NCBI RefSeq assembly: GCF_028207065.1
Contig: NZ_JAQLFP010000010.1
Location: forward strand, 21,965-68,896
Source: Collinsella aerofaciens
GTDB taxonomy: Bacteria; Actinomycetota; Coriobacteriia; Coriobacteriales; Coriobacteriaceae
Direction of reading: 5' to 3'
Length of the DNA: 46,932 nt
The translations under genes were made by a program, and so were the position numbers. A model generated the notes under the pieces. The model saw nothing but the letters and a program-made list of their open reading frames with translations, searched no databases and was not told the origin of the DNA. Of this stretch, positions 1 to 46,932 are shown in pieces (the stretch's first letter is position 1; each line of letters starts with the position of its first letter).

Positions 1-1035
1 TTAGTAGTTCATCTGGTGGTAGTAGCGACGCGTGGTGAGCGGGTGGTTGCGGACGTGCTCGAGATGGCAGCTCAGGCGCTCGGTGATGGTGTAGGTGACC
101 ATCGGGGAGACGATCTTGCGGAACTCGGGGTCGCTGAACGGCAGCTCGACCTCGGCGGTGTCGAACTTGTTCACGCGGACATGGACGCCCTTCTCGTCGG
201 CGAGCATGTGAGTGAAGTTGTCCACGCGGTCCATGAGCTTACGGGTGTCGTCCTCGCCGTAGAGCATGATGAGGCTCGTGCCCTCCTCGCACAGCTCGAT
301 GGTGCCGTGGAAGAACTCGGCGGCGTGGATGGACTTGGTCTTGATCCACTGCATCTCCTCGAGGATGCACATGGCGTAGTCGTAGGCCTCGCCCCAGAGC
401 ATGCCGGAGCCGATCACCATGTGGTAGTCGGTGTCCTTGAAGTCCTCGGCCATGGCGGCGCAGCGCTCGTCCTGGGCGTCCTTGGCCTTGATGAGGTACG
501 GGGCGATGTTGCCGAACTCCTCCATGAAGGTGTCGTACTTGGGGAAGGCGCCGGCGTTCTTGAGGAAGCGGGCGACCAGCGTGATCTGGTAGGTGTAGAT
601 GGCCTCGCACAGGACGTCGTCCTCGGCGAAGCTGAAGAACTTGTAGTCGGCGTACTCGGTGGCCGGGGTGTTGTCGTTGGAGACATACATCAGCGTGCGG
701 GCGCCCTGCTCCTGGCAGAACTTGGCGGCCTCGATGATCTCGGGGGTGGTGCCGGTACGGGTGGAGAAGACGCAGACCGAGTCCTTGTTGAAGGCCTTGG
801 GCGGGCACGCGAGGAACTCAGCGGCGATCTCGCAGTGGACGTCGACGTCGGCCGTGGTGGTCTCGACCCAATACTTCATCGGGAGCGTGTGGGCCCAGGT
901 GCCGCCGCAGCCGATGAAGAAGATGTTGGAATAACCCTGCTCGCAGACCTCGTCCACGGCAGCCTCAATCTGAGGACGGAGAGCGAGGGCATCGCTCACA
1001 ACCTTCTCGTAACGAGGCTCATCGAAATTGAACAT
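1..1035 (-). CDS. SIS-domain sugar-phosphate deglycase, FrlB/FraB-like (copy A of a duplicated gene)
   Basis: A 344-residue SIS-domain protein, probably a cytoplasmic deglycase that splits a 6-phosphorylated glycated amine into hexose phosphate and amine. The first SIS fold starts at about residue 34 (IFFIGCGGT) and has the Ser/Thr-rich phosphate loop STRTGTT near 91-97. E227 (EEMQW) and H243 (EFFHG) are 16 residues apart, the spacing I recall for the catalytic Glu/His of FraB. The C-terminus RRYYHQMNY resembles the FrlB tail. The ATG at 1035 is chosen because the near-identical second copy starts there; an in-frame start at 1083 lies in sequence the copies do not share. The stop codon is the first base triplet of the window, so nothing downstream is visible. 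It lies downstream of the kinase gene, about 98 bp away, and may have its own promoter. The exact substrate is unknown. Confidence 0.88.
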   Translation of the reverse strand: MFNFDEPRYEKVVSDALALRPQIEAAVDEVCEQGYSNIFFIGCGGTWAHTLPMKYWVETTTADVDVHCEIAAEFLACPPKAFNKDSVCVFSTRTGTTPEIIEAAKFCQEQGARTLMYVSNDNTPATEYADYKFFSFAEDDVLCEAIYTYQITLVARFLKNAGAFPKYDTFMEEFGNIAPYLIKAKDAQDERCAAMAEDFKDTDYHMVIGSGMLWGEAYDYAMCILEEMQWIKTKSIHAAEFFHGTIELCEEGTSLIMLYGEDDTRKLMDRVDNFTHMLADEKGVHVRVNKFDTAEVELPFSDPEFRKIVSPMVTYTITERLSCHLEHVRNHPLTTRRYYHQMNY

Positions 1036-1133
1036 ATCTAATATCCCTTCGTTTAATAGAGTGAAATTCGTTTCAATTGACAACTTGTCATTTCACTACG
1101 TATTAATACTTAATGACCTAAAAAAATACCTTT

Positions 1134-2018
1134 CTAGGAAATGGAAGCTTGGCCGTCTTTCATCTCGGCGAGTTTATGCTCGAATCCAAAGCCGCCGGGT
1201 TTAAGGCAATTCTTAGCTGAATAGTCAGCAGCGAATTCCATTGCATCCCGAATGATCTCCGCATCGAGCGGTTGCTTTTTACTCCAGCCATGCGAGAGAC
1301 AGCTCACAACAAACGCAGCGATATACGAATCTCCCGCGCCCATGGTGTCAAGCGCATCTACGGGTCTTATATTTCCCTGGTACCATCGGGAACCGTCAAA
1401 GAACACAGGCCCTGCAGATCCCCGTGTAGCAATCGTGTAGCGACAACCATGCTCTATGGCCCTCTTCAATAGAACTTGAATCTGTTGATCGCTCTCGCCG
1501 GAACAGGAAAACAGACCAAGGGTTGTAGCAGGGCAAACAAGATCGAAATATGCGTCGGTTCGATACTTATCTTTAACGGAAAAGTCGTAAACCACCACAG
1601 CGGGAAGATCTTGAACTAGGTGCACATCATCCTGCAGCTTTGCATTGACGCTGGTAAAAACCGCATCGAATCCCTGAAGAAACTTGACATCAGAATCGTT
1701 GATATGGGTTTTGTGCGCCCAGCAAGCCCCCGTATCGTAACCAACTTCGACACGTTCACCGTTGTAAACATTTACATCGCAAGTCTTGGTTGTTGCTTTT
1801 TCAGGCATGCATGATTGCGAAAGGTCAACGTTCAGCGAAGAAAGGGCATCGGTGATTATTCGCCCTCCCAGGTCGTTGCCGATCTCCCCAATATACGCAG
1901 CCTGTGCGCCAAGCATGCTTGCATGGGCAGCGACGTTTACGGCATTGCCACCAGGATACATAACGCCTTTGTTGAGATAGCGATCAATAACGTTGTCACC
2001 AATTGCTGCGATTTTCAC
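1134..2018 (-). CDS. frlD: PfkB-family carbohydrate kinase, fructoselysine 6-kinase (FrlD)-like
   Basis: Ribokinase/PfkB-family kinase of 294 residues that would phosphorylate a sugar or glycated amino acid at the 6-position in the cytoplasm. The N-terminal KIAAIGDN, the PGGNAVNVA substrate/dimer motif near residues 22-30 and the C-terminal DTMGAGDS motif (catalytic Asp at about 230) are the PfkB signatures, and the wording of all three is closest to FrlD. I chose the GTG at 2018 because GGGAGG sits 7 nt upstream and FrlD proteins begin at the equivalent point; ATG at 2033 and GTG at 2036 have no ribosome-binding site. It follows the SIS gene by 30 bp, so it is the next operon member after PTS and deglycase. 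The pairing of a kinase with a phosphorylating PTS is unusual. Another sugar specificity is possible. Confidence 0.82.
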   Translation of the reverse strand: MKIAAIGDNVIDRYLNKGVMYPGGNAVNVAAHASMLGAQAAYIGEIGNDLGGRIITDALSSLNVDLSQSCMPEKATTKTCDVNVYNGERVEVGYDTGACWAHKTHINDSDVKFLQGFDAVFTSVNAKLQDDVHLVQDLPAVVVYDFSVKDKYRTDAYFDLVCPATTLGLFSCSGESDQQIQVLLKRAIEHGCRYTIATRGSAGPVFFDGSRWYQGNIRPVDALDTMGAGDSYIAAFVVSCLSHGWSKKQPLDAEIIRDAMEFAADYSAKNCLKPGGFGFEHKLAEMKDGQASIS

Positions 2019-2048
2019 CTCAACGCCTCCCATCACGTACGGTCTTTA

Positions 2049-3047
2049 TTAGTACTCGACCTTGCGGTAATAACGGCGGATGTCGAGCGAATGGTCACGA
2101 ATTTCCTCGAAATTCTTGCTCACACGCGAGAGAATGGCATTGAGCACCACCGGAGAAAGCATCCAGCGGAATTCATCACTGATACCCGGCAACTCATAAT
2201 CATGTGTATCGAATACGGTGAAATCATCCGCATATTGCTTACAGAAGCGTGCAACGCGCTCATCAAGAGGCCTAGTCTGCGCCTCCGTCATTGCGAGCGC
2301 GACGCAAACGCCCGGCTCAACAAGTTCGATAGTGCCATGGAAGAACTCAGGCGATGTAACGGATTTGGTGCGCAGCCATTGGGACTCCTCGAGCACGCAC
2401 ATGGCAAACGAATACGTGGGGCCCCACAGATTGCCAGAACCAATCCAAATCTGATACGGATCGTCCTTGTGCTTCAGAGCATATGCGCGAGCCATCTCGT
2501 CAGCGTTCTTGCCGACGGAAACGAGAGCAGCGGGGAGATTCACAAGCTCATCAGCGAAGCGATCGTAGTCATCGAAAAAGCCCCTGTTCTTGAGAATCTT
2601 TCCAATCAGAAGGTACAGCACGAGCTCCATAGGACGACCCTGCTTATAGATCACTCCATAATCGGAAAGTTCACCAAGCGGTGAACCGTCCACGCCAAGC
2701 GTAGAGACAATGGTGCAGCCTGCGTCTTTTGCCGCCTTTGCCGCCGCGACCGTCTCTTTGGTGTCGCCCGACTTGGACGCCATGAACGCCAAGGTCCCCT
2801 TACCGATGCGCCGATTGCCAACCGTGAGGAAATCTGCCGAAACTTGGGACTGGACGGGAATATCGGACATAACAGAAACCATATAGTCAAACGGCTGCAT
2901 CATCGCAAGCGAGCCACCTGACGAGGTGAAGAAAATCGAATCGAAACCCTTTTCGCAAATTTCGTCAGCAATGCGTTCAATTTCGGCACGTTGATTGTAG
3001 ATATAAGCACCGTTATCGAGAATTGCCTGTTCATCAAATGAAACCAT
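2049..3047 (-). CDS. SIS-domain deglycase, FrlB-like, in the PTS operon
   Basis: A 332-residue SIS protein, likely a fructoselysine-6-phosphate deglycase or close relative, giving glucose 6-phosphate plus an amine. The phosphate loop SKSGDT is at 91-96. E221 (EESQW) and H237 (EFFHG) keep the 16-residue spacing seen in all SIS proteins of this window, and the tail DIRRYYRKVEY resembles the FrlB C-terminus. It is a clear paralogue of the duplicated SIS gene on either side (same EFFHGTIEL block) but far from identical and more AT-rich. The ATG at 3047 has AAAGG 9 nt upstream. It lies 48 bp after the EIID gene and 30 bp before the kinase gene, so PTS uptake, deglycation and phosphorylation appear to be co-expressed. 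The amine specificity cannot be read from sequence. Confidence 0.87.
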   Translation of the reverse strand: MVSFDEQAILDNGAYIYNQRAEIERIADEICEKGFDSIFFTSSGGSLAMMQPFDYMVSVMSDIPVQSQVSADFLTVGNRRIGKGTLAFMASKSGDTKETVAAAKAAKDAGCTIVSTLGVDGSPLGELSDYGVIYKQGRPMELVLYLLIGKILKNRGFFDDYDRFADELVNLPAALVSVGKNADEMARAYALKHKDDPYQIWIGSGNLWGPTYSFAMCVLEESQWLRTKSVTSPEFFHGTIELVEPGVCVALAMTEAQTRPLDERVARFCKQYADDFTVFDTHDYELPGISDEFRWMLSPVVLNAILSRVSKNFEEIRDHSLDIRRYYRKVEY

Positions 3048-3095
3048 GAGATATACCTTTCTAATTCAATTGGGCCAGACGGCGAAATCAACCAT

Positions 3096-3926
3096 TTAGA
3101 TTGCAAACACTCCGAAGAAGGAGCCGACGATACCAACCGCCATGAGAATAACGAGAATCCAAGCAATTTTGACCTTGTGCTGGACGAGTTCGTAAACTCC
3201 AAGTGTCACAAGCAGCGGCAGCAGGCTCGGCATGATACCGTCGATGATGCTTTGGATAGTCTGCGCACTGTCGCCGGTACCGAGAGAACCAGCCACGCTG
3301 ACCGATACAAGGTTGGGCACCATAGCGCCGATAACCATAAGACCGAGAATTGCAGCCCCCATAGTGAGCTTTGGCATAAGACCAGATTTCTCGATCTTGC
3401 TCAAGAAACTGGTTCCGAATCCATAGCCCCATTTAAGGCAGAACCAACGAATCAGATAATGCGGAACATTGAATACGACAAGGAAGAGAAGCGGGCCGAG
3501 AATGTTACCCTGCATAGCAAGCGACACACCCAAGCCAGTGGCGATGACACGCAACGTTCCCCAGAACAGAGAGTCGCCGATGCCGGCCAGCGGGCTCATA
3601 AGAGCGGCCTTTACGCTGTTGATGGAGGATTCGTCAAAATCCTCTTCGTTAGCGTTTGCCTCTTCCATCGCTGCCGAAATGCCCAGAATTAATGTTGAGA
3701 CATAAGGAGTGGTGTTGAAGAACTCCATGTGACGCTTAGCAGCAGCAGCCTGGTCATCCTTATTCTTATACACGCGACGAATGATGGGAAGCATGGAGAA
3801 GCAGTATCCCATGTGCTGCTGGCGCTCGTAGTTCCAGGAGTACTCCATCGTAAGCGAACGGAAAAATACCGATTTTAGATCACGCTTTGTAATCTTGTTG
3901 GAACTGGTGTCATTAGAAGTCGTCAT
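3096..3926 (-). CDS. PTS mannose/fructose/sorbose-family EIID component
   Basis: EIID membrane subunit (276 residues) of a mannose-family phosphotransferase transporter; with EIIC it forms the sugar channel. Family features are the N-terminal SWNYERQQHMGYCFSMLP block, the RHMEFFNTTPY segment, the MSPLAGIGDSLFWGTLR motif and C-terminal membrane helices. The ATG at 3926 is preferred because AAGGGAG lies 8 nt upstream; it overlaps the end of the EIIC gene by 14 nt, consistent with translational coupling. Gene order EIIA-EIIB-EIIC-EIID followed by a SIS deglycase matches the Gfr-type (glucoselysine/fructoselysine) arrangement known from Salmonella. The family is secure; a glycated amine as substrate is inferred from the neighbours. 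Confidence 0.93.
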   Translation of the reverse strand: MTTSNDTSSNKITKRDLKSVFFRSLTMEYSWNYERQQHMGYCFSMLPIIRRVYKNKDDQAAAAKRHMEFFNTTPYVSTLILGISAAMEEANANEEDFDESSINSVKAALMSPLAGIGDSLFWGTLRVIATGLGVSLAMQGNILGPLLFLVVFNVPHYLIRWFCLKWGYGFGTSFLSKIEKSGLMPKLTMGAAILGLMVIGAMVPNLVSVSVAGSLGTGDSAQTIQSIIDGIMPSLLPLLVTLGVYELVQHKVKIAWILVILMAVGIVGSFFGVFAI

Positions 3927-4698
3927 CGTCGAAGCTCCCTTCCGAACTAAGCTGTGGCGTCTGAGCAATGAAGTTTGGCTGGACCACCACGAGAATTACT
4001 GCGAGGCAAAGCCCAATGATGGCAATACCAAGGATTGGAATGCTCATGTAGGCACAGAGCGCAAACCCGAGCACGAAGAAAATAGCAGTCTGCTTGTTGA
4101 CAATCATTGAAGCGAGCAGTGCAATGCCGAGCGCAGGGATGAATCCACCCGCAATAACCAGGCCGTTACTTACAAACTCGGGAATTGCGTTAAGCACCGC
4201 GTTCATAACCGGCGTTCCGAGATAGAAAGCAAGGGAGCACACGAAAAAGCGAGGAAGCGATTTGACGATGAATCCACCAAGCAGATGCATCCGCTCCATA
4301 CCTTTGAGGTCGCCCTTTGCCACGCAGTCGTCCGCTTTATGGACGAAAAACGGCATCACGATCAGCGTAAGCGCGTTATCAATGATGAGATAAAGCGACG
4401 CAATCGGGAAAGCGAGCGTCAGCGCAACTTCAGCGCCTTGACCCGTCGAAATTGCAAAGGCAGTGCCCAAAATACCACCGGTGATAACGTCAGGCGGAAC
4501 GGCCGCCCCGATGGTAACCGATCCAATGAACACCATTTCAAGCGTGGCGCCGACAATAATGCCCGTCTGCAAATCACCCATCACAAGACCGATGAGGACG
4601 CCCGTGACAATCGGGCGAGAAGCAAGGCAAGTGCCAAGTGCCCACTCAAATGTCACGCACATTGCGACGAGGCCGATAAGGATCGCTTGAGTCAACAT
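3913..4698 (-). CDS. PTS mannose/fructose/sorbose-family EIIC component
   Basis: EIIC integral membrane subunit (261 residues). Hydrophobic helices run through the protein, with the family motif GAAVPPDVITGGILGTAFAI near residues 83-102 and an N-terminal block (ILIGLVAMCVTFEWALGT) typical of ManY-like proteins. The tail SSEGSFDDDDF is acidic. The ATG at 4698 follows AGGGGATCCCTC, a usable ribosome-binding site. The 3' end overlaps the EIID start by 14 nt and the EIIB gene ends 27 bp upstream, so the four PTS genes form one transcription unit. Confidence 0.93.
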   Translation of the reverse strand: MLTQAILIGLVAMCVTFEWALGTCLASRPIVTGVLIGLVMGDLQTGIIVGATLEMVFIGSVTIGAAVPPDVITGGILGTAFAISTGQGAEVALTLAFPIASLYLIIDNALTLIVMPFFVHKADDCVAKGDLKGMERMHLLGGFIVKSLPRFFVCSLAFYLGTPVMNAVLNAIPEFVSNGLVIAGGFIPALGIALLASMIVNKQTAIFFVLGFALCAYMSIPILGIAIIGLCLAVILVVVQPNFIAQTPQLSSEGSFDDDDF

Positions 4699-4725
4699 GA
4701 GGGATCCCCTTTCTATTGTATGTGC

Positions 4726-5187
4726 TTAAATCAAAATCTTCTCGTCTCTAGGTACCTGCCTGATCTCCACCTCGATTCCGGCATCACTGAGCTCATGTAG
4801 AAGCTCCACGTCGCGATCGGTAGCGAAAACCGTTGAAGATAGGCGTACATCTGCACCCTCACGCGGCTTCGTTCCTCCAATGTTGATATGCTCGATTTCG
4901 CTGTAGCCCTTTGCCAGGCGGTAAGCATCTTCGATGCTTTCAACGACAATGAACAAACGGTACTTATCGGTCACACCGCTCCTAAGAGCCTCGATAGAAT
5001 CATCGACCGATTTGATAACCAATTTGACGCCTGCCGGACGTGCCAGCTTAAGCGTCGTCTTGCGCACGTCATCTTTCACAACCGCATCGCAGGCAATCAA
5101 AATGCAATTGGTGTCAAGCTCTTGCGTCCAAGTCATGGCAACCTGACCATGAAGCAAGCGATGGTCAACTCTCAGCAGCTTAATCAT
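4726..5187 (-). CDS. PTS mannose/fructose/sorbose-family EIIB component
   Basis: Cytoplasmic EIIB domain protein of 153 residues that takes phosphate from EIIA and passes it to the incoming sugar. The phospho-acceptor is His13 in RVDHRLLHGQV, the standard motif of this family. Length is normal for a free-standing EIIB. AAAGGAACAAAG precedes the ATG at 5187. The gene lies 13 bp after EIIA and 27 bp before EIIC. In the second PTS locus of this window the same domain is fused to EIIA. Confidence 0.93.
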   Translation of the reverse strand: MIKLLRVDHRLLHGQVAMTWTQELDTNCILIACDAVVKDDVRKTTLKLARPAGVKLVIKSVDDSIEALRSGVTDKYRLFIVVESIEDAYRLAKGYSEIEHINIGGTKPREGADVRLSSTVFATDRDVELLHELSDAGIEVEIRQVPRDEKILI

Positions 5188-5200
5188 CTTTGTTCCTTTC

Positions 5201-5617
5201 TCAAAAATCCTCGTCTTCTTCTACCGAATTTGGCAGCGAACATAGGCATGTGCCCTTTTGGCGGACACTTGAAACCAATGCAGCGAGCTCGGCGTCATCA
5301 AGTGTGCTCAATTTCGAAAACACTTCGAGCACTAGTGGTAGCGACATGCCGGCAATGAGCCTTAGAGAATCGTCACCCAACCTTTCCATAAAAGCGTTAT
5401 TCACTGACCCACCATAGACATCAGTGATGACAATCCACTGGTCTGCTGGGTCGCGAGAACGGTCCCAAAAATCTATCAACTCGTTTACATCCATCGTGTC
5501 CTCATCGACATATGCGCATAGCACCTTAACGCGAGGATCTTCACCGCAAAATAGCTGGAGCGTTTCACGCATCGCTCTAGCAAGTGGCCCATGGCTGGCC
5601 AAGAGCAACTTCCTCAT
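5201..5617 (-). CDS. PTS mannose-family EIIA component (first gene of operon)
   Basis: Cytoplasmic EIIA domain protein, 138 residues. His9 in LLLASHGPLA is the expected phosphorylation site, and VITDVYGGSVNNA near 62-75 is the conserved second motif. The C-terminus ends in an acidic EEDEDF tail. GGGAGATAA precedes the ATG at 5617. It is the first gene of the operon: a promoter with TTGACA/GATACT boxes lies about 65 bp upstream, followed by an operator-like sequence, and the preceding GntR operon is closed off by a terminator. Confidence 0.92.
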   Translation of the reverse strand: MRKLLLASHGPLARAMRETLQLFCGEDPRVKVLCAYVDEDTMDVNELIDFWDRSRDPADQWIVITDVYGGSVNNAFMERLGDDSLRLIAGMSLPLVLEVFSKLSTLDDAELAALVSSVRQKGTCLCSLPNSVEEDEDF

Positions 5618-5644
5618 TTATCTCCCAATCTCAGTCAATCATCT

Positions 5645-5662
5645 GTTAATAGAACGTTATAT
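5645..5662 (-). promoter_or_regulatory. Operator-like site ATATAACGTTCTATTAAC
   Basis: On the minus strand the sequence ATATAACGTTCTATTAAC lies between the predicted promoter and the EIIA gene. It contains the TATAACGT half-site that recurs upstream of the duplicated SIS gene (8781), the GntR pair (7331), the second PTS (27401), the EamA gene (28702) and the GntR at 21334. A GntR repressor site just downstream of the transcription start is the likely meaning; this is inferred from position and repetition. Confidence 0.5.
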
Positions 5663-5679
5663 TTTGTATTGTTATCTAC

Positions 5680-5707
5680 AGTATCCTCGAAACTTTCGCT
5701 TTGTCAA
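5680..5707 (-). promoter_or_regulatory. Sigma70-type promoter of the PTS operon
   Basis: On the minus strand TTGACA (5702-5707) is followed after 16 bp by GATACT (5680-5685), a perfect -35 and a 4/6 -10 box. Transcription would start near 5673, about 55 bp before the EIIA start codon, and read through the operator-like site at 5645-5662. Confidence 0.6.
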
Positions 5708-5756
5708 GACAGATCAATCGAGCTTCCTAAGCGGTAATAATTCGCCCGTAAACGGC

Positions 5757-5785
5757 AAAAAAACGCCCCTTTGTCGGGGCGTTTT
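5757..5785 (-). terminator. Rho-independent terminator after the GntR pair
   Basis: AAAACGCCCC and GGGGCGTTTT form a 10-bp stem with a 6-nt loop; on the minus strand it runs into seven T residues. It separates the GntR pair (transcribed leftward, ending at 5832) from the PTS promoter. Confidence 0.85.
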
Positions 5786-5831
5786 CAATCTCTTGTTATT
5801 CGGTTAAGAAAGATCCGGGGTTTGGCTTTCG

Positions 5832-6536
5832 CTAGAGATAAAACTTTAAGCGCTCAGTGCAGTACACCTGCCGCGAAATAAACAATGGCACTCCCTGCGC
5901 GCTGCAACGCTTATCTACAAATAATAAAAGGGCAGATCCCGGCTTTACATTCAAATGTTCTGCCTCGTAAGCACTTGCAAAGCACACCTGCAACGTTCGC
6001 TCGTTATTGCCAAGTTCGATATGGCGTCTTCCCAGCACCTCAAGTAGAGAACCCGATAAATCTTCATGTTCCAAAAAGGCAAGAGAAGGAGTGTAGCTAT
6101 TGGTTTCCAACATCGTTGGCACGCCATCGACTAAGCGCAAACGTCTAGTCTGAAGAATATTCTCGTCCTCCTGGACCTGAAGAAAACGCACGTCGCGCAG
6201 CGTAGGATAAATCCAAGCTACTTCGAGCACTACGGTAGAAGGCTTTTTATTTTCTTGAATGCAGGAATGGGTGAAGCTTTCCTGGTCATCGGCTGCATAG
6301 GCATTGCGTGTCGTGGTAACAAAAGTCCCTTTCCCTCGCGTGCGCTCAACGATATCGGCATCCTCTAGTTCCTTGATTGCCGATCGAACAGTAATACGAC
6401 TAACGCCATATTCCTCCATAAGCTCCGTCTCAGTAGGAAGCTTATCCCCTTCGCTATATACGCCACTTTCTATTCGACTCACAAGATCGTGAACGATCTG
6501 CTTATACAATGGAACAGCGCTCTCCACTTTAACCAT
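5832..6536 (-). CDS. GntR-family (HutC subfamily) transcriptional regulator
   Basis: A 234-residue regulator with an N-terminal winged helix-turn-helix (PLYKQIVHDLVSRIESG, then YGVSRITVRSAIKEL at about 43-57 and GKGTFV) and a C-terminal UTRA ligand-binding domain. UTRA domains typically bind sugar phosphates or related effectors. It lies 8 bp after a second GntR gene, with its ribosome-binding site (AGGTTGAATA) in that gap, so the two regulators are co-transcribed. The neighbouring PTS operon and the duplicated SIS gene are the likely targets. Confidence 0.9.
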   Translation of the reverse strand: MVKVESAVPLYKQIVHDLVSRIESGVYSEGDKLPTETELMEEYGVSRITVRSAIKELEDADIVERTRGKGTFVTTTRNAYAADDQESFTHSCIQENKKPSTVVLEVAWIYPTLRDVRFLQVQEDENILQTRRLRLVDGVPTMLETNSYTPSLAFLEHEDLSGSLLEVLGRRHIELGNNERTLQVCFASAYEAEHLNVKPGSALLLFVDKRCSAQGVPLFISRQVYCTERLKFYL

Positions 6537-6544
6537 TATTCAAC

Positions 6545-7333
6545 CTATTGCTTTCTACACTCAACGGCTTCAAGTCCCCGCCAATTGATGCCGAGTTGAT
6601 TAGCCTTAATCGAAAAGAAGTATTTGAAATAATCACCCAACATCACCTGCTTAGTAAAGTGCACTGGCTTACCAGTGCTCATATAAACGGTCTCACTCAA
6701 TATAAACATCGCAGCTTCTCCTGCGATATTAAGGATGCGCTTCTCCTCATCCGTAGCAAGCCCTGCTTCAAGCACAATAGACGGGAAACAATTATCCTCT
6801 AGTCGCAGCCCCGTCTCTCTCTCAATCGTTTCATAAAGTGATGCATTCTCCATATCGACACCCAGTAAAAACCCGAAGTTCTTTACTGGAAGATAAATAT
6901 GTTCAATCATTGCATTTATGTGGTTAATTGACCTCACGCGTTTGAGGTAAACCGCAGATTCATTCTCTTCCATTCGCAAATGACGACGGACGGCAACGGG
7001 CGGCTCGACCTCCTGAAGAGCGAGAACACGAGACGAGGTTTCGATATTATTTTCATGGCAAAAATAAGTGAAACCCTTAAACGTGCTCAAGCTCGAGACG
7101 ATTTTAGGCTGCCGGATAAATGTGCCCTTGCCATGACGCGTATCAAGCACGTCGTCATCCACAAGAGTTTGAATTGCCTTCCGTATCGTCGCACGGCTAA
7201 CCTCGTATTCTTCGCAAAAACCATTTTCGCTAGGCAACACGCCACTTTCGGAAAACTCGCCCATCTCAATACGACGGCGCAAATCATCAGCTACTTGTAC
7301 ATATAGCGGCACAGCACTAGTCGGGTTAATCAT
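6545..7333 (-). CDS. GntR-family (HutC subfamily) transcriptional regulator
   Basis: A 262-residue winged-helix/UTRA regulator. The DNA-binding domain covers residues 1-75 (YEVSRATIRKAIQTL, then GKGTFI) and the rest is a UTRA domain with a longer C-terminal tail than usual. It resembles the following GntR gene only in family features, so the pair looks like two specificities and not a fresh duplication. The ATG at 7333 follows GGAGAACGTT; the operator-like ATAACGTT overlaps this start, suggesting autoregulation. Confidence 0.9.
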   Translation of the reverse strand: MINPTSAVPLYVQVADDLRRRIEMGEFSESGVLPSENGFCEEYEVSRATIRKAIQTLVDDDVLDTRHGKGTFIRQPKIVSSLSTFKGFTYFCHENNIETSSRVLALQEVEPPVAVRRHLRMEENESAVYLKRVRSINHINAMIEHIYLPVKNFGFLLGVDMENASLYETIERETGLRLEDNCFPSIVLEAGLATDEEKRILNIAGEAAMFILSETVYMSTGKPVHFTKQVMLGDYFKYFFSIKANQLGINWRGLEAVECRKQ

Positions 7334-7385
7334 AACGTTCTCCGTATAACATTCTATGAAACTTCTATACGTTATAAGATAACCT
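7331..7385. promoter_or_regulatory. Operator/promoter region with repeated ACGTTATA-type half-sites
   Basis: The 55 bp upstream of the GntR pair contain CATAACGTT (7331-7339), GTATAACATTC (about 7344) and ATACGTTATAAG (about 7369). These are variants of the same half-site found before the PTS and SIS genes. The density of sites overlapping the start codon fits an autoregulated promoter. Confidence 0.45.
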
Positions 7386-7408
7386 ATTACGTATTATTTT
7401 GAAAGAAA

Positions 7409-7440
7409 TAGACGGTTCAATCTTATTTTTGAACCGTCTA
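7409..7440 (-). terminator. 12-bp perfect hairpin, probable terminator of SIS copy B
   Basis: TAGACGGTTCAA (7409-7420) and TTGAACCGTCTA (7429-7440) form a perfect 12-bp stem with an 8-nt loop. On the minus strand it is followed by TTTCTTTC. It lies between the SIS copy at 7706 and the GntR promoter, so it probably ends the SIS transcript. Confidence 0.6.
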
Positions 7441-7705
7441 CAATATCAAACACTCCATATGAAGGTGTCGAATGCCACTTGTGGCGCAAACAAGAGGGGC
7501 ATTTGGCAAAAATGCCCCATTTCGCCTTGAAGTCGCTACCGTGAAATGCCAACGAGCCGCATGGTCGAGTCCAAGCAAATACGACCTCAAGCGGCCAGCT
7601 ACGGCATGGCTCCCTAGAACGAGACTGCGACATTTGTTTGCATTGTTTTACGAACGCAACATAACGAATTATTTCCGAGCAAAATAACGACCGCTGAAAG
7701 CTGCT

Positions 7706-8740
7706 TTAGTAGTTCATCTGGTGGTAGTAGCGACGCGTGGTGAGCGGGTGGTTGCGGACGTGCTCGAGATGGCAGCTCAGGCGCTCGGTGATGGTGTAGG
7801 TGACCATCGGGGAGACGATCTTGCGGAACTCGGGGTCGCTGAACGGCAGCTCGACCTCGGCGGTGTCGAACTTGTTCACGCGGACATGGACGCCCTTCTC
7901 GTCGGCGAGCATGTGAGTGAAGTTGTCCACGCGGTCCATGAGCTTACGGGTGTCGTCCTCGCCGTAGAGCATGATGAGGCTCGTGCCCTCCTCGCACAGC
8001 TCGATGGTGCCGTGGAAGAACTCGGCGGCGTGGATGGACTTGGTCTTGATCCACTGCATCTCCTCGAGGATGCACATGGCGTAGTCGTAGGCCTCGCCCC
8101 AGAGCATGCCGGAGCCGATCACCATGTGGTAGTCGGTGTCCTTGAAGTCCTCGGCCATGGCGGCGCAGCGCTCGTCCTGGGCGTCCTTGGCCTTGATGAG
8201 GTACGGGGCGATGTTGCCGAACTCCTCCATGAAGGTGTCGTACTTGGGGAAGGCGCCGGCGTTCTTGAGGAAGCGGGCGACCAGCGTGATCTGGTAGGTG
8301 TAGATGGCCTCGCACAGGACGTCGTCCTCGGCGAAGCTGAAGAACTTGTAGTCGGCGTACTCGGTGGCCGGGGTGTTGTCGTTGGAGACATACATCAGCG
8401 TGCGGGCGCCCTGCTCCTGGCAGAACTTGGCGGCCTCGATGATCTCGGGGGTGGTGCCGGTACGGGTGGAGAAGACGCAGACCGAGTCCTTGTTGAAGGC
8501 CTTGGGCGGGCACGCGAGGAACTCAGCGGCGATCTCGCAGTGGACGTCGACGTCGGCCGTGGTGGTCTCGACCCAATACTTCATCGGGAGCGTGTGGGCC
8601 CAGGTGCCGCCGCAGCCGATGAAGAAGATGTTGGAATAACCCTGCTCGCAGACCTCGTCCACGGCAGCCTCAATCTGAGGACGGAGAGCGAGGGCCTCGC
8701 TCACAACCTTCTCGTAACGAGGCTCATCGAAATTGAACAT
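7706..8740 (-). CDS. SIS-domain sugar-phosphate deglycase, FrlB/FraB-like (copy B)
   Basis: Second copy of the 1035-bp gene at the left edge, 344 residues with the same SIS folds, phosphate loop and E227/H243 pair. I see only one base difference between the copies: residue 15 is Glu here and Asp in copy A (C at 8696, A at 991). Identity stops exactly at the start codon and the upstream regions are unrelated in sequence, so the copies are under separate promoters. This copy has a clear promoter (TTGCAT/TATTAT) with an operator-like ATAACGTTATAATAC, and its own downstream hairpin, so it is monocistronic. The ATG at 8740 has a weak upstream AGGAGTAAGGG. GC content is visibly higher than in the PTS and kinase genes lying between the copies. 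Confidence 0.9.
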   Translation of the reverse strand: MFNFDEPRYEKVVSEALALRPQIEAAVDEVCEQGYSNIFFIGCGGTWAHTLPMKYWVETTTADVDVHCEIAAEFLACPPKAFNKDSVCVFSTRTGTTPEIIEAAKFCQEQGARTLMYVSNDNTPATEYADYKFFSFAEDDVLCEAIYTYQITLVARFLKNAGAFPKYDTFMEEFGNIAPYLIKAKDAQDERCAAMAEDFKDTDYHMVIGSGMLWGEAYDYAMCILEEMQWIKTKSIHAAEFFHGTIELCEEGTSLIMLYGEDDTRKLMDRVDNFTHMLADEKGVHVRVNKFDTAEVELPFSDPEFRKIVSPMVTYTITERLSCHLEHVRNHPLTTRRYYHQMNY

Positions 8741-8780
8741 CCCTTACTCCTAACTCACTTAGATGAACCCTTCGTTCATC

Positions 8781-8818
8781 CCATAACGTTATAATACTTT
8801 ATATAACTAACTATGCAA
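8781..8818 (-). promoter_or_regulatory. Promoter and overlapping operator-like site of SIS copy B
   Basis: On the minus strand TTGCAT (8813-8818) and TATTAT (8791-8796) are separated by 16 bp. The -10 box merges into TATTATAACGTTATGG, containing the TATAACGT half-site shared with other loci. Just downstream, GATGAAC/GTTCATC (8762-8780) can form a small hairpin in the leader. Confidence 0.55.
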
Positions 8819-9594
8819 GTATTATTTTGGTTCTGGTCTTTCATCAAGCCCCTTAAAACAACAATCGGCGTTTTTGGACACAGCGTGCAAGTTCATTGAA
8901 CGATTCAATATGCATCGACTCTAGTTAAATGACGTCTTATGCAAATACCTTTAATCCGCTTGGGACCGACAAATCTTTTGACTGTCCGCAGAAGCTTTCC
9001 CGGAATTCCCTATGGATAGACGCACCGGCAATCGCTTCGTTATCCGGCTTATTGCGCATAGCCGGGGCATCTGGGAGAAAGCGAAATCTACCGCGTGGTC
9101 AACTAGCATTTCATCGGAATCGACCGCATCCGCGCCAAATGCATCCACGCCAAATACTAAATCGCAATCGTTGAAACTCGTCCGATCATATGACGGCAAT
9201 TTCTCGCCTTAAAAATGAGCACGAAATAAGGGGGCAGCTGTTTGCAACTTGCTTTATTCGTAAGTGTTTTTACTGAAAAAAACAATCACCAACCAAACAG
9301 CACTATTAATTGTTTGGCTCTTTGCTGTACAGCCATCTTTCGTATACGTCTCTCGTCTATCTCTTATCTCACGGTTGGAGACGAAAGGTGTGCGGGAGTG
9401 GATAATTGGACGGCATTTGGGCCTGCGACGGATTATTTCGTCCGAAAATCCACGCTCGTGCGGTGAACGCGCGGGGCCTTTGTCCAATCCGCTGGCATCG
9501 TCTCCAGTTCGTCGCAGAGCCGCCGCCCCATATGGGTATACTCTCGGAGATTCGACTCGATTCGCCCCCGTTGGGGCGTCAAAGGAGACTGCAT
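8819..9594. other. Long gene-free stretch between SIS copy B and the M16 protease
   Basis: About 775 bp of lower-GC sequence. Several short open frames exist on both strands, the longest near 8951-9199 on the minus strand, but none has a good ribosome-binding site or a recognisable domain. CCAAACA/TGTTTGG (9293-9317) is a small inverted repeat. TATACT at 9540-9545 could be the -10 box of the protease gene but has no good -35 partner. The region may hold decayed coding sequence. Confidence 0.5.
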
Positions 9595-12500
9595 ATGTCC
9601 ACTACCTCAACCGACCCGCGCGCCGCTGCCGCCGCGCTGCTGGTGCCCGGAACCACCTGCCACGGCTTTACCGTCGAACGCCGCGAGACCGTGCCCGAGC
9701 TCGACGCAGACGCTTACGTGCTGCGCCACACCGCCTCGGGCGCTCGCCTGCTGCACCTAGCGTGCGACGACGAAAACAAGGCCTTTGCCATTGGCTTTAA
9801 GACGCCGCCGGCCGATTCCACTGGCGTGTTCCATATTCTTGAGCACTCGGTGCTGTGCGGATCGGCCAAGTTCCCCGTCAAGGAGCCGTTCGTGGACCTG
9901 ATCAAGAGCTCCATGCAGACGTTCCTCAACGCCATGACCTACCCCGACAAGACTATCTACCCCGTTGCCACCACCAACGAGCAGGACCTGTACAACCTGA
10001 TGGACGTGTACCTGGACGCGGTGTTCAACCCGGCCATCTATACCAAGCCCACCATTTTTGAGCAGGAGGGCTGGCACTACGAGCTGGACCTGCCGGAGGG
10101 CGCTGGCGGCGACGGCAGCGCCGCCAGCCTGCGCGAGGGCACGCTGCGCTATAACGGTGTAGTGTTCAACGAGATGAAGGGCGCGCTGTCCGACCCCATG
10201 AGCGTGCTGGACGACGCCGTCAACGCCGCGCTCTACCCCGACACGGCCTATGCGCACGAGAGCGGCGGCGATCCGCGCGCGATTCCCGCGCTCACCTACG
10301 AGCAGTTCCTGGACACGCACGCGCGCCATTACAACCCCTCCAACTCCTACATCACGCTCTACGGCGACCTGGACGTGGACCGCGCGCTGGCCTTTTTGGA
10401 CGAGCGCTATCTGTCGCAGTCGAGCGCCGCGAGCCGCCGCATGGACGCAGCCGTCGCCGCCGGCGAGGACCCGTCTGCGCTGGCGCCCAATCCGCTGGTC
10501 GTGCAGACACCCGTGACCTGCGAGTATAAGCGCGTCGAGATGGCCACCACGCCCGAAAACGCCCTGGTGGGCCTGGGCCTTGTGCTGGGCAGCGCACTCG
10601 ACCGCAAGCGCACGATCGCCGCGGACATCCTGTTCGAGGCGCTGCTGGGCTCCAACGAAGCGCCGGTTAAGAAGGCCATTCTGGCCGCCGGCCTGGGCGG
10701 CAACGTGGTGAGCTACACCGCGGCCGAAAGCCTGCAGCCCTACGAGCTCATCATGCTGCAAAACGCGCAGCCCGGCGTGGCGCGCGAGCTGCGCCGCGTG
10801 TTCCAGGACGCCTGCCGCGACCTGTGCGAGCACGGCGTTCCGCGCGAGCGCCTGGAGGCCATCATCAGCAGCAACGAATACGACCTGCGCCAGCGCGACT
10901 ACGGTATCGCCGACGGCGTGGCCATTGCGTGCGACGCGCTGAGCACCTGGCTCTACGATGACGACGCCGCGACGCTGGCGCTCAAGTATGGCCCGGTGTA
11001 CGAGGAGCTGCGCGGCGAGCTGGAAGGCAGCTACTTTGAGGACCTTCTGCGCGAGCTCGTGCTGGAGAACGACCACATGGCGCTGGTCGAGCTGGTTCCG
11101 GTGGACGCCGCTGAGGGTTCGGAGGGCGCCGAAGCTGCCGAGCTGGCAGCCAAGCGCGGCGCCATGACCGATGCCGAGCTGGCCGACGTGGTCGAGCGCA
11201 CGGCTGCGCTGCGTGCCGCGCAGGAGGCCGAGGACACGCCCGAGGACAAGGCCACGCTGCCGCGCCTGCGCGTGTCCGACATTGGCGAGGCGCGCCCCGA
11301 GCCGCCGCTGGTCGTAGACACGACCGCGCCCATCCCCTGCCTGCGCCACGGCATCCCCACCAACCGCCTGGCCTACGCCATGCAGTATTTCGACCTGAGC
11401 TGCGTCGCATTTGAGGACCTGCCCTATGTGACGCTACTCTGCCGCCTGCTCAAACAGCTGCCCACGAGCGAGCACTCGGCCGAGGAGCTCGACAACCTGC
11501 TCGCCGGCAAGCTGGGCTTTTTGAGCTTTACGACCGAGGTCATGACGCAGCCCGAAGTGGACGGCGTGCGCCCCTACCTGCTGGTGAGCGCCGGCGCCCT
11601 GTCCGAGAAGATCGATGCGCTGGCGAGCCTGCCGCGCGAGGTATGGTCGAGCACGCTTTTGGCAGATGCCGACGCCGACCGCGTGCGCGACGTGCTCACG
11701 CAGATTCGCATTGGGCTTGAGCAGGGCTTTATCAACAACGGCCACTCGGCGGCGCTCGGTCGCGCGATGAGCTACAGCTCGCCTTCGGCCGTGGTTCGTG
11801 AGCAGCTCTCGGGCGTGGACTTCTACCTGTTCCTGCGCGATTTGCTCGAGCACTTTGACGAGCGCCTGGACGGCCTGCGCGCCAAGCTTGCCGAGCTGGC
11901 AGACCGCATCTTTGTGGCCGATGGCTGCATGGCGAGCTTTACCGGCAGCGACGAGGACTTTGACGCGTACTGGGATGCCGCGGGTAACCTGGGGCTTGGC
12001 GCGGGCGACGGCGCCGATGCCGGCCGCGACGCGCTCGTGGTGCCGACGCCGTGCAATCGCCACGAGGCTTTTGTCATCCCCAGCGACATCTGCTTTGCGG
12101 CAAGCGCGTGCGACCCGCGTCGCCTAGGCATTGACGTGACAGGCGCTTGGGCCGTGGCTGCCAACGCGCTCTCCTACGATTACCTGTGGAACGAGATTCG
12201 CGTGAAGGGCGGTGCATACGGCTGCGGATTCCGCGCAGCCGGCGAGCGCCAGACGGCGTTCTACACCTACCGCGACCCGGCAATCGATCCCTCGATTGAG
12301 CGCGTGGCGCGCGCGGGCGAATGGCTCGGCAGCTTTGAGCCCGACGGGGCCGCCTTTGAGGGCTTTATCGTGAGCTGCGTGAGCGGCATGGACGCGCCGG
12401 TAAAGCCGTACGCGCTCACCAAGCGCCGCAACACGACCTATCTGGCCGGGCTCGATCCGCATGCGCGCGAGGAGCGTCGCGCCCAGATGCTCGCCGCCAC

Positions 12501-12633
12501 GCCCGGTGAGCTGCGCTCGCTCGGCGCCGACGTGACGCGCATTGCGGCCGAGTCGCCCACCTGCGTCTTTGGCGGCCGCGACGTCATCGCCAAGAGCAAC
12601 GCCGGCTTTAACGTCGTCGACCTGATGGGCTAA
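9595..12633 (+). CDS. M16C-family zinc metalloprotease (presequence-protease/Cym1-like)
   Basis: A 1012-residue pitrilysin-family peptidase that would degrade small peptides in a closed chamber, using zinc. The inverted zinc motif HILEH is at residues 80-84 in GVFHILEHSVLCGS, a block typical of presequence proteases, and E193 in VVFNEMKG is a candidate third ligand. The protein has the usual two tandem halves with a long linker near 500-580, and the C-terminal half carries the RVKGGAYG motif. The ATG at 9595 follows AAAGGAG; the frame stays open upstream to 9406, but that part has no ribosome-binding site and no family homology I recognise. No signal peptide is visible, so it is probably cytoplasmic. 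It stands alone. Confidence 0.93.
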   Translation: MSTTSTDPRAAAAALLVPGTTCHGFTVERRETVPELDADAYVLRHTASGARLLHLACDDENKAFAIGFKTPPADSTGVFHILEHSVLCGSAKFPVKEPFVDLIKSSMQTFLNAMTYPDKTIYPVATTNEQDLYNLMDVYLDAVFNPAIYTKPTIFEQEGWHYELDLPEGAGGDGSAASLREGTLRYNGVVFNEMKGALSDPMSVLDDAVNAALYPDTAYAHESGGDPRAIPALTYEQFLDTHARHYNPSNSYITLYGDLDVDRALAFLDERYLSQSSAASRRMDAAVAAGEDPSALAPNPLVVQTPVTCEYKRVEMATTPENALVGLGLVLGSALDRKRTIAADILFEALLGSNEAPVKKAILAAGLGGNVVSYTAAESLQPYELIMLQNAQPGVARELRRVFQDACRDLCEHGVPRERLEAIISSNEYDLRQRDYGIADGVAIACDALSTWLYDDDAATLALKYGPVYEELRGELEGSYFEDLLRELVLENDHMALVELVPVDAAEGSEGAEAAELAAKRGAMTDAELADVVERTAALRAAQEAEDTPEDKATLPRLRVSDIGEARPEPPLVVDTTAPIPCLRHGIPTNRLAYAMQYFDLSCVAFEDLPYVTLLCRLLKQLPTSEHSAEELDNLLAGKLGFLSFTTEVMTQPEVDGVRPYLLVSAGALSEKIDALASLPREVWSSTLLADADADRVRDVLTQIRIGLEQGFINNGHSAALGRAMSYSSPSAVVREQLSGVDFYLFLRDLLEHFDERLDGLRAKLAELADRIFVADGCMASFTGSDEDFDAYWDAAGNLGLGAGDGADAGRDALVVPTPCNRHEAFVIPSDICFAASACDPRRLGIDVTGAWAVAANALSYDYLWNEIRVKGGAYGCGFRAAGERQTAFYTYRDPAIDPSIERVARAGEWLGSFEPDGAAFEGFIVSCVSGMDAPVKPYALTKRRNTTYLAGLDPHAREERRAQMLAATPGELRSLGADVTRIAAESPTCVFGGRDVIAKSNAGFNVVDLMG

Positions 12634-12646
12634 CCACAGCAAGCAA

Positions 12647-12683
12647 AACCACTACAAAGGGGACAGGCCCCTTTGTAGTGGTT
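12647..12683. repeat. REP-like palindrome with GGGGACAGG core
   Basis: Two perfect 16-bp arms, AACCACTACAAAGGGG and its complement, flank a 5-nt loop (ACAGG). Similar palindromes with a GGGGACAG core appear at 13383, 28801 and 30947, and weaker relatives at 20331 and 24666. It may also end the protease transcript, although no T-run follows. Confidence 0.7.
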
Positions 12684-12690
12684 CGAACAC

Positions 12691-12717
12691 TTGTTCTATA
12701 CGTACACATGTTCTATA
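12691..12717. promoter_or_regulatory. Direct repeat TGTTCTATA upstream of hicAB
   Basis: TGTTCTATA occurs at 12692-12700 and again at 12709-12717, 17 bp apart. The core GTTCTAT is also repeated four times between the SIS and GntR genes at 17406-17490. Whether it is an operator here is unknown. Confidence 0.35.
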
Positions 12718-12744
12718 GTATGGGTGATTGCATCGGATCTAAAT

Positions 12745-12765
12745 TGCAACTAGAATATAGTTGCA
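12745..12765. promoter_or_regulatory. Probable HicB operator (8-bp perfect inverted repeat)
   Basis: TGCAACTA and TAGTTGCA form a perfect inverted repeat around GAATA, 14 bp upstream of the hicA start codon. Autorepression by an antitoxin bound to such a palindrome is the rule for hicAB modules. Confidence 0.65.
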
Positions 12766-12779
12766 GAATGTGAGGCGGG

Positions 12780-13043
12780 ATGACTCGAGCCGATAAACTC
12801 ATCGCCCAACTGTTTAGCTGCCCTTCGACGTATCGGTATGCCGATTTTTTAAAAGTCATGGCCTCATATGGCTTTGAAATGGACAGCAAAGGCAAGACAT
12901 CCGGATCGCGCATTCGCTTCTACAGGCCCTCAGATGGCAGGATGTTCGTGATGCACGCGCCTCATCCATCTGACGAATTGACAGCGGGGACAATTCGAAA
13001 CATCGTTCGATTTCTGCAGGATGTCGGAGGCAGTCATGAGTAA
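12780..13043 (+). CDS. hicA: HicA-family mRNA interferase toxin
   Basis: An 87-residue dsRBD-like toxin of a type II hicAB module; HicA proteins cleave mRNA in the absence of HicB. The N-terminal ADKLIAQLFSCPSTYRYADF helix region, the central GKTSGSRIRFYRP strand and MHAPHPSDELTAGTIRNIV are typical of the family. The usual catalytic His of GSH is replaced by Arg (GSR); this variant is known in part of the family but activity is less certain. The ATG at 12780 follows GAGGCGGG. The 3' end overlaps hicB by 8 nt. Confidence 0.82.
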   Translation: MTRADKLIAQLFSCPSTYRYADFLKVMASYGFEMDSKGKTSGSRIRFYRPSDGRMFVMHAPHPSDELTAGTIRNIVRFLQDVGGSHE

Positions 13044-13365
13044 CGTTTTGGCATACAAGGGCTATTTCGCCCCAGTCGAGTTCGATGCCGAGCAGCATGT
13101 ACTAACAGGTATGGTCGCCGGCATTAGGGACGCAATTGTATTTGAAGGCTCCACGGCTGAAGAAGTGGAGCAATGCTTCCACGACGCCGTCGACGATTAC
13201 CTTGAGTTTTGTGCCGAAAAGGGCAAGGAACCAGAGCGGGCTTTTAAGGGCTCGTTCAATGTGAGAACAGGCTCCGAGCTTCACAAGCAGGCAGCACTGG
13301 CGGCGGCAAAGAAGGGCGAGTCACTCAATAAGTTTGTGACCGAAGCAATCGCCGCGGCGTTATAG
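13036..13365 (+). CDS. hicB: HicB-family antitoxin
   Basis: A 109-residue antitoxin with the N-terminal RNase H-like HicB fold (YKGYFAPVEFDAEQHVLTG, then GIRDAIVFEGSTAEEVEQCF) and a C-terminal ribbon-helix-helix DNA-binding part (ERAFKGSFNVRTGSELHKQA, then ESLNKFVTEAI). It should neutralise HicA and repress the operon. The ATG at 13036 has GGAGG 6 nt upstream; the ATG at 13021 has none. The 8-nt overlap with hicA implies translational coupling. Confidence 0.88.
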   Translation: MSNVLAYKGYFAPVEFDAEQHVLTGMVAGIRDAIVFEGSTAEEVEQCFHDAVDDYLEFCAEKGKEPERAFKGSFNVRTGSELHKQAALAAAKKGESLNKFVTEAIAAAL

Positions 13366-13382
13366 CGTTAACGCATGGGCCA

Positions 13383-13421
13383 AAACCACCACAAAGGGGA
13401 CAGGTACCTTTGTGGTGGTTT
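13383..13421. repeat. REP-like palindrome with GGGGACAGG core
   Basis: AAACCACCACAAAGG and its 15-bp complement flank GGACAGGTA. It closely resembles the palindrome at 12647 and sits directly before the leader repeat of the next gene. Confidence 0.7.
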
Positions 13422-13430
13422 CGACATTTG

Positions 13431-13480
13431 CCCAGATAAAACCTGCCAAAATAAACCTGCCCTTTTTGGTAGGTTTGGGA
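13431..13480 (+). repeat. ~50-bp leader repeat upstream of the formyl-THF ligase gene
   Basis: Starts CCCAGATAAAACCTGCC and runs to the GGGAG of the Shine-Dalgarno region. A near-identical copy lies in the same orientation just upstream of the HAD phosphatase gene (23443-23490, minus strand). AACCTGCC and GGTAGGTT can pair around a CTTTTT loop next to the ribosome-binding site. Confidence 0.65.
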
Positions 13481-13492
13481 GAGGAAGCCGGG

Positions 13493-14089
13493 ATGGACAA
13501 GGCTGAGTTGCGGCGGGCGGTGATTGCTCGGCGCGATGCTCTTGATTTGGACTTGCGGGCGGCGAAGTCTGCTGATATCTGTGCGCGGCTGGTTGAGCTG
13601 CTGGGCCGCTTGGATGCCGCGGCGCCGCACACCGTTGCCGTCTATGCCGCGATGGGTTCCGAAGTCGACTCAGCCGCGTTTGCCGCAGCTGCCGCCAAAC
13701 GTGGCTGGCGCGTGGCCTATCCGTGCATGCTCTCGGCAACAGACGCCGCAGCTTGTGGCCAGCGCACGTGTATGCGGGCAGTTGCTGCCGGCGACGCGGA
13801 CGCGGCTACGTTTATCGCCCACCCCACGCGGGCCTTTGCGGCCACGGACATCGACAGCAGCCGCTTCCCTATCGTGCCTGCCGAAGCTCTCGACATGATC
13901 GTCGCGCCGCTCGTAGCATTCGACCGCACCGGCACGCGCCTAGGCTACGGCGGCGGCTGCTATGACCGCTACCTGCCCATGCTCTCGCCCGTATGTCAAA
14001 TCGTCGGCATCGCCTTTGACGAACAGCGCGTCGACCACATCCCCACCGACGCCCACGATCTGCCGCTGCCCCACATCATCAGCGCCTAA
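13493..14089 (+). CDS. 5-formyltetrahydrofolate cyclo-ligase
   Basis: A 198-residue enzyme that converts 5-formyl-THF to 5,10-methenyl-THF with ATP, returning a folate storage form to the one-carbon pool. The N-terminal KAELRRAVIARRDAL, and the C-terminal DRTGTRLGYGGGCYDRYL loop (about 142-159) that forms the phosphate-binding part, are diagnostic. The ATG at 13493 follows GGGAGAGGAAG. The frame is open upstream through the leader repeat, but no start with a ribosome-binding site is there. It is convergent with metA. Confidence 0.92.
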   Translation: MDKAELRRAVIARRDALDLDLRAAKSADICARLVELLGRLDAAAPHTVAVYAAMGSEVDSAAFAAAAAKRGWRVAYPCMLSATDAAACGQRTCMRAVAAGDADAATFIAHPTRAFAATDIDSSRFPIVPAEALDMIVAPLVAFDRTGTRLGYGGGCYDRYLPMLSPVCQIVGIAFDEQRVDHIPTDAHDLPLPHIISA

Positions 14090-14131
14090 CCGCTGCCACA
14101 TCAGCCACGGCTACAGCGGCATCATCGCAGC

Positions 14132-15058
14132 CTAGTGCTCCTCGCCGGCGCGTGCTAGGTCGTAGGGCGTGGTTTGATAGACGTAGTAGTTGAGCCAGTT
14201 GGTGTAGAACAGCTGAGCCTGGCTGCGCCAGACGTTTCGCGGCTCGGCGGTGGGGTCGTCGCCCGGAAAGTAATGCGCCGGCACCTGAGGGTTGAGCCCG
14301 CGCTTCACGTCGCGCTCGTACTCCAGGCGCAGCGTGTCGGTATCGTACTCGGGATGGCCAAATACAAAAAAGCGACGGCTGTCGGTCGACTTGACAATGT
14401 ACAGGCCAACCTCGTCGGACACGGCCACGACCTCAAGCTGCGGCTCGGCCTCCACGTCCTCGCGGCGCACATCGGTGTTGCGCGAATGCACGGCATAAAA
14501 ACGGTCGTCAAAGCCGCGGACCAGCGGGCTTTGCGGCTTCACCAGATAATGCTCGAACACGCCGCTCGCCTTTGCCGGCAGGTCGTACTTCTGAATACCG
14601 TAGTGGTGATACAGGCCCGCCTGTGCGCCCCAACAAATATGCAACGTAGAGTGCACGTGCGTGGTGGACCAATCCATGATCTGGCAGAGCTCGGGCCAGT
14701 AGTCGACCTCCTCGAACGGCATCTGCTCCACCGGCGCGCCCGTGATGATCAGGCCGTCGTAGTGGATGTCGCGGATGTCGTCGAACGTGCGGTAAAACGT
14801 CTCCAGGTGGCCGGCGCTCACGTGCGTGGCCTCGTGCGTTTTGGTGCGCAGCAGGTCCACCTCCACCTGCAGCGGCGTGTTGGAGAGCTTGCGCATGATC
14901 TGCGTCTCGGTGGCGATCTTGGTGGGCATGAGGTTGAGGATGAGCACGCGCAGCGGACGGATGTCCTGATGTAGCGCGCGGTACTCGGTCATGACAAAGA
15001 TGTTCTCGCTCTCGAGTTGCGCAGCAGCAGGAAGGGCGTCGGGAATACGAATGGGCAT
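14132..15058 (-). CDS. metA: Homoserine O-acetyl/succinyltransferase (MetA family)
   Basis: A 308-residue MetA-family acyltransferase for the first committed step of methionine synthesis. Cys142 (HICWGAQAG), His235 and Glu237 (FGHPEYD) fall exactly on the catalytic residues of E. coli MetA. Residue 111 is Glu (GAPVEQMPF); from work on Bacillus MetA, Glu here goes with acetyl-CoA use and Gly with succinyl-CoA use, so this is more likely an O-acetyltransferase (metAA). The ATG at 15058 has AAGGAGC 5 nt upstream. No SAM riboswitch is recognisable in the upstream 200 bp. Confidence 0.93.
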
Positions 15059-15269
15059 GGATGCTCCTTACGAGTCAGTTGCAGCTATGGTACAACGAGC
15101 GGCCCCATCCGCGCGAGCACATCGCCCCGCGATGCCGTCAGCGGCCCAAATCACTCCAAAAGTAGAGATTACGGCATGCCCCAAGAATCTACGGCGATTT
15201 AGCCTAGCAAAGTGACGCCTGGACGCTACAATGGTCCGACGCGAAAAACTCGGCCGAAAGGATACGTAT

Positions 15270-16247
15270 ATGTACCAGACGCGTAAGATCGGTGTGGTCG
15301 GCCAGGGCCACGTAGGAGCACATGTCGCCAACAGCCTGCTCATGCAGGGCATTGCCGATGAGCTGTACCTGTGCGATATCAACGAGGCCAAGGTGACGTC
15401 CGAGGTCCAGGACCTGCGCGACTCCCTTTCGTTTGTCCCGTACAACACCAAGATCGTCAACTGCTACGACCACTACGAGGAGCTGGCCTGCTGCGACGTC
15501 ATCGTCAACGCCGCCGGCAAGGTCGCGCTGGCCGCCGGTAGCCGCGACGGCGAGCTGTTCTTTACCACCGACGCCGCCCGCACCTTTGCCAAGCGCATCG
15601 TCGACGCCGGCTTCGACGGCATCTTCGTGAGTATCTCCAACCCCTGCGACGTCGTGTGCACCGAGCTGTGGCATCTGACCGGCTACGACCCCAAGAAGAT
15701 CATCGGCTCGGGCTGCGGCCTGGACTCCGCCCGTCTGCGCACCGAGATCTCCAAGAAGGTCGGCGTGAGCCCCAAGTCCATTGACGCCTACATGATCGGC
15801 GAGCACGGCTTTAGCCAGCTGGCTGCCTTTAAGTCCGCAACCATCGCCGGCAAGAGCCTCACCGAGCTTCAGGCCGAGAACCCCGACAAGTACGCCTTTG
15901 ACCACATGGAGGTCGAGGAGCTCGCGCGCAAGGGCGGCTACGTAACCTACCAGGGCAAGCAGTGCACCGAGTACGCCGTCGCCAACTCCGCCGCGCGCGT
16001 CTGCGCTGCCGTTCTGCACAACGAGCACGCCGTGCTTTCCGCCTCCACGCTCATGACCGGCCAGTATGGCGAGGAGGGCATCTTCACCTCCCTGCCGTGC
16101 GTGATCGGCGCCGAGGGCGTCGAGGAGGTCTACACGCTCGACCTGTCGGAGTACGAGCTCGAGGGCTTCCACAAGAGCTGCCAGCACATCCGCGACAACA
16201 TCGCCCAGCTCGACTGGTGGGACGCCGAGGCGTACGACGCAAAGTAA
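15270..16247 (+). CDS. L-lactate / L-2-hydroxyacid dehydrogenase (LDH family)
   Basis: A 325-residue NAD-dependent dehydrogenase. The Rossmann motif VGQGHVG is at 10-16, and D152, R155 and H179 keep the spacing of the LDH catalytic residues (D168/R171/H195). In the substrate loop (AAGKVALAAGSR) the specificity position 7 residues before R92 is Val, neither the Gln of lactate nor the Arg of malate dehydrogenases; the loop is more like L-2-hydroxyisocaproate dehydrogenase. The product could therefore be a branched or larger 2-hydroxyacid. The ATG at 15270 follows GAAAGGATAC. A TACAAT box at 15227 may be the -10. A strong terminator follows. Confidence 0.85.
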   Translation: MYQTRKIGVVGQGHVGAHVANSLLMQGIADELYLCDINEAKVTSEVQDLRDSLSFVPYNTKIVNCYDHYEELACCDVIVNAAGKVALAAGSRDGELFFTTDAARTFAKRIVDAGFDGIFVSISNPCDVVCTELWHLTGYDPKKIIGSGCGLDSARLRTEISKKVGVSPKSIDAYMIGEHGFSQLAAFKSATIAGKSLTELQAENPDKYAFDHMEVEELARKGGYVTYQGKQCTEYAVANSAARVCAAVLHNEHAVLSASTLMTGQYGEEGIFTSLPCVIGAEGVEEVYTLDLSEYELEGFHKSCQHIRDNIAQLDWWDAEAYDAK

Positions 16248-16290
16248 GCGTCGGTTGCCGCGACACCTCGCGAATCTAAGCGCGATACCA

Positions 16291-16331
16291 AGCGGGCCGC
16301 GCCGGAAATCCCCGGCGCGGCCCGCTTTTTT
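16291..16331 (+). terminator. Rho-independent terminator of the LDH-family gene
   Basis: AGCGGGCCGCGCCGG and its complement form a 15-bp stem around a 6-nt loop, followed by six T residues, 44 bp after the stop codon. Confidence 0.92.
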
Positions 16332-16380
16332 GACTCGCGCTGCGCCCTTGCGAATCGAAGGTGAATGGTTTTCCCGTTAC

Positions 16381-17349
16381 CTAGTACTGCTCGATGCCCA
16401 TGTAGCGACGAACCTCGGGGCTGTGGTCGAACACCTTGCCGCGGGCGGCGCGCAGCTCGCAGCTCATGTTGTAGAAGAAGATCGGCTCCAGGTACGAACG
16501 CACGCTGGCAGGCACGTCGCCCACGCCGTACTCGAGTGCGTCGAGCACCATGACCGTATCGGTGTGCGTGTTGAGGAACGCCAGCGCGCGCTCCTCCATG
16601 GGGCGGCACTCGCCCGATCCGAGCTGTACAAAGTAGAACACGCCGGGCTCGGTAGCCTCGAACGGGCCGTGGAAGTACTCGCCGGAGTGGATGTAGCAGC
16701 AGTGCTGCCACTGCATCTCCATGAGCGAGCAGATGGCCATGGCGTAGGTCTGGCTAAAGTTGGGGCCGGATCCCAGGATGTAGAAGAACTCGTGCTGCTG
16801 GCAGAGCTCGGCAAAGCGATCGCCCAGCTCGGCGTTGACCTTCTCGCGGGCAGCGGGCAGCAGCGCATCCATCTGCTTAAGGCCGGCGCACATGTCGGCA
16901 AGCGCCTCGTAACCCTCCTGCTGGTGGAGCAGTTCGGCGGCGATCAGAGCGCCGATGCCCTGCGGCACCTCGGCCTGCGACACGCCCTCGCCCCAAGGGT
17001 AGACCCAGGTGGTCCACTTGCCGTTGTCGATCTTTGAGCCCTCGCAGTCGGTGAGGGCAACGACCTCGGCGCCGGCTGCCAGCGCCATCTCGCAACCGTC
17101 GACGACCTCCTGCGTATTGCCGCTGTGGCTGCAGGCGATGACGAGTGACTTCTCGCCAAGACTCTTGGGGGCCATCAGGCAAAACTCGCGCGCCGTGTAA
17201 ACCGTCGAGGTAAACGTGGTCGCCTCGCGCTTGAGCAGCTCGTTGGCCGGCATCAGGTCGATCATCGAACCGCCGCAGGCGATCCAAAAGACGTTCTCGA
17301 TCTTACCCTTGCGCTCGATAATTTCCTGAATCAGATCGTGTGCGTTCAC
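16381..17349 (-). CDS. SIS-domain deglycase, FrlB-like (stand-alone, GntR-linked)
   Basis: A 322-residue SIS protein with the first phosphate loop at 74-79 (SHSGNT) and the catalytic-type pair E211 (MEMQW) and H227 in HSGEYFHGPFE, 16 residues apart. This block is very close to FrlB (SGEFRHGPLE), so of the six SIS proteins here it is one of the closest to the classical deglycases. The tail ends EVRRYMGIEQY. It has no adjacent transporter; uptake would depend on another locus. The ATG at 17349 lies downstream of a GntR gene transcribed the same way, across a 144-bp gap containing tandem GTTCTAT repeats. Substrate not predictable. Confidence 0.88.
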   Translation of the reverse strand: MNAHDLIQEIIERKGKIENVFWIACGGSMIDLMPANELLKREATTFTSTVYTAREFCLMAPKSLGEKSLVIACSHSGNTQEVVDGCEMALAAGAEVVALTDCEGSKIDNGKWTTWVYPWGEGVSQAEVPQGIGALIAAELLHQQEGYEALADMCAGLKQMDALLPAAREKVNAELGDRFAELCQQHEFFYILGSGPNFSQTYAMAICSLMEMQWQHCCYIHSGEYFHGPFEATEPGVFYFVQLGSGECRPMEERALAFLNTHTDTVMVLDALEYGVGDVPASVRSYLEPIFFYNMSCELRAARGKVFDHSPEVRRYMGIEQY

Positions 17350-17405
17350 GGTGACGCTCCTCCTTGTGTGGCGGCTTTGGACGACGGCAGCTCGTACCTG
17401 CAGTC

Positions 17406-17490
17406 GTTCTATGTTGTTCTATTTATAGCATGCAAGCAGGTGCCCGTGAAGTCATTTCAGCAAATTTGTTCTATGTTGTTCTATCTATGG
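17406..17490. promoter_or_regulatory. Tandem GTTCTAT operator-like repeats
   Basis: GTTCTATGTTGTTCTAT occurs twice, at 17406-17422 and 17468-17484, each followed by a TATAG/TATGG-like tail. The two units are 62 bp apart, about six helical turns. They fill the gap between the GntR and SIS genes and are the obvious candidate sites for that GntR. Confidence 0.6.
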
Positions 17491-17493
17491 ACG

Positions 17494-18249
17494 TTAGATG
17501 TCGAACACGTAGCGCGAGCCCACGATCTTTTGACGCCCGAGCAGCAGGGGCCGCCCGTCCGCATCGGTAAAGTACGCCTCCATATAGAAGAGCGGCTCGC
17601 CGACCGGCACCTCCAGCAGCGGGGCCGCCTGGGCATCGGCAAGCGCAATCTCCACGGTACAGGGGTCGGACTTGAGCGGCGCGCGGCCCGAATGCTCGGC
17701 GACGAGCGCAAAGATCGAGTTATCGGCGAGGTCCTCGTCGGCAAGCGTCTGCAGGTAGGGATGGTCGGCCAGCACAAAGGCGTTGTTCTCGAGCATGACG
17801 GGGATGCCGTCGGCCGTGCGCACGCGCTCGACCACGATGAGCTCGCAGCCGGGCTCCACGCCAAAGAACGCCGCATCCTCGCGCGTCGCCGCGACCACCG
17901 TACGCGACACCAGACGCGCTCCGGCCACCATGTCGTTGGCGGCACAACCCTCAGTAAAGCTCTGGACGTCGCCTTTCTGGACAATCTTGCGCTTGAGCTT
18001 GGGAGCGCACACAAAGGTGCCCCTCCCCTGCTGTCGGTTGAGATATCCCGCGCGCGACAGCTCCTCGATGGCGCGGCGCACGGTGATGCGTCCCACGCCG
18101 TAAGACTTCGCGAGCTCCATCTCGGAAGGAATGCGCGAACCGGCCGCGTACACGCCGCGCGCGATCTCGCCCTTTAGGTCGTCCATGACCTGCTGGTACA
18201 GCGGCACGGCGGACACGTCGGCACGCTCGGTTTTATCGTCGGTTGCCAT
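17494..18249 (-). CDS. GntR-family (HutC subfamily) transcriptional regulator
   Basis: A 251-residue regulator with the winged-helix domain at about 12-80 (PLYQQVMDDLKGEIARG, YGVGRITVRRAIEEL, GRGTFV) and a UTRA domain to the C-terminus (GSRYVFDI). It starts 2 bp after the recQ stop codon, with GGAGCG inside the recQ 3' end as its ribosome-binding site, so it is probably co-expressed with recQ at a base level. The SIS deglycase follows and is the likely target. It resembles the GntR at 20615 more than those near 6 kb. Confidence 0.9.
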   Translation of the reverse strand: MATDDKTERADVSAVPLYQQVMDDLKGEIARGVYAAGSRIPSEMELAKSYGVGRITVRRAIEELSRAGYLNRQQGRGTFVCAPKLKRKIVQKGDVQSFTEGCAANDMVAGARLVSRTVVAATREDAAFFGVEPGCELIVVERVRTADGIPVMLENNAFVLADHPYLQTLADEDLADNSIFALVAEHSGRAPLKSDPCTVEIALADAQAAPLLEVPVGEPLFYMEAYFTDADGRPLLLGRQKIVGSRYVFDI

Positions 18250-18251
18250 CG

Positions 18252-20234
18252 TTACGCTCCATCTCGCGCATGCTCGGACTCAAACTCTTCAATCGCCGCC
18301 ATAAACTGCTCGCCAAAGGCGTCGGCCTTTTTCTCGCCGATGCCGTTGACCTGGATAAGCTCGTCGCGCGTCTGCGGGCGCAGGCGGCACAGGCCGCGCA
18401 GGGCCTTGTCGGAGAAGACCATATACGGCGCCATCTCCAGCTCGGTCGAGATCTCCTTGCGCAGGGCGCGCAGGCGCTCGAACAGCTCGGCATCGTCGCC
18501 CACGCGCGGACGCTGATCCAGCTCGGCCTCCTCGCGCAGCAGGTCCACTGCGCGGCGGGCGCGGGCCGAGGCCTTGCGCTTGGACGCGCGGCGCTTAACA
18601 GTAAAGGCAAACGCCTCGTCCTCGACCTCGCCGGCACGCGGACCCAGGCCCACGACCGGATACTGCCCCTGTGAGGTGGCCAAATAACCGCGGCCGCACA
18701 GCTGGCCGATGATGTCCTTGATGCGGCCGACCGATTCGCTCGACAGCTCACCATAGCCGCGATCCTCGTCCAGATGCATCTGGCGAATGCGCTCGGTGTT
18801 GCCGCCGTGAAGCACATCGGCGATGAGCGACTTGCCAAAGCGCATGGGACGCGTGGCCACATAGCGCACGGCGGCGCGAGCCATACCGGTGACGTCCTCG
18901 ACCTCGAACTGCGTGAGGCAGTTGCTGCAGTTGCCGCAGCCCTCGGCGTCGTCCGTGGCGGTGGCGCCCGCACCAGACGCAGCCGCATGCTCGGCCGCGG
19001 CCTCGTCGCCAAAGTAGCGCAGCATGTATTCGCGCAGACAGCCTGTGGTATTGCAGTAGCCCTCCATCTGGCTGAGCAGGCGATAACGGTTCTGGAGCGC
19101 CCACGCGCGCTGCTCGTCGTCGAGCGCCTCGTCGGCCGCATCGCCGCGGTCGATCAAAAAGCGGCGCATGCGAAAATCGTTGCCGTTCCACAGCAAGTGG
19201 CAGCTGGCTGGATCGCCATCGCGGCCGGCGCGGCCTGCCTCTTGGTAGTAGGCCTCGATGCTCTCGGGCACGTTGTTGTGGATCACGTAGCGCACGTTGG
19301 GCTTGTCGATGCCCATGCCAAAGGCGTTGGTGGCAACCATCACCTGAATATCGTCGTCGATAAAGGCGCGTTGACTTTGACGACGGGCGTCGTTGCCCAT
19401 GCCGGCATGGTAGCGGCCAACGCGAATGCCGCTGGGGCCCAGCGCCTCGGCAAGCTCACCTGCCAGCGCATCGACTGTCTTGCGGGTCGAACAATACACG
19501 ATGCCGCTCTCGCTCGAATGCGCGATCACATAGTCGCGCACCCACGCGGCCTTGGCCTTGTCGCCCATCTCCTCGCAGCCAAAGTAGAGGTTCTTGCGAT
19601 CGAAGCCCGTCACCACCGTCGCGGGGTTTTGCAGGCCGAGCATCTGCTGAATGTCCGCGCGCACACGCTCAGTCGCCGTAGCGGTAAAGGCCGCCACGAT
19701 GGGGCGCTGCGGCAGGGAATCGATGAACTCACGAATCTGCAGGTAGGCGGGACGGAAATCCTGGCCCCATTGGCTCACGCAGTGGGCCTCGTCAATGGCC
19801 ACGAGCGGCACGCCAATGCCGCCGTCCGCCGCGGCCTCCTGCGCAAAGGCCAAAAAGCGTGGCTCGAGCAAGCGCTCGGGCGCCACGTACATAAGCTGGT
19901 AGCGGCCCTCGCGCGCCCGCTTGAGCACGGTGTTTTGCTGGGCCGGAGTAAGGCTGGAGTTGAGATAACTGGGGCGCGCACCCGCCGCGAGCAGCGCGCG
20001 GGTCTGGTCCTCCATAAGCGACAGCAGCGGACTCACCACAAAGGTGATGCCGGGCAGCATGAGCGCGGGTACCTGGTAGCAAATGGACTTGCCGGCGCCC
20101 GTGGGCATAACACCCAGCGCATCGCGACCGGCAAGGATCGCATCGACCATGCGGTCCTGTCCCGGGCGAAACGAGGTGTAGCCAAAATAGGCGCCGAGCG
20201 TGTCGAGCGCCGTCTGTTGCATGCTATCGGTCAT
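18252..20234 (-). CDS. recQ: RecQ-family ATP-dependent DNA helicase
   Basis: A 660-residue 3'-5' DNA helicase for recombination and fork repair. Walker A PTGAGKS is at 44-50, the DEAH box at 148-151 (AIDEAHCVSQWG), and the aromatic-rich loop and the QxxGRAGRDG motif of domain 2 follow. A zinc-binding part (CLREYMLRYFG ... CGNCSNC) and a C-terminal HRDC domain complete the RecQ layout. The 27-residue Ala/Thr/Glu-rich insert between the zinc cysteines is a small oddity. The ATG at 20234 follows AGGAAACC. Confidence 0.96.
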   Translation of the reverse strand: MTDSMQQTALDTLGAYFGYTSFRPGQDRMVDAILAGRDALGVMPTGAGKSICYQVPALMLPGITFVVSPLLSLMEDQTRALLAAGARPSYLNSSLTPAQQNTVLKRAREGRYQLMYVAPERLLEPRFLAFAQEAAADGGIGVPLVAIDEAHCVSQWGQDFRPAYLQIREFIDSLPQRPIVAAFTATATERVRADIQQMLGLQNPATVVTGFDRKNLYFGCEEMGDKAKAAWVRDYVIAHSSESGIVYCSTRKTVDALAGELAEALGPSGIRVGRYHAGMGNDARRQSQRAFIDDDIQVMVATNAFGMGIDKPNVRYVIHNNVPESIEAYYQEAGRAGRDGDPASCHLLWNGNDFRMRRFLIDRGDAADEALDDEQRAWALQNRYRLLSQMEGYCNTTGCLREYMLRYFGDEAAAEHAAASGAGATATDDAEGCGNCSNCLTQFEVEDVTGMARAAVRYVATRPMRFGKSLIADVLHGGNTERIRQMHLDEDRGYGELSSESVGRIKDIIGQLCGRGYLATSQGQYPVVGLGPRAGEVEDEAFAFTVKRRASKRKASARARRAVDLLREEAELDQRPRVGDDAELFERLRALRKEISTELEMAPYMVFSDKALRGLCRLRPQTRDELIQVNGIGEKKADAFGEQFMAAIEEFESEHARDGA

Positions 20235-20330
20235 GGTTTCCTAACGTCCAAGTCATCTGCCGCCGATTATACGCCGCCACGCGGACCGGTGCCGTACGGC
20301 TGTCAGCCACGCTCATTCTGCGGGTAGTCA

Positions 20331-20374
20331 TTGGGGACGTTCTTGAATGACTAGTCGTTTAAGAACGTCCCCAA
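20331..20374. repeat. Palindrome TTGGGGACGTTCTT with 16-nt loop
   Basis: TTGGGGACGTTCTT (20331-20344) and its 14-bp complement (20361-20374); the loop contains the palindrome GACTAGTC. Related in its GGGGAC ends to the REP-like elements of this window. Confidence 0.6.
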
Positions 20375-20420
20375 CGGCTAAGCTCTTGACAGGCGTGGAA
20401 ACGTCTCAGGTTGAGCATAA

Positions 20421-20614
20421 GTCAGCGAAAACGCCCCTAAGCGAGCAAGGTGACGTGAAAGAGGAGGGAAGCGTACTTCGGTACGCGACCGACGATTGAA
20501 CGTCAGATTGCCGCTTAGGGGCGTTTGCAGCGTCGACCGGTCCGCCGTTCGCTAGAACGGCGGAACCAAGGGCGCAGCGTCGGCCCGTTACGCGGTTTGG
20601 TAAAACCGCGTAAC
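20421..20614. repeat. Structured repeat, copy 1 (candidate structured RNA or complex REP)
   Basis: Nested stems: outer 15 bp (20429-20443 with 20512-20526), middle TGACGT/ACGTCA (20451-20456 with 20500-20505) and an inner GCGTAC hairpin closed by a C(TTCG)G loop (20471-20486). Two more hairpins follow, each after GCAGCGTCG (20541-20564 and 20587-20614). A second copy at 28881-29028 keeps the junction sequences while the stem bases change in a paired fashion. The last hairpin abuts the stop codon of the GntR gene. The UUCG loop favours the plus strand if it is transcribed. Confidence 0.65.
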
Positions 20615-21334
20615 TTACATGACCATAACGTAACGCGATCCCACGTAGTACTGCTTACCCATCAAAACCGGCTCGCCATTGGGGCCGATAAAGCCGGCAC
20701 GCAGGTTGAGCAGCGGGTCGTGCGGGGCAATGCCCAGCTCGGCGGCCTGCTCGGCGTTGGCGCGAACGGCCTCGACCGTGCGGTAGCCAACCGAGACAAT
20801 CGGCGTTCCGCCAACACGCTCGACCTCGGCAAAAATCGACTTGTCCTCAAGATCGGCCGTCAACAGCTCACGGTAAGCGTCAAACGGCACAAAAATGTTC
20901 TCCTCAAAGATGGGCTCGCCGTCGGCCGTACGCACGCGCTTGATATGCAGCAGCAGCGCATCCTTCCGCAGGCCAAAAAACTCCATCTCGTTTTGGCGCG
21001 CCGGAACGATCTGGCGATCGACCACATGCGCGCCGGCCTTCATGCCGTTATCGGCACACAGCGCGGTAAACGTCTGCAGCGTCGAGGCGTGAAACTGGCG
21101 ATTGATGTGCGGCGTGGAAACAAAGGTGCCGCGGCCCTGCTGCTTAACCAGGTAGCCATCGGAGCAGAGCTCCTCGACGGCGCGGCGCACCGTAATGCGG
21201 CTCACCTCGTACTGCTCGGCAAGCTCAAGTTCGGACGGAATACGCTCCTTGGGTGCATAAACACCTTTCTCAATCGCATCCTTGATCTCGTCGTAAATCT
21301 GCTGGTAAAGCGGTGCATTTTTGGGCGCAGGCAT
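20615..21334 (-). CDS. GntR-family (HutC subfamily) transcriptional regulator
   Basis: A 239-residue winged-helix/UTRA regulator (PLYQQIYDEIKDAIEKG, YEVSRITVRRAVEEL at about 43-57, GRGTFV; UTRA end GSRYVMVM). It is not next to a sugar locus: recQ lies downstream and a YitT-type gene upstream. Its promoter carries ATACGTATATAACGT, the half-site found at both PTS loci, so it may control a distant target such as the second PTS operon or the EamA gene. The ATG at 21334 has a weak ribosome-binding site. Confidence 0.88.
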   Translation of the reverse strand: MPAPKNAPLYQQIYDEIKDAIEKGVYAPKERIPSELELAEQYEVSRITVRRAVEELCSDGYLVKQQGRGTFVSTPHINRQFHASTLQTFTALCADNGMKAGAHVVDRQIVPARQNEMEFFGLRKDALLLHIKRVRTADGEPIFEENIFVPFDAYRELLTADLEDKSIFAEVERVGGTPIVSVGYRTVEAVRANAEQAAELGIAPHDPLLNLRAGFIGPNGEPVLMGKQYYVGSRYVMVM

Positions 21335-21369
21335 ATCTGATCACTCTTATCAAAATATCGAAATAACTA

Positions 21370-21384
21370 ATACGTATATAACGT
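21370..21384. promoter_or_regulatory. Operator-like ATACGTATATAACGT
   Basis: Located 36 bp upstream of the GntR start codon. It combines ATACGTAT with TATAACGT, the motif shared with the PTS, SIS and EamA promoters, suggesting autoregulation within the same regulon. Confidence 0.45.
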
Positions 21385-21438
21385 CTTTTTATATGTTATC
21401 TCAGTTTGATAAAACGATACACCACATACAGCAAATCC

Positions 21439-22446
21439 TTACTTGCCGTCGTCCTGCTGCAGGCTGTCCTGTTCACTGAGGCGCGCCTGACGACTCGCTA
21501 TGCGAGCGGGCTTGTCGGGATCGGGAACGGCCGTGGGCATGGGCTCGTCGACATGACCGCCCCACCAGCCGCCCACAAAGTTGAGCGTGTGGAACACATT
21601 GATCACGGCGCCGGGATCAATGTCGCACACTAGCTTGATAATGTCCTGGCTCTCGTAGGTCGAGACAACGGTGTGCAGCAGGTACATCTTTTCACGGCTG
21701 TATCCGCCGATGACCTCGGCGCAGCTAATACCATGCTGAAAATGGTCAACATAGGCGGTCATGACCTCATCGGCCTTGCGCGTTGTGATCTGCAGCGTCA
21801 CACGGTCGTAGCGATGATAGAAGCTGTCGATGGTCTTGGTCGAAATAAACTGGAACACGATGGAGTACGCCGCGTTGTCCCAGCCAAACATAAAGCCAAA
21901 GATCGCCAGGATAAAGCAGTTGAAACCAAAGATGACACCCCAGATGGTCTTGCCCGTGTGGTTGGAGACCCATAGCGCGATAAAGTCGGTGCCGCCGGTT
22001 GATGCACCGGACTTGAGCGCGATGGCAGCACCCAGACCCGAGACCACGCCACCAAAAATGATGAGCATGATCTTGTCGCCCAAAAACGGGGCGAAATGAA
22101 AGATGTTGAGGAACAGCGACGAGAGCATGACCTGCATCATCGAGAAGATGACGAAACGCTTGCTAATGCCGCTCCAGCATAGGAGCGCCACGGGGATGTT
22201 GAGCGCGAGCATGCCGAGCGAGATGTCGATATGAACGCCGCCAAGCGAGGTAACGCGATCGAGCAGGACCGCGACGCCTGTGAGACCGCTCGGAAGCAGA
22301 TCGGCGGGCTGAATGAACGCCTGGATCAGAAATGTCTGGAGAACGGCTGATATGGTGACCGCCACAGCGGTAATAGCGCGGCGAACGATGGTAAGGCGGC
22401 CGAGCACGAGCACGCGGTCCGTGAGCTGATCGATGGCGTTCGCCAC
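21439..22446 (-). CDS. YitT-family membrane protein (DUF161/DUF2179)
   Basis: A 335-residue inner-membrane protein with five to six hydrophobic helices in the first 210 residues, including QPADLLPSGLTGVAVLL and the GASTGGTDFIALWV motif of the family, then a soluble DUF2179 domain (DRVTLQITTRKADEVM to NVFHTLNFVGG). Function of the family is not established. The C-terminal 35 residues are charged and disordered-looking. Start at 22446 follows GAAGGGAGCCTAC. It is monocistronic. Confidence 0.88.
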   Translation of the reverse strand: MANAIDQLTDRVLVLGRLTIVRRAITAVAVTISAVLQTFLIQAFIQPADLLPSGLTGVAVLLDRVTSLGGVHIDISLGMLALNIPVALLCWSGISKRFVIFSMMQVMLSSLFLNIFHFAPFLGDKIMLIIFGGVVSGLGAAIALKSGASTGGTDFIALWVSNHTGKTIWGVIFGFNCFILAIFGFMFGWDNAAYSIVFQFISTKTIDSFYHRYDRVTLQITTRKADEVMTAYVDHFQHGISCAEVIGGYSREKMYLLHTVVSTYESQDIIKLVCDIDPGAVINVFHTLNFVGGWWGGHVDEPMPTAVPDPDKPARIASRQARLSEQDSLQQDDGK

Positions 22447-22582
22447 GTAGGCTCCCTTCGAAGGCAGATGTAGTTGTGGGGCATGTCGGCGATTGTAGCA
22501 TGGAGCGACAGAGGGCGCCTCAATTCACCCTCTCTCGACAACCAAAACGGGACCGGTAACCCCACAACCAAAGGCCCAAATT

Positions 22583-22706
22583 CTAAGTGAGTAGACTTTT
22601 CGCGACCTCCCGAGCACAGCCAATAACAGCCACCTCTGTGACCTGCGGTTTTACTAAGTCAGAAACGCTTTGTGCCCGGCCTGCGCCAAAAAGTCTACTC
22701 ACTTAG
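22583..22706. repeat. 124-bp element with 18-bp perfect terminal inverted repeats
   Basis: CTAAGTGAGTAGACTTTT (22583-22600) and its exact complement (22689-22706) enclose 88 bp. The interior has a weaker GCACA/TGTGC pairing. It could be a MITE-like or REP-like insertion, or a stem structure. It lies in the 355-bp gap between the YitT and HAD genes, where no gene is visible. Confidence 0.6.
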
Positions 22707-22801
22707 CCCGAATCGAAGCCAAACGGATCTAAATTGATGCCAAATTAAGCCAATCTGCAGCAAATGACGCGTGAACCAGTGCTTCTCGCGGTGGATTGAC
22801 A

Positions 22802-23431
22802 CTACAGAGCGGCCAAAATGTCGGTCAGGTTGTCGATGACGACGTCGGCGGCGGACTGGTCCAGGTTGACGCCCTCATGCGGACGCAGTGCCAGGACGCG
22901 GGCGCCGGAGCGCTTGCCAGCCTCGATGCCCAACGGCGAGTCCTCGATAACCAGGCACTCGGCGGGGTCAACTCCCAGCGTCTCCATGGCACGCAGGTAG
23001 ATCTCGGGGTCGGGCTTAAACGCACTGCACTCGTGACCGCTGATGGTGTAGTCCAGCACGTCGGCGATACCGGCAATCTCAACCAGCTCGTCGATGAGCT
23101 CGCGGTAGGACGAGCTCGCGATGGCACACTTCACGCCGCGTTCGTGCAGTTCGCGCATCACCGGCTCCGTCTGCTCGTTGAGCAGCTCGGCATACGGAAC
23201 GGGGTGGACCGGGCTGTAGACCTGCTTGTACTCCACACGCAGGCGCTCGCGCAGCTCGACATCGTCGGGCACCAGCGCCTCCCAAATGGCAGGCTCGTTA
23301 GACCCCGAAAGATCGGGAATCTCGTCAAAGTGGAAGCCCTTCTCCTCCATAAACGCCACGCGGCGACGGTTGTAGAACCACTCGGTATCGACCAGCACGC
23401 CGTCCATATCAAACAGCACTGCCTTGATCAT
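22802..23431 (-). CDS. HAD-superfamily phosphatase / beta-phosphoglucomutase-like
   Basis: A 209-residue HAD subfamily IA hydrolase. The nucleophile motif DMDGVLVDTE is at 8-17, motif II in IASSSYR, and motif IV VIEDSPLGIEAG near 164-175, with a helical cap between. Such enzymes dephosphorylate or isomerise sugar phosphates; the DMDGVL-DTE form is typical of phosphatase/phosphoglucomutase types. The ATG at 23431 has GGAGGAG 6 nt upstream. The leader repeat shared with the formyl-THF ligase gene lies directly upstream. It follows the SIS deglycase but a terminator separates them, so a link to that pathway is only possible. Confidence 0.87.
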   Translation of the reverse strand: MIKAVLFDMDGVLVDTEWFYNRRRVAFMEEKGFHFDEIPDLSGSNEPAIWEALVPDDVELRERLRVEYKQVYSPVHPVPYAELLNEQTEPVMRELHERGVKCAIASSSYRELIDELVEIAGIADVLDYTISGHECSAFKPDPEIYLRAMETLGVDPAECLVIEDSPLGIEAGKRSGARVLALRPHEGVNLDQSAADVVIDNLTDILAAL

Positions 23432-23442
23432 ACGCATCTCCT

Positions 23443-23490
23443 CCCACCTGCCAAAAAGAGACAGGTTTATTTTGGTAGGTTTTATCTGGG
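23443..23490 (-). repeat. ~50-bp leader repeat upstream of the HAD gene
   Basis: Minus-strand sequence starting CCCAGATAAAACCTACC, aligned over about 50 nt with 13431-13480 with only a few substitutions and in the same position relative to the next gene's ribosome-binding site. Confidence 0.65.
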
Positions 23491-23526
23491 GTTTTGCGGC
23501 GCAACGAACACGCCCTCCCAAAACAG

Positions 23527-23556
23527 AAAAGGGGACGGGGTGTAAACCCCATCCCC
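23527..23556 (-). terminator. Terminator of the SIS gene / second PTS operon
   Basis: GGGGACGGGGT and ACCCCATCCCC (one mismatch) form an 11-bp stem with a GTAA loop; on the minus strand it runs into TTTTCTG, 35 bp after the SIS stop codon. Confidence 0.7.
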
Positions 23557-23590
23557 TCTCAATCAACCCGTAAGGTCTACTTACTTGTGA

Positions 23591-24574
23591 TTAGTAGGAA
23601 AGCTTCCACATGTAGCGACGCATGGTCAGCGGGTGCTGACGGGCCTCGGCGATCTGGTTGCCGTACTCGCGCATAACGGCGAGGTGCAGCAGCGGGTTGA
23701 AGTAGGTGACGACGCTCGCCGGCACGGCGTCAGCCAGGCCGTAGTCCTTGGAGTCGATCAGAGCGACCTTGGCGCCCATGCGCTTAAGGAAGGTGAGGGC
23801 GCGAGCGTCCATCGGACGGGTAGCACCGTCGGACATGAAGAAGACGTAGGGCTTACCCTCGGTGGAAACCTCGAACGGGCCGTGGAAGTACTCGCCGGTG
23901 TTGTAGGCGGCGGCGTCGATCCACTGCATCTCGGTGAACAGGAAGGCGGCGTGAGAATAAGCCATCTTCTCGGAGGCACCGGAGGCCATGAAGTAGATCA
24001 TCTTGTCGTCCTTGAAGTCTTGGGCGAACTGCTTGGCGAGGCCCTTGGCGGACTGAGCGGCGTTCTCGCAGAGCTCGAAGACGTTGGTGAGGCCGGTGAT
24101 CATGTCCTCGTAGTGGTCATAGCCCTCGGTCTGCTGAAGGATCTCGAGAGCAAGAGCGATGGCGTAGCCAGGCTTCTCGCACTTGGCAGCGTAGTTGGCA
24201 TGGAAGCCGTGAACGATGACGTGGTCGGCGTCGACGGTCAGAGCGGAGCCGGCCTTGTTGGTGAGGGAGACGACCGGGCAGTTGTGCTTCTTGGCGGTCT
24301 TGTTGGCCTCGACGGTCTCGGGCGTGGAGCCACCGAGGGAGCAGGTGATCACGAAGGTGTGCTCGTTGACCCAGGAAGGCGTGTCGTAGTTGAACTCGTT
24401 AGCGGTGAAGATCTGAACGTTCAGCTTGTCCGTGTTGTTGGCCAGGAAGTACTTGGCAGGGTAAAGGTCGGACATGGAAGCACCGCAGCCGACGAAGGCG
24501 ACGCTGTGGATCTCGTGGTTGGACAGGACGTCAGCGACGATCTGCTTAGGGAGGTTAAGGTCGATCTCGTACAT
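23591..24574 (-). CDS. SIS-domain deglycase, FrlB-like, of the second PTS locus
   Basis: A 327-residue SIS protein with a phosphate loop at 79-84 (SLGGST) and the pair E215 (TEMQW) and H231 (GEYFHGPFE), 16 residues apart. The tail MRRYMWKLSY is shared with the SIS protein at 29028. It probably splits the phosphorylated substrate delivered by the PTS directly upstream. I prefer the ATG at 24574: AAAGGA lies 9 nt before it, whereas it touches the ATG at 24583. A 198-bp gap with a palindrome separates it from the EIID gene; no clear promoter is visible there, so read-through or processing is possible. Confidence 0.87.
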   Translation of the reverse strand: MYEIDLNLPKQIVADVLSNHEIHSVAFVGCGASMSDLYPAKYFLANNTDKLNVQIFTANEFNYDTPSWVNEHTFVITCSLGGSTPETVEANKTAKKHNCPVVSLTNKAGSALTVDADHVIVHGFHANYAAKCEKPGYAIALALEILQQTEGYDHYEDMITGLTNVFELCENAAQSAKGLAKQFAQDFKDDKMIYFMASGASEKMAYSHAAFLFTEMQWIDAAAYNTGEYFHGPFEVSTEGKPYVFFMSDGATRPMDARALTFLKRMGAKVALIDSKDYGLADAVPASVVTYFNPLLHLAVMREYGNQIAEARQHPLTMRRYMWKLSY

Positions 24575-24665
24575 CTGACACATTCCTTTCGATTTTTTGC
24601 GGCGCCACATTGCCGGGCGCTCGCAGGGTTACCGTGGTTTGGACCGAGTCGCCGGCCCGTTGAGG

Positions 24666-24698
24666 ATGTGTCAAAGGAACTGTCCCTTTGACACATCT
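24666..24698. repeat. REP-like palindrome GATGTGTCAAAGG
   Basis: Perfect 13-bp arms (24666-24678 and 24686-24698) around AACTGTC; the minus strand reads AAAGGGACAG, related to the GGGGACAG core seen elsewhere. Confidence 0.6.
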
Positions 24699-24709
24699 AG
24701 GGATGGAAG

Positions 24710-24740
24710 CCTGCCTGGGGTATGGGATGCCAGGCAGGCC
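24710..24740 (-). terminator. Hairpin after EIID, possible terminator or processing site
   Basis: GCCTGCCTGG and CCAGGCAGGC make a perfect 10-bp stem with an 11-nt loop 33 bp downstream of the EIID stop codon. No T-run follows on the minus strand, so partial termination or RNA stabilisation is as likely. Confidence 0.4.
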
Positions 24741-24772
24741 CCCGGGGAAAGCGGTTAGACGCTTGGTCGCGA

Positions 24773-25606
24773 CTAGGCCAGGATGCCGGCCGCGGAGAGG
24801 GCGATGCCGCCCACGATGGCGATCACGAGAAGCCAACCGGTGTTGACGTTCTTCTTGATGAGCCAGTACATAAGGCCGGTGAGGCCGAGGGAGATCATCT
24901 GGGGCATCATGCCGTCCAGGATGTCCTGAATCACGACGGTGCCCTCAGCGAACTGCAGCGGGGTGGTGGCGCCGATCAGCGTAGCGATCATGCCGCCCAC
25001 GGACATAAGACCCACGATGCCGCAGACATACATGAGCTTCTCCATGAGGTCGCCGCCCTGGAGCTTGCTCAGGTACTCGTGGCCGCCCTGATAGCCGATC
25101 TTGGCTGCGAACCACGTGATCAGCACAGAGGGCACGATGGAGATGAGCATGGCCAGGATCGGGCCCATGATGGAGCCCTGCTGAGCCAGCTGAACACCCA
25201 GGCCAAAGGCGATAACGCGGATGGTGCCCTGGAAGAAGGAGTCACCGATGCCGGAAAGCGGACCCATAAGGGAGGTCTTGACCGCGTTGATCGAATCGGG
25301 GTCGAAGTTCTCGGGATCCTTGGCGTACTCTTCCTCCATGGAGGCGGCGAGGCCCAGGATGAAAGCGCTCGTCTGCGGGGTGCAGTTGTAGAACGCCATG
25401 TGACGGTGGTAAGCCTCTTTCTTAGCAGCGAGCTGCTTGGGGTCGGACTCGTCCGGATAGAGGCGATCGAGCGTGGGAACCATGCCGTAGAGGAAGCCCA
25501 TGTTCATCTGACGCTCGTAGTTCCAAGAGGCCTGGATGGCCCAGGAGCGCCAGAAGAACTGGCTGACCTTCTTGTTCAGGGACACGTCCTTGGTTGCGGT
25601 TGCCAT
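24773..25606 (-). CDS. PTS mannose/fructose/sorbose-family EIID component
   Basis: EIID membrane subunit (277 residues) with the family blocks SWNYERQMNMGFLYGMVP, RHMAFYNCTPQT, MGPLSGIGDSFFQGTIR and C-terminal helices ending AGILA. The ATG at 25606 follows AGGAGGAACAC; the longer frame to 25723 lies inside the EIIC gene and lacks a ribosome-binding site. It is 13 bp downstream of the EIIC gene. Codon use is strongly GC-rich, unlike the EIID gene of the first locus. Confidence 0.94.
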   Translation of the reverse strand: MATATKDVSLNKKVSQFFWRSWAIQASWNYERQMNMGFLYGMVPTLDRLYPDESDPKQLAAKKEAYHRHMAFYNCTPQTSAFILGLAASMEEEYAKDPENFDPDSINAVKTSLMGPLSGIGDSFFQGTIRVIAFGLGVQLAQQGSIMGPILAMLISIVPSVLITWFAAKIGYQGGHEYLSKLQGGDLMEKLMYVCGIVGLMSVGGMIATLIGATTPLQFAEGTVVIQDILDGMMPQMISLGLTGLMYWLIKKNVNTGWLLVIAIVGGIALSAAGILA

Positions 25607-25619
25607 AGTGTGTTCCTCC

Positions 25620-26414
25620 TTAGTCTTCGTCGTCTTCGAGCGGATCGTAGTCGGAATCGACACCGGCGGCTGCATGGGAACCGTTGAACTTGAAGCCCAT
25701 GAAGACGACAGCCAGGCACACACCGATCAGAGCGACCGCGATGACGGACAGGTTGAGGTAAGCGGCGAGCAGGAAACCGATGAACAGGAACGGAGTCATA
25801 CCCTTCTTGATCATCATGGTGAGCAGCAGGGCCAAACCGTAGGCGGTCATGATCTTGGTCGAAACGTTAAGACCAGTGGACAGCCACTCGGGAACCATGT
25901 TGACGATGGCCTGAACCAGGTCGGTGCCAACAAAGACGGCGAGGAAGATCGGCAGGAAGTACATGACGGCGTACAGACCGGAGCCGGCGCAGATGTGCAT
26001 GCGATAGGCGGTCTTGAACTTTCCGTTATCGATCGCGCTATCTGCCACATGGGTGAGGGCGGCGATGATGGAACGGAACACGATGCCGAGGAGCTGACCC
26101 AGGACGGCGACCGGGATGGCGATCGTCATGGCGGTCTCGGCGGAAGCATCGGTCAGGCACGCAAAGGCAGCGGCCACGATGCCGCCCAGGACCATATCGG
26201 GCGGAACGGCGGCGCCGACCTGCACCAGGCCCATGGACACGAGCTCGACGGCGGCACCGACGGCAAGGCCGGTGGGCACATCGCCCAGCAGCAGACCGAC
26301 GAGCGTAGCGCCAACGAGGGGCTGCTCGAAGTTAAGACGACCGAGCAGGCGGGAGTCCCACATGCAGAACACGCCGACGAGGCCGACGAGCACCGCACTG
26401 ATGAACGTATTCAT
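25620..26414 (-). CDS. PTS mannose/fructose/sorbose-family EIIC component
   Basis: EIIC membrane subunit (264 residues) with the GAAVPPDMVLGGIVAAAFAC motif near residues 88-107 and about seven hydrophobic helices. It ends in an acidic DYDPLEDDED tail, like the other EIIC here. The ATG at 26414 follows AGGAGAAGGGT. It lies 36 bp after the EIIAB gene and 13 bp before EIID. Confidence 0.94.
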   Translation of the reverse strand: MNTFISAVLVGLVGVFCMWDSRLLGRLNFEQPLVGATLVGLLLGDVPTGLAVGAAVELVSMGLVQVGAAVPPDMVLGGIVAAAFACLTDASAETAMTIAIPVAVLGQLLGIVFRSIIAALTHVADSAIDNGKFKTAYRMHICAGSGLYAVMYFLPIFLAVFVGTDLVQAIVNMVPEWLSTGLNVSTKIMTAYGLALLLTMMIKKGMTPFLFIGFLLAAYLNLSVIAVALIGVCLAVVFMGFKFNGSHAAAGVDSDYDPLEDDED

Positions 26415-26450
26415 ACCCTTCTCCTTTCAGTCAGGCAAAAGCCTGGTTGA

Positions 26451-27374
26451 TTACAGCTTGGCGTCGATGTCGACGCTCTGATACGTAGGGGTCTGCTGGA
26501 CATAGAGCTTAATGCCCATGTCGAGCAGCTGGTTGACGTCGGCCTTCTGGGTGGCGTCGAAGAAGACGGAGCTGTCCTTGCCGCCGACCTGTTCGGCACC
26601 GTCGTGGTTGGCGGTGGCGCCCAGGTTGATGGCGTCGAGCTTGTAGCCCTGGCAGAACTGCAGCATCTCGGCAGTGTTGCCAAAGACGAACATGACGCGC
26701 TCGCCGAGGGTGTTGAGCTTGTCCATCTTGGCGAGGGCACGCTCGACGGTGAAGACGTTCAGGCGCACGCCCTGGGGCTTGGCCAGCTTAAGAGCGCCCT
26801 TCTTGATGTCATCGTTGGCGGCAGCGTTGTCGACGACGATGATGCGCTCGGCCTGAACCTTGGTGGTCCAGGTAAAGACGACCTGGCCGTGCAGCAGACG
26901 GTAGTCAAGACGTGCGAGGACGATCTTGGCGGGACCGGAGCTGTGACGGGACGCCTTGGCCTTCTTGGCGGGAGCCGCGGCGACCTCGACCGGTGCGTTG
27001 GGGTTGGTCAGACCGGTGCGGGCCTCGTTGATGAGGGCCGCGAGCTCGGCACCCTTGACGGGGGCGGGGCTCATAGCGAGCGTCAGTGCCAGCGGAATGT
27101 TGAAACCGCTGACAACCGTGAACTTCGTGCCGTTCTTGGAAAGCTCGACCATGCTGTTGTTGACCGAGCTGCCGAGCATATCGGTCAGCACATAGACGGT
27201 GTCGTCCGCGTTGAACGTGGCGATCATGGCGTCCACCTTATTGGTGATGGGCTCCTTGTCGTCACGAGCAAGCGACACGACGTGGACGTTCGACACGTCG
27301 CCGAGAACCATCTCGAGCGTGTCTTTGGCGCCTGCGGCCAGGCCGCCATGAGATGCGAGAATGATCTGATTCAT
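26451..27374 (-). CDS. PTS mannose-family EIIAB fusion protein
   Basis: A 307-residue cytoplasmic protein made of EIIA (residues 1 to about 125; phospho-His9 in ILASHGGLA; LTDMLGSSVNNS near 63-74), an Ala/Pro/Lys-rich linker (about 126-148) and EIIB (149-307; phospho-His162 in RLDYRLLHGQV). This is the ManX-like arrangement, in contrast to the separate EIIA and EIIB of the first locus. GGAGGAGGCAAG precedes the ATG at 27374. It is the first gene of the operon and its promoter overlaps a TATAACGT-type site. Confidence 0.95.
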   Translation of the reverse strand: MNQIILASHGGLAAGAKDTLEMVLGDVSNVHVVSLARDDKEPITNKVDAMIATFNADDTVYVLTDMLGSSVNNSMVELSKNGTKFTVVSGFNIPLALTLAMSPAPVKGAELAALINEARTGLTNPNAPVEVAAAPAKKAKASRHSSGPAKIVLARLDYRLLHGQVVFTWTTKVQAERIIVVDNAAANDDIKKGALKLAKPQGVRLNVFTVERALAKMDKLNTLGERVMFVFGNTAEMLQFCQGYKLDAINLGATANHDGAEQVGGKDSSVFFDATQKADVNQLLDMGIKLYVQQTPTYQSVDIDAKL

Positions 27375-27400
27375 CTTGCCTCCTCCTTTTCGTTATGGTC

Positions 27401-27424
27401 ATTATAACGTCTTATACGTTGCTT
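27401..27424 (-). promoter_or_regulatory. Promoter -10 and operator-like site of the second PTS operon
   Basis: The minus strand has a perfect TATAAT (27401-27406) about 27 bp before the start codon. It overlaps ATTATAACGTCTTATACGTT (27401-27420, plus strand), two tandem copies of the half-site seen at other SIS/PTS promoters. No good -35 box is visible. Confidence 0.55.
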
Positions 27425-27578
27425 ATTTTGCTAATTAGTATATAAACCGTTCGCGGGTGAAAAACGACCGTTGGCGGGTTTAACGCAATCGAAACGATGG
27501 TCTTGGGTAGGTCGGCGCTGGCTAGGCACCGCCCGGCCAAACGCCGGGCGCTACCTGCTCAAACACTCCGCCAATCCC

Positions 27579-28661
27579 CTATCGCACGAAGTACCAGGGG
27601 CTTTCCTGCACGGTGGGCTCCAGCGTAATGCCCGTGCGCTCGCGGAACAGATCCATGTCCTGCGATTTCTCCGTCCACCACGCGTTGGGCTTAAAGGTCA
27701 TGCTCTCAATGACATGGTCGACAAACACACTGTTGCGCAGCTTGGAAAAGTCGGTGTTCATGATCACGATGGACGCGAGCACCAAAACGATGCCCAGAAC
27801 CTTGATCGTACCGGCGGGCTCGGCGTAGACACCAATGCCCAGCAGCACGGTGACGACCGTCTCGAATGACATTACGACGGGAACTTTCGACGTCTCGAGC
27901 CCCATGGACAGACCCTGCATATATAAGACATAGGCCACGGCTGTGGGGATGAGTCCAAAGCCAAGGAACAGCAGCAGCAGCTGTGGCGACATTGCTGCGG
28001 CGACATCTGGCCACGGAGCCGCGATAGCCGCCATAACCGCACCGCCAAAAACAAGGCCCCAAAACGTGACAGCCAGCGGGTGGACCGTCTTGGTTGCTAT
28101 CCGGCTAAACACCGCGAGCGACGCGCCACAAAAGCCCGCAATCACGCCCGACGTGACGCCCCAAACCGAAAAATGAAAACCGGAAAGGTCGCCATCGGTC
28201 ACTGCAAGTACACAGCCACCGATGTTAAAAGCGATGGCAACGAGCTTGTTGGGAGTCACATCCTCGCGATAAAGTACGCGACCGAGCATGACGCCAAACA
28301 CCGGCGAGGTGTAAAGCAGCACCGAGGCCGTGGACATGCCCACCTCGCCCATGCACTCGTAATAAAGCGTGTTAGCGGTGGCGAGGCCGATAATGCCAAG
28401 AAGCGCACAAGGAACAAGCTCTTTAGGACTTGCCTTGAACAGTGCCAGGGGACCCGATGCCTTTCCCTCACGAGCACCTCCCTGGCAACCCATGAATGCC
28501 AAGACCGGAGCCATTAAGACGGCACCCGACAACAAGCGAAAGGCAGCCATACTCTGGGACGTAACGCCCATGGCCGAGATGCCGTTTACAAAGATTCCGA
28601 TGCTGCCCCACATGAGCGCGGCGATCAGCACCAGCACATAGCCCAGATTGCTTTTCTTCAA
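27579..28661 (-). CDS. EamA/DMT-family transporter (probable metabolite exporter)
   Basis: Inner-membrane protein of about 360 residues with ten hydrophobic helices in two EamA repeats (first GYVLVLIAALMWGSIGIFVNG, second starting near FSVWGVTSGVIAGFCG). It has an unusual soluble C-terminal extension of about 60 residues after the last helix. The frame is open to a GTG at 28697, but GAGGAGG lies 5-6 nt before a TTG at 28661, which I take as the start. DMT proteins often export amino acids. Its promoter has the operator-like motif shared with the PTS loci, so it may export an amino acid freed from glycated substrates; that role is inference. Confidence 0.82.
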   Translation of the reverse strand: MKKSNLGYVLVLIAALMWGSIGIFVNGISAMGVTSQSMAAFRLLSGAVLMAPVLAFMGCQGGAREGKASGPLALFKASPKELVPCALLGIIGLATANTLYYECMGEVGMSTASVLLYTSPVFGVMLGRVLYREDVTPNKLVAIAFNIGGCVLAVTDGDLSGFHFSVWGVTSGVIAGFCGASLAVFSRIATKTVHPLAVTFWGLVFGGAVMAAIAAPWPDVAAAMSPQLLLLFLGFGLIPTAVAYVLYMQGLSMGLETSKVPVVMSFETVVTVLLGIGVYAEPAGTIKVLGIVLVLASIVIMNTDFSKLRNSVFVDHVIESMTFKPNAWWTEKSQDMDLFRERTGITLEPTVQESPWYFVR

Positions 28662-28701
28662 CGCAGCCTCCTCGGTATTGTTTCCAATATGTTTCACACT
28701 A

Positions 28702-28717
28702 CGTTATAGTCGTTATA
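28702..28717. promoter_or_regulatory. Tandem CGTTATA operator-like site
   Basis: CGTTATA occurs at 28702-28708 and 28711-28717, about 40 bp upstream of the preferred EamA start. It is the same half-site as at 5645, 7369, 8781, 21370 and 27401. Confidence 0.5.
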
Positions 28718-28800
28718 TACATTTTTCAAGGCACAAATCGGCAGACGGGAAAATCTGCTTTTCCGCTACAACCCATTAGTGCAAAGAGGCCAGGTTCATA

Positions 28801-28842
28801 TGCACCAACTTGGTGCAAAGTAACCTGTCCCCAATGCACCAA
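28801..28842. repeat. REP-like palindrome cluster with GGGGACAGG core
   Basis: TGCACCAAC-TTGGTGCA is an almost perfect palindrome (28801-28817); TTGGTGCA pairs again with TGCACCAA at 28835-28842. Between them CCTGTCCCC is the complement of the GGGGACAGG core. Confidence 0.6.
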
Positions 28843-28880
28843 CCCCTTAACAAACACGACGACGCCGACGTTTTGGCAAC

Positions 28881-29028
28881 GTCAGCGAGCGCCCGTCATT
28901 TGAGCCAAGGTGCCGTGAGATGAAAAGGCGCTGACCTTCTGGTCGCGCCTTTGAAATTGAACGGCAGATTGGCCAAATGCCGGGCGCGCAGCGTCGAGCC
29001 GTTACGCCGTTCGGTAGAACGGCGTAAC
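28881..29028. repeat. Structured repeat, copy 2 (candidate structured RNA or complex REP)
   Basis: Same plan as 20421-20614: GTCAGCGA, outer stem (28889-28902 with 28974-28987, one mismatch), AAGG, middle stem TGCCGT/ACGGCA (28911-28916 with 28961-28966), inner stem AAAGGCGC/GCGCCTTT (28924-28952), GATT, then GCAGCGTCG and a 12-bp hairpin (29001-29028) that touches the stop codon of the SIS gene. Stem bases differ from copy 1 but stay paired. Confidence 0.65.
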
Positions 29029-30020
29029 TAGTAGTCCAGCTTCCACATGTAGCGGCGCGTCATGTAGTCCTTGTGAGTGACGGCAGAAAGCGCGCGCATA
29101 TACACGTTGTTGAGGATCGGCGCAAAGATCAGGTGGTTGAAGTATTCGCTCACGCTGTCCTTGATGTCGTTGAGGCCGAGCTCCTTGGCGTCGAGCTGAT
29201 AGACGCGCTCGCCACCGTACTGGTTGACGAAGCGGATGCCGCGCTCGTCGTTGCAGCGGCTGCGGCCGACGCTGATGAGCTGGAACAGCGAAGTGCGCTT
29301 GTCCAGGATCTCGAAGGGGCCGTGGAAGAAGTCACAGGTGTTGATGGTGCAGGAGTCGATCTGCAGCATCTCCTGCACGTTGCAGATGCTAAAGACGTAG
29401 GCGGCACCAAAGAGCGGACCCTGAGCCATGACGTTGATGCAGGGCTTGTCGGCGTTCTGCTCGGCCCACTTGGCGGCGAGCGGACGGGTGTACTCGACGG
29501 CCTTGCGATAGATGGGGTCAACCAGGTCGAAGGCGGCCATAGCGGTCTCGTACTCGGCATAGCCCTCGGTCTGCTGCGTGAGTTCCATGGCGATCATGGT
29601 CACGACGGCGGAGTTGGTACGGCCCATGCAGGACTCGTCGACGGCCAGGCTGTCATACTGGATCTTGTAGTCGCAGACCTCGGTGAGGCCGGACTCGTCA
29701 ACATAGATGGCGATGGTACTGGCGCCGTGGTCCTTGGCGACCTGGGCGGCGACGATGGTCTCCTTGGTGCCGCGCATGGACACGACGACGGCCAGGGTGT
29801 TCTCGTTAACGTAGGCGGGGGTTGCGTGCACGAACTCGTTGCTGGTGTAGCTGGAGCTCACGACCTGCGTGGCCTCGTGCTCCATAAAGTACTGGGCAGG
29901 ATAGTTGCCGCCGTTGGATCCGCCGGCGCCAATCCACACGACGCGCTTGATGCCGCCCTTGTCTGCCTTGTCAGCCAAAACCTGGGAGACGACATCCTTA
30001 ACCTGTTCCTGAGTAGTCAT
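29028..30020 (-). CDS. SIS-domain deglycase, FrlB-like, divergent from GntR
   Basis: A 330-residue SIS protein. The phosphate loop is SMRGTK (81-86). E217 (QEMLQ) and H233 (CDFFHGPFE) keep the 16-residue spacing, but the usual Trp three residues after the Glu is Gln and the Glu three before the His is Asp, so substrate or kinetics may differ. The tail MTRRYMWKLDY matches the SIS protein at 23591. No transporter is adjacent. Start at ATG 30020; transcription diverges from the GntR gene across a 205-bp gap with two matching operator-like repeats. Confidence 0.87.
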   Translation of the reverse strand: MTTQEQVKDVVSQVLADKADKGGIKRVVWIGAGGSNGGNYPAQYFMEHEATQVVSSSYTSNEFVHATPAYVNENTLAVVVSMRGTKETIVAAQVAKDHGASTIAIYVDESGLTEVCDYKIQYDSLAVDESCMGRTNSAVVTMIAMELTQQTEGYAEYETAMAAFDLVDPIYRKAVEYTRPLAAKWAEQNADKPCINVMAQGPLFGAAYVFSICNVQEMLQIDSCTINTCDFFHGPFEILDKRTSLFQLISVGRSRCNDERGIRFVNQYGGERVYQLDAKELGLNDIKDSVSEYFNHLIFAPILNNVYMRALSAVTHKDYMTRRYMWKLDY

Positions 30021-30058
30021 CGTGCATCAGCCTTTCTTCTCGTTTGATGCTCTCGATG

Positions 30059-30219
30059 GCATACAAGTTACATACATGTTTTGGCTATGTCGACTAGTTG
30101 TATGCTATATTTGTCTTAGAAATTATGCTGGTAAGGTTTTCGATGACTCGTTACCAGCAGTTTTATTGTTGTATTGGATACATGCTTGATTAGGCAAGCA
30201 TACAAGTTAGATACAGGTT
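30059..30219. promoter_or_regulatory. Divergent regulatory region with repeated GCATACAAGTTA sites
   Basis: GCATACAAGTTACATACA (30059-30076) and GCATACAAGTTAGATACA (30198-30215) are direct repeats at the two ends of the region; AGTTGTATGC near 30096 is an inverted half-site. One copy lies near the SIS start, the other overlaps the GntR ribosome-binding region, so one repressor could control both genes. Confidence 0.6.
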
Positions 30220-30225
30220 AGTCGT

Positions 30226-30948
30226 ATGAGCGCTTCATCTAAAAAGAAACTGACCCAATACGAGCGTCTGGCGAGCACGCTGCGCGACCGCATCGCCGCC
30301 GGCACCTACGCCCGTGGAGACAAGCTGCCGTCCGAGATGGAGCTCATGGACGAATCGGGGCTGTCGCGCAGCACCGTGCGCCACGCCCTTAAGGTGCTCG
30401 TCGATGAGGGCCTGCTTCGCACCGAGCGCGGGCGCGGTGCCTTTGTGGCCGACACGCCGGCGCTCCACGAGAACAACCTGGTGTTTTCGAGCTACACGGC
30501 ACAGGTACAGGGTCAGGGCATGAAGCCCACCACGCGTACCGTGGACTCGGGCTTTGCCAAGGCAACGGGCAGCGTGGCCAAGTTCTTTGACGCTACCGTG
30601 GGCAGCAAGCTCGTCAAACTTGTCCGTCTGCGTTATCTGGACGATGCGCCACTGTGCCTGGAGACCACCTATTTGCCGCCAAGCTTTGGATCGCTCATCG
30701 ATCGCGATATCAACGGTTCGCTCTACGCCACGCTGCGCCAAGAATTCCATCGCGCGCCGGCACAGGGGCATAAGACCTTTGAGGTGTGCTATGCCTCGCA
30801 AAACGAGGCGTTTTTGCTCAACGTTGAGCGTGGGCAGGCGCTGATCTTGATCACTGACTACGTCTACGACACCGACGGCCGCCCGCTCCATGTCTCCAAG
30901 CGCATCCAACGCACCGACCGCGCCAAATACACCGAGCCCATCGGCTAA
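30226..30948 (+). CDS. GntR-family (HutC subfamily) transcriptional regulator
   Basis: A 240-residue regulator with the winged-helix domain at about 9-76 (QYERLASTLRDRIAAG, SGLSRSTVRHALKVL, GRGAFV) and a UTRA domain after it. It is the only GntR of the window on the plus strand and diverges from the SIS deglycase gene, the usual layout for a regulator and its target. The ATG at 30226 has a weak ribosome-binding site (AGGTTAG). A REP-like palindrome begins at its stop codon. Confidence 0.9.
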   Translation: MSASSKKKLTQYERLASTLRDRIAAGTYARGDKLPSEMELMDESGLSRSTVRHALKVLVDEGLLRTERGRGAFVADTPALHENNLVFSSYTAQVQGQGMKPTTRTVDSGFAKATGSVAKFFDATVGSKLVKLVRLRYLDDAPLCLETTYLPPSFGSLIDRDINGSLYATLRQEFHRAPAQGHKTFEVCYASQNEAFLLNVERGQALILITDYVYDTDGRPLHVSKRIQRTDRAKYTEPIG

Positions 30949-30983
30949 CCACCACAATGGGGACAGACGCCTCCGTGGTGGTT
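30947..30983. repeat. REP-like palindrome with GGGGACAG core
   Basis: AACCACCAC and GTGGTGGTT are 9-bp arms around a GGGGACAG-containing interior; it separates the convergent GntR and acetyltransferase genes. Confidence 0.6.
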
Positions 30984-31565
30984 TTAGGCGGGAAGGTCGG
31001 GGAACCAGGTTGGTTTGGACTGGTTGGGGGTGCGCTCGGCCAGGACCAGCTCCATCCAGCACATGTCGTACCAGCGGCCGAACTTTTGGGCACAGCGGTC
31101 GAAAGCACCCACCAAGCGATATCCCATATGGGCATGGAAGTCCTGGCTGTTGTGCGTTAGATACTCGTCGTCCTTGTCGTGCGGCACGGCGATGAGCGCG
31201 CACATGTTGGTGATGCCCATCGCGATCAGGCACTGCTTGAGCGCATCGTGCAGCTTGCGGCCCAGCCCGCCGTGGCGCACGTCGCGTGCCAGGTAAATCG
31301 ACGTCTCGACCGACCAGTCATAGGCCTCGCGGTTGTTGAGCGGGCTCACATAGGCATAGCCTACCGGAAGCCCGTCCAGCTCCATCACCAAATACGGGTA
31401 GCGCTTGAGCGTACGCTCGATGCGCCCGGCGAACTCCTCAACGCTCGGCACCTCGTATTCGCAGGTAATCGCCGTCTTGAGCACATACGGCTCATAAATG
31501 GCAAGCAATGCCGGCGCATCATCGGGCGTCGCCAGGCGAATCGTCGGCTCGGACATCTTGGCCAT
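30984..31565 (-). CDS. GNAT-family N-acetyltransferase (phosphinothricin acetyltransferase-like)
   Basis: A 193-residue acetyltransferase with the typical N-terminal IRLATPDDAPALLAIYEPYV, the RIERTLKRYPYLVMELDG and GYAYVSPLNNREAYDWSVE blocks, an acetyl-CoA loop in RHGGLGRKLHDAL, and FHAHMGYRLVGAF. This pattern is that of PAT/YncA-like enzymes that acetylate small amines or amino-acid analogues. The actual substrate is unknown. The ATG at 31565 follows AGAGGGG. It lies downstream of the threonine aldolase, separated by a terminator hairpin. Confidence 0.88.
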   Translation of the reverse strand: MAKMSEPTIRLATPDDAPALLAIYEPYVLKTAITCEYEVPSVEEFAGRIERTLKRYPYLVMELDGLPVGYAYVSPLNNREAYDWSVETSIYLARDVRHGGLGRKLHDALKQCLIAMGITNMCALIAVPHDKDDEYLTHNSQDFHAHMGYRLVGAFDRCAQKFGRWYDMCWMELVLAERTPNQSKPTWFPDLPA

Positions 31566-31577
31566 ACAGCCCCTCTC

Positions 31578-31622
31578 AAAAGCAAAGGCCGCCTTGCGCC
31601 AAACCCAGGCGCAAGGCGGCCC
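31578..31622 (-). terminator. Terminator of the threonine aldolase gene
   Basis: GGCCGCCTTGCGCC and its 14-bp complement (31587-31600 and 31608-31621) with a 7-nt loop, followed on the minus strand by TTTGCTTTT. Confidence 0.8.
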
Positions 31623-31639
31623 CTCGTCATTACATCAAC

Positions 31640-32665
31640 CTACAGGACAGCCGCCAGCGCGTCGATGTCCTCCTGTGTCGTGGCCCAGCTGGTGCAAAAG
31701 CGCACCACGGTGTGGGTCTCGTCGTACTTTTCCCAGTACTCGATCGAAGCATGCTCGCGAATGCGGGCCATGTCCTCGTTGGGCAAAATCACAAACTGCT
31801 GGTTGGTGGGCGTCTCCAAGAAGAACTGGTAGCCGCGCTCATGCAGCACGCGACGAAGCGCCTGCGCCGTCTCAATCGCCTGGCGGCCAATCTCAAAATA
31901 CAGGCCGTCGGTAAAGAGCGCCTCAAACTGAACGCCCGTCAGACGGCCCTTGGCCAGCAGCGCTCCGTGCTGCTTAATGCGCGGAATGGGGTGTGCCGGA
32001 GCGTGCATGCCGCAAAACACCACGGCCTCGCCGCAAAGCGCGCCGCACTTGGTGCCGCCAATGTAGAACACGTCGCACAGCTGCGCCAGCTCGGGCAGGG
32101 TAATGTCGCACTCATCGGCCGCCAGCGCATAGGCCAGACGGGCGCCATCCACAAACAGCGGAATCTGGCGCTTCTGGCACACCGCATGAATCGCCGCAAG
32201 CTCGGCGGCGGAGTACAGCGTGCCGTACTCGGTCGATAGGCTCACGTACACGGCACCTGGGAACACCGTGTGCTCGTAGCTCTCGTTTTCGTAAAACGCC
32301 TGGATATAGCTGTCGAGCTCCTCGGCATGCATCTTGCCCTCGTAGCCGGGAATGGTAAGCACCTTGTGGCCGCCAAACTCGATGGCACCCGCCTCGTGGC
32401 AGGCAACGTGGCCGGTCTCGGCTGCAACGACGCCCTCGTAGGGCGCAAGCAGCATGTCAATCACCGTCGCGTTGGCCTGTGTGCCGCCCACCAGGAAAAA
32501 TACGTCGGCATCGGGAGCCTGACAGGCCTCACGGATGAGCCGCTTGGCACGCTCGGTGTGTGCATCGGTGCCGTAGCCGGGCTGCGGCTCCATATTAGTG
32601 TCGACGAGCGCCTGCAGCACTGCCGGATGTGCGCCGTGGGAATAGTCGTTGTTAAACGCGAGCAT
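31640..32665 (-). CDS. ltaE: Low-specificity L-threonine aldolase (PLP-dependent)
   Basis: A 341-residue fold-type I PLP enzyme that cleaves L-threonine or L-allo-threonine to glycine and acetaldehyde. Lys206 (YIGGTKCGAL) is the Schiff-base lysine, D173 (FVDGARL) contacts the pyridine ring, and GGTQANATV near 60-68 binds phosphate. Length and motif order are normal for the beta-eliminating lyase/threonine aldolase family. The ATG at 32665 follows AGAGAGGATTACC. It is probably monocistronic. Confidence 0.92.
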   Translation of the reverse strand: MLAFNNDYSHGAHPAVLQALVDTNMEPQPGYGTDAHTERAKRLIREACQAPDADVFFLVGGTQANATVIDMLLAPYEGVVAAETGHVACHEAGAIEFGGHKVLTIPGYEGKMHAEELDSYIQAFYENESYEHTVFPGAVYVSLSTEYGTLYSAAELAAIHAVCQKRQIPLFVDGARLAYALAADECDITLPELAQLCDVFYIGGTKCGALCGEAVVFCGMHAPAHPIPRIKQHGALLAKGRLTGVQFEALFTDGLYFEIGRQAIETAQALRRVLHERGYQFFLETPTNQQFVILPNEDMARIREHASIEYWEKYDETHTVVRFCTSWATTQEDIDALAAVL

Positions 32666-32710
32666 GGTAATCCTCTCTAGCCGGGCACGAGCCCGATGAT
32701 TCAGGTGCCG

Positions 32711-33574
32711 CTATTGTACGCCGCTCGGATAGGCAATGCGCGCGGCAAGGCACTCAAGCGCCAGCACCAGGGCAAAGCCGCAGCTCACGTCACTCAAAAA
32801 GTGCGCACCGATCACGATACGACCAAAGGCGACGAACGCCGCAACCACAGCGGCGACCCAAAAGACCGCGCGGCGGCGCGACGGCTTTTCCTTAAAGGCC
32901 GCCGCGGGAAGCCCGGCGAGCATAAGGCCGATCGCCGCGTGTGCCGTGTGTCCGCTCGCAAACGACTTAAAGCCGTCCTTGATCACGCCGGCGGCGATAT
33001 AGGTCCACTTGTCGGGGTTGCCGATCACCCACCACGGCTGAAAATCGAGCCCCTGCGTCACCTCGATCACGCGCATGCGCGGGCGCGACCACAGTGGCTT
33101 GACGATCACGTTGAGGATAATGGCCTGAGCGACCCACACGGCAAGCACCATCAACGCCCAGCGCGTGAGATCGTCGGGCGCGGTGTCGCGCGTAAGGCGA
33201 TAGGCGATGAGGTTGGCCGCGATGACCAGCACAAACGTCAGCACCAACTGAACCACGATGAGTTTGCCGCCAACCCGCAGGGACGAAACGATCTCGTAGC
33301 CGACCAGGCCCACGTTGACCAGAACGCCCAGCACGGCGAGCCATTTGCTCCCCCTGGAGTCGGGACGCACCGCGCGTACGAGCATAACGCCTGCGACGCT
33401 CGCCGTCAGCTCAAACGGCAGCTCGCCGGCGGCCTCGATAAAGCGGCCGTACATGCTGGCGATGTTGAACAGCGCGCTCGAGATCTGGTAATCGAAGAAG
33501 CTGCCCACGCCCAGACAAAGGCACAGGACGACCGCGATAGCGGCGACGTCTTTCTTATAGATGTACCCGAACAT
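32711..33574 (-). CDS. PAP2-family membrane phosphatase
   Basis: A 287-residue inner-membrane phosphatase with an N-terminal anchor and several further helices. The three PAP2 signatures are present: KPLWSRPRMR, SFASGHTAHA and RIVIGAHFLSDV. Such enzymes remove phosphate from lipid pyrophosphates or phosphatidate. The ATG at 33574 has GGAAAGGAAAGC upstream. It follows mfd after a hairpin. Confidence 0.9.
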   Translation of the reverse strand: MFGYIYKKDVAAIAVVLCLCLGVGSFFDYQISSALFNIASMYGRFIEAAGELPFELTASVAGVMLVRAVRPDSRGSKWLAVLGVLVNVGLVGYEIVSSLRVGGKLIVVQLVLTFVLVIAANLIAYRLTRDTAPDDLTRWALMVLAVWVAQAIILNVIVKPLWSRPRMRVIEVTQGLDFQPWWVIGNPDKWTYIAAGVIKDGFKSFASGHTAHAAIGLMLAGLPAAAFKEKPSRRRAVFWVAAVVAAFVAFGRIVIGAHFLSDVSCGFALVLALECLAARIAYPSGVQ

Positions 33575-33611
33575 GCTTTCCTTTCCATCGGGCGAAGTTT
33601 TCAACCTGCAA

Positions 33612-33644
33612 CGTGGCGGGGCAAAGAATCCTTGTCCCGCCACG
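33612..33644 (-). terminator. Hairpin between mfd and the PAP2 gene
   Basis: CGTGGCGGG and CCCGCCACG form a 9-bp stem with further pairing inside; there is no long T-run, so termination efficiency is uncertain. Confidence 0.45.
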
Positions 33645-33655
33645 CCACCTACCTG

Positions 33656-36600
33656 TTATTCATCATCGCTAGCACCCAGCTGCTGCAGCAGCATGAGTGC
33701 GGCCGCCACGGGACCGGCCTCGTCGTTGGCGTCGAGACCGCGGCCCAGGCCGCTGCCCACACCGGCGCCCGCCTTGTAGGGCACCGACAGCTTGCGGCTC
33801 TTGGGGAAGCTCACCGCGCCATAGCGGGTCTTAAGCTCAAAGGCCACCTTCTTGGGCACGTCGACGCCCAAAAACGTGATGCGACCGCCGCTGAGCGTGA
33901 CGCTCTCGAGCCCCAGGCGCTCGCCGCGAATACGGATGCGCGCGCGGTTGAACAGGTTGAGCCCTGCCAACGGCAGCTCGCCATGCGCGGCCTCGGTCTC
34001 TTCCTGCACCTCATCGATGCTCTCCAAGTCCTCGGCCGCTGCGAGCTTACGGTACACGAGCACGCGCTGATCCACCGCCGGCAGGTACTCCTCGGACAAG
34101 AAGTAATCGGCCGGCAGGTTAATGCCCACGCTCGCCGCCTCCACGCCGGCGTCGTCGTCGCCGCGCGCCTCGGCCACGGCCTGGCCCAGCATCTGTGTAA
34201 ACAGGTCAAAGCCCACGCTCGACAGATTGCCGTGCTGCTCGGCGCCCATGAGCGAGCCGGCGCCGCGAATCTCCAGGTCGCGCATGGCGATGCGCATGCC
34301 GCTGCCCAAGTCCTGGAACTCGGACAGTGCGGTCAGGCGCGCCGTTGCCTCCTCGGTGAGCGGCAGCTCGCCCGGGAACATAAAGTATGCGTAGGCCTGT
34401 GTGGCAGAACGGCCCACACGGCCCTTGAGCTGGTAGAGCTGTGCCAGGCCCAGGCGCTGCGAGTCCTCGATGATGAGCGTGTTGGCGAACGCGTTGTCGA
34501 TGCCGCTCTCCACGATGGTCGTGGCGATGAGCACGTCGATCTTTTTGGTCGCGAACTCGATCATCACGTCCTCGACCTCGCGCGGACTCATCTTGCCGTG
34601 CGCCACGCCCACGCGCGCCTCGGGCGCGGCCTCGTGCACGCGCGCCACGGCGTCGTCGATGGTCTTGACGCGGTTGGACACGTAGTACACCTGGCCGCCG
34701 CGACCCACCTCCAGGCGAATCGCCGCGCTCACCACATCGGGGTCGTACTCCCCCACGTGCACGATCACGGGGCGGCGCCCGGTCGGCGGCGTGGTGATCA
34801 GGCTCATGTCGCGCACGCCGCTCGTGGCCATCTGCATGGTTCGCGGAATCGGCGTTGCCGAAAGCGTGAGCACGTCAATCTGCTCACGCAGGTTCTTGAG
34901 CTGCTCCTTGTGCTGCACACCAAAGCGCTGCTCTTCGTCGATGATCACCATGCCCAGGTTCTTGGGGTTCACGTCGGCAGAAAGCAAGCGGTGCGTGCCG
35001 ATGAGCACATCGATCGTGCCCTCGGCAAACGCCTTGAGCGCGCGCTTTTGCTGCGCCGGGGTGCGGAAGCGGCTGAGCACCTCGACCTCGAGGCCAAACG
35101 GGGCAAAGCGCTCAAAGAACGTCTCGTAGTGCTGCTGGGCCAGAATGGTCGTGGGACAGAGCACCATGACTTGGCGGCCGGAGTCCACGCACTTAAACGC
35201 CGCGCGCAGGGCGACCTCGGTCTTGCCGAAACCCACGTCGCCGCACAGCAGGCGGTCCATGGGCTTGGGCGCCTCCATGTCCGCCTTAATGTCAGCGATA
35301 GCCTCCAGCTGGTCGCGCGTCTCGTCGTAGGGGAAGCTCTCCTCCATCTCAATCTGCTCGGGCGTGTCGGGCGGACAGGCGATACCGGTAATCGACGAGC
35401 GGCGCGTATACAGGTCGACCAGGTCAAACGCCAGCTTTTTGGCGTTCTTGCGCGCCTTGTTGGTGGCGCGCGTCCAGTCGGCGGTGTTGAGCCTGGTCAG
35501 GCGCGGCTTGTCGCCGTCGGGGCCAACATAGCGTGTGATGCGGTCAACCTGCTCGAGCGGCACGTAGAGCTTGTCGCCGTCGGCATATTCCAGCAAAAAG
35601 TAGTCGCGCTCCTTGCCGCCCACTTCCTGGCGCGCGATCTCGCTAAAGAGCGCGATGCCGTGAGTGGCGTGCACCACGTAGTCGCCCGGCTTAAACGGAA
35701 ACGTGATCTGCGTAATGTCCACCTTGCGGCGGCTGCGCGCGCGGTTGGCGTCCATGCGGGCGTTGAGGTCGGCGATCGAGAACACGGCCAGGTTGGCATC
35801 GGGCACCACCACGCCCTGCGGCAAGGCGGCATCGACAAAGGTCACGCGTCCGCGCGAGATGGTGGGCACGGTGGCGCCGGCGGCAGCCTGGGCGGCACCT
35901 GCCTCGAGCGAGCGGGCGTTGAGCGCGTCGGCCTTGCGTTCGCGAATTGCAGCATGAGCATCCTGGCGGACAGCACGATCGGCAGAATCCGCCGCTGCCA
36001 CGCGCACACGGTCGCCAATAGCGCCCGCGTTTTCGGGCGCGGCCGTCAGCGACTCCTCAAAAGTAATACCCTCATCGCCAAAGGTGAGCTCCATCGACTC
36101 GCGCGCACCGCGGTCGGGGATGGCAAATACGCAGGCATAGCGCTTGCCCACGACCTCCTGGATGCGCGTCATAAAGCGATTGTCCGAGCCCGCGATGGCC
36201 GGCTGCTCAATCTTGAGCTCTGCCGTCACCGCACCGCCGGCACGAATCAAGCTCACGTAGTTAAGGCGCTGCTGGGCACCAAAGTCGAGTTGCTGGGCAC
36301 GCACGTACAGGCCGTCCAGACGGTCGACCCCCGCCTCGCCGGCACGTGCCTCGATATCCTCGTAGGCACGCAGGCAATCGTCGAACAGCGAGCGCGGCTC
36401 GGACAGCACCACGAGCGCCTTGCCGCTCACGTGCGCCAGCGGGCTCACGGTCTGGCCGTACATCACCGGCAAAAAGCGATCGAGCTCGGGCGTGACGATG
36501 CGCGCATCCACCATCTCGAGCAGCGCCGCCAGTTTGCTGTCGTCTTGGCTGGCACGATAGAGCGCCACATGCATGTTGTGGACGGCGTCGTCGGTGAGTG

Positions 36601-37288
36601 CGAGCTCGCGACAGGGGAAAATCTCGATGCTGTCCTCGTTGCCGATGGTCTGCCCCGTGGAACTCACCATGCGGCGGATGCGATCAATCTCGTCGCCAAA
36701 GAACTCAATGCGCACGGGTGCCTTCTCCTGCGCGGGGAACACCTCGACGGTGTCGCCGTGCACGCGGAACAAGCCGGGCGCGTCGGCGGCGCCGGCATTG
36801 GTGTAGCCCATGCCCACCAGGCGATGCGGCACCTCGTCAAAAGGAATCTCCTCGCCCACCGCAAAGGTCGTGGACTCCCAGTAGCGGCTCTCGACCGGCG
36901 GCACGCAGCGCAGCAGCGCACGGGCCGAGGCAACCATGATGCAGTTGTCCCCGCGCACGATGCGCCCCAGAGCCTCGCAGCGCTGCGCCACCACGGCGTC
37001 GTCGGGCGCCTGCTCGCGCCACGGATAGTCCTTGCGCTCGGGAAAACGGCACACGTGCGCTAGGCCCACGTAGGCGGCAAGGCTACGCGCGGCGCGATCG
37101 GCCGCGTCCTCGCCACTTACGATATAGACCGTGGGGCGCGGACGGCGCGCAAACTGGGCGGCGGCCATAAGCGTGCGGCCCGACTGCGACACGGCCAGCG
37201 TCACGTCCTCGCCGGCATCGAGTCCGGCCTCGACGGTCTGCAAGGCCTCGGCAGTGTAGAGCTGCGCGGCTATACGGTGAATGAGCAT
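33656..37288 (-). CDS. mfd: Transcription-repair coupling factor (Mfd)
   Basis: A 1210-residue ATP-dependent translocase that removes stalled RNA polymerase and recruits UvrA. The N-terminal UvrB-like part, the RNA-polymerase-interacting CarD-like domain (FKPGDYVVHATHGIALF near residue 531), Walker A GDVGFGKTEVALRA (about 679), the DEEQRFG box (about 781), the TRG motif region and a C-terminal regulatory domain are all present. A 100-residue Ala-rich insert before the CarD-like domain (around residues 425-490) makes it slightly longer than E. coli Mfd. The ATG at 37288 has GGAGG 5 nt upstream. Confidence 0.97.
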   Translation of the reverse strand: MLIHRIAAQLYTAEALQTVEAGLDAGEDVTLAVSQSGRTLMAAAQFARRPRPTVYIVSGEDAADRAARSLAAYVGLAHVCRFPERKDYPWREQAPDDAVVAQRCEALGRIVRGDNCIMVASARALLRCVPPVESRYWESTTFAVGEEIPFDEVPHRLVGMGYTNAGAADAPGLFRVHGDTVEVFPAQEKAPVRIEFFGDEIDRIRRMVSSTGQTIGNEDSIEIFPCRELALTDDAVHNMHVALYRASQDDSKLAALLEMVDARIVTPELDRFLPVMYGQTVSPLAHVSGKALVVLSEPRSLFDDCLRAYEDIEARAGEAGVDRLDGLYVRAQQLDFGAQQRLNYVSLIRAGGAVTAELKIEQPAIAGSDNRFMTRIQEVVGKRYACVFAIPDRGARESMELTFGDEGITFEESLTAAPENAGAIGDRVRVAAADSADRAVRQDAHAAIRERKADALNARSLEAGAAQAAAGATVPTISRGRVTFVDAALPQGVVVPDANLAVFSIADLNARMDANRARSRRKVDITQITFPFKPGDYVVHATHGIALFSEIARQEVGGKERDYFLLEYADGDKLYVPLEQVDRITRYVGPDGDKPRLTRLNTADWTRATNKARKNAKKLAFDLVDLYTRRSSITGIACPPDTPEQIEMEESFPYDETRDQLEAIADIKADMEAPKPMDRLLCGDVGFGKTEVALRAAFKCVDSGRQVMVLCPTTILAQQHYETFFERFAPFGLEVEVLSRFRTPAQQKRALKAFAEGTIDVLIGTHRLLSADVNPKNLGMVIIDEEQRFGVQHKEQLKNLREQIDVLTLSATPIPRTMQMATSGVRDMSLITTPPTGRRPVIVHVGEYDPDVVSAAIRLEVGRGGQVYYVSNRVKTIDDAVARVHEAAPEARVGVAHGKMSPREVEDVMIEFATKKIDVLIATTIVESGIDNAFANTLIIEDSQRLGLAQLYQLKGRVGRSATQAYAYFMFPGELPLTEEATARLTALSEFQDLGSGMRIAMRDLEIRGAGSLMGAEQHGNLSSVGFDLFTQMLGQAVAEARGDDDAGVEAASVGINLPADYFLSEEYLPAVDQRVLVYRKLAAAEDLESIDEVQEETEAAHGELPLAGLNLFNRARIRIRGERLGLESVTLSGGRITFLGVDVPKKVAFELKTRYGAVSFPKSRKLSVPYKAGAGVGSGLGRGLDANDEAGPVAAALMLLQQLGASDDE

Positions 37289-37414
37289 ATGGTCCTCCGG
37301 CATCGCAACACCAAAAGCCCGCCGGGGCAAGCTCGGCGGGTCGTACGTCAAAGTTCATTGTTTGTCATGGTAGCGCATGGAGAGGACTCCAACCCAAGGG
37401 CAAGCCCGGCCCCG

Positions 37415-37449
37415 CAAAAAACGCCAGACGGACGAGCCGCCTGGCGTTA
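37415..37449 (-). terminator. Terminator of the zinc-ribbon protein gene
   Basis: AACGCCAG and CTGGCGTT with additional inner pairing, followed by six T residues on the minus strand, 24 bp downstream of the stop codon. Confidence 0.85.
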
Positions 37450-37472
37450 TCAGAGTGAGCTATACGCCGAGT

Positions 37473-38531
37473 CTAATCGTAGACGCCCATTTTAAGCAGC
37501 GTGAAGGTCGGGGCGCCGTCACCCTGCGCGACGCGGACCGTGCAAGTCTCGATACGGCCCCTGGATGCGTCCGCTTGAATTGCGGCGATGAACTGATCCT
37601 TTGGCAGGCCGTAGGTGCTCTCGGGAATGTCGGAAGGAAGTAACATGCCGCCAGCACTGTAGACTTCATAGGTGAGCTCGTAGATGTTGTCGCCAAGGTC
37701 AGTCGCGCCCGTAACGATGGCACACGGTGGGTTGTAATTCCCCTGGCCGTATTCCTGCTTCAGGTACAGGTACCCGTCATGCGCTTCGGCCGAATCAGCA
37801 AGCATCTGCCCACCCGACCCTTTATCAAAGGTCATGTCAGCATCCGAGAGCGTCAGACCCGTCAGGCGATTGAGCTCCCTATTGATCACATCGGTCGCCA
37901 TGCGCTGATAGTGACCGTTGTCATAGTCGCCTTTCTCGATTCGATACGGCGCGTTGTCAATAAAATGGCACCAGATAAACTTGACCAGCTTGTATTTCTC
38001 GTCATCAGAAAGCCCATCAGTCGAATCGAAAGCACCTGTCTGATACCAGTCCCGATCGAAGTGTTCCTCCGTAAAGTTCGACAGGAACAGATTCGCGGCG
38101 GCATAGGTTGCCTGGTCATTGAGGTCGACCTTTACACTGCTGCCGGTCTGCTCAGACTCATCCGCCTCATCCTCGTCGGCGGACGGCTTTTCCTTGGCGC
38201 TTCCCTTGTCCTTGTGCTCGGCCGAACCCTCGTCGGACCCCAGCACCGTAATCTGCGATGAGTTGCCCTGCCCAAGCGGACCCAGTACGCCGGTCAGTGC
38301 CAGAGCGGCACCGCCGGCAACGAGCACGCCTGCCACGCACATGCCGATAATCACCGCTCGCTTATGCGATTTCTTTTGTACGGCGCCCTGCACGGAAGGC
38401 ATCCCTGCCGCCGGCATCGGTGCGGACTCAGCAGGCGCGGCCGCCGGAGAAGTGGTGCCCATGCGCGCCCCGCAGTTCGTGCAAAAATCGGTTCCGTCGG
38501 GCATCTCGGAGCCACACTTGGTGCAAAACAT
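37473..38531 (-). CDS. Zinc-ribbon membrane-anchored protein of unknown function
   Basis: A 352-residue protein: N-terminal zinc ribbon with two CxxC pairs (FCTKCGSEMPDGTDFCTNCG, residues 2-21), an Ala/Pro linker, a single membrane helix near 60-82 (AVIIGMCVAGVLVAGGAALA), an acidic Glu/Asp/Lys-rich stretch and a globular extracytoplasmic domain of about 220 residues that I do not recognise. This layout (ribbon, anchor, outside domain) is common in Firmicutes and Actinobacteria. The ATG at 38531 follows GAGGGGATG. A role in envelope sensing is possible but unsupported. Confidence 0.8.
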   Translation of the reverse strand: MFCTKCGSEMPDGTDFCTNCGARMGTTSPAAAPAESAPMPAAGMPSVQGAVQKKSHKRAVIIGMCVAGVLVAGGAALALTGVLGPLGQGNSSQITVLGSDEGSAEHKDKGSAKEKPSADEDEADESEQTGSSVKVDLNDQATYAAANLFLSNFTEEHFDRDWYQTGAFDSTDGLSDDEKYKLVKFIWCHFIDNAPYRIEKGDYDNGHYQRMATDVINRELNRLTGLTLSDADMTFDKGSGGQMLADSAEAHDGYLYLKQEYGQGNYNPPCAIVTGATDLGDNIYELTYEVYSAGGMLLPSDIPESTYGLPKDQFIAAIQADASRGRIETCTVRVAQGDGAPTFTLLKMGVYD

Positions 38532-38649
38532 ATTCGGGCATCCCCTCACAACAAACGGCATCTGTCGCCATCATATTGAGCCTTCGCAGCCCAAATGTGT
38601 TGCGCAACATTGGCCAAAGCCTTCGGACGCCGGCAAAACGTGCCGGGCC

Positions 38650-39315
38650 CTACCCCGTCACGCGCACGCTGGGGCACAAATCCGCCAGCGGGCACTCGTC
38701 GCATTTGGGCTTACGGGCATCGCAAATCTCGCGGCCAAAAGTGATCCACTGGTGATTGACCGACTCCCAATACTCATGCGGCAGAATCTTGAGCAGATCT
38801 TGCTCGGTCTTGAGCGGCTCCTTGGCATGCGTCTTGGGGCTCAGCATCAGGCGGTGCGCAATGCGGTTGACGTGCGTATCCACTGCGATGCCTTCCACGA
38901 TGCCGTACCCCACGTTGAGTACGATGTTCGCCGTCTTGCGCCCCACGCCCGGCAGCTTTACAAGCTCCTTCATGTCGGCCGGTACCTCGCCGCCGTAGTC
39001 AGCAACGATCATCTGGGCGGCCTCCACGGCATGCTTGGCCTTACTCTTATAAAAGCCGAGTGACTTAATGGTGTCCGCCACGTCAGCCACGCTCGCCCCG
39101 GCCATGGCCTCGGGCGTGGGCCACTGGGCAAACAGCCGCGGCGTCACCTTGTTGACCTGCGCGTCGGTCGTTTGCGCCGAGAGTAGCACCGCGATCAGCA
39201 GGCGGAAGGGATTCTCGTGGTCCAAAAAGCACTCGACCGGGCCATAGCGACGGTTGAGGCGCTCACACACCTCGATGGCGCGCTCGCGCTTGGCGGCATT
39301 GGTCTCGCGTGGCAT
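38650..39315 (-). CDS. nth: Endonuclease III
   Basis: A 221-residue HhH-GPD DNA glycosylase/AP lyase for oxidised pyrimidines. The helix-hairpin-helix with catalytic Lys is LPGVGRKTANIVL, the catalytic Asp is in VDTHVNR, and the C-terminal CX6CX2CX5C (CDARKPKCDECPLADLC) binds the 4Fe-4S cluster. The ATG at 39315 follows GAGGAG. It lies 63 bp after the ABC transporter gene. Confidence 0.96.
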   Translation of the reverse strand: MPRETNAAKRERAIEVCERLNRRYGPVECFLDHENPFRLLIAVLLSAQTTDAQVNKVTPRLFAQWPTPEAMAGASVADVADTIKSLGFYKSKAKHAVEAAQMIVADYGGEVPADMKELVKLPGVGRKTANIVLNVGYGIVEGIAVDTHVNRIAHRLMLSPKTHAKEPLKTEQDLLKILPHEYWESVNHQWITFGREICDARKPKCDECPLADLCPSVRVTG

Positions 39316-39378
39316 AACGACTCCTCGGCTCAACGGCACAATAAACTTATGGGCACAATTGTCCCACGTCCTAGACGC

Positions 39379-41181
39379 TTACGCCTCCAAGAATGCGCCG
39401 GTCTGACGGCTCCACAGACTCGCGTACTCGCCACCCGCCTCGACGAGCTGCACATGCGTGCCGTCCTCGACGATCTCGCCATCCGCCAGCACCACGATGC
39501 GGTCGAGCGCCGCCACGGTGGACAGGCGATGCGCCACCACAATGGAGGTGCGGCCGCGCATCAGGTTCTCGAGAGCTTCCTGCACCAACGCCTCGGACTC
39601 GCTATCGAGGGCAGACGTCGCCTCGTCGAGTACCAGAATCGGCGCGTCGGTGAGGATGGCACGGGCAATGGCCACGCGCTGGCGCTGGCCGCCCGAAAGC
39701 TTAACGCCGCGCTCGCCCACCATGGTGTCAAAGCCATGGGGCAGGCGGTCGATAAACTCCAGGGCATTGGCCAGGCGCGCCGCCTCACGAATTTGCTCGT
39801 CGGTGGCGTCGGGGCGGCCGTAGGCGATATTCTCGCGAATGGAGCGGTGGAACAGCAGCGCCTCCTGTGGCACGTAGGCCACCTGACGGCGCAGGCTCTG
39901 CTGCGTACAGCGCGAGACGTCCTGGCCGTCCACGAGCACGCGGCCGCCCTGCACATCGTCCAAGCGCAGCAACAGCTTGGTAAGCGTCGTCTTGCCCGAG
40001 CCCGATTTGCCCACCAGGCCCACGCGCTGGCCCGCCGCCACATGGAGCGTCAGGTCGTCGAACACGCTCTCGTCCGCCGCGGCATCACGGTATGCAAAGC
40101 TCAGGTGCTCAAAATCAATCGCGCCCTCGCGCACCTTGAGCTCGGAGGCGTTCTCGTCGTCTGCCACCAGACGCGGCTCGTCCAGCACGCGCGTCATCTC
40201 GGCCGCATCGCCCAGCGCGCGGTTGATGCGCTGCATCATGGAGCTCACGTAGTTCAGGCGCATGGTGAGGTTATAGGTGTAGGTAAAGATCATGACGAGC
40301 GAGCCCGCCGAGATGCCAAACCACGCGTTGCCGCCCGCGACGAACACGCTCACCACAGCCATGGTGATGACGATAAGGCCCGAGGTCGTAAAGTTGCGTT
40401 GCATCATGGCGTGCATCGAGACCGTCTCGGCGTCGCGCGCGGCGCGGTCGGCGGTATCGAACAGATCACGTTCAAAGTCCTCGCGCCCGCAAGTCTTGAC
40501 GGCCAAGATGTTCGTGACCGCGTCGGAGAGCACGCCCGAGAGCTTGTTCTGCGCGGCGGACGTCGCGGCCGAAAGCGGCATGATGCGCTTGTACATAAGC
40601 CAGACAAACGCAATGTAGACGACCATGATGCCCACCAGGATCACGGTAAACGTCGGCACCACCGGGGCGAGTGCGGCCACGGTGCAGATGACCGAGGTGA
40701 TGGTGGGGATGAGCGAATACACCGTTACGTCCACCAGACCCGTATAGCCGCTCATAAAACGGCTTGCCTGGCTCACAAGCGATCCGCCAAAGCGGCTGGT
40801 ATGGAATGTCATGGATTGGTTGGAGAGCGTGTCGAAGCACAGGCGCGCCAGGTGGTAGTTGCCTGCGATCTCGAGCTTGTAGACGGTGTAGTCCTGCAGC
40901 TTGGAGAGGATCTGGCCCACCAGGTTGACGAGCACGAGCGCCAGAATGTAGGGACCGAAGACCTCAAACACCTGGTCACCCGCCACGGGACCGGCTTGAA
41001 CGCGGTCGACAATGAGGGCCATCACATAGGTATTGGCAAACGTCAGCAAAAAGATGTAGCCCGCCGACGAGAACACCGAGAGAAAGACAATCAGCGGCTG
41101 CATGCGCGTGACATCCCAAAAACGCTGTAGCGTGCGGCGCACGGTGGAGCGTTTGAGCGGGCTGGTGCTTCTCTGAGACAT
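39379..41181 (-). CDS. ABC transporter, fused permease and ATPase (ABCB-type exporter)
   Basis: A 600-residue half-transporter with six membrane helices in the first 320 residues and a C-terminal nucleotide-binding domain: Walker A GKSGSGKTT, Q-loop VAYVPQEALLFHRSI, signature LSGGQRQRVAIARAIL, Walker B ILVLDEATSALD and H-loop VAHRLSTV. It should work as a homodimer; no partner half-transporter gene is adjacent. Substrate unknown (lipid, peptide or drug export are typical). The ATG at 41181 follows AAAGGAAGCCC. Confidence 0.93.
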   Translation of the reverse strand: MSQRSTSPLKRSTVRRTLQRFWDVTRMQPLIVFLSVFSSAGYIFLLTFANTYVMALIVDRVQAGPVAGDQVFEVFGPYILALVLVNLVGQILSKLQDYTVYKLEIAGNYHLARLCFDTLSNQSMTFHTSRFGGSLVSQASRFMSGYTGLVDVTVYSLIPTITSVICTVAALAPVVPTFTVILVGIMVVYIAFVWLMYKRIMPLSAATSAAQNKLSGVLSDAVTNILAVKTCGREDFERDLFDTADRAARDAETVSMHAMMQRNFTTSGLIVITMAVVSVFVAGGNAWFGISAGSLVMIFTYTYNLTMRLNYVSSMMQRINRALGDAAEMTRVLDEPRLVADDENASELKVREGAIDFEHLSFAYRDAAADESVFDDLTLHVAAGQRVGLVGKSGSGKTTLTKLLLRLDDVQGGRVLVDGQDVSRCTQQSLRRQVAYVPQEALLFHRSIRENIAYGRPDATDEQIREAARLANALEFIDRLPHGFDTMVGERGVKLSGGQRQRVAIARAILTDAPILVLDEATSALDSESEALVQEALENLMRGRTSIVVAHRLSTVAALDRIVVLADGEIVEDGTHVQLVEAGGEYASLWSRQTGAFLEA

Positions 41182-41263
41182 GGGCTTCCTTTCGCGTCTG
41201 ATAGGGCGAAACGCCATTGTTGCACATTGAAGCGCACTTCAGGCAAGCACGATGCGAAAAGCA

Positions 41264-41295
41264 GCGGGGCATCCGCGTTTGCGCCGGCGCCCCGC
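41264..41295 (-). terminator. Hairpin after rmuC, possible terminator
   Basis: GCGGGGC and GCCCCGC enclose a GC-rich loop; on the minus strand TGCTTTTC follows. It sits between rmuC and the ABC transporter gene. Confidence 0.45.
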
Positions 41296-41308
41296 CGTCT
41301 TGTTGCAA

Positions 41309-42664
41309 TTAGTCCTCGTCTTCTTGGTCTGTGGGAAAGCCCGCGGGCGTGAGCCCCAAGATCTCATCGGCTTGGTCGGCGTCTTCCAGCGCGTCGATGT
41401 CCTTGAGCTTGCGCTCCATGACGTTGGTGCGCGTGGTAATGATGCCCTCGACCGTTTTGCCCGCGGTCTCGATCTGCTGCTGGGCGCGGCGCAGCGCCGC
41501 CTGATAACGCGGCAGCTCGGCCTTGACGGCGGAGAGCACGCGCAGTACGTCGTCGGTACGTTTTTGCAGCCTAAACGTCTGGTAGCTCATCTGCAGGCTG
41601 TTGAGAATGGCGGCCATGGTGCTGGGGCCGGCAACGTTGACGTGATAGTCGCGGCCCAGGGTCTCGATAAGCCCGGGGCGACTGACGACCTCGGCATACA
41701 GGCCCTCAAACGGCACGAACATAATGCCAAAGTTGGTGGTCGCGGGTACGCTCAGGTACTTTTCGCAGATGTCCTTTGCCTCGCGCTTCACCATCATATC
41801 GAGCGCCTTGCGCGCAGCGGCAACGGCCTCCGCGTCGCCCGACTCCTGCACGTCGAGCAGGTGCTCGTACGCGTCGCCCGGAAACTTGGAGTCAATCGGC
41901 AACAGCACGGGGTCGTCCTCGTCCACCGGCAGCTTGACGGCAAACTCAACGCGTTCCGAGGCGCCGGGCTTGGTGGCGACGTTTTCCAGATACTGGTCGG
42001 GCGTGAGGATGTCCGCCAGGATCGCGCCCAGCTGCACCTCGCCCAAAATGCCACGCGCTTTGACGTTGCCCAGCACGCGCTTAAGGTCGCCCACGCCGGT
42101 GGCGATAGACTGCATGTCGCCCAGGCCCTTGTACACGGCCTCGAGCTGGTCGCTCACCTGCTTAAACGATGCCGACAGGCGATCGTTGAGCGTACGGGAG
42201 AGCTTCTCGTCCACCGTCGCACGCATCTGATCGAGCTGCACGTTGTTGTCTTTGCGGATGGCGCCCAACTGGGCATCGACCGTCTCGCGCACCTTGTCCA
42301 GGCGGTGCTCGATGCCTTCGCGGTTGGCGCCAAGCTGTTGGGCCGTCTCGCGGCGCAGGTCATCCATACGGTCACCCGCCTGCGAGAACTCGCGCGCAAT
42401 GGTCAGGTAGCGCTGCTGCTCTACGGCGGCGTCGGTCGTCTGCTGCTGCGCGATGGCATTGGCCGTGCGGCGGGTTTCGGCCAACGCGACGTTCAGGGTG
42501 TCGAGCGTGCTGTTGGCCTGCTCGAGCGCTGCCAGCGTTTCCGCGCTACTGTCGCCACGCTCCCGCAACTCGGCACGCAGGCTCTTGAGCTGGAGGGCGC
42601 AAGCCACAGCAACCCCCACCGCCACCAAGGCGATAACAACAAGCACAATATCAATAGCAGACAT
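41309..42664 (-). CDS. rmuC: RmuC-family DNA recombination protein
   Basis: A 451-residue protein with an N-terminal membrane anchor (IVLVVIALVAVGVAVACAL), a long coiled coil (about 25-180) and the RmuC nuclease-like domain, with ARGILGEVQLGAILADIL, LPIDSKFPGDAYEHLL and FVPFEGLYAEVV. RmuC limits rearrangements between inverted repeats, as known from E. coli. The ATG at 42664 follows GGCGGAG. An HTH-type gene ends 50 bp upstream. Confidence 0.94.
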   Translation of the reverse strand: MSAIDIVLVVIALVAVGVAVACALQLKSLRAELRERGDSSAETLAALEQANSTLDTLNVALAETRRTANAIAQQQTTDAAVEQQRYLTIAREFSQAGDRMDDLRRETAQQLGANREGIEHRLDKVRETVDAQLGAIRKDNNVQLDQMRATVDEKLSRTLNDRLSASFKQVSDQLEAVYKGLGDMQSIATGVGDLKRVLGNVKARGILGEVQLGAILADILTPDQYLENVATKPGASERVEFAVKLPVDEDDPVLLPIDSKFPGDAYEHLLDVQESGDAEAVAAARKALDMMVKREAKDICEKYLSVPATTNFGIMFVPFEGLYAEVVSRPGLIETLGRDYHVNVAGPSTMAAILNSLQMSYQTFRLQKRTDDVLRVLSAVKAELPRYQAALRRAQQQIETAGKTVEGIITTRTNVMERKLKDIDALEDADQADEILGLTPAGFPTDQEDED

Positions 42665-42714
42665 AAACTCCGCCCAACAAACCCAATCGAGCACCAATCA
42701 AACCTCGATCAATC

Positions 42715-43278
42715 TTACCCCGCCATACGCACCGGGCGCCCGGCCCCTTCTTGGGCGCCCCTCTCCTCCGCATATTCCATAATGCGGCGCGCCGTTTTCC
42801 TGCTCACCTTTGAGTCATCGCCGGCCAAGTATGCGTATACGTTTCCTTTATTCAGGCGCAGAGCACGGCAGAGGCCATAGCGCGTTACACCCGATTCCTC
42901 CAATGCTTCCAGCGTTTTCTTTCTCATCAGGGCGTTCACCCTTCTATCGGCCGCCGGCTTTTCCTTCACCGCTCTATACGCACGCCAAACGTTGGCATAA
43001 CGATTAGGGAGCTCACTTTTGGCGCATAGAGACGCCATGCTACCCGCTTGACCGTACAAGGATAAAACGTCTCGATAATCCCGTTCCATCCACGAGCCCT
43101 CGGATAAACCCAGAACGTATTCGGCTTTTCCTTGCGCCAAAGCGAGCAAAAACAGAGCCTCCGCCACGCGCGGCGCATCCGTCGTCGCCTGCTCAACCAA
43201 TTTTCTAAAACTCAGCGACTGCTGTCCGGATAGCTCTCGGCAATAGCCTTTTAAGAATCCCTCAAAGGTCAGATTCAA
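42715..43278 (-). CDS. Hypothetical protein with C-terminal HTH-like region
   Basis: A 187-residue protein that I do not recognise. The N-terminal 120 residues are helical; the last 60 (KTLEALEESGVTRYGLCRAL, then LNKGNVYAYLAGDDSKVSRK) look like a helix-turn-helix of the Xre type with a repeated Arg/Lys face, so DNA binding is plausible. It starts with TTG at 43278, chosen because AGGAGGTGCTCGG lies directly upstream. GC content is slightly lower than that of rmuC. It may be regulatory or part of an antitoxin-like system, but no toxin gene is next to it. Confidence 0.7.
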   Translation of the reverse strand: MNLTFEGFLKGYCRELSGQQSLSFRKLVEQATTDAPRVAEALFLLALAQGKAEYVLGLSEGSWMERDYRDVLSLYGQAGSMASLCAKSELPNRYANVWRAYRAVKEKPAADRRVNALMRKKTLEALEESGVTRYGLCRALRLNKGNVYAYLAGDDSKVSRKTARRIMEYAEERGAQEGAGRPVRMAG

Positions 43279-43426
43279 CCGAGCACCTCCTTTTTGTATT
43301 ACCTGTATCCCTTATTATTATTCATCTTCAATAATACTATTCAGTCGCACGACAGGACCCACAGGATGCAAGGATTCCACTCGTGGCGATAATCCCTACA
43401 CCCTAGAAGTCCTAATGCGACAAACG

Positions 43427-43861
43427 CTAGCTCTCCCAGCCGGCGCGGATGGTTGTTATGACGTCATCTAGGCGCTGGCCCAGGGCCGCTAGATGTTGGA
43501 GCACCTCGTTGGGCGATGCACCGTTGAGGATGCACGTGAGGGCATATGAGGCCAAGAAGATTGCCGCAAGCCCCAGCGGGATCAGCACGATCATCGCCAG
43601 CGTACGCAGGCGCTGGGCCCAGCGACGGTGACGCGCACGATGCTTGTCGAACGCGAGCTCCTGCGCATATGAATCTTGCTGTACGGAATAGGCCTCTGGT
43701 GCCGATTCGCACCCGGGCACAGCTGCAGGTACAGCAGCGGGCACGACATTTTGCGCAAAGGGCTGGACTGCCGCCCCTTGCATTTGTATCTCCATGAGTC
43801 GTTGCTGCTGACGCAGCATGCGCTCAGCTTGTTGCTGCGGAGTCTCAAGAAACAAATCCAT
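43427..43861 (-). CDS. Hypothetical single-pass membrane protein, Gln-rich N-terminus
   Basis: A 144-residue protein of unknown function: Gln-rich amphipathic N-terminus (QQQAERMLRQQQRLMEIQMQ), an Ala/Val/Pro linker, a basic stretch (KHRARHRRWAQRLR) and one membrane helix near 98-118 (MIVLIPLGLAAIFLASYALT), then a short helical tail. The basic patch before the helix predicts the N-terminus inside. GGAGGCCAGC precedes the ATG at 43861. No neighbours suggest a role. Confidence 0.7.
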   Translation of the reverse strand: MDLFLETPQQQAERMLRQQQRLMEIQMQGAAVQPFAQNVVPAAVPAAVPGCESAPEAYSVQQDSYAQELAFDKHRARHRRWAQRLRTLAMIVLIPLGLAAIFLASYALTCILNGASPNEVLQHLAALGQRLDDVITTIRAGWES

Positions 43862-44118
43862 GCTGGCCTCCAAAATCGGAGCATTCGACGCTTACGCCCA
43901 GCATCCCGCACCGCCATGACCGCGACAACGCAATCCGTAGCAATAGCCGCAAAGTTTCTTGTTGACAAAAGCTGTCGAAAACCTCAACAACTCCCCTACC
44001 AGCACTTTCTCTGAGCTTTTTTCGCCAACAATCTTTTGGCCTTCCACCCTTACGCCAACTGACCAAAATCTAACCAATAGCTTGACGAAAATTGTGGAGA
44101 CCGGGACCCCACAAAAAC

Positions 44119-44143
44119 GTGCCGCCCCAAAAAGGGGCGGCAC
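44119..44143 (-). terminator. Bidirectional-looking terminator hairpin downstream of rubrerythrin
   Basis: GTGCCGCCCC and GGGGCGGCAC form a 10-bp stem with an A5 loop; the minus strand continues with GTTTTTG and the plus strand has TTTTTT after 7 nt. Confidence 0.7.
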
Positions 44144-44194
44144 ACAACCTTTTTTATCAGCTTTTCTGTATCGAGCACGCGACGACCCAACGCC

Positions 44195-44282
44195 GGAGCG
44201 CAAGGCGGGGAAATACCTTTGCCTCGCGCGACTCTGCGAAGCCGTGAGCGAGAGGGAAAGGTATTTCCCCGCCCTGCGCTCC
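44195..44282. repeat. Long inverted repeat (26-bp arms, one mismatch)
   Basis: Arms at 44195-44220 and 44257-44282, beginning GGAGCGCAAGGCGGGG and ending with its complement, enclose a 36-nt interior. It lies 21 bp downstream of the rubrerythrin stop codon and could form a very strong hairpin in the mRNA, or mark a mobile repeat. The 441-bp gap from 43862 to 44302 has no gene. Confidence 0.6.
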
Positions 44283-44302
44283 GCAGCAGCCAGCGCCAAG
44301 CG

Positions 44303-44842
44303 CTAGTAGTTCACCACCTGCTCCTCAAAGTACGCCTTGGGGTGGTTACACACCGGGCACACCTCAGGTGCCTCGGCACCAACGTGCAGATGTCCGCAGT
44401 TCAGGCACTTCCACACCTTTACGCCCTCGCGCTCAAACACCTCGCCCGACTCAATGCGCTCGACGAGCTTGTTGTAGCGCTCCTCGTGGGCCTTCTCGAC
44501 GGCGGCGACGCCACGGAACTTCTCGGCGATCTCGGCAAAACCCTCCTCCTCGGCGGTCTTGGCAAACTCGTCATACATCGTGGTCCACTCGTAGTTCTCG
44601 CCCGCGGCGGCGTCGCGCAGGTTGTCCAGAGTGCCCGGAACGGCGCCGTCGTGCAGATATTTAAACCACAGTTTGGCGTGCTCGGACTCGTTACCCGCCG
44701 TCTCGGCAAAGATATTCGAGATCTGAACGTAACCGTCCTTTTTAGCCTTGGATGCATAGTAGCGATACTTGGTGTGCGCCTGGGACTCACCGGCAAAAGC
44801 GGTCTCAAGGTTCTTCTTGGTTTGGGAGCTCTCAAAATCCAT
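44303..44842 (-). CDS. rbr: Rubrerythrin
   Basis: A 179-residue non-haem diiron peroxidase that removes hydrogen peroxide in anaerobes. The ferritin-like part has the metal ligands in [31 protein letters not shown] and the second ExxH (KAHEERY), and the C-terminal rubredoxin-like domain has the pairs CLNCGH and CPVCNH. The ATG at 44842 follows AAGGGAAG. It fits a strictly anaerobic host. Confidence 0.95.
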
Positions 44843-44954
44843 AGGTGTACTTCCCTTCAATACATGCCGCCCATAGGCTTTGAGCGGCCTTATTTTATGG
44901 TACCCCCTGCCGAAAATCTAAACCTTACAATCCTGTTCTTCAGATTTGCACGGG

Positions 44955-45860
44955 CTAAATGCTCAGCCAGCGATCGCCCTCGGCTCGGCAAAAGCCCTCA
45001 CGCTCCAGGTCAGCTAGAATACCCGCGATCAAGTCGCACTCGACCGGCCCGCGACCGGCTGCCGCTTCCATCTCGTTAACGCCCACCACGGTATCAGCAA
45101 GCGTAATCCCCGCCGGCCGGCCATCGCGCGCTGCCAGCAACATACGCACGATATGCGCGCGCTTTTGGCGACGTGAGCCCTCAAACTTTGATTGACGGCT
45201 ATAGCCCGCCGACCGCCTGGACGGATTGGGCAACGTCTTTTTTAGATATGCGCCGTAATCCAGCAACGCGTAATACCACGCGCGCGGCGTGTCGGCATCA
45301 TCGAGCGGCACGGCAAAGGGAGCGATCTCGTCGGTCGCCGCACCGGGGGCCGCCGGACAGGCGGCTTGGATCAGCGGCACCAGCTCGCGATCGGGAACAG
45401 CCGGCATATCGGGAAAGAAATGATGCAGAAAGACCGTGCGCACGTTGGTCTCCAGATACACGCCTGGAAGATCGAACGCGAACGACCGAATGCCCTGCGC
45501 CGTCGCTGGCCCAATACCGGGCAGGGCGACCAGATCGCGCGTCTCGCGCGGGAACTTCCCGCCCCAGTCCTCTACTAGCTGCTGTGCAGCCCTATGAAGT
45601 GCTAGAGCACGACGGTTGTAGCCCATCCCCTGCCAAGCGTCCAAAACATCGGAAGGCGCGGCCTGGGCAAGCGCCTGCACGGTTGGAAAGCGATCGAGCC
45701 ACGCGGGCATACGCGTCTCCACACGCGGCACCTGCGTTTGCTGCAGCATAACCTCGGAAAGCCAAATAATGTACGGGTCGCGCGTGCGGCGCCACGGAAG
45801 GTCGCGATAGCGCAGGACCCCTTCCGAACGAATCATCGAACGAAAGGGGTCCTGAATCAT
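44955..45860 (-). CDS. MutY-like A/G-specific adenine glycosylase without Fe-S cluster
   Basis: A 301-residue HhH-GPD glycosylase closest to MutY. E36 in WLSEVMLQQTQV is the MutY catalytic Glu, the hairpin LPGIGPATAQGI lacks the Nth lysine, and GMGYNRRA is present. Two things are odd: the second catalytic position reads LETNVRTV, with Glu137 where MutY has Asp, and the C-terminal four-cysteine iron-sulphur motif is missing; the region after LLDYGAYLKK instead has basic residues (PSRRSAGYSRQSKFEGSRRQ). It may be an active clusterless glycosylase or have a changed specificity. It is 21 bp after an Rrf2 regulator gene and shares its transcript. Confidence 0.85.
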   Translation of the reverse strand: MIQDPFRSMIRSEGVLRYRDLPWRRTRDPYIIWLSEVMLQQTQVPRVETRMPAWLDRFPTVQALAQAAPSDVLDAWQGMGYNRRALALHRAAQQLVEDWGGKFPRETRDLVALPGIGPATAQGIRSFAFDLPGVYLETNVRTVFLHHFFPDMPAVPDRELVPLIQAACPAAPGAATDEIAPFAVPLDDADTPRAWYYALLDYGAYLKKTLPNPSRRSAGYSRQSKFEGSRRQKRAHIVRMLLAARDGRPAGITLADTVVGVNEMEAAAGRGPVECDLIAGILADLEREGFCRAEGDRWLSI

Positions 45861-45881
45861 GGCAATGCTCCTTATGCGGCG

Positions 45882-46367
45882 CTATTCCTCCCGGCAAGCA
45901 TACGCGCAGGCGGCGTACTCGGGAAACGCATCGCGATCGGCGAACTTGGGATCGACGGCCGGGAACTGGCGATGGGCGACGATATCGCCGAGCGAAACGG
46001 AATCGAGATAGTCGCGCATCAGTGCCTGGGCTCCGGCCCACAGGGGATGATAGCAGCACGTGCCCATGCGCGCACAGTCGCCATCGGGCGCGGTGCAGTC
46101 GTTCATAACCATGGGGCCCTGAACGGCCTCTACAACCTGACGGATCGTGACATCGTCGGGGCTCACCTTAAGGCGCATGCCGCCATGAACACCACGCAGG
46201 CTCTCCACAATGCCGGCCTGAACCAAACCGTGTTGGATCGAACGGGCAAACGAATACGGGACATTGACCTCTTCGGCGGCAGTGCGAACAGAAAGCAGAC
46301 GCTCCGGGTCCTCGGCAAGCATCGCGAGCATGCGAAGGGCGTAATCAGTCTTCCTCGATATGTCCAT
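45882..46367 (-). CDS. Rrf2-family transcriptional regulator with Cys cluster
   Basis: A 161-residue Rrf2 protein. The N-terminal winged helix (RKTDYALRMLAMLAE, GVHGGMRL) is typical, and the C-terminal part carries C91, C98, C104 and C105 (NDCTAPDGDCARMGTCC), the spacing found in iron-sulphur sensing members such as IscR/NsrR. It probably senses redox or nitrosative stress. It precedes the MutY-like gene with a 21-bp gap. The ATG at 46367 follows GAAAGGGG. Confidence 0.9.
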   Translation of the reverse strand: MDISRKTDYALRMLAMLAEDPERLLSVRTAAEEVNVPYSFARSIQHGLVQAGIVESLRGVHGGMRLKVSPDDVTIRQVVEAVQGPMVMNDCTAPDGDCARMGTCCYHPLWAGAQALMRDYLDSVSLGDIVAHRQFPAVDPKFADRDAFPEYAACAYACREE

Positions 46368-46674
46368 TTTTCCCCTTTCAAGGAATAGGAACAGCTCGAA
46401 CGAGCTCCGGGGCCGAGCTTACGTCGAGACGTCAATGACCGTATGGACGCCCAAATAGCAAAACGGGTGTCCACTGAATGCCGCGTTTGAAGCCTCTTGC
46501 ATCAAAAACGGCCCACAGTGCAATTCAGTATAACCTAACCCCCTGCTTCGTTGAACAGGTGTTGCGCAACAAACGTCTTGTTTGAGCACATGTCTCAAAC
46601 GGAGCTTGTCCGGGAATTGGAAGGATTTGGTTTTGGGCGAAAGGTACCGATGGGATCAAGGTCCTATCAAATCA
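46368..46674. promoter_or_regulatory. Upstream region of the Rrf2 operon
   Basis: About 300 bp with no gene. TTGAAAGGGG is the ribosome-binding region, and GTTGCGCAACA near 46560 is a palindrome that could be an operator; nothing else stands out. Confidence 0.3.
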
Positions 46675-46699
46675 AAACCACCCCTAAAAGGGGTGGTTT
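46675..46699 (-). terminator. Terminator hairpin next to the IS element
   Basis: AAACCACCCCT and AGGGGTGGTTT form an 11-bp stem with an AAA loop, followed on the minus strand by TTTGATTTG. It would stop transcription from the transposase gene before the Rrf2 operon. Confidence 0.7.
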
Positions 46700-46792
46700 G
46701 CTCTTAGGGTATAACCCTTGGATTTCCGGCACGCGTCTAAAGGCGCCGGCCCTCACGGGGTTCGGGCCGCACTGCAGGTTGACCCGTGACGG

Positions 46793-46807
46793 GCCGGTCA
46801 AACCGGC
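46793..46807. repeat. Subterminal hairpin of an IS200/IS605-like end
   Basis: GCCGGT-CAA-ACCGGC directly follows the stop of the partial transposase gene. A small palindrome near the gene end is the recognition structure expected at the right end of IS200/IS605 elements. Confidence 0.4.
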
Positions 46808-46808
46808 G

Positions 46809-46932
46809 CTATTTGCGCCCCGGCCCCCTATCGAAGGGGTCCTCGTACTCCTTGACGCTCAGCCGGTCGAGCGCGATGTCGGCCTTCTCCTGCTCCCGGA
46901 TGTACTTCGCGATCGTCGCCTCGTTCAGGCCG
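46809..46932 (-). CDS. tnpA: Transposase C-terminus, probable IS200/IS605 TnpA (partial)
   Basis: Only the last 40 codons lie in the window; the gene runs off the right edge. The translated end contains GLNEATIAKYIREQEKAD and LSVKEYEDPF, which resembles the helix and DPF tail of Y1 (HuH) TnpA proteins of IS200/IS605. The catalytic residues are outside the window, so the family call rests on the tail and on the hairpin after the stop codon. Confidence 0.6.
   Translation of the reverse strand, partial: GLNEATIAKYIREQEKADIALDRLSVKEYEDPFDRGPGRK

What the first reader, a model, noticed from the sequence alone, without database searches (positions are those of the whole stretch)
1..30948. Six FrlB/FraB-like SIS deglycases with two PTSs and five GntR regulators in 31 kb: a glycated-amine catabolic hub
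Genes at 1, 2049, 7706, 16381, 23591 and 29028 all encode SIS proteins of 322-344 residues. Each has a Glu and a His exactly 16 residues apart (E227/H243, E221/H237, E211/H227, E215/H231, E217/H233), the spacing I recall for Glu214/His230 of FraB. The genes are diverged except for one pair, so they probably handle different substrates. Two mannose-family PTSs and a FrlD-like kinase supply phosphorylated substrates. The sequence supports the family calls; glycated amino acids as substrates are inferred from FrlB/Gfr/Fra precedents and from reports of fructoselysine use by Collinsella.
Basis: partly seen in the sequence, partly recalled or inferred. Interest (0 to 1): 0.85.

Follow-up and report, generated by a model that had tools for sequence, protein, structure and literature searches.

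The report
Sugar-amine deglycase cluster in Collinsella
A gut bacterium carries an unusually large set of genes for breaking down sugar-bound amino acids such as those in cooked food, and two of these genes are almost identical and bracket an operon that was spliced into an older one.

Summary
Six SIS-domain genes lie in 31 kb with two mannose-family PTSs, five GntR-UTRA regulators and a FrlD-like kinase. A tree places three SIS proteins with GfrF and three with B. subtilis FrlB and FraB, apart from GlmS and AgaS. Substrates remain inferred. The family is rare in the phylum sample (11 of 296 genomes, all in this order) but reaches eight genes per genome in this genus. New here is the history. 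SIS1 and SIS3 differ at 1 of 1035 bases, and identity starts exactly at the ATG. The nearest genome has the same layout: 2 differences inside it, 13-14 against the window, 12 sites fixed between genomes in both copies, i.e. concerted evolution. The copies are the two halves of a resident operon split at its deglycase gene by an inserted operon. That operon combines PTS entry with a kinase-deglycase pair, was exchanged recently (dS 0-0.03 for frlD to GntR1, most other genes 0.2-0.28), and is rare. New variant of a known kind.

The parts
1..1035 (-). SIS1: GfrF-clade deglycase-like protein, 344 aa from the ATG; one copy of the near-identical pair
   Evidence: Pfam SIS 41.8 bits; tree with GfrF 96/99; 1034/1035 to SIS3
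1134..2036 (-). FrlD-like PfkB kinase
   Evidence: NCBIfam fructoselysine 6-kinase 147.7 bits, cut-off 247; GAGDS motif present
2049..3047 (-). SIS2: GfrF-clade deglycase-like protein paired with the kinase
   Evidence: PDB 2a3n 2e-77; tree; SIS2-frlD adjacency also in L018, L019, L024 and L115
3096..3968 (-). PTS1 EIID, mannose family
   Evidence: Pfam EIID-AGA 360 bits
3913..4698 (-). PTS1 EIIC
   Evidence: Pfam EII-Sor 256 bits
4726..5187 (-). PTS1 EIIB
   Evidence: Pfam PTSIIB_sorb 160.8 bits
5201..5617 (-). PTS1 EIIA
   Evidence: Pfam EIIA-man 44 bits
5832..6536 (-). GntR-UTRA regulator 1
6545..7333 (-). GntR-UTRA regulator 2, tandem with regulator 1
7706..8740 (-). SIS3: other copy of the near-identical pair
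   Evidence: PDB 8glr 1.4e-56; 87 bp upstream in G001 match the resident operon, and so do those in the window
16381..17349 (-). SIS4: FrlB/FraB-clade deglycase-like protein
   Evidence: PDB 3eua 2e-54; tree; homologue at E 1e-90 or better in 24 of 43 genus genomes
17494..18249 (-). GntR-UTRA regulator 3, next to SIS4
17406..17422 (-). Predicted operator ATAGAACAACATAGAAC, first of two
   Evidence: 2 sites in the window, shuffles give none (pattern chosen from these sites); found in G001 and L079-L082 with at most one change
17468..17484 (-). Predicted operator ATAGAACAACATAGAAC, second of two
20615..21334 (-). GntR-UTRA regulator 4
22802..23566 (-). HAD phosphatase / beta-phosphoglucomutase-like protein beside SIS5
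   Evidence: Pfam HAD; a HAD gene also sits by SIS-PTS loci on two E. faecium plasmids
23591..24610 (-). SIS5: FraB-clade deglycase-like protein (probable start at 24574)
   Evidence: PDB 9otj 2e-72; tree with E. faecium L073 100/99; homologue in 27 of 43 genus genomes
24773..25723 (-). PTS2 EIID
25620..26414 (-). PTS2 EIIC
26451..27374 (-). PTS2 fused EIIAB
27579..28697 (-). EamA-family transporter, possible amine or amino-acid exporter
   Evidence: Pfam EamA; NCBIfam 2A78 below cut-off
29028..30020 (-). SIS6: FraB-related subfamily with a shortened phosphate-loop motif S-M-R-G-T
   Evidence: PDB 9otj 5.5e-65; short S-M-x-G-T form in 116 of the 120 homologues listed out of 1108 found; homologue in 24 of 43 genus genomes
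30226..30948 (+). GntR-UTRA regulator 5, divergent from SIS6
30059..30076 (-). Predicted operator TGTATSTAACTTGTATGC, first of two
   Evidence: 2 sites in the window, shuffles give none (pattern chosen from these sites); found in G001 and L087-L090 with at most one change
30198..30215 (-). Predicted operator TGTATSTAACTTGTATGC, second of two
5654..5661 (-). TATAACGT site upstream of EIIA1 (weak operator call)
   Evidence: 6 sites in the window, 0.40 expected; all six also in G001; but 40 against 29 reversed-control sites in the whole of G001
7369..7376 (-). TATAACGT site upstream of GntR2
8786..8793 (-). TATAACGT site upstream of SIS3
   Evidence: also before the resident SIS in L012-L015 and L017
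21377..21384 (+). TATAACGT site upstream of GntR4
27403..27410 (+). TATAACGT site upstream of EIIAB2
28701..28708 (-). TATAACGT site at the start of EamA

Best explanation
The stretch is a set of glycated-amine (Amadori/Heyns compound) utilisation units in a Collinsella genome. Inferred mechanism: a mannose-family PTS imports and 6-phosphorylates the compound, or the FrlD-like kinase phosphorylates substrate already inside the cell; a SIS deglycase then splits it into a hexose 6-phosphate and a free amine or amino acid; GntR-UTRA repressors sense the pathway. The leftmost unit arose when an operon of type GntR-GntR-IIA-IIB-IIC-IID-deglycase-kinase-deglycase inserted by homologous recombination at the deglycase gene of a resident GntR-IIA-IIB-deglycase-IIC-IID operon, leaving a full deglycase copy at each end. 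Gene conversion keeps the two copies nearly identical over exactly the coding sequence. The resident operon had probably lost most of IIC and IID before the insertion, because a relative without the insertion has the same deletion. Shown here: family placement, layout, repeat boundaries, the within-genome identity pattern, resident-operon junctions in G001, and recent exchange of the inserted block. Inferred: substrates, enzyme activity, kinase role, operator function, the integration mechanism and the order of events.
For: Tree: SIS1/2/3 with GfrF (96/99), SIS4/5/6 with B. subtilis FrlB, FraB and STM0572 (94/92), GlmS and AgaS outside both. Best PDB hits of the five searched are deglycase-type chains. 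The profile separates such proteins from GlmS-length frames (E 1e-103 or better against 1e-22 to 1e-29 in five genomes). Salmonella gfrABCD imports and phosphorylates fructoselysine and glucoselysine, and GfrE and GfrF cleave the products (PMC12675984, passages). SIS1/SIS3: 1 difference in the window, 2 in G001, 13-14 between genomes, 12 sites at which both copies of one genome differ from both of the other and none grouping copies by position; no similarity beyond ATG and TAA in G001. In G001, SIS3 plus 87 bp upstream matches the resident left arm, and SIS1 plus 393 bp downstream the resident right arm. The uninterrupted donor-type operon, with the deglycase at its 3' end, is in L018, L019 and L024. 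dS between window and G001 is 0-0.03 for frlD to GntR1, 0.048 for GntR2, and 0.20-0.28 for nine other genes of the window. SIS2 orthologue in 1 of 43 genus genomes.
Against: No enzyme, substrate or expression data. All six SIS proteins score 60-120 bits on the NCBIfam FrlB equivalog, cut-off 430, and SIS5 scores higher on GlmS models (86.5 against 76.2). E. coli FrlB, the characterised fructoselysine deglycase, falls outside both clades on a long branch. The kinase is below its cut-off (147.7 against 247). SIS6 lacks one residue in the phosphate loop and has EMLQ in place of EMQW. The window ends at the SIS1 stop codon, so the resident right arm is seen only in G001, and homogeneity in the window could be partly an assembly effect (G001, one contig, is free of that doubt). 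The 0.66-kb spacer before SIS3 shows no GntR, IIA or IIB remnant, only weak matches to sequence past the resident IID. The IIC-IID deletion is also in L012, which has one SIS copy and no insertion, so it is not a consequence of the insertion. In a second bracketed locus most pairs are not homogenised.
Confidence: 0.75

Rival explanations
1. The SIS proteins are aminosugar-phosphate isomerases or deaminases (GlmS, NagB-II or AgaS-like) and the PTSs import amino sugars.
For: SIS5 scores higher on GlmS NCBIfam models than on FrlB; PTS IIC and IID score on AgaW/AgaE-type models, below cut-off; Glu/His spacing is shared with GlmS.
Against: Tree places GlmS and AgaS outside both clades; phmmer prefers FraB, FrlB and GfrF chains over GlmS or NagB-II chains by 45 or more orders of magnitude for SIS2, 3, 5 and 6, and for SIS4 no such chain is listed. 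No nagA, nagB or aldolase family was among the Pfam hits of the ORFs scanned.
Confidence: 0.1
2. The near-identical pair is an assembly artefact or a very recent plain duplication without gene conversion.
For: The window starts exactly at the SIS1 stop codon, as a contig broken at a repeat would.
Against: G001, one contig, has both copies with the same boundaries. Twelve differences between the genomes are shared by both copies, which a duplication older than the shared layout cannot give without conversion. The flanks belong to two different operons.
Confidence: 0.05
3. The layout arose by two independent insertions of the same donor operon, one in the window lineage and one in the G001 lineage, each into its own resident deglycase gene.
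For: The block interior is more alike (dS 0-0.03) than the deglycase copies (0.053) and far more than most other genes; SIS3 of the window differs from L012 at 11 bases and from the G001 copies at 14.
Against: The spacer before SIS3 and both inner junctions align through in the two genomes. With only 11 differences to single-copy L012 over 1035 bases, SIS3 shows no donor-like stretch against L018 (117 differences), so homogenisation or a near-identical donor is needed anyway; the true donor is unknown.
Confidence: 0.25
4. SIS6 is not a deglycase of the same kind but a non-catalytic sensor or an enzyme for a differently phosphorylated or unphosphorylated substrate.
For: Shortened phosphate-loop motif in 116 of 120 listed homologues, EMLQ in place of EMQW and CD or CE before FFHG, its own GntR and operator-like sites.
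Against: Catalytic Glu and His kept; 99-100% protein identity in 20 of the 24 genus genomes that carry it and dN/dS 0.016 against G001, so it is under strong constraint.
Confidence: 0.2

Closest known systems
Salmonella gfrABCDEF (fructoselysine/glucoselysine PTS and deglycases)
   Same: Mannose-family IIA, IIB, IIC, IID with a GfrF-clade deglycase in one operon
   Different: Here a FrlD-like kinase is added, there are two GfrF-clade deglycases, and GntR-UTRA regulators head the operon; that Salmonella gfr uses a sigma-54 type activator is recalled, not seen here
Faecalibacterium prausnitzii seven-gene fructoselysine PTS operon (PMC12136445, passages)
   Same: gfrABCDF-like genes plus one gene without a Salmonella gfr homologue, variably present, suggestive of transfer
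   Different: Whether the extra gene is a FrlD-like kinase was not settled here; the passages read do not describe a deglycase-bracketed layout
Salmonella fraBDAE and E. coli frl (kinase plus deglycase)
   Same: SIS2-frlD pair resembles the fraB-kinase pair of a plasmid fra locus and the frl enzymes; SIS5 and SIS6 are nearest the FraB-type chain by phmmer
   Different: Import here is by PTS; no asparaginase or fra/frl-type transporter was among the Pfam hits of the unit
Enterococcus faecium plasmid SIS-PTS loci
   Same: Tandem GntR genes, SIS and IIABCD; SIS5-like gene with PTS and HAD gene; SIS, PTS, HAD and GntR
   Different: One SIS gene in each of the three stretches viewed; carried on conjugative plasmids
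Collinsella intestinalis fructoselysine use (Wolf et al. 2019, recalled; paper not held)
   Same: Same genus; a citing paper says C. intestinalis can degrade dietary AGEs (PMC10255453, passage)

Membership tests
FrlB/FraB/GfrF 6-phospho-glycated-amine deglycases | Groups with characterised deglycases and apart from GlmS and AgaS | tested here: met
   (96/99 with GfrF; 94/92 with B. subtilis FrlB, FraB); E. coli FrlB itself is outside both clades; profile separation from GlmS
FrlB/FraB/GfrF 6-phospho-glycated-amine deglycases | Catalytic Glu and His at FraB positions 214 and 230 | tested here: met
   All six; not diagnostic, since GlmS has the same spacing; that these two residues are the catalysts is recalled
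FrlB/FraB/GfrF 6-phospho-glycated-amine deglycases | Canonical SIS phosphate loop | tested here: inconclusive
   SIS1-5 align without a gap there; SIS6 is one residue shorter, a subfamily trait
FrlB/FraB/GfrF 6-phospho-glycated-amine deglycases | Cleaves a 6-phospho Amadori or Heyns compound | not testable with these tools
   Needs an enzyme assay
FrlB (NCBIfam NF008481 equivalog) | Score at or above 430 bits | tested here: not met
   60-120 bits for all six; none is filed as FrlB itself
FrlD fructoselysine 6-kinase (NCBIfam NF007321) | Score at or above 247 bits | tested here: not met
   147.7 bits, the best model by 90 bits; called FrlD-like only
Gfr-type PTS operon | Mannose-family IIA, IIB, IIC, IID beside a GfrF-clade deglycase | tested here: met
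Gfr-type PTS operon | Separate GfrE-type glucoselysine deglycase | not tested
   No GfrE sequence was obtained

The most novel reading that the evidence does not exclude
In Collinsella, deglycase genes act as portable homology arms. PTS operons for glycated amines are bracketed by a deglycase copy at each end, so whole operons can be swapped into one another, excised or amplified by recombination between the copies, which gene conversion can keep identical. In the case at hand the incoming operon restored a complete PTS to a resident operon that had already lost most of its own IIC and IID. Bracketing the importer also puts a deglycase both first and last, which would hold down the toxic phosphorylated intermediate. 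The inserted operon joins two entry routes, PTS and kinase, in one unit.
Probability: 0.3. Interest if true: 0.65.

Novelty: new variant of a known kind. Interest (0 to 1): 0.5.

Why it matters
Glycated amines are plentiful in heated food, and which gut bacteria clear them, and how, is a live question. This genus stands out: up to eight deglycase-type genes per genome in a phylum where 285 of 296 sampled genomes show none. The SIS6 subfamily is almost invariant in 20 of the 24 genus genomes that carry it and has an altered phosphate loop, so it may act on a substrate not yet known. The bracketed operon is a concrete, testable case of operon exchange by recombination inside a shared gene, followed by concerted evolution, in a natural catabolic locus.

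Tried and rejected
Glu/His spacing as proof of deglycase function was rejected: E. coli GlmS has the same spacing, AgaS 18. A single co-regulated hub was rejected: SIS4 and SIS6 have their own repeated operator-like sites. tRNA and Rfam scans of the window were empty. Remnants of the resident GntR, IIA and IIB in the spacer before SIS3 were sought and not found. My first story, that the resident PTS decayed after the insertion, was dropped: the same 0.93-kb IIC-IID deletion, with the same ends, is in L012, which has one SIS copy and no insertion. General gene conversion across the genus was tested on a second locus (SIS-PTS-SIS): of 10 loci with two complete copies, two (G002, G021) have identical copies and eight differ at 29-219 sites. 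L075 and L105 give the same values and look like one isolate, so that is two of nine distinct. In most of the eight, copy 1 resembles copy 1 of other genomes more than its own partner, so conversion is not universal. SIS2 was sought in two families reached through named Firmicutes loci: at E 1e-125 in 1 of 299 genomes, the centre genome G044 itself, and at E 1e-100 in 1 of 297, a 58% relative. Structure prediction was not run. Paper searches were made; no title or abstract start in their listings describes the bracketed layout, but I read only the passages and the one outline named here, no whole paper. PMC12051030 was searched for FraB residue names without a hit.
Full report
1. What is there. 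Six SIS-domain ORFs lie at the stated places. From right to left the region holds: GntR5 divergent from SIS6; EamA transporter; PTS2 (IIAB, IIC, IID); SIS5; a HAD phosphatase; yitT; GntR4; recQ; GntR3; SIS4; then an LDH-like gene, metA, a folate enzyme gene, hicB and preP; then SIS3, GntR2, GntR1, PTS1 (IIA, IIB, IIC, IID), SIS2, a FrlD-like kinase and SIS1, which ends at base 1. The organism is a Collinsella or very near one: SIS3 relatives in the six loci L012-L017, all titled Collinsella, are 96-99% identical in protein, and those of C. vaginalis and C. tanakaei 89% and 83%.

2. Family. By phmmer against solved structures, SIS2 and SIS3 are nearest 2a3n/8glr, SIS5 and SIS6 nearest 9otj, SIS4 nearest 3eua (SIS1 was not searched, being SIS3's twin). 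That 2a3n is Salmonella GfrF, 3eua B. subtilis FrlB, 3fkj STM0572 and 9otj FraB is recalled; 9otj is 92.6% identical to a Salmonella plasmid gene annotated fraB, and chain 9otu carries Ala at the Glu in question. A maximum-likelihood tree of 20 rows puts SIS1/2/3 with GfrF (96/99) and SIS4/5/6 with B. subtilis FrlB, FraB and STM0572 (94/92); GlmS and AgaS are outside both, and so is E. coli FrlB, on a long branch. Only 5 of 17 inner branches are starred and the root is a midpoint, so finer placement is unsure. The Glu/His pair at FraB 214/230 is present in all six, but also in GlmS with the same spacing. None reaches the NCBIfam FrlB cut-off. [quoted passage not shown]

3. How unusual. A profile of 14 family members separates these proteins (E 1e-103 or better) from GlmS-length frames (1e-22 to 1e-29) in five genomes. 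In the genus, 35 of 43 genomes have at least one at E 1e-60, 14 have five or more, and two have eight (two of the six hits of G018 are pieces of interrupted genes). In a phylum sample, 11 of 296 genomes have any, all in the same order (at most seven candidates per genome were scored there, so G001 shows 7). Homologues of SIS4, SIS5 and SIS6 at E 1e-90 or better are in 24, 27 and 24 of 43 genomes. SIS2 is in 1 of 43.

4. The near-identical pair. In the window SIS1 and SIS3 differ at 1 of 1035 bases, and similarity begins exactly at the ATG; on the stop-codon side the window ends. G001, one contig, has the same layout with copies 7,705 bases apart, differing at 2 bases, with no similarity beyond ATG or TAA. 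Between genomes the copies differ at 13-14 bases. At 12 sites both copies of one genome agree against both copies of the other, and no site groups copies by position. This is the pattern of concerted evolution. Among the listed matches in 43 genus genomes, only G001 has two full-length copies of this gene at 80% DNA identity or more.

5. Origin. Other Collinsella have a single-copy operon GntR-IIA-IIB-SIS-IIC-IID; in L013-L015 it stands at the same place beside preP. Its SIS is 97.6-98.9% identical in DNA to SIS3 in L012-L015 and L041, L043-L046 (some of these are the same genomes). In G001, 87 bp upstream of SIS3 match the stretch before that resident SIS, and 393 bp downstream of SIS1 match the start of the resident right arm; a gap of about 0.93 kb follows, joining IIC to IID. 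So the resident operon was split at its SIS gene. L012, which has one SIS copy and no insertion, carries the same gap with the same ends, so that deletion is not a result of the insertion and probably came first. The inserted part corresponds to a nine-gene operon GntR-GntR-IIA-IIB-IIC-IID-SIS2-kinase-SIS1 found in L018, L019 and, more distantly, in a Lachnospiraceae contig, L024. A single crossover between SIS genes with a circular or tandem donor would give this layout; that step is inference. Between window and G001, dS is 0-0.03 for the genes from frlD to GntR1, 0.048 for GntR2 and 0.053 for SIS1 and SIS3. It is 0.20-0.28 for preP, metA, SIS4, GntR3, recQ, GntR4, yitT, HAD and GntR5. PTS2 and SIS5 are also low (0.04-0.08), SIS6 intermediate (0.16) and EamA high (0.66). 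The inserted block was therefore exchanged recently.

6. A second bracketed locus. Of 13 loci looked at (12 fetched, and L075), 10 have two complete SIS copies flanking another PTS operon. The copies are identical in two (G002, G021) and differ at 29-219 bases in the other eight; outside ATG and TAA the 80 bases compared look unrelated in all ten (L075 and L105 look like one isolate). G003 has one copy, G015 three and G018 interrupted ones; these are outside that count. The PTS genes between the copies were read from annotation in L075 only and are assumed for the rest. Bracketing is thus recurrent, homogenisation occasional.

7. Working model. PTS1 and PTS2 import and phosphorylate; SIS enzymes split the product. 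This follows the gfr system, where gfrABCD imports and phosphorylates and GfrE and GfrF cleave (PMC12675984, passages; one figure legend there gives the two enzymes the other way round). The kinase beside SIS2 resembles the pairing of fraB with its kinase and recurs beside SIS2 relatives. I infer that it phosphorylates substrate that enters without the PTS, for example from glycated peptides cut inside the cell. A reason to keep deglycase in excess exists: a fraB mutant accumulates a toxic phosphorylated intermediate (PMC4941530, abstract).

8. Regulation, predicted only. TATAACGT occurs six times in the window against 0.40 expected (0 of 100 shuffles reach six), each time upstream or at the start of a gene of this set: IIA1, GntR2, SIS3, GntR4, IIAB2, EamA. 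All six are in G001 too. I picked the word by eye from these same regions, and in the whole of G001 it is only modestly commoner than its reversed control (40 against 29), so it is a lead. Two longer words, one twice before SIS4 and one twice between SIS6 and GntR5, are likewise chosen from the sites; shuffles give none, and both recur in relatives.

9. SIS6. Its phosphate loop is one residue shorter, a trait of 116 of the 120 homologues listed out of 1108 found, while Glu and His are kept. It is 99-100% identical in 20 of the 24 genus genomes that have it, with dN/dS 0.016 against G001. A distinct substrate is the likely reason; a lost activity cannot be excluded.

10. Verdict. The family reading is right, the substrate reading is plausible and untested, and the system is a known kind. 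The bracketed, hybrid, recently exchanged operon with concerted deglycase copies is a new variant.

Noticed in passing
L112 (G018), second SIS-PTS-SIS locus, about 2667-4325 and 11610-12911: Both SIS copies are interrupted by inserted sequence at about residue 200.
   Followed up: no
27579-28697: The EamA gene is far more diverged between the window and G001 (dS 0.66) than its neighbours, suggesting replacement by recombination in one lineage.
   Followed up: no
23591-27374: SIS5 and PTS2 have lower dS (0.04-0.08) than most other genes, a second possible recent exchange.
   Followed up: partly
L075 5611-13948: A second Collinsella glycation-type locus has an extra distant SIS protein, an MFS transporter and a sugar-phosphate isomerase/epimerase gene beside the two SIS copies.
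   Followed up: partly
L033 10001-15295: An Oscillospiraceae contig holds five SIS genes of these types in a row.
   Followed up: no
L012 and G001 right arm: The resident IIC-IID deletion is shared, with the same ends, by a genome with and one without the inserted operon.
   Followed up: partly
1: The window begins exactly at the stop codon of SIS1, which is the repeat boundary in G001, as expected if a contig broke there.
   Followed up: partly
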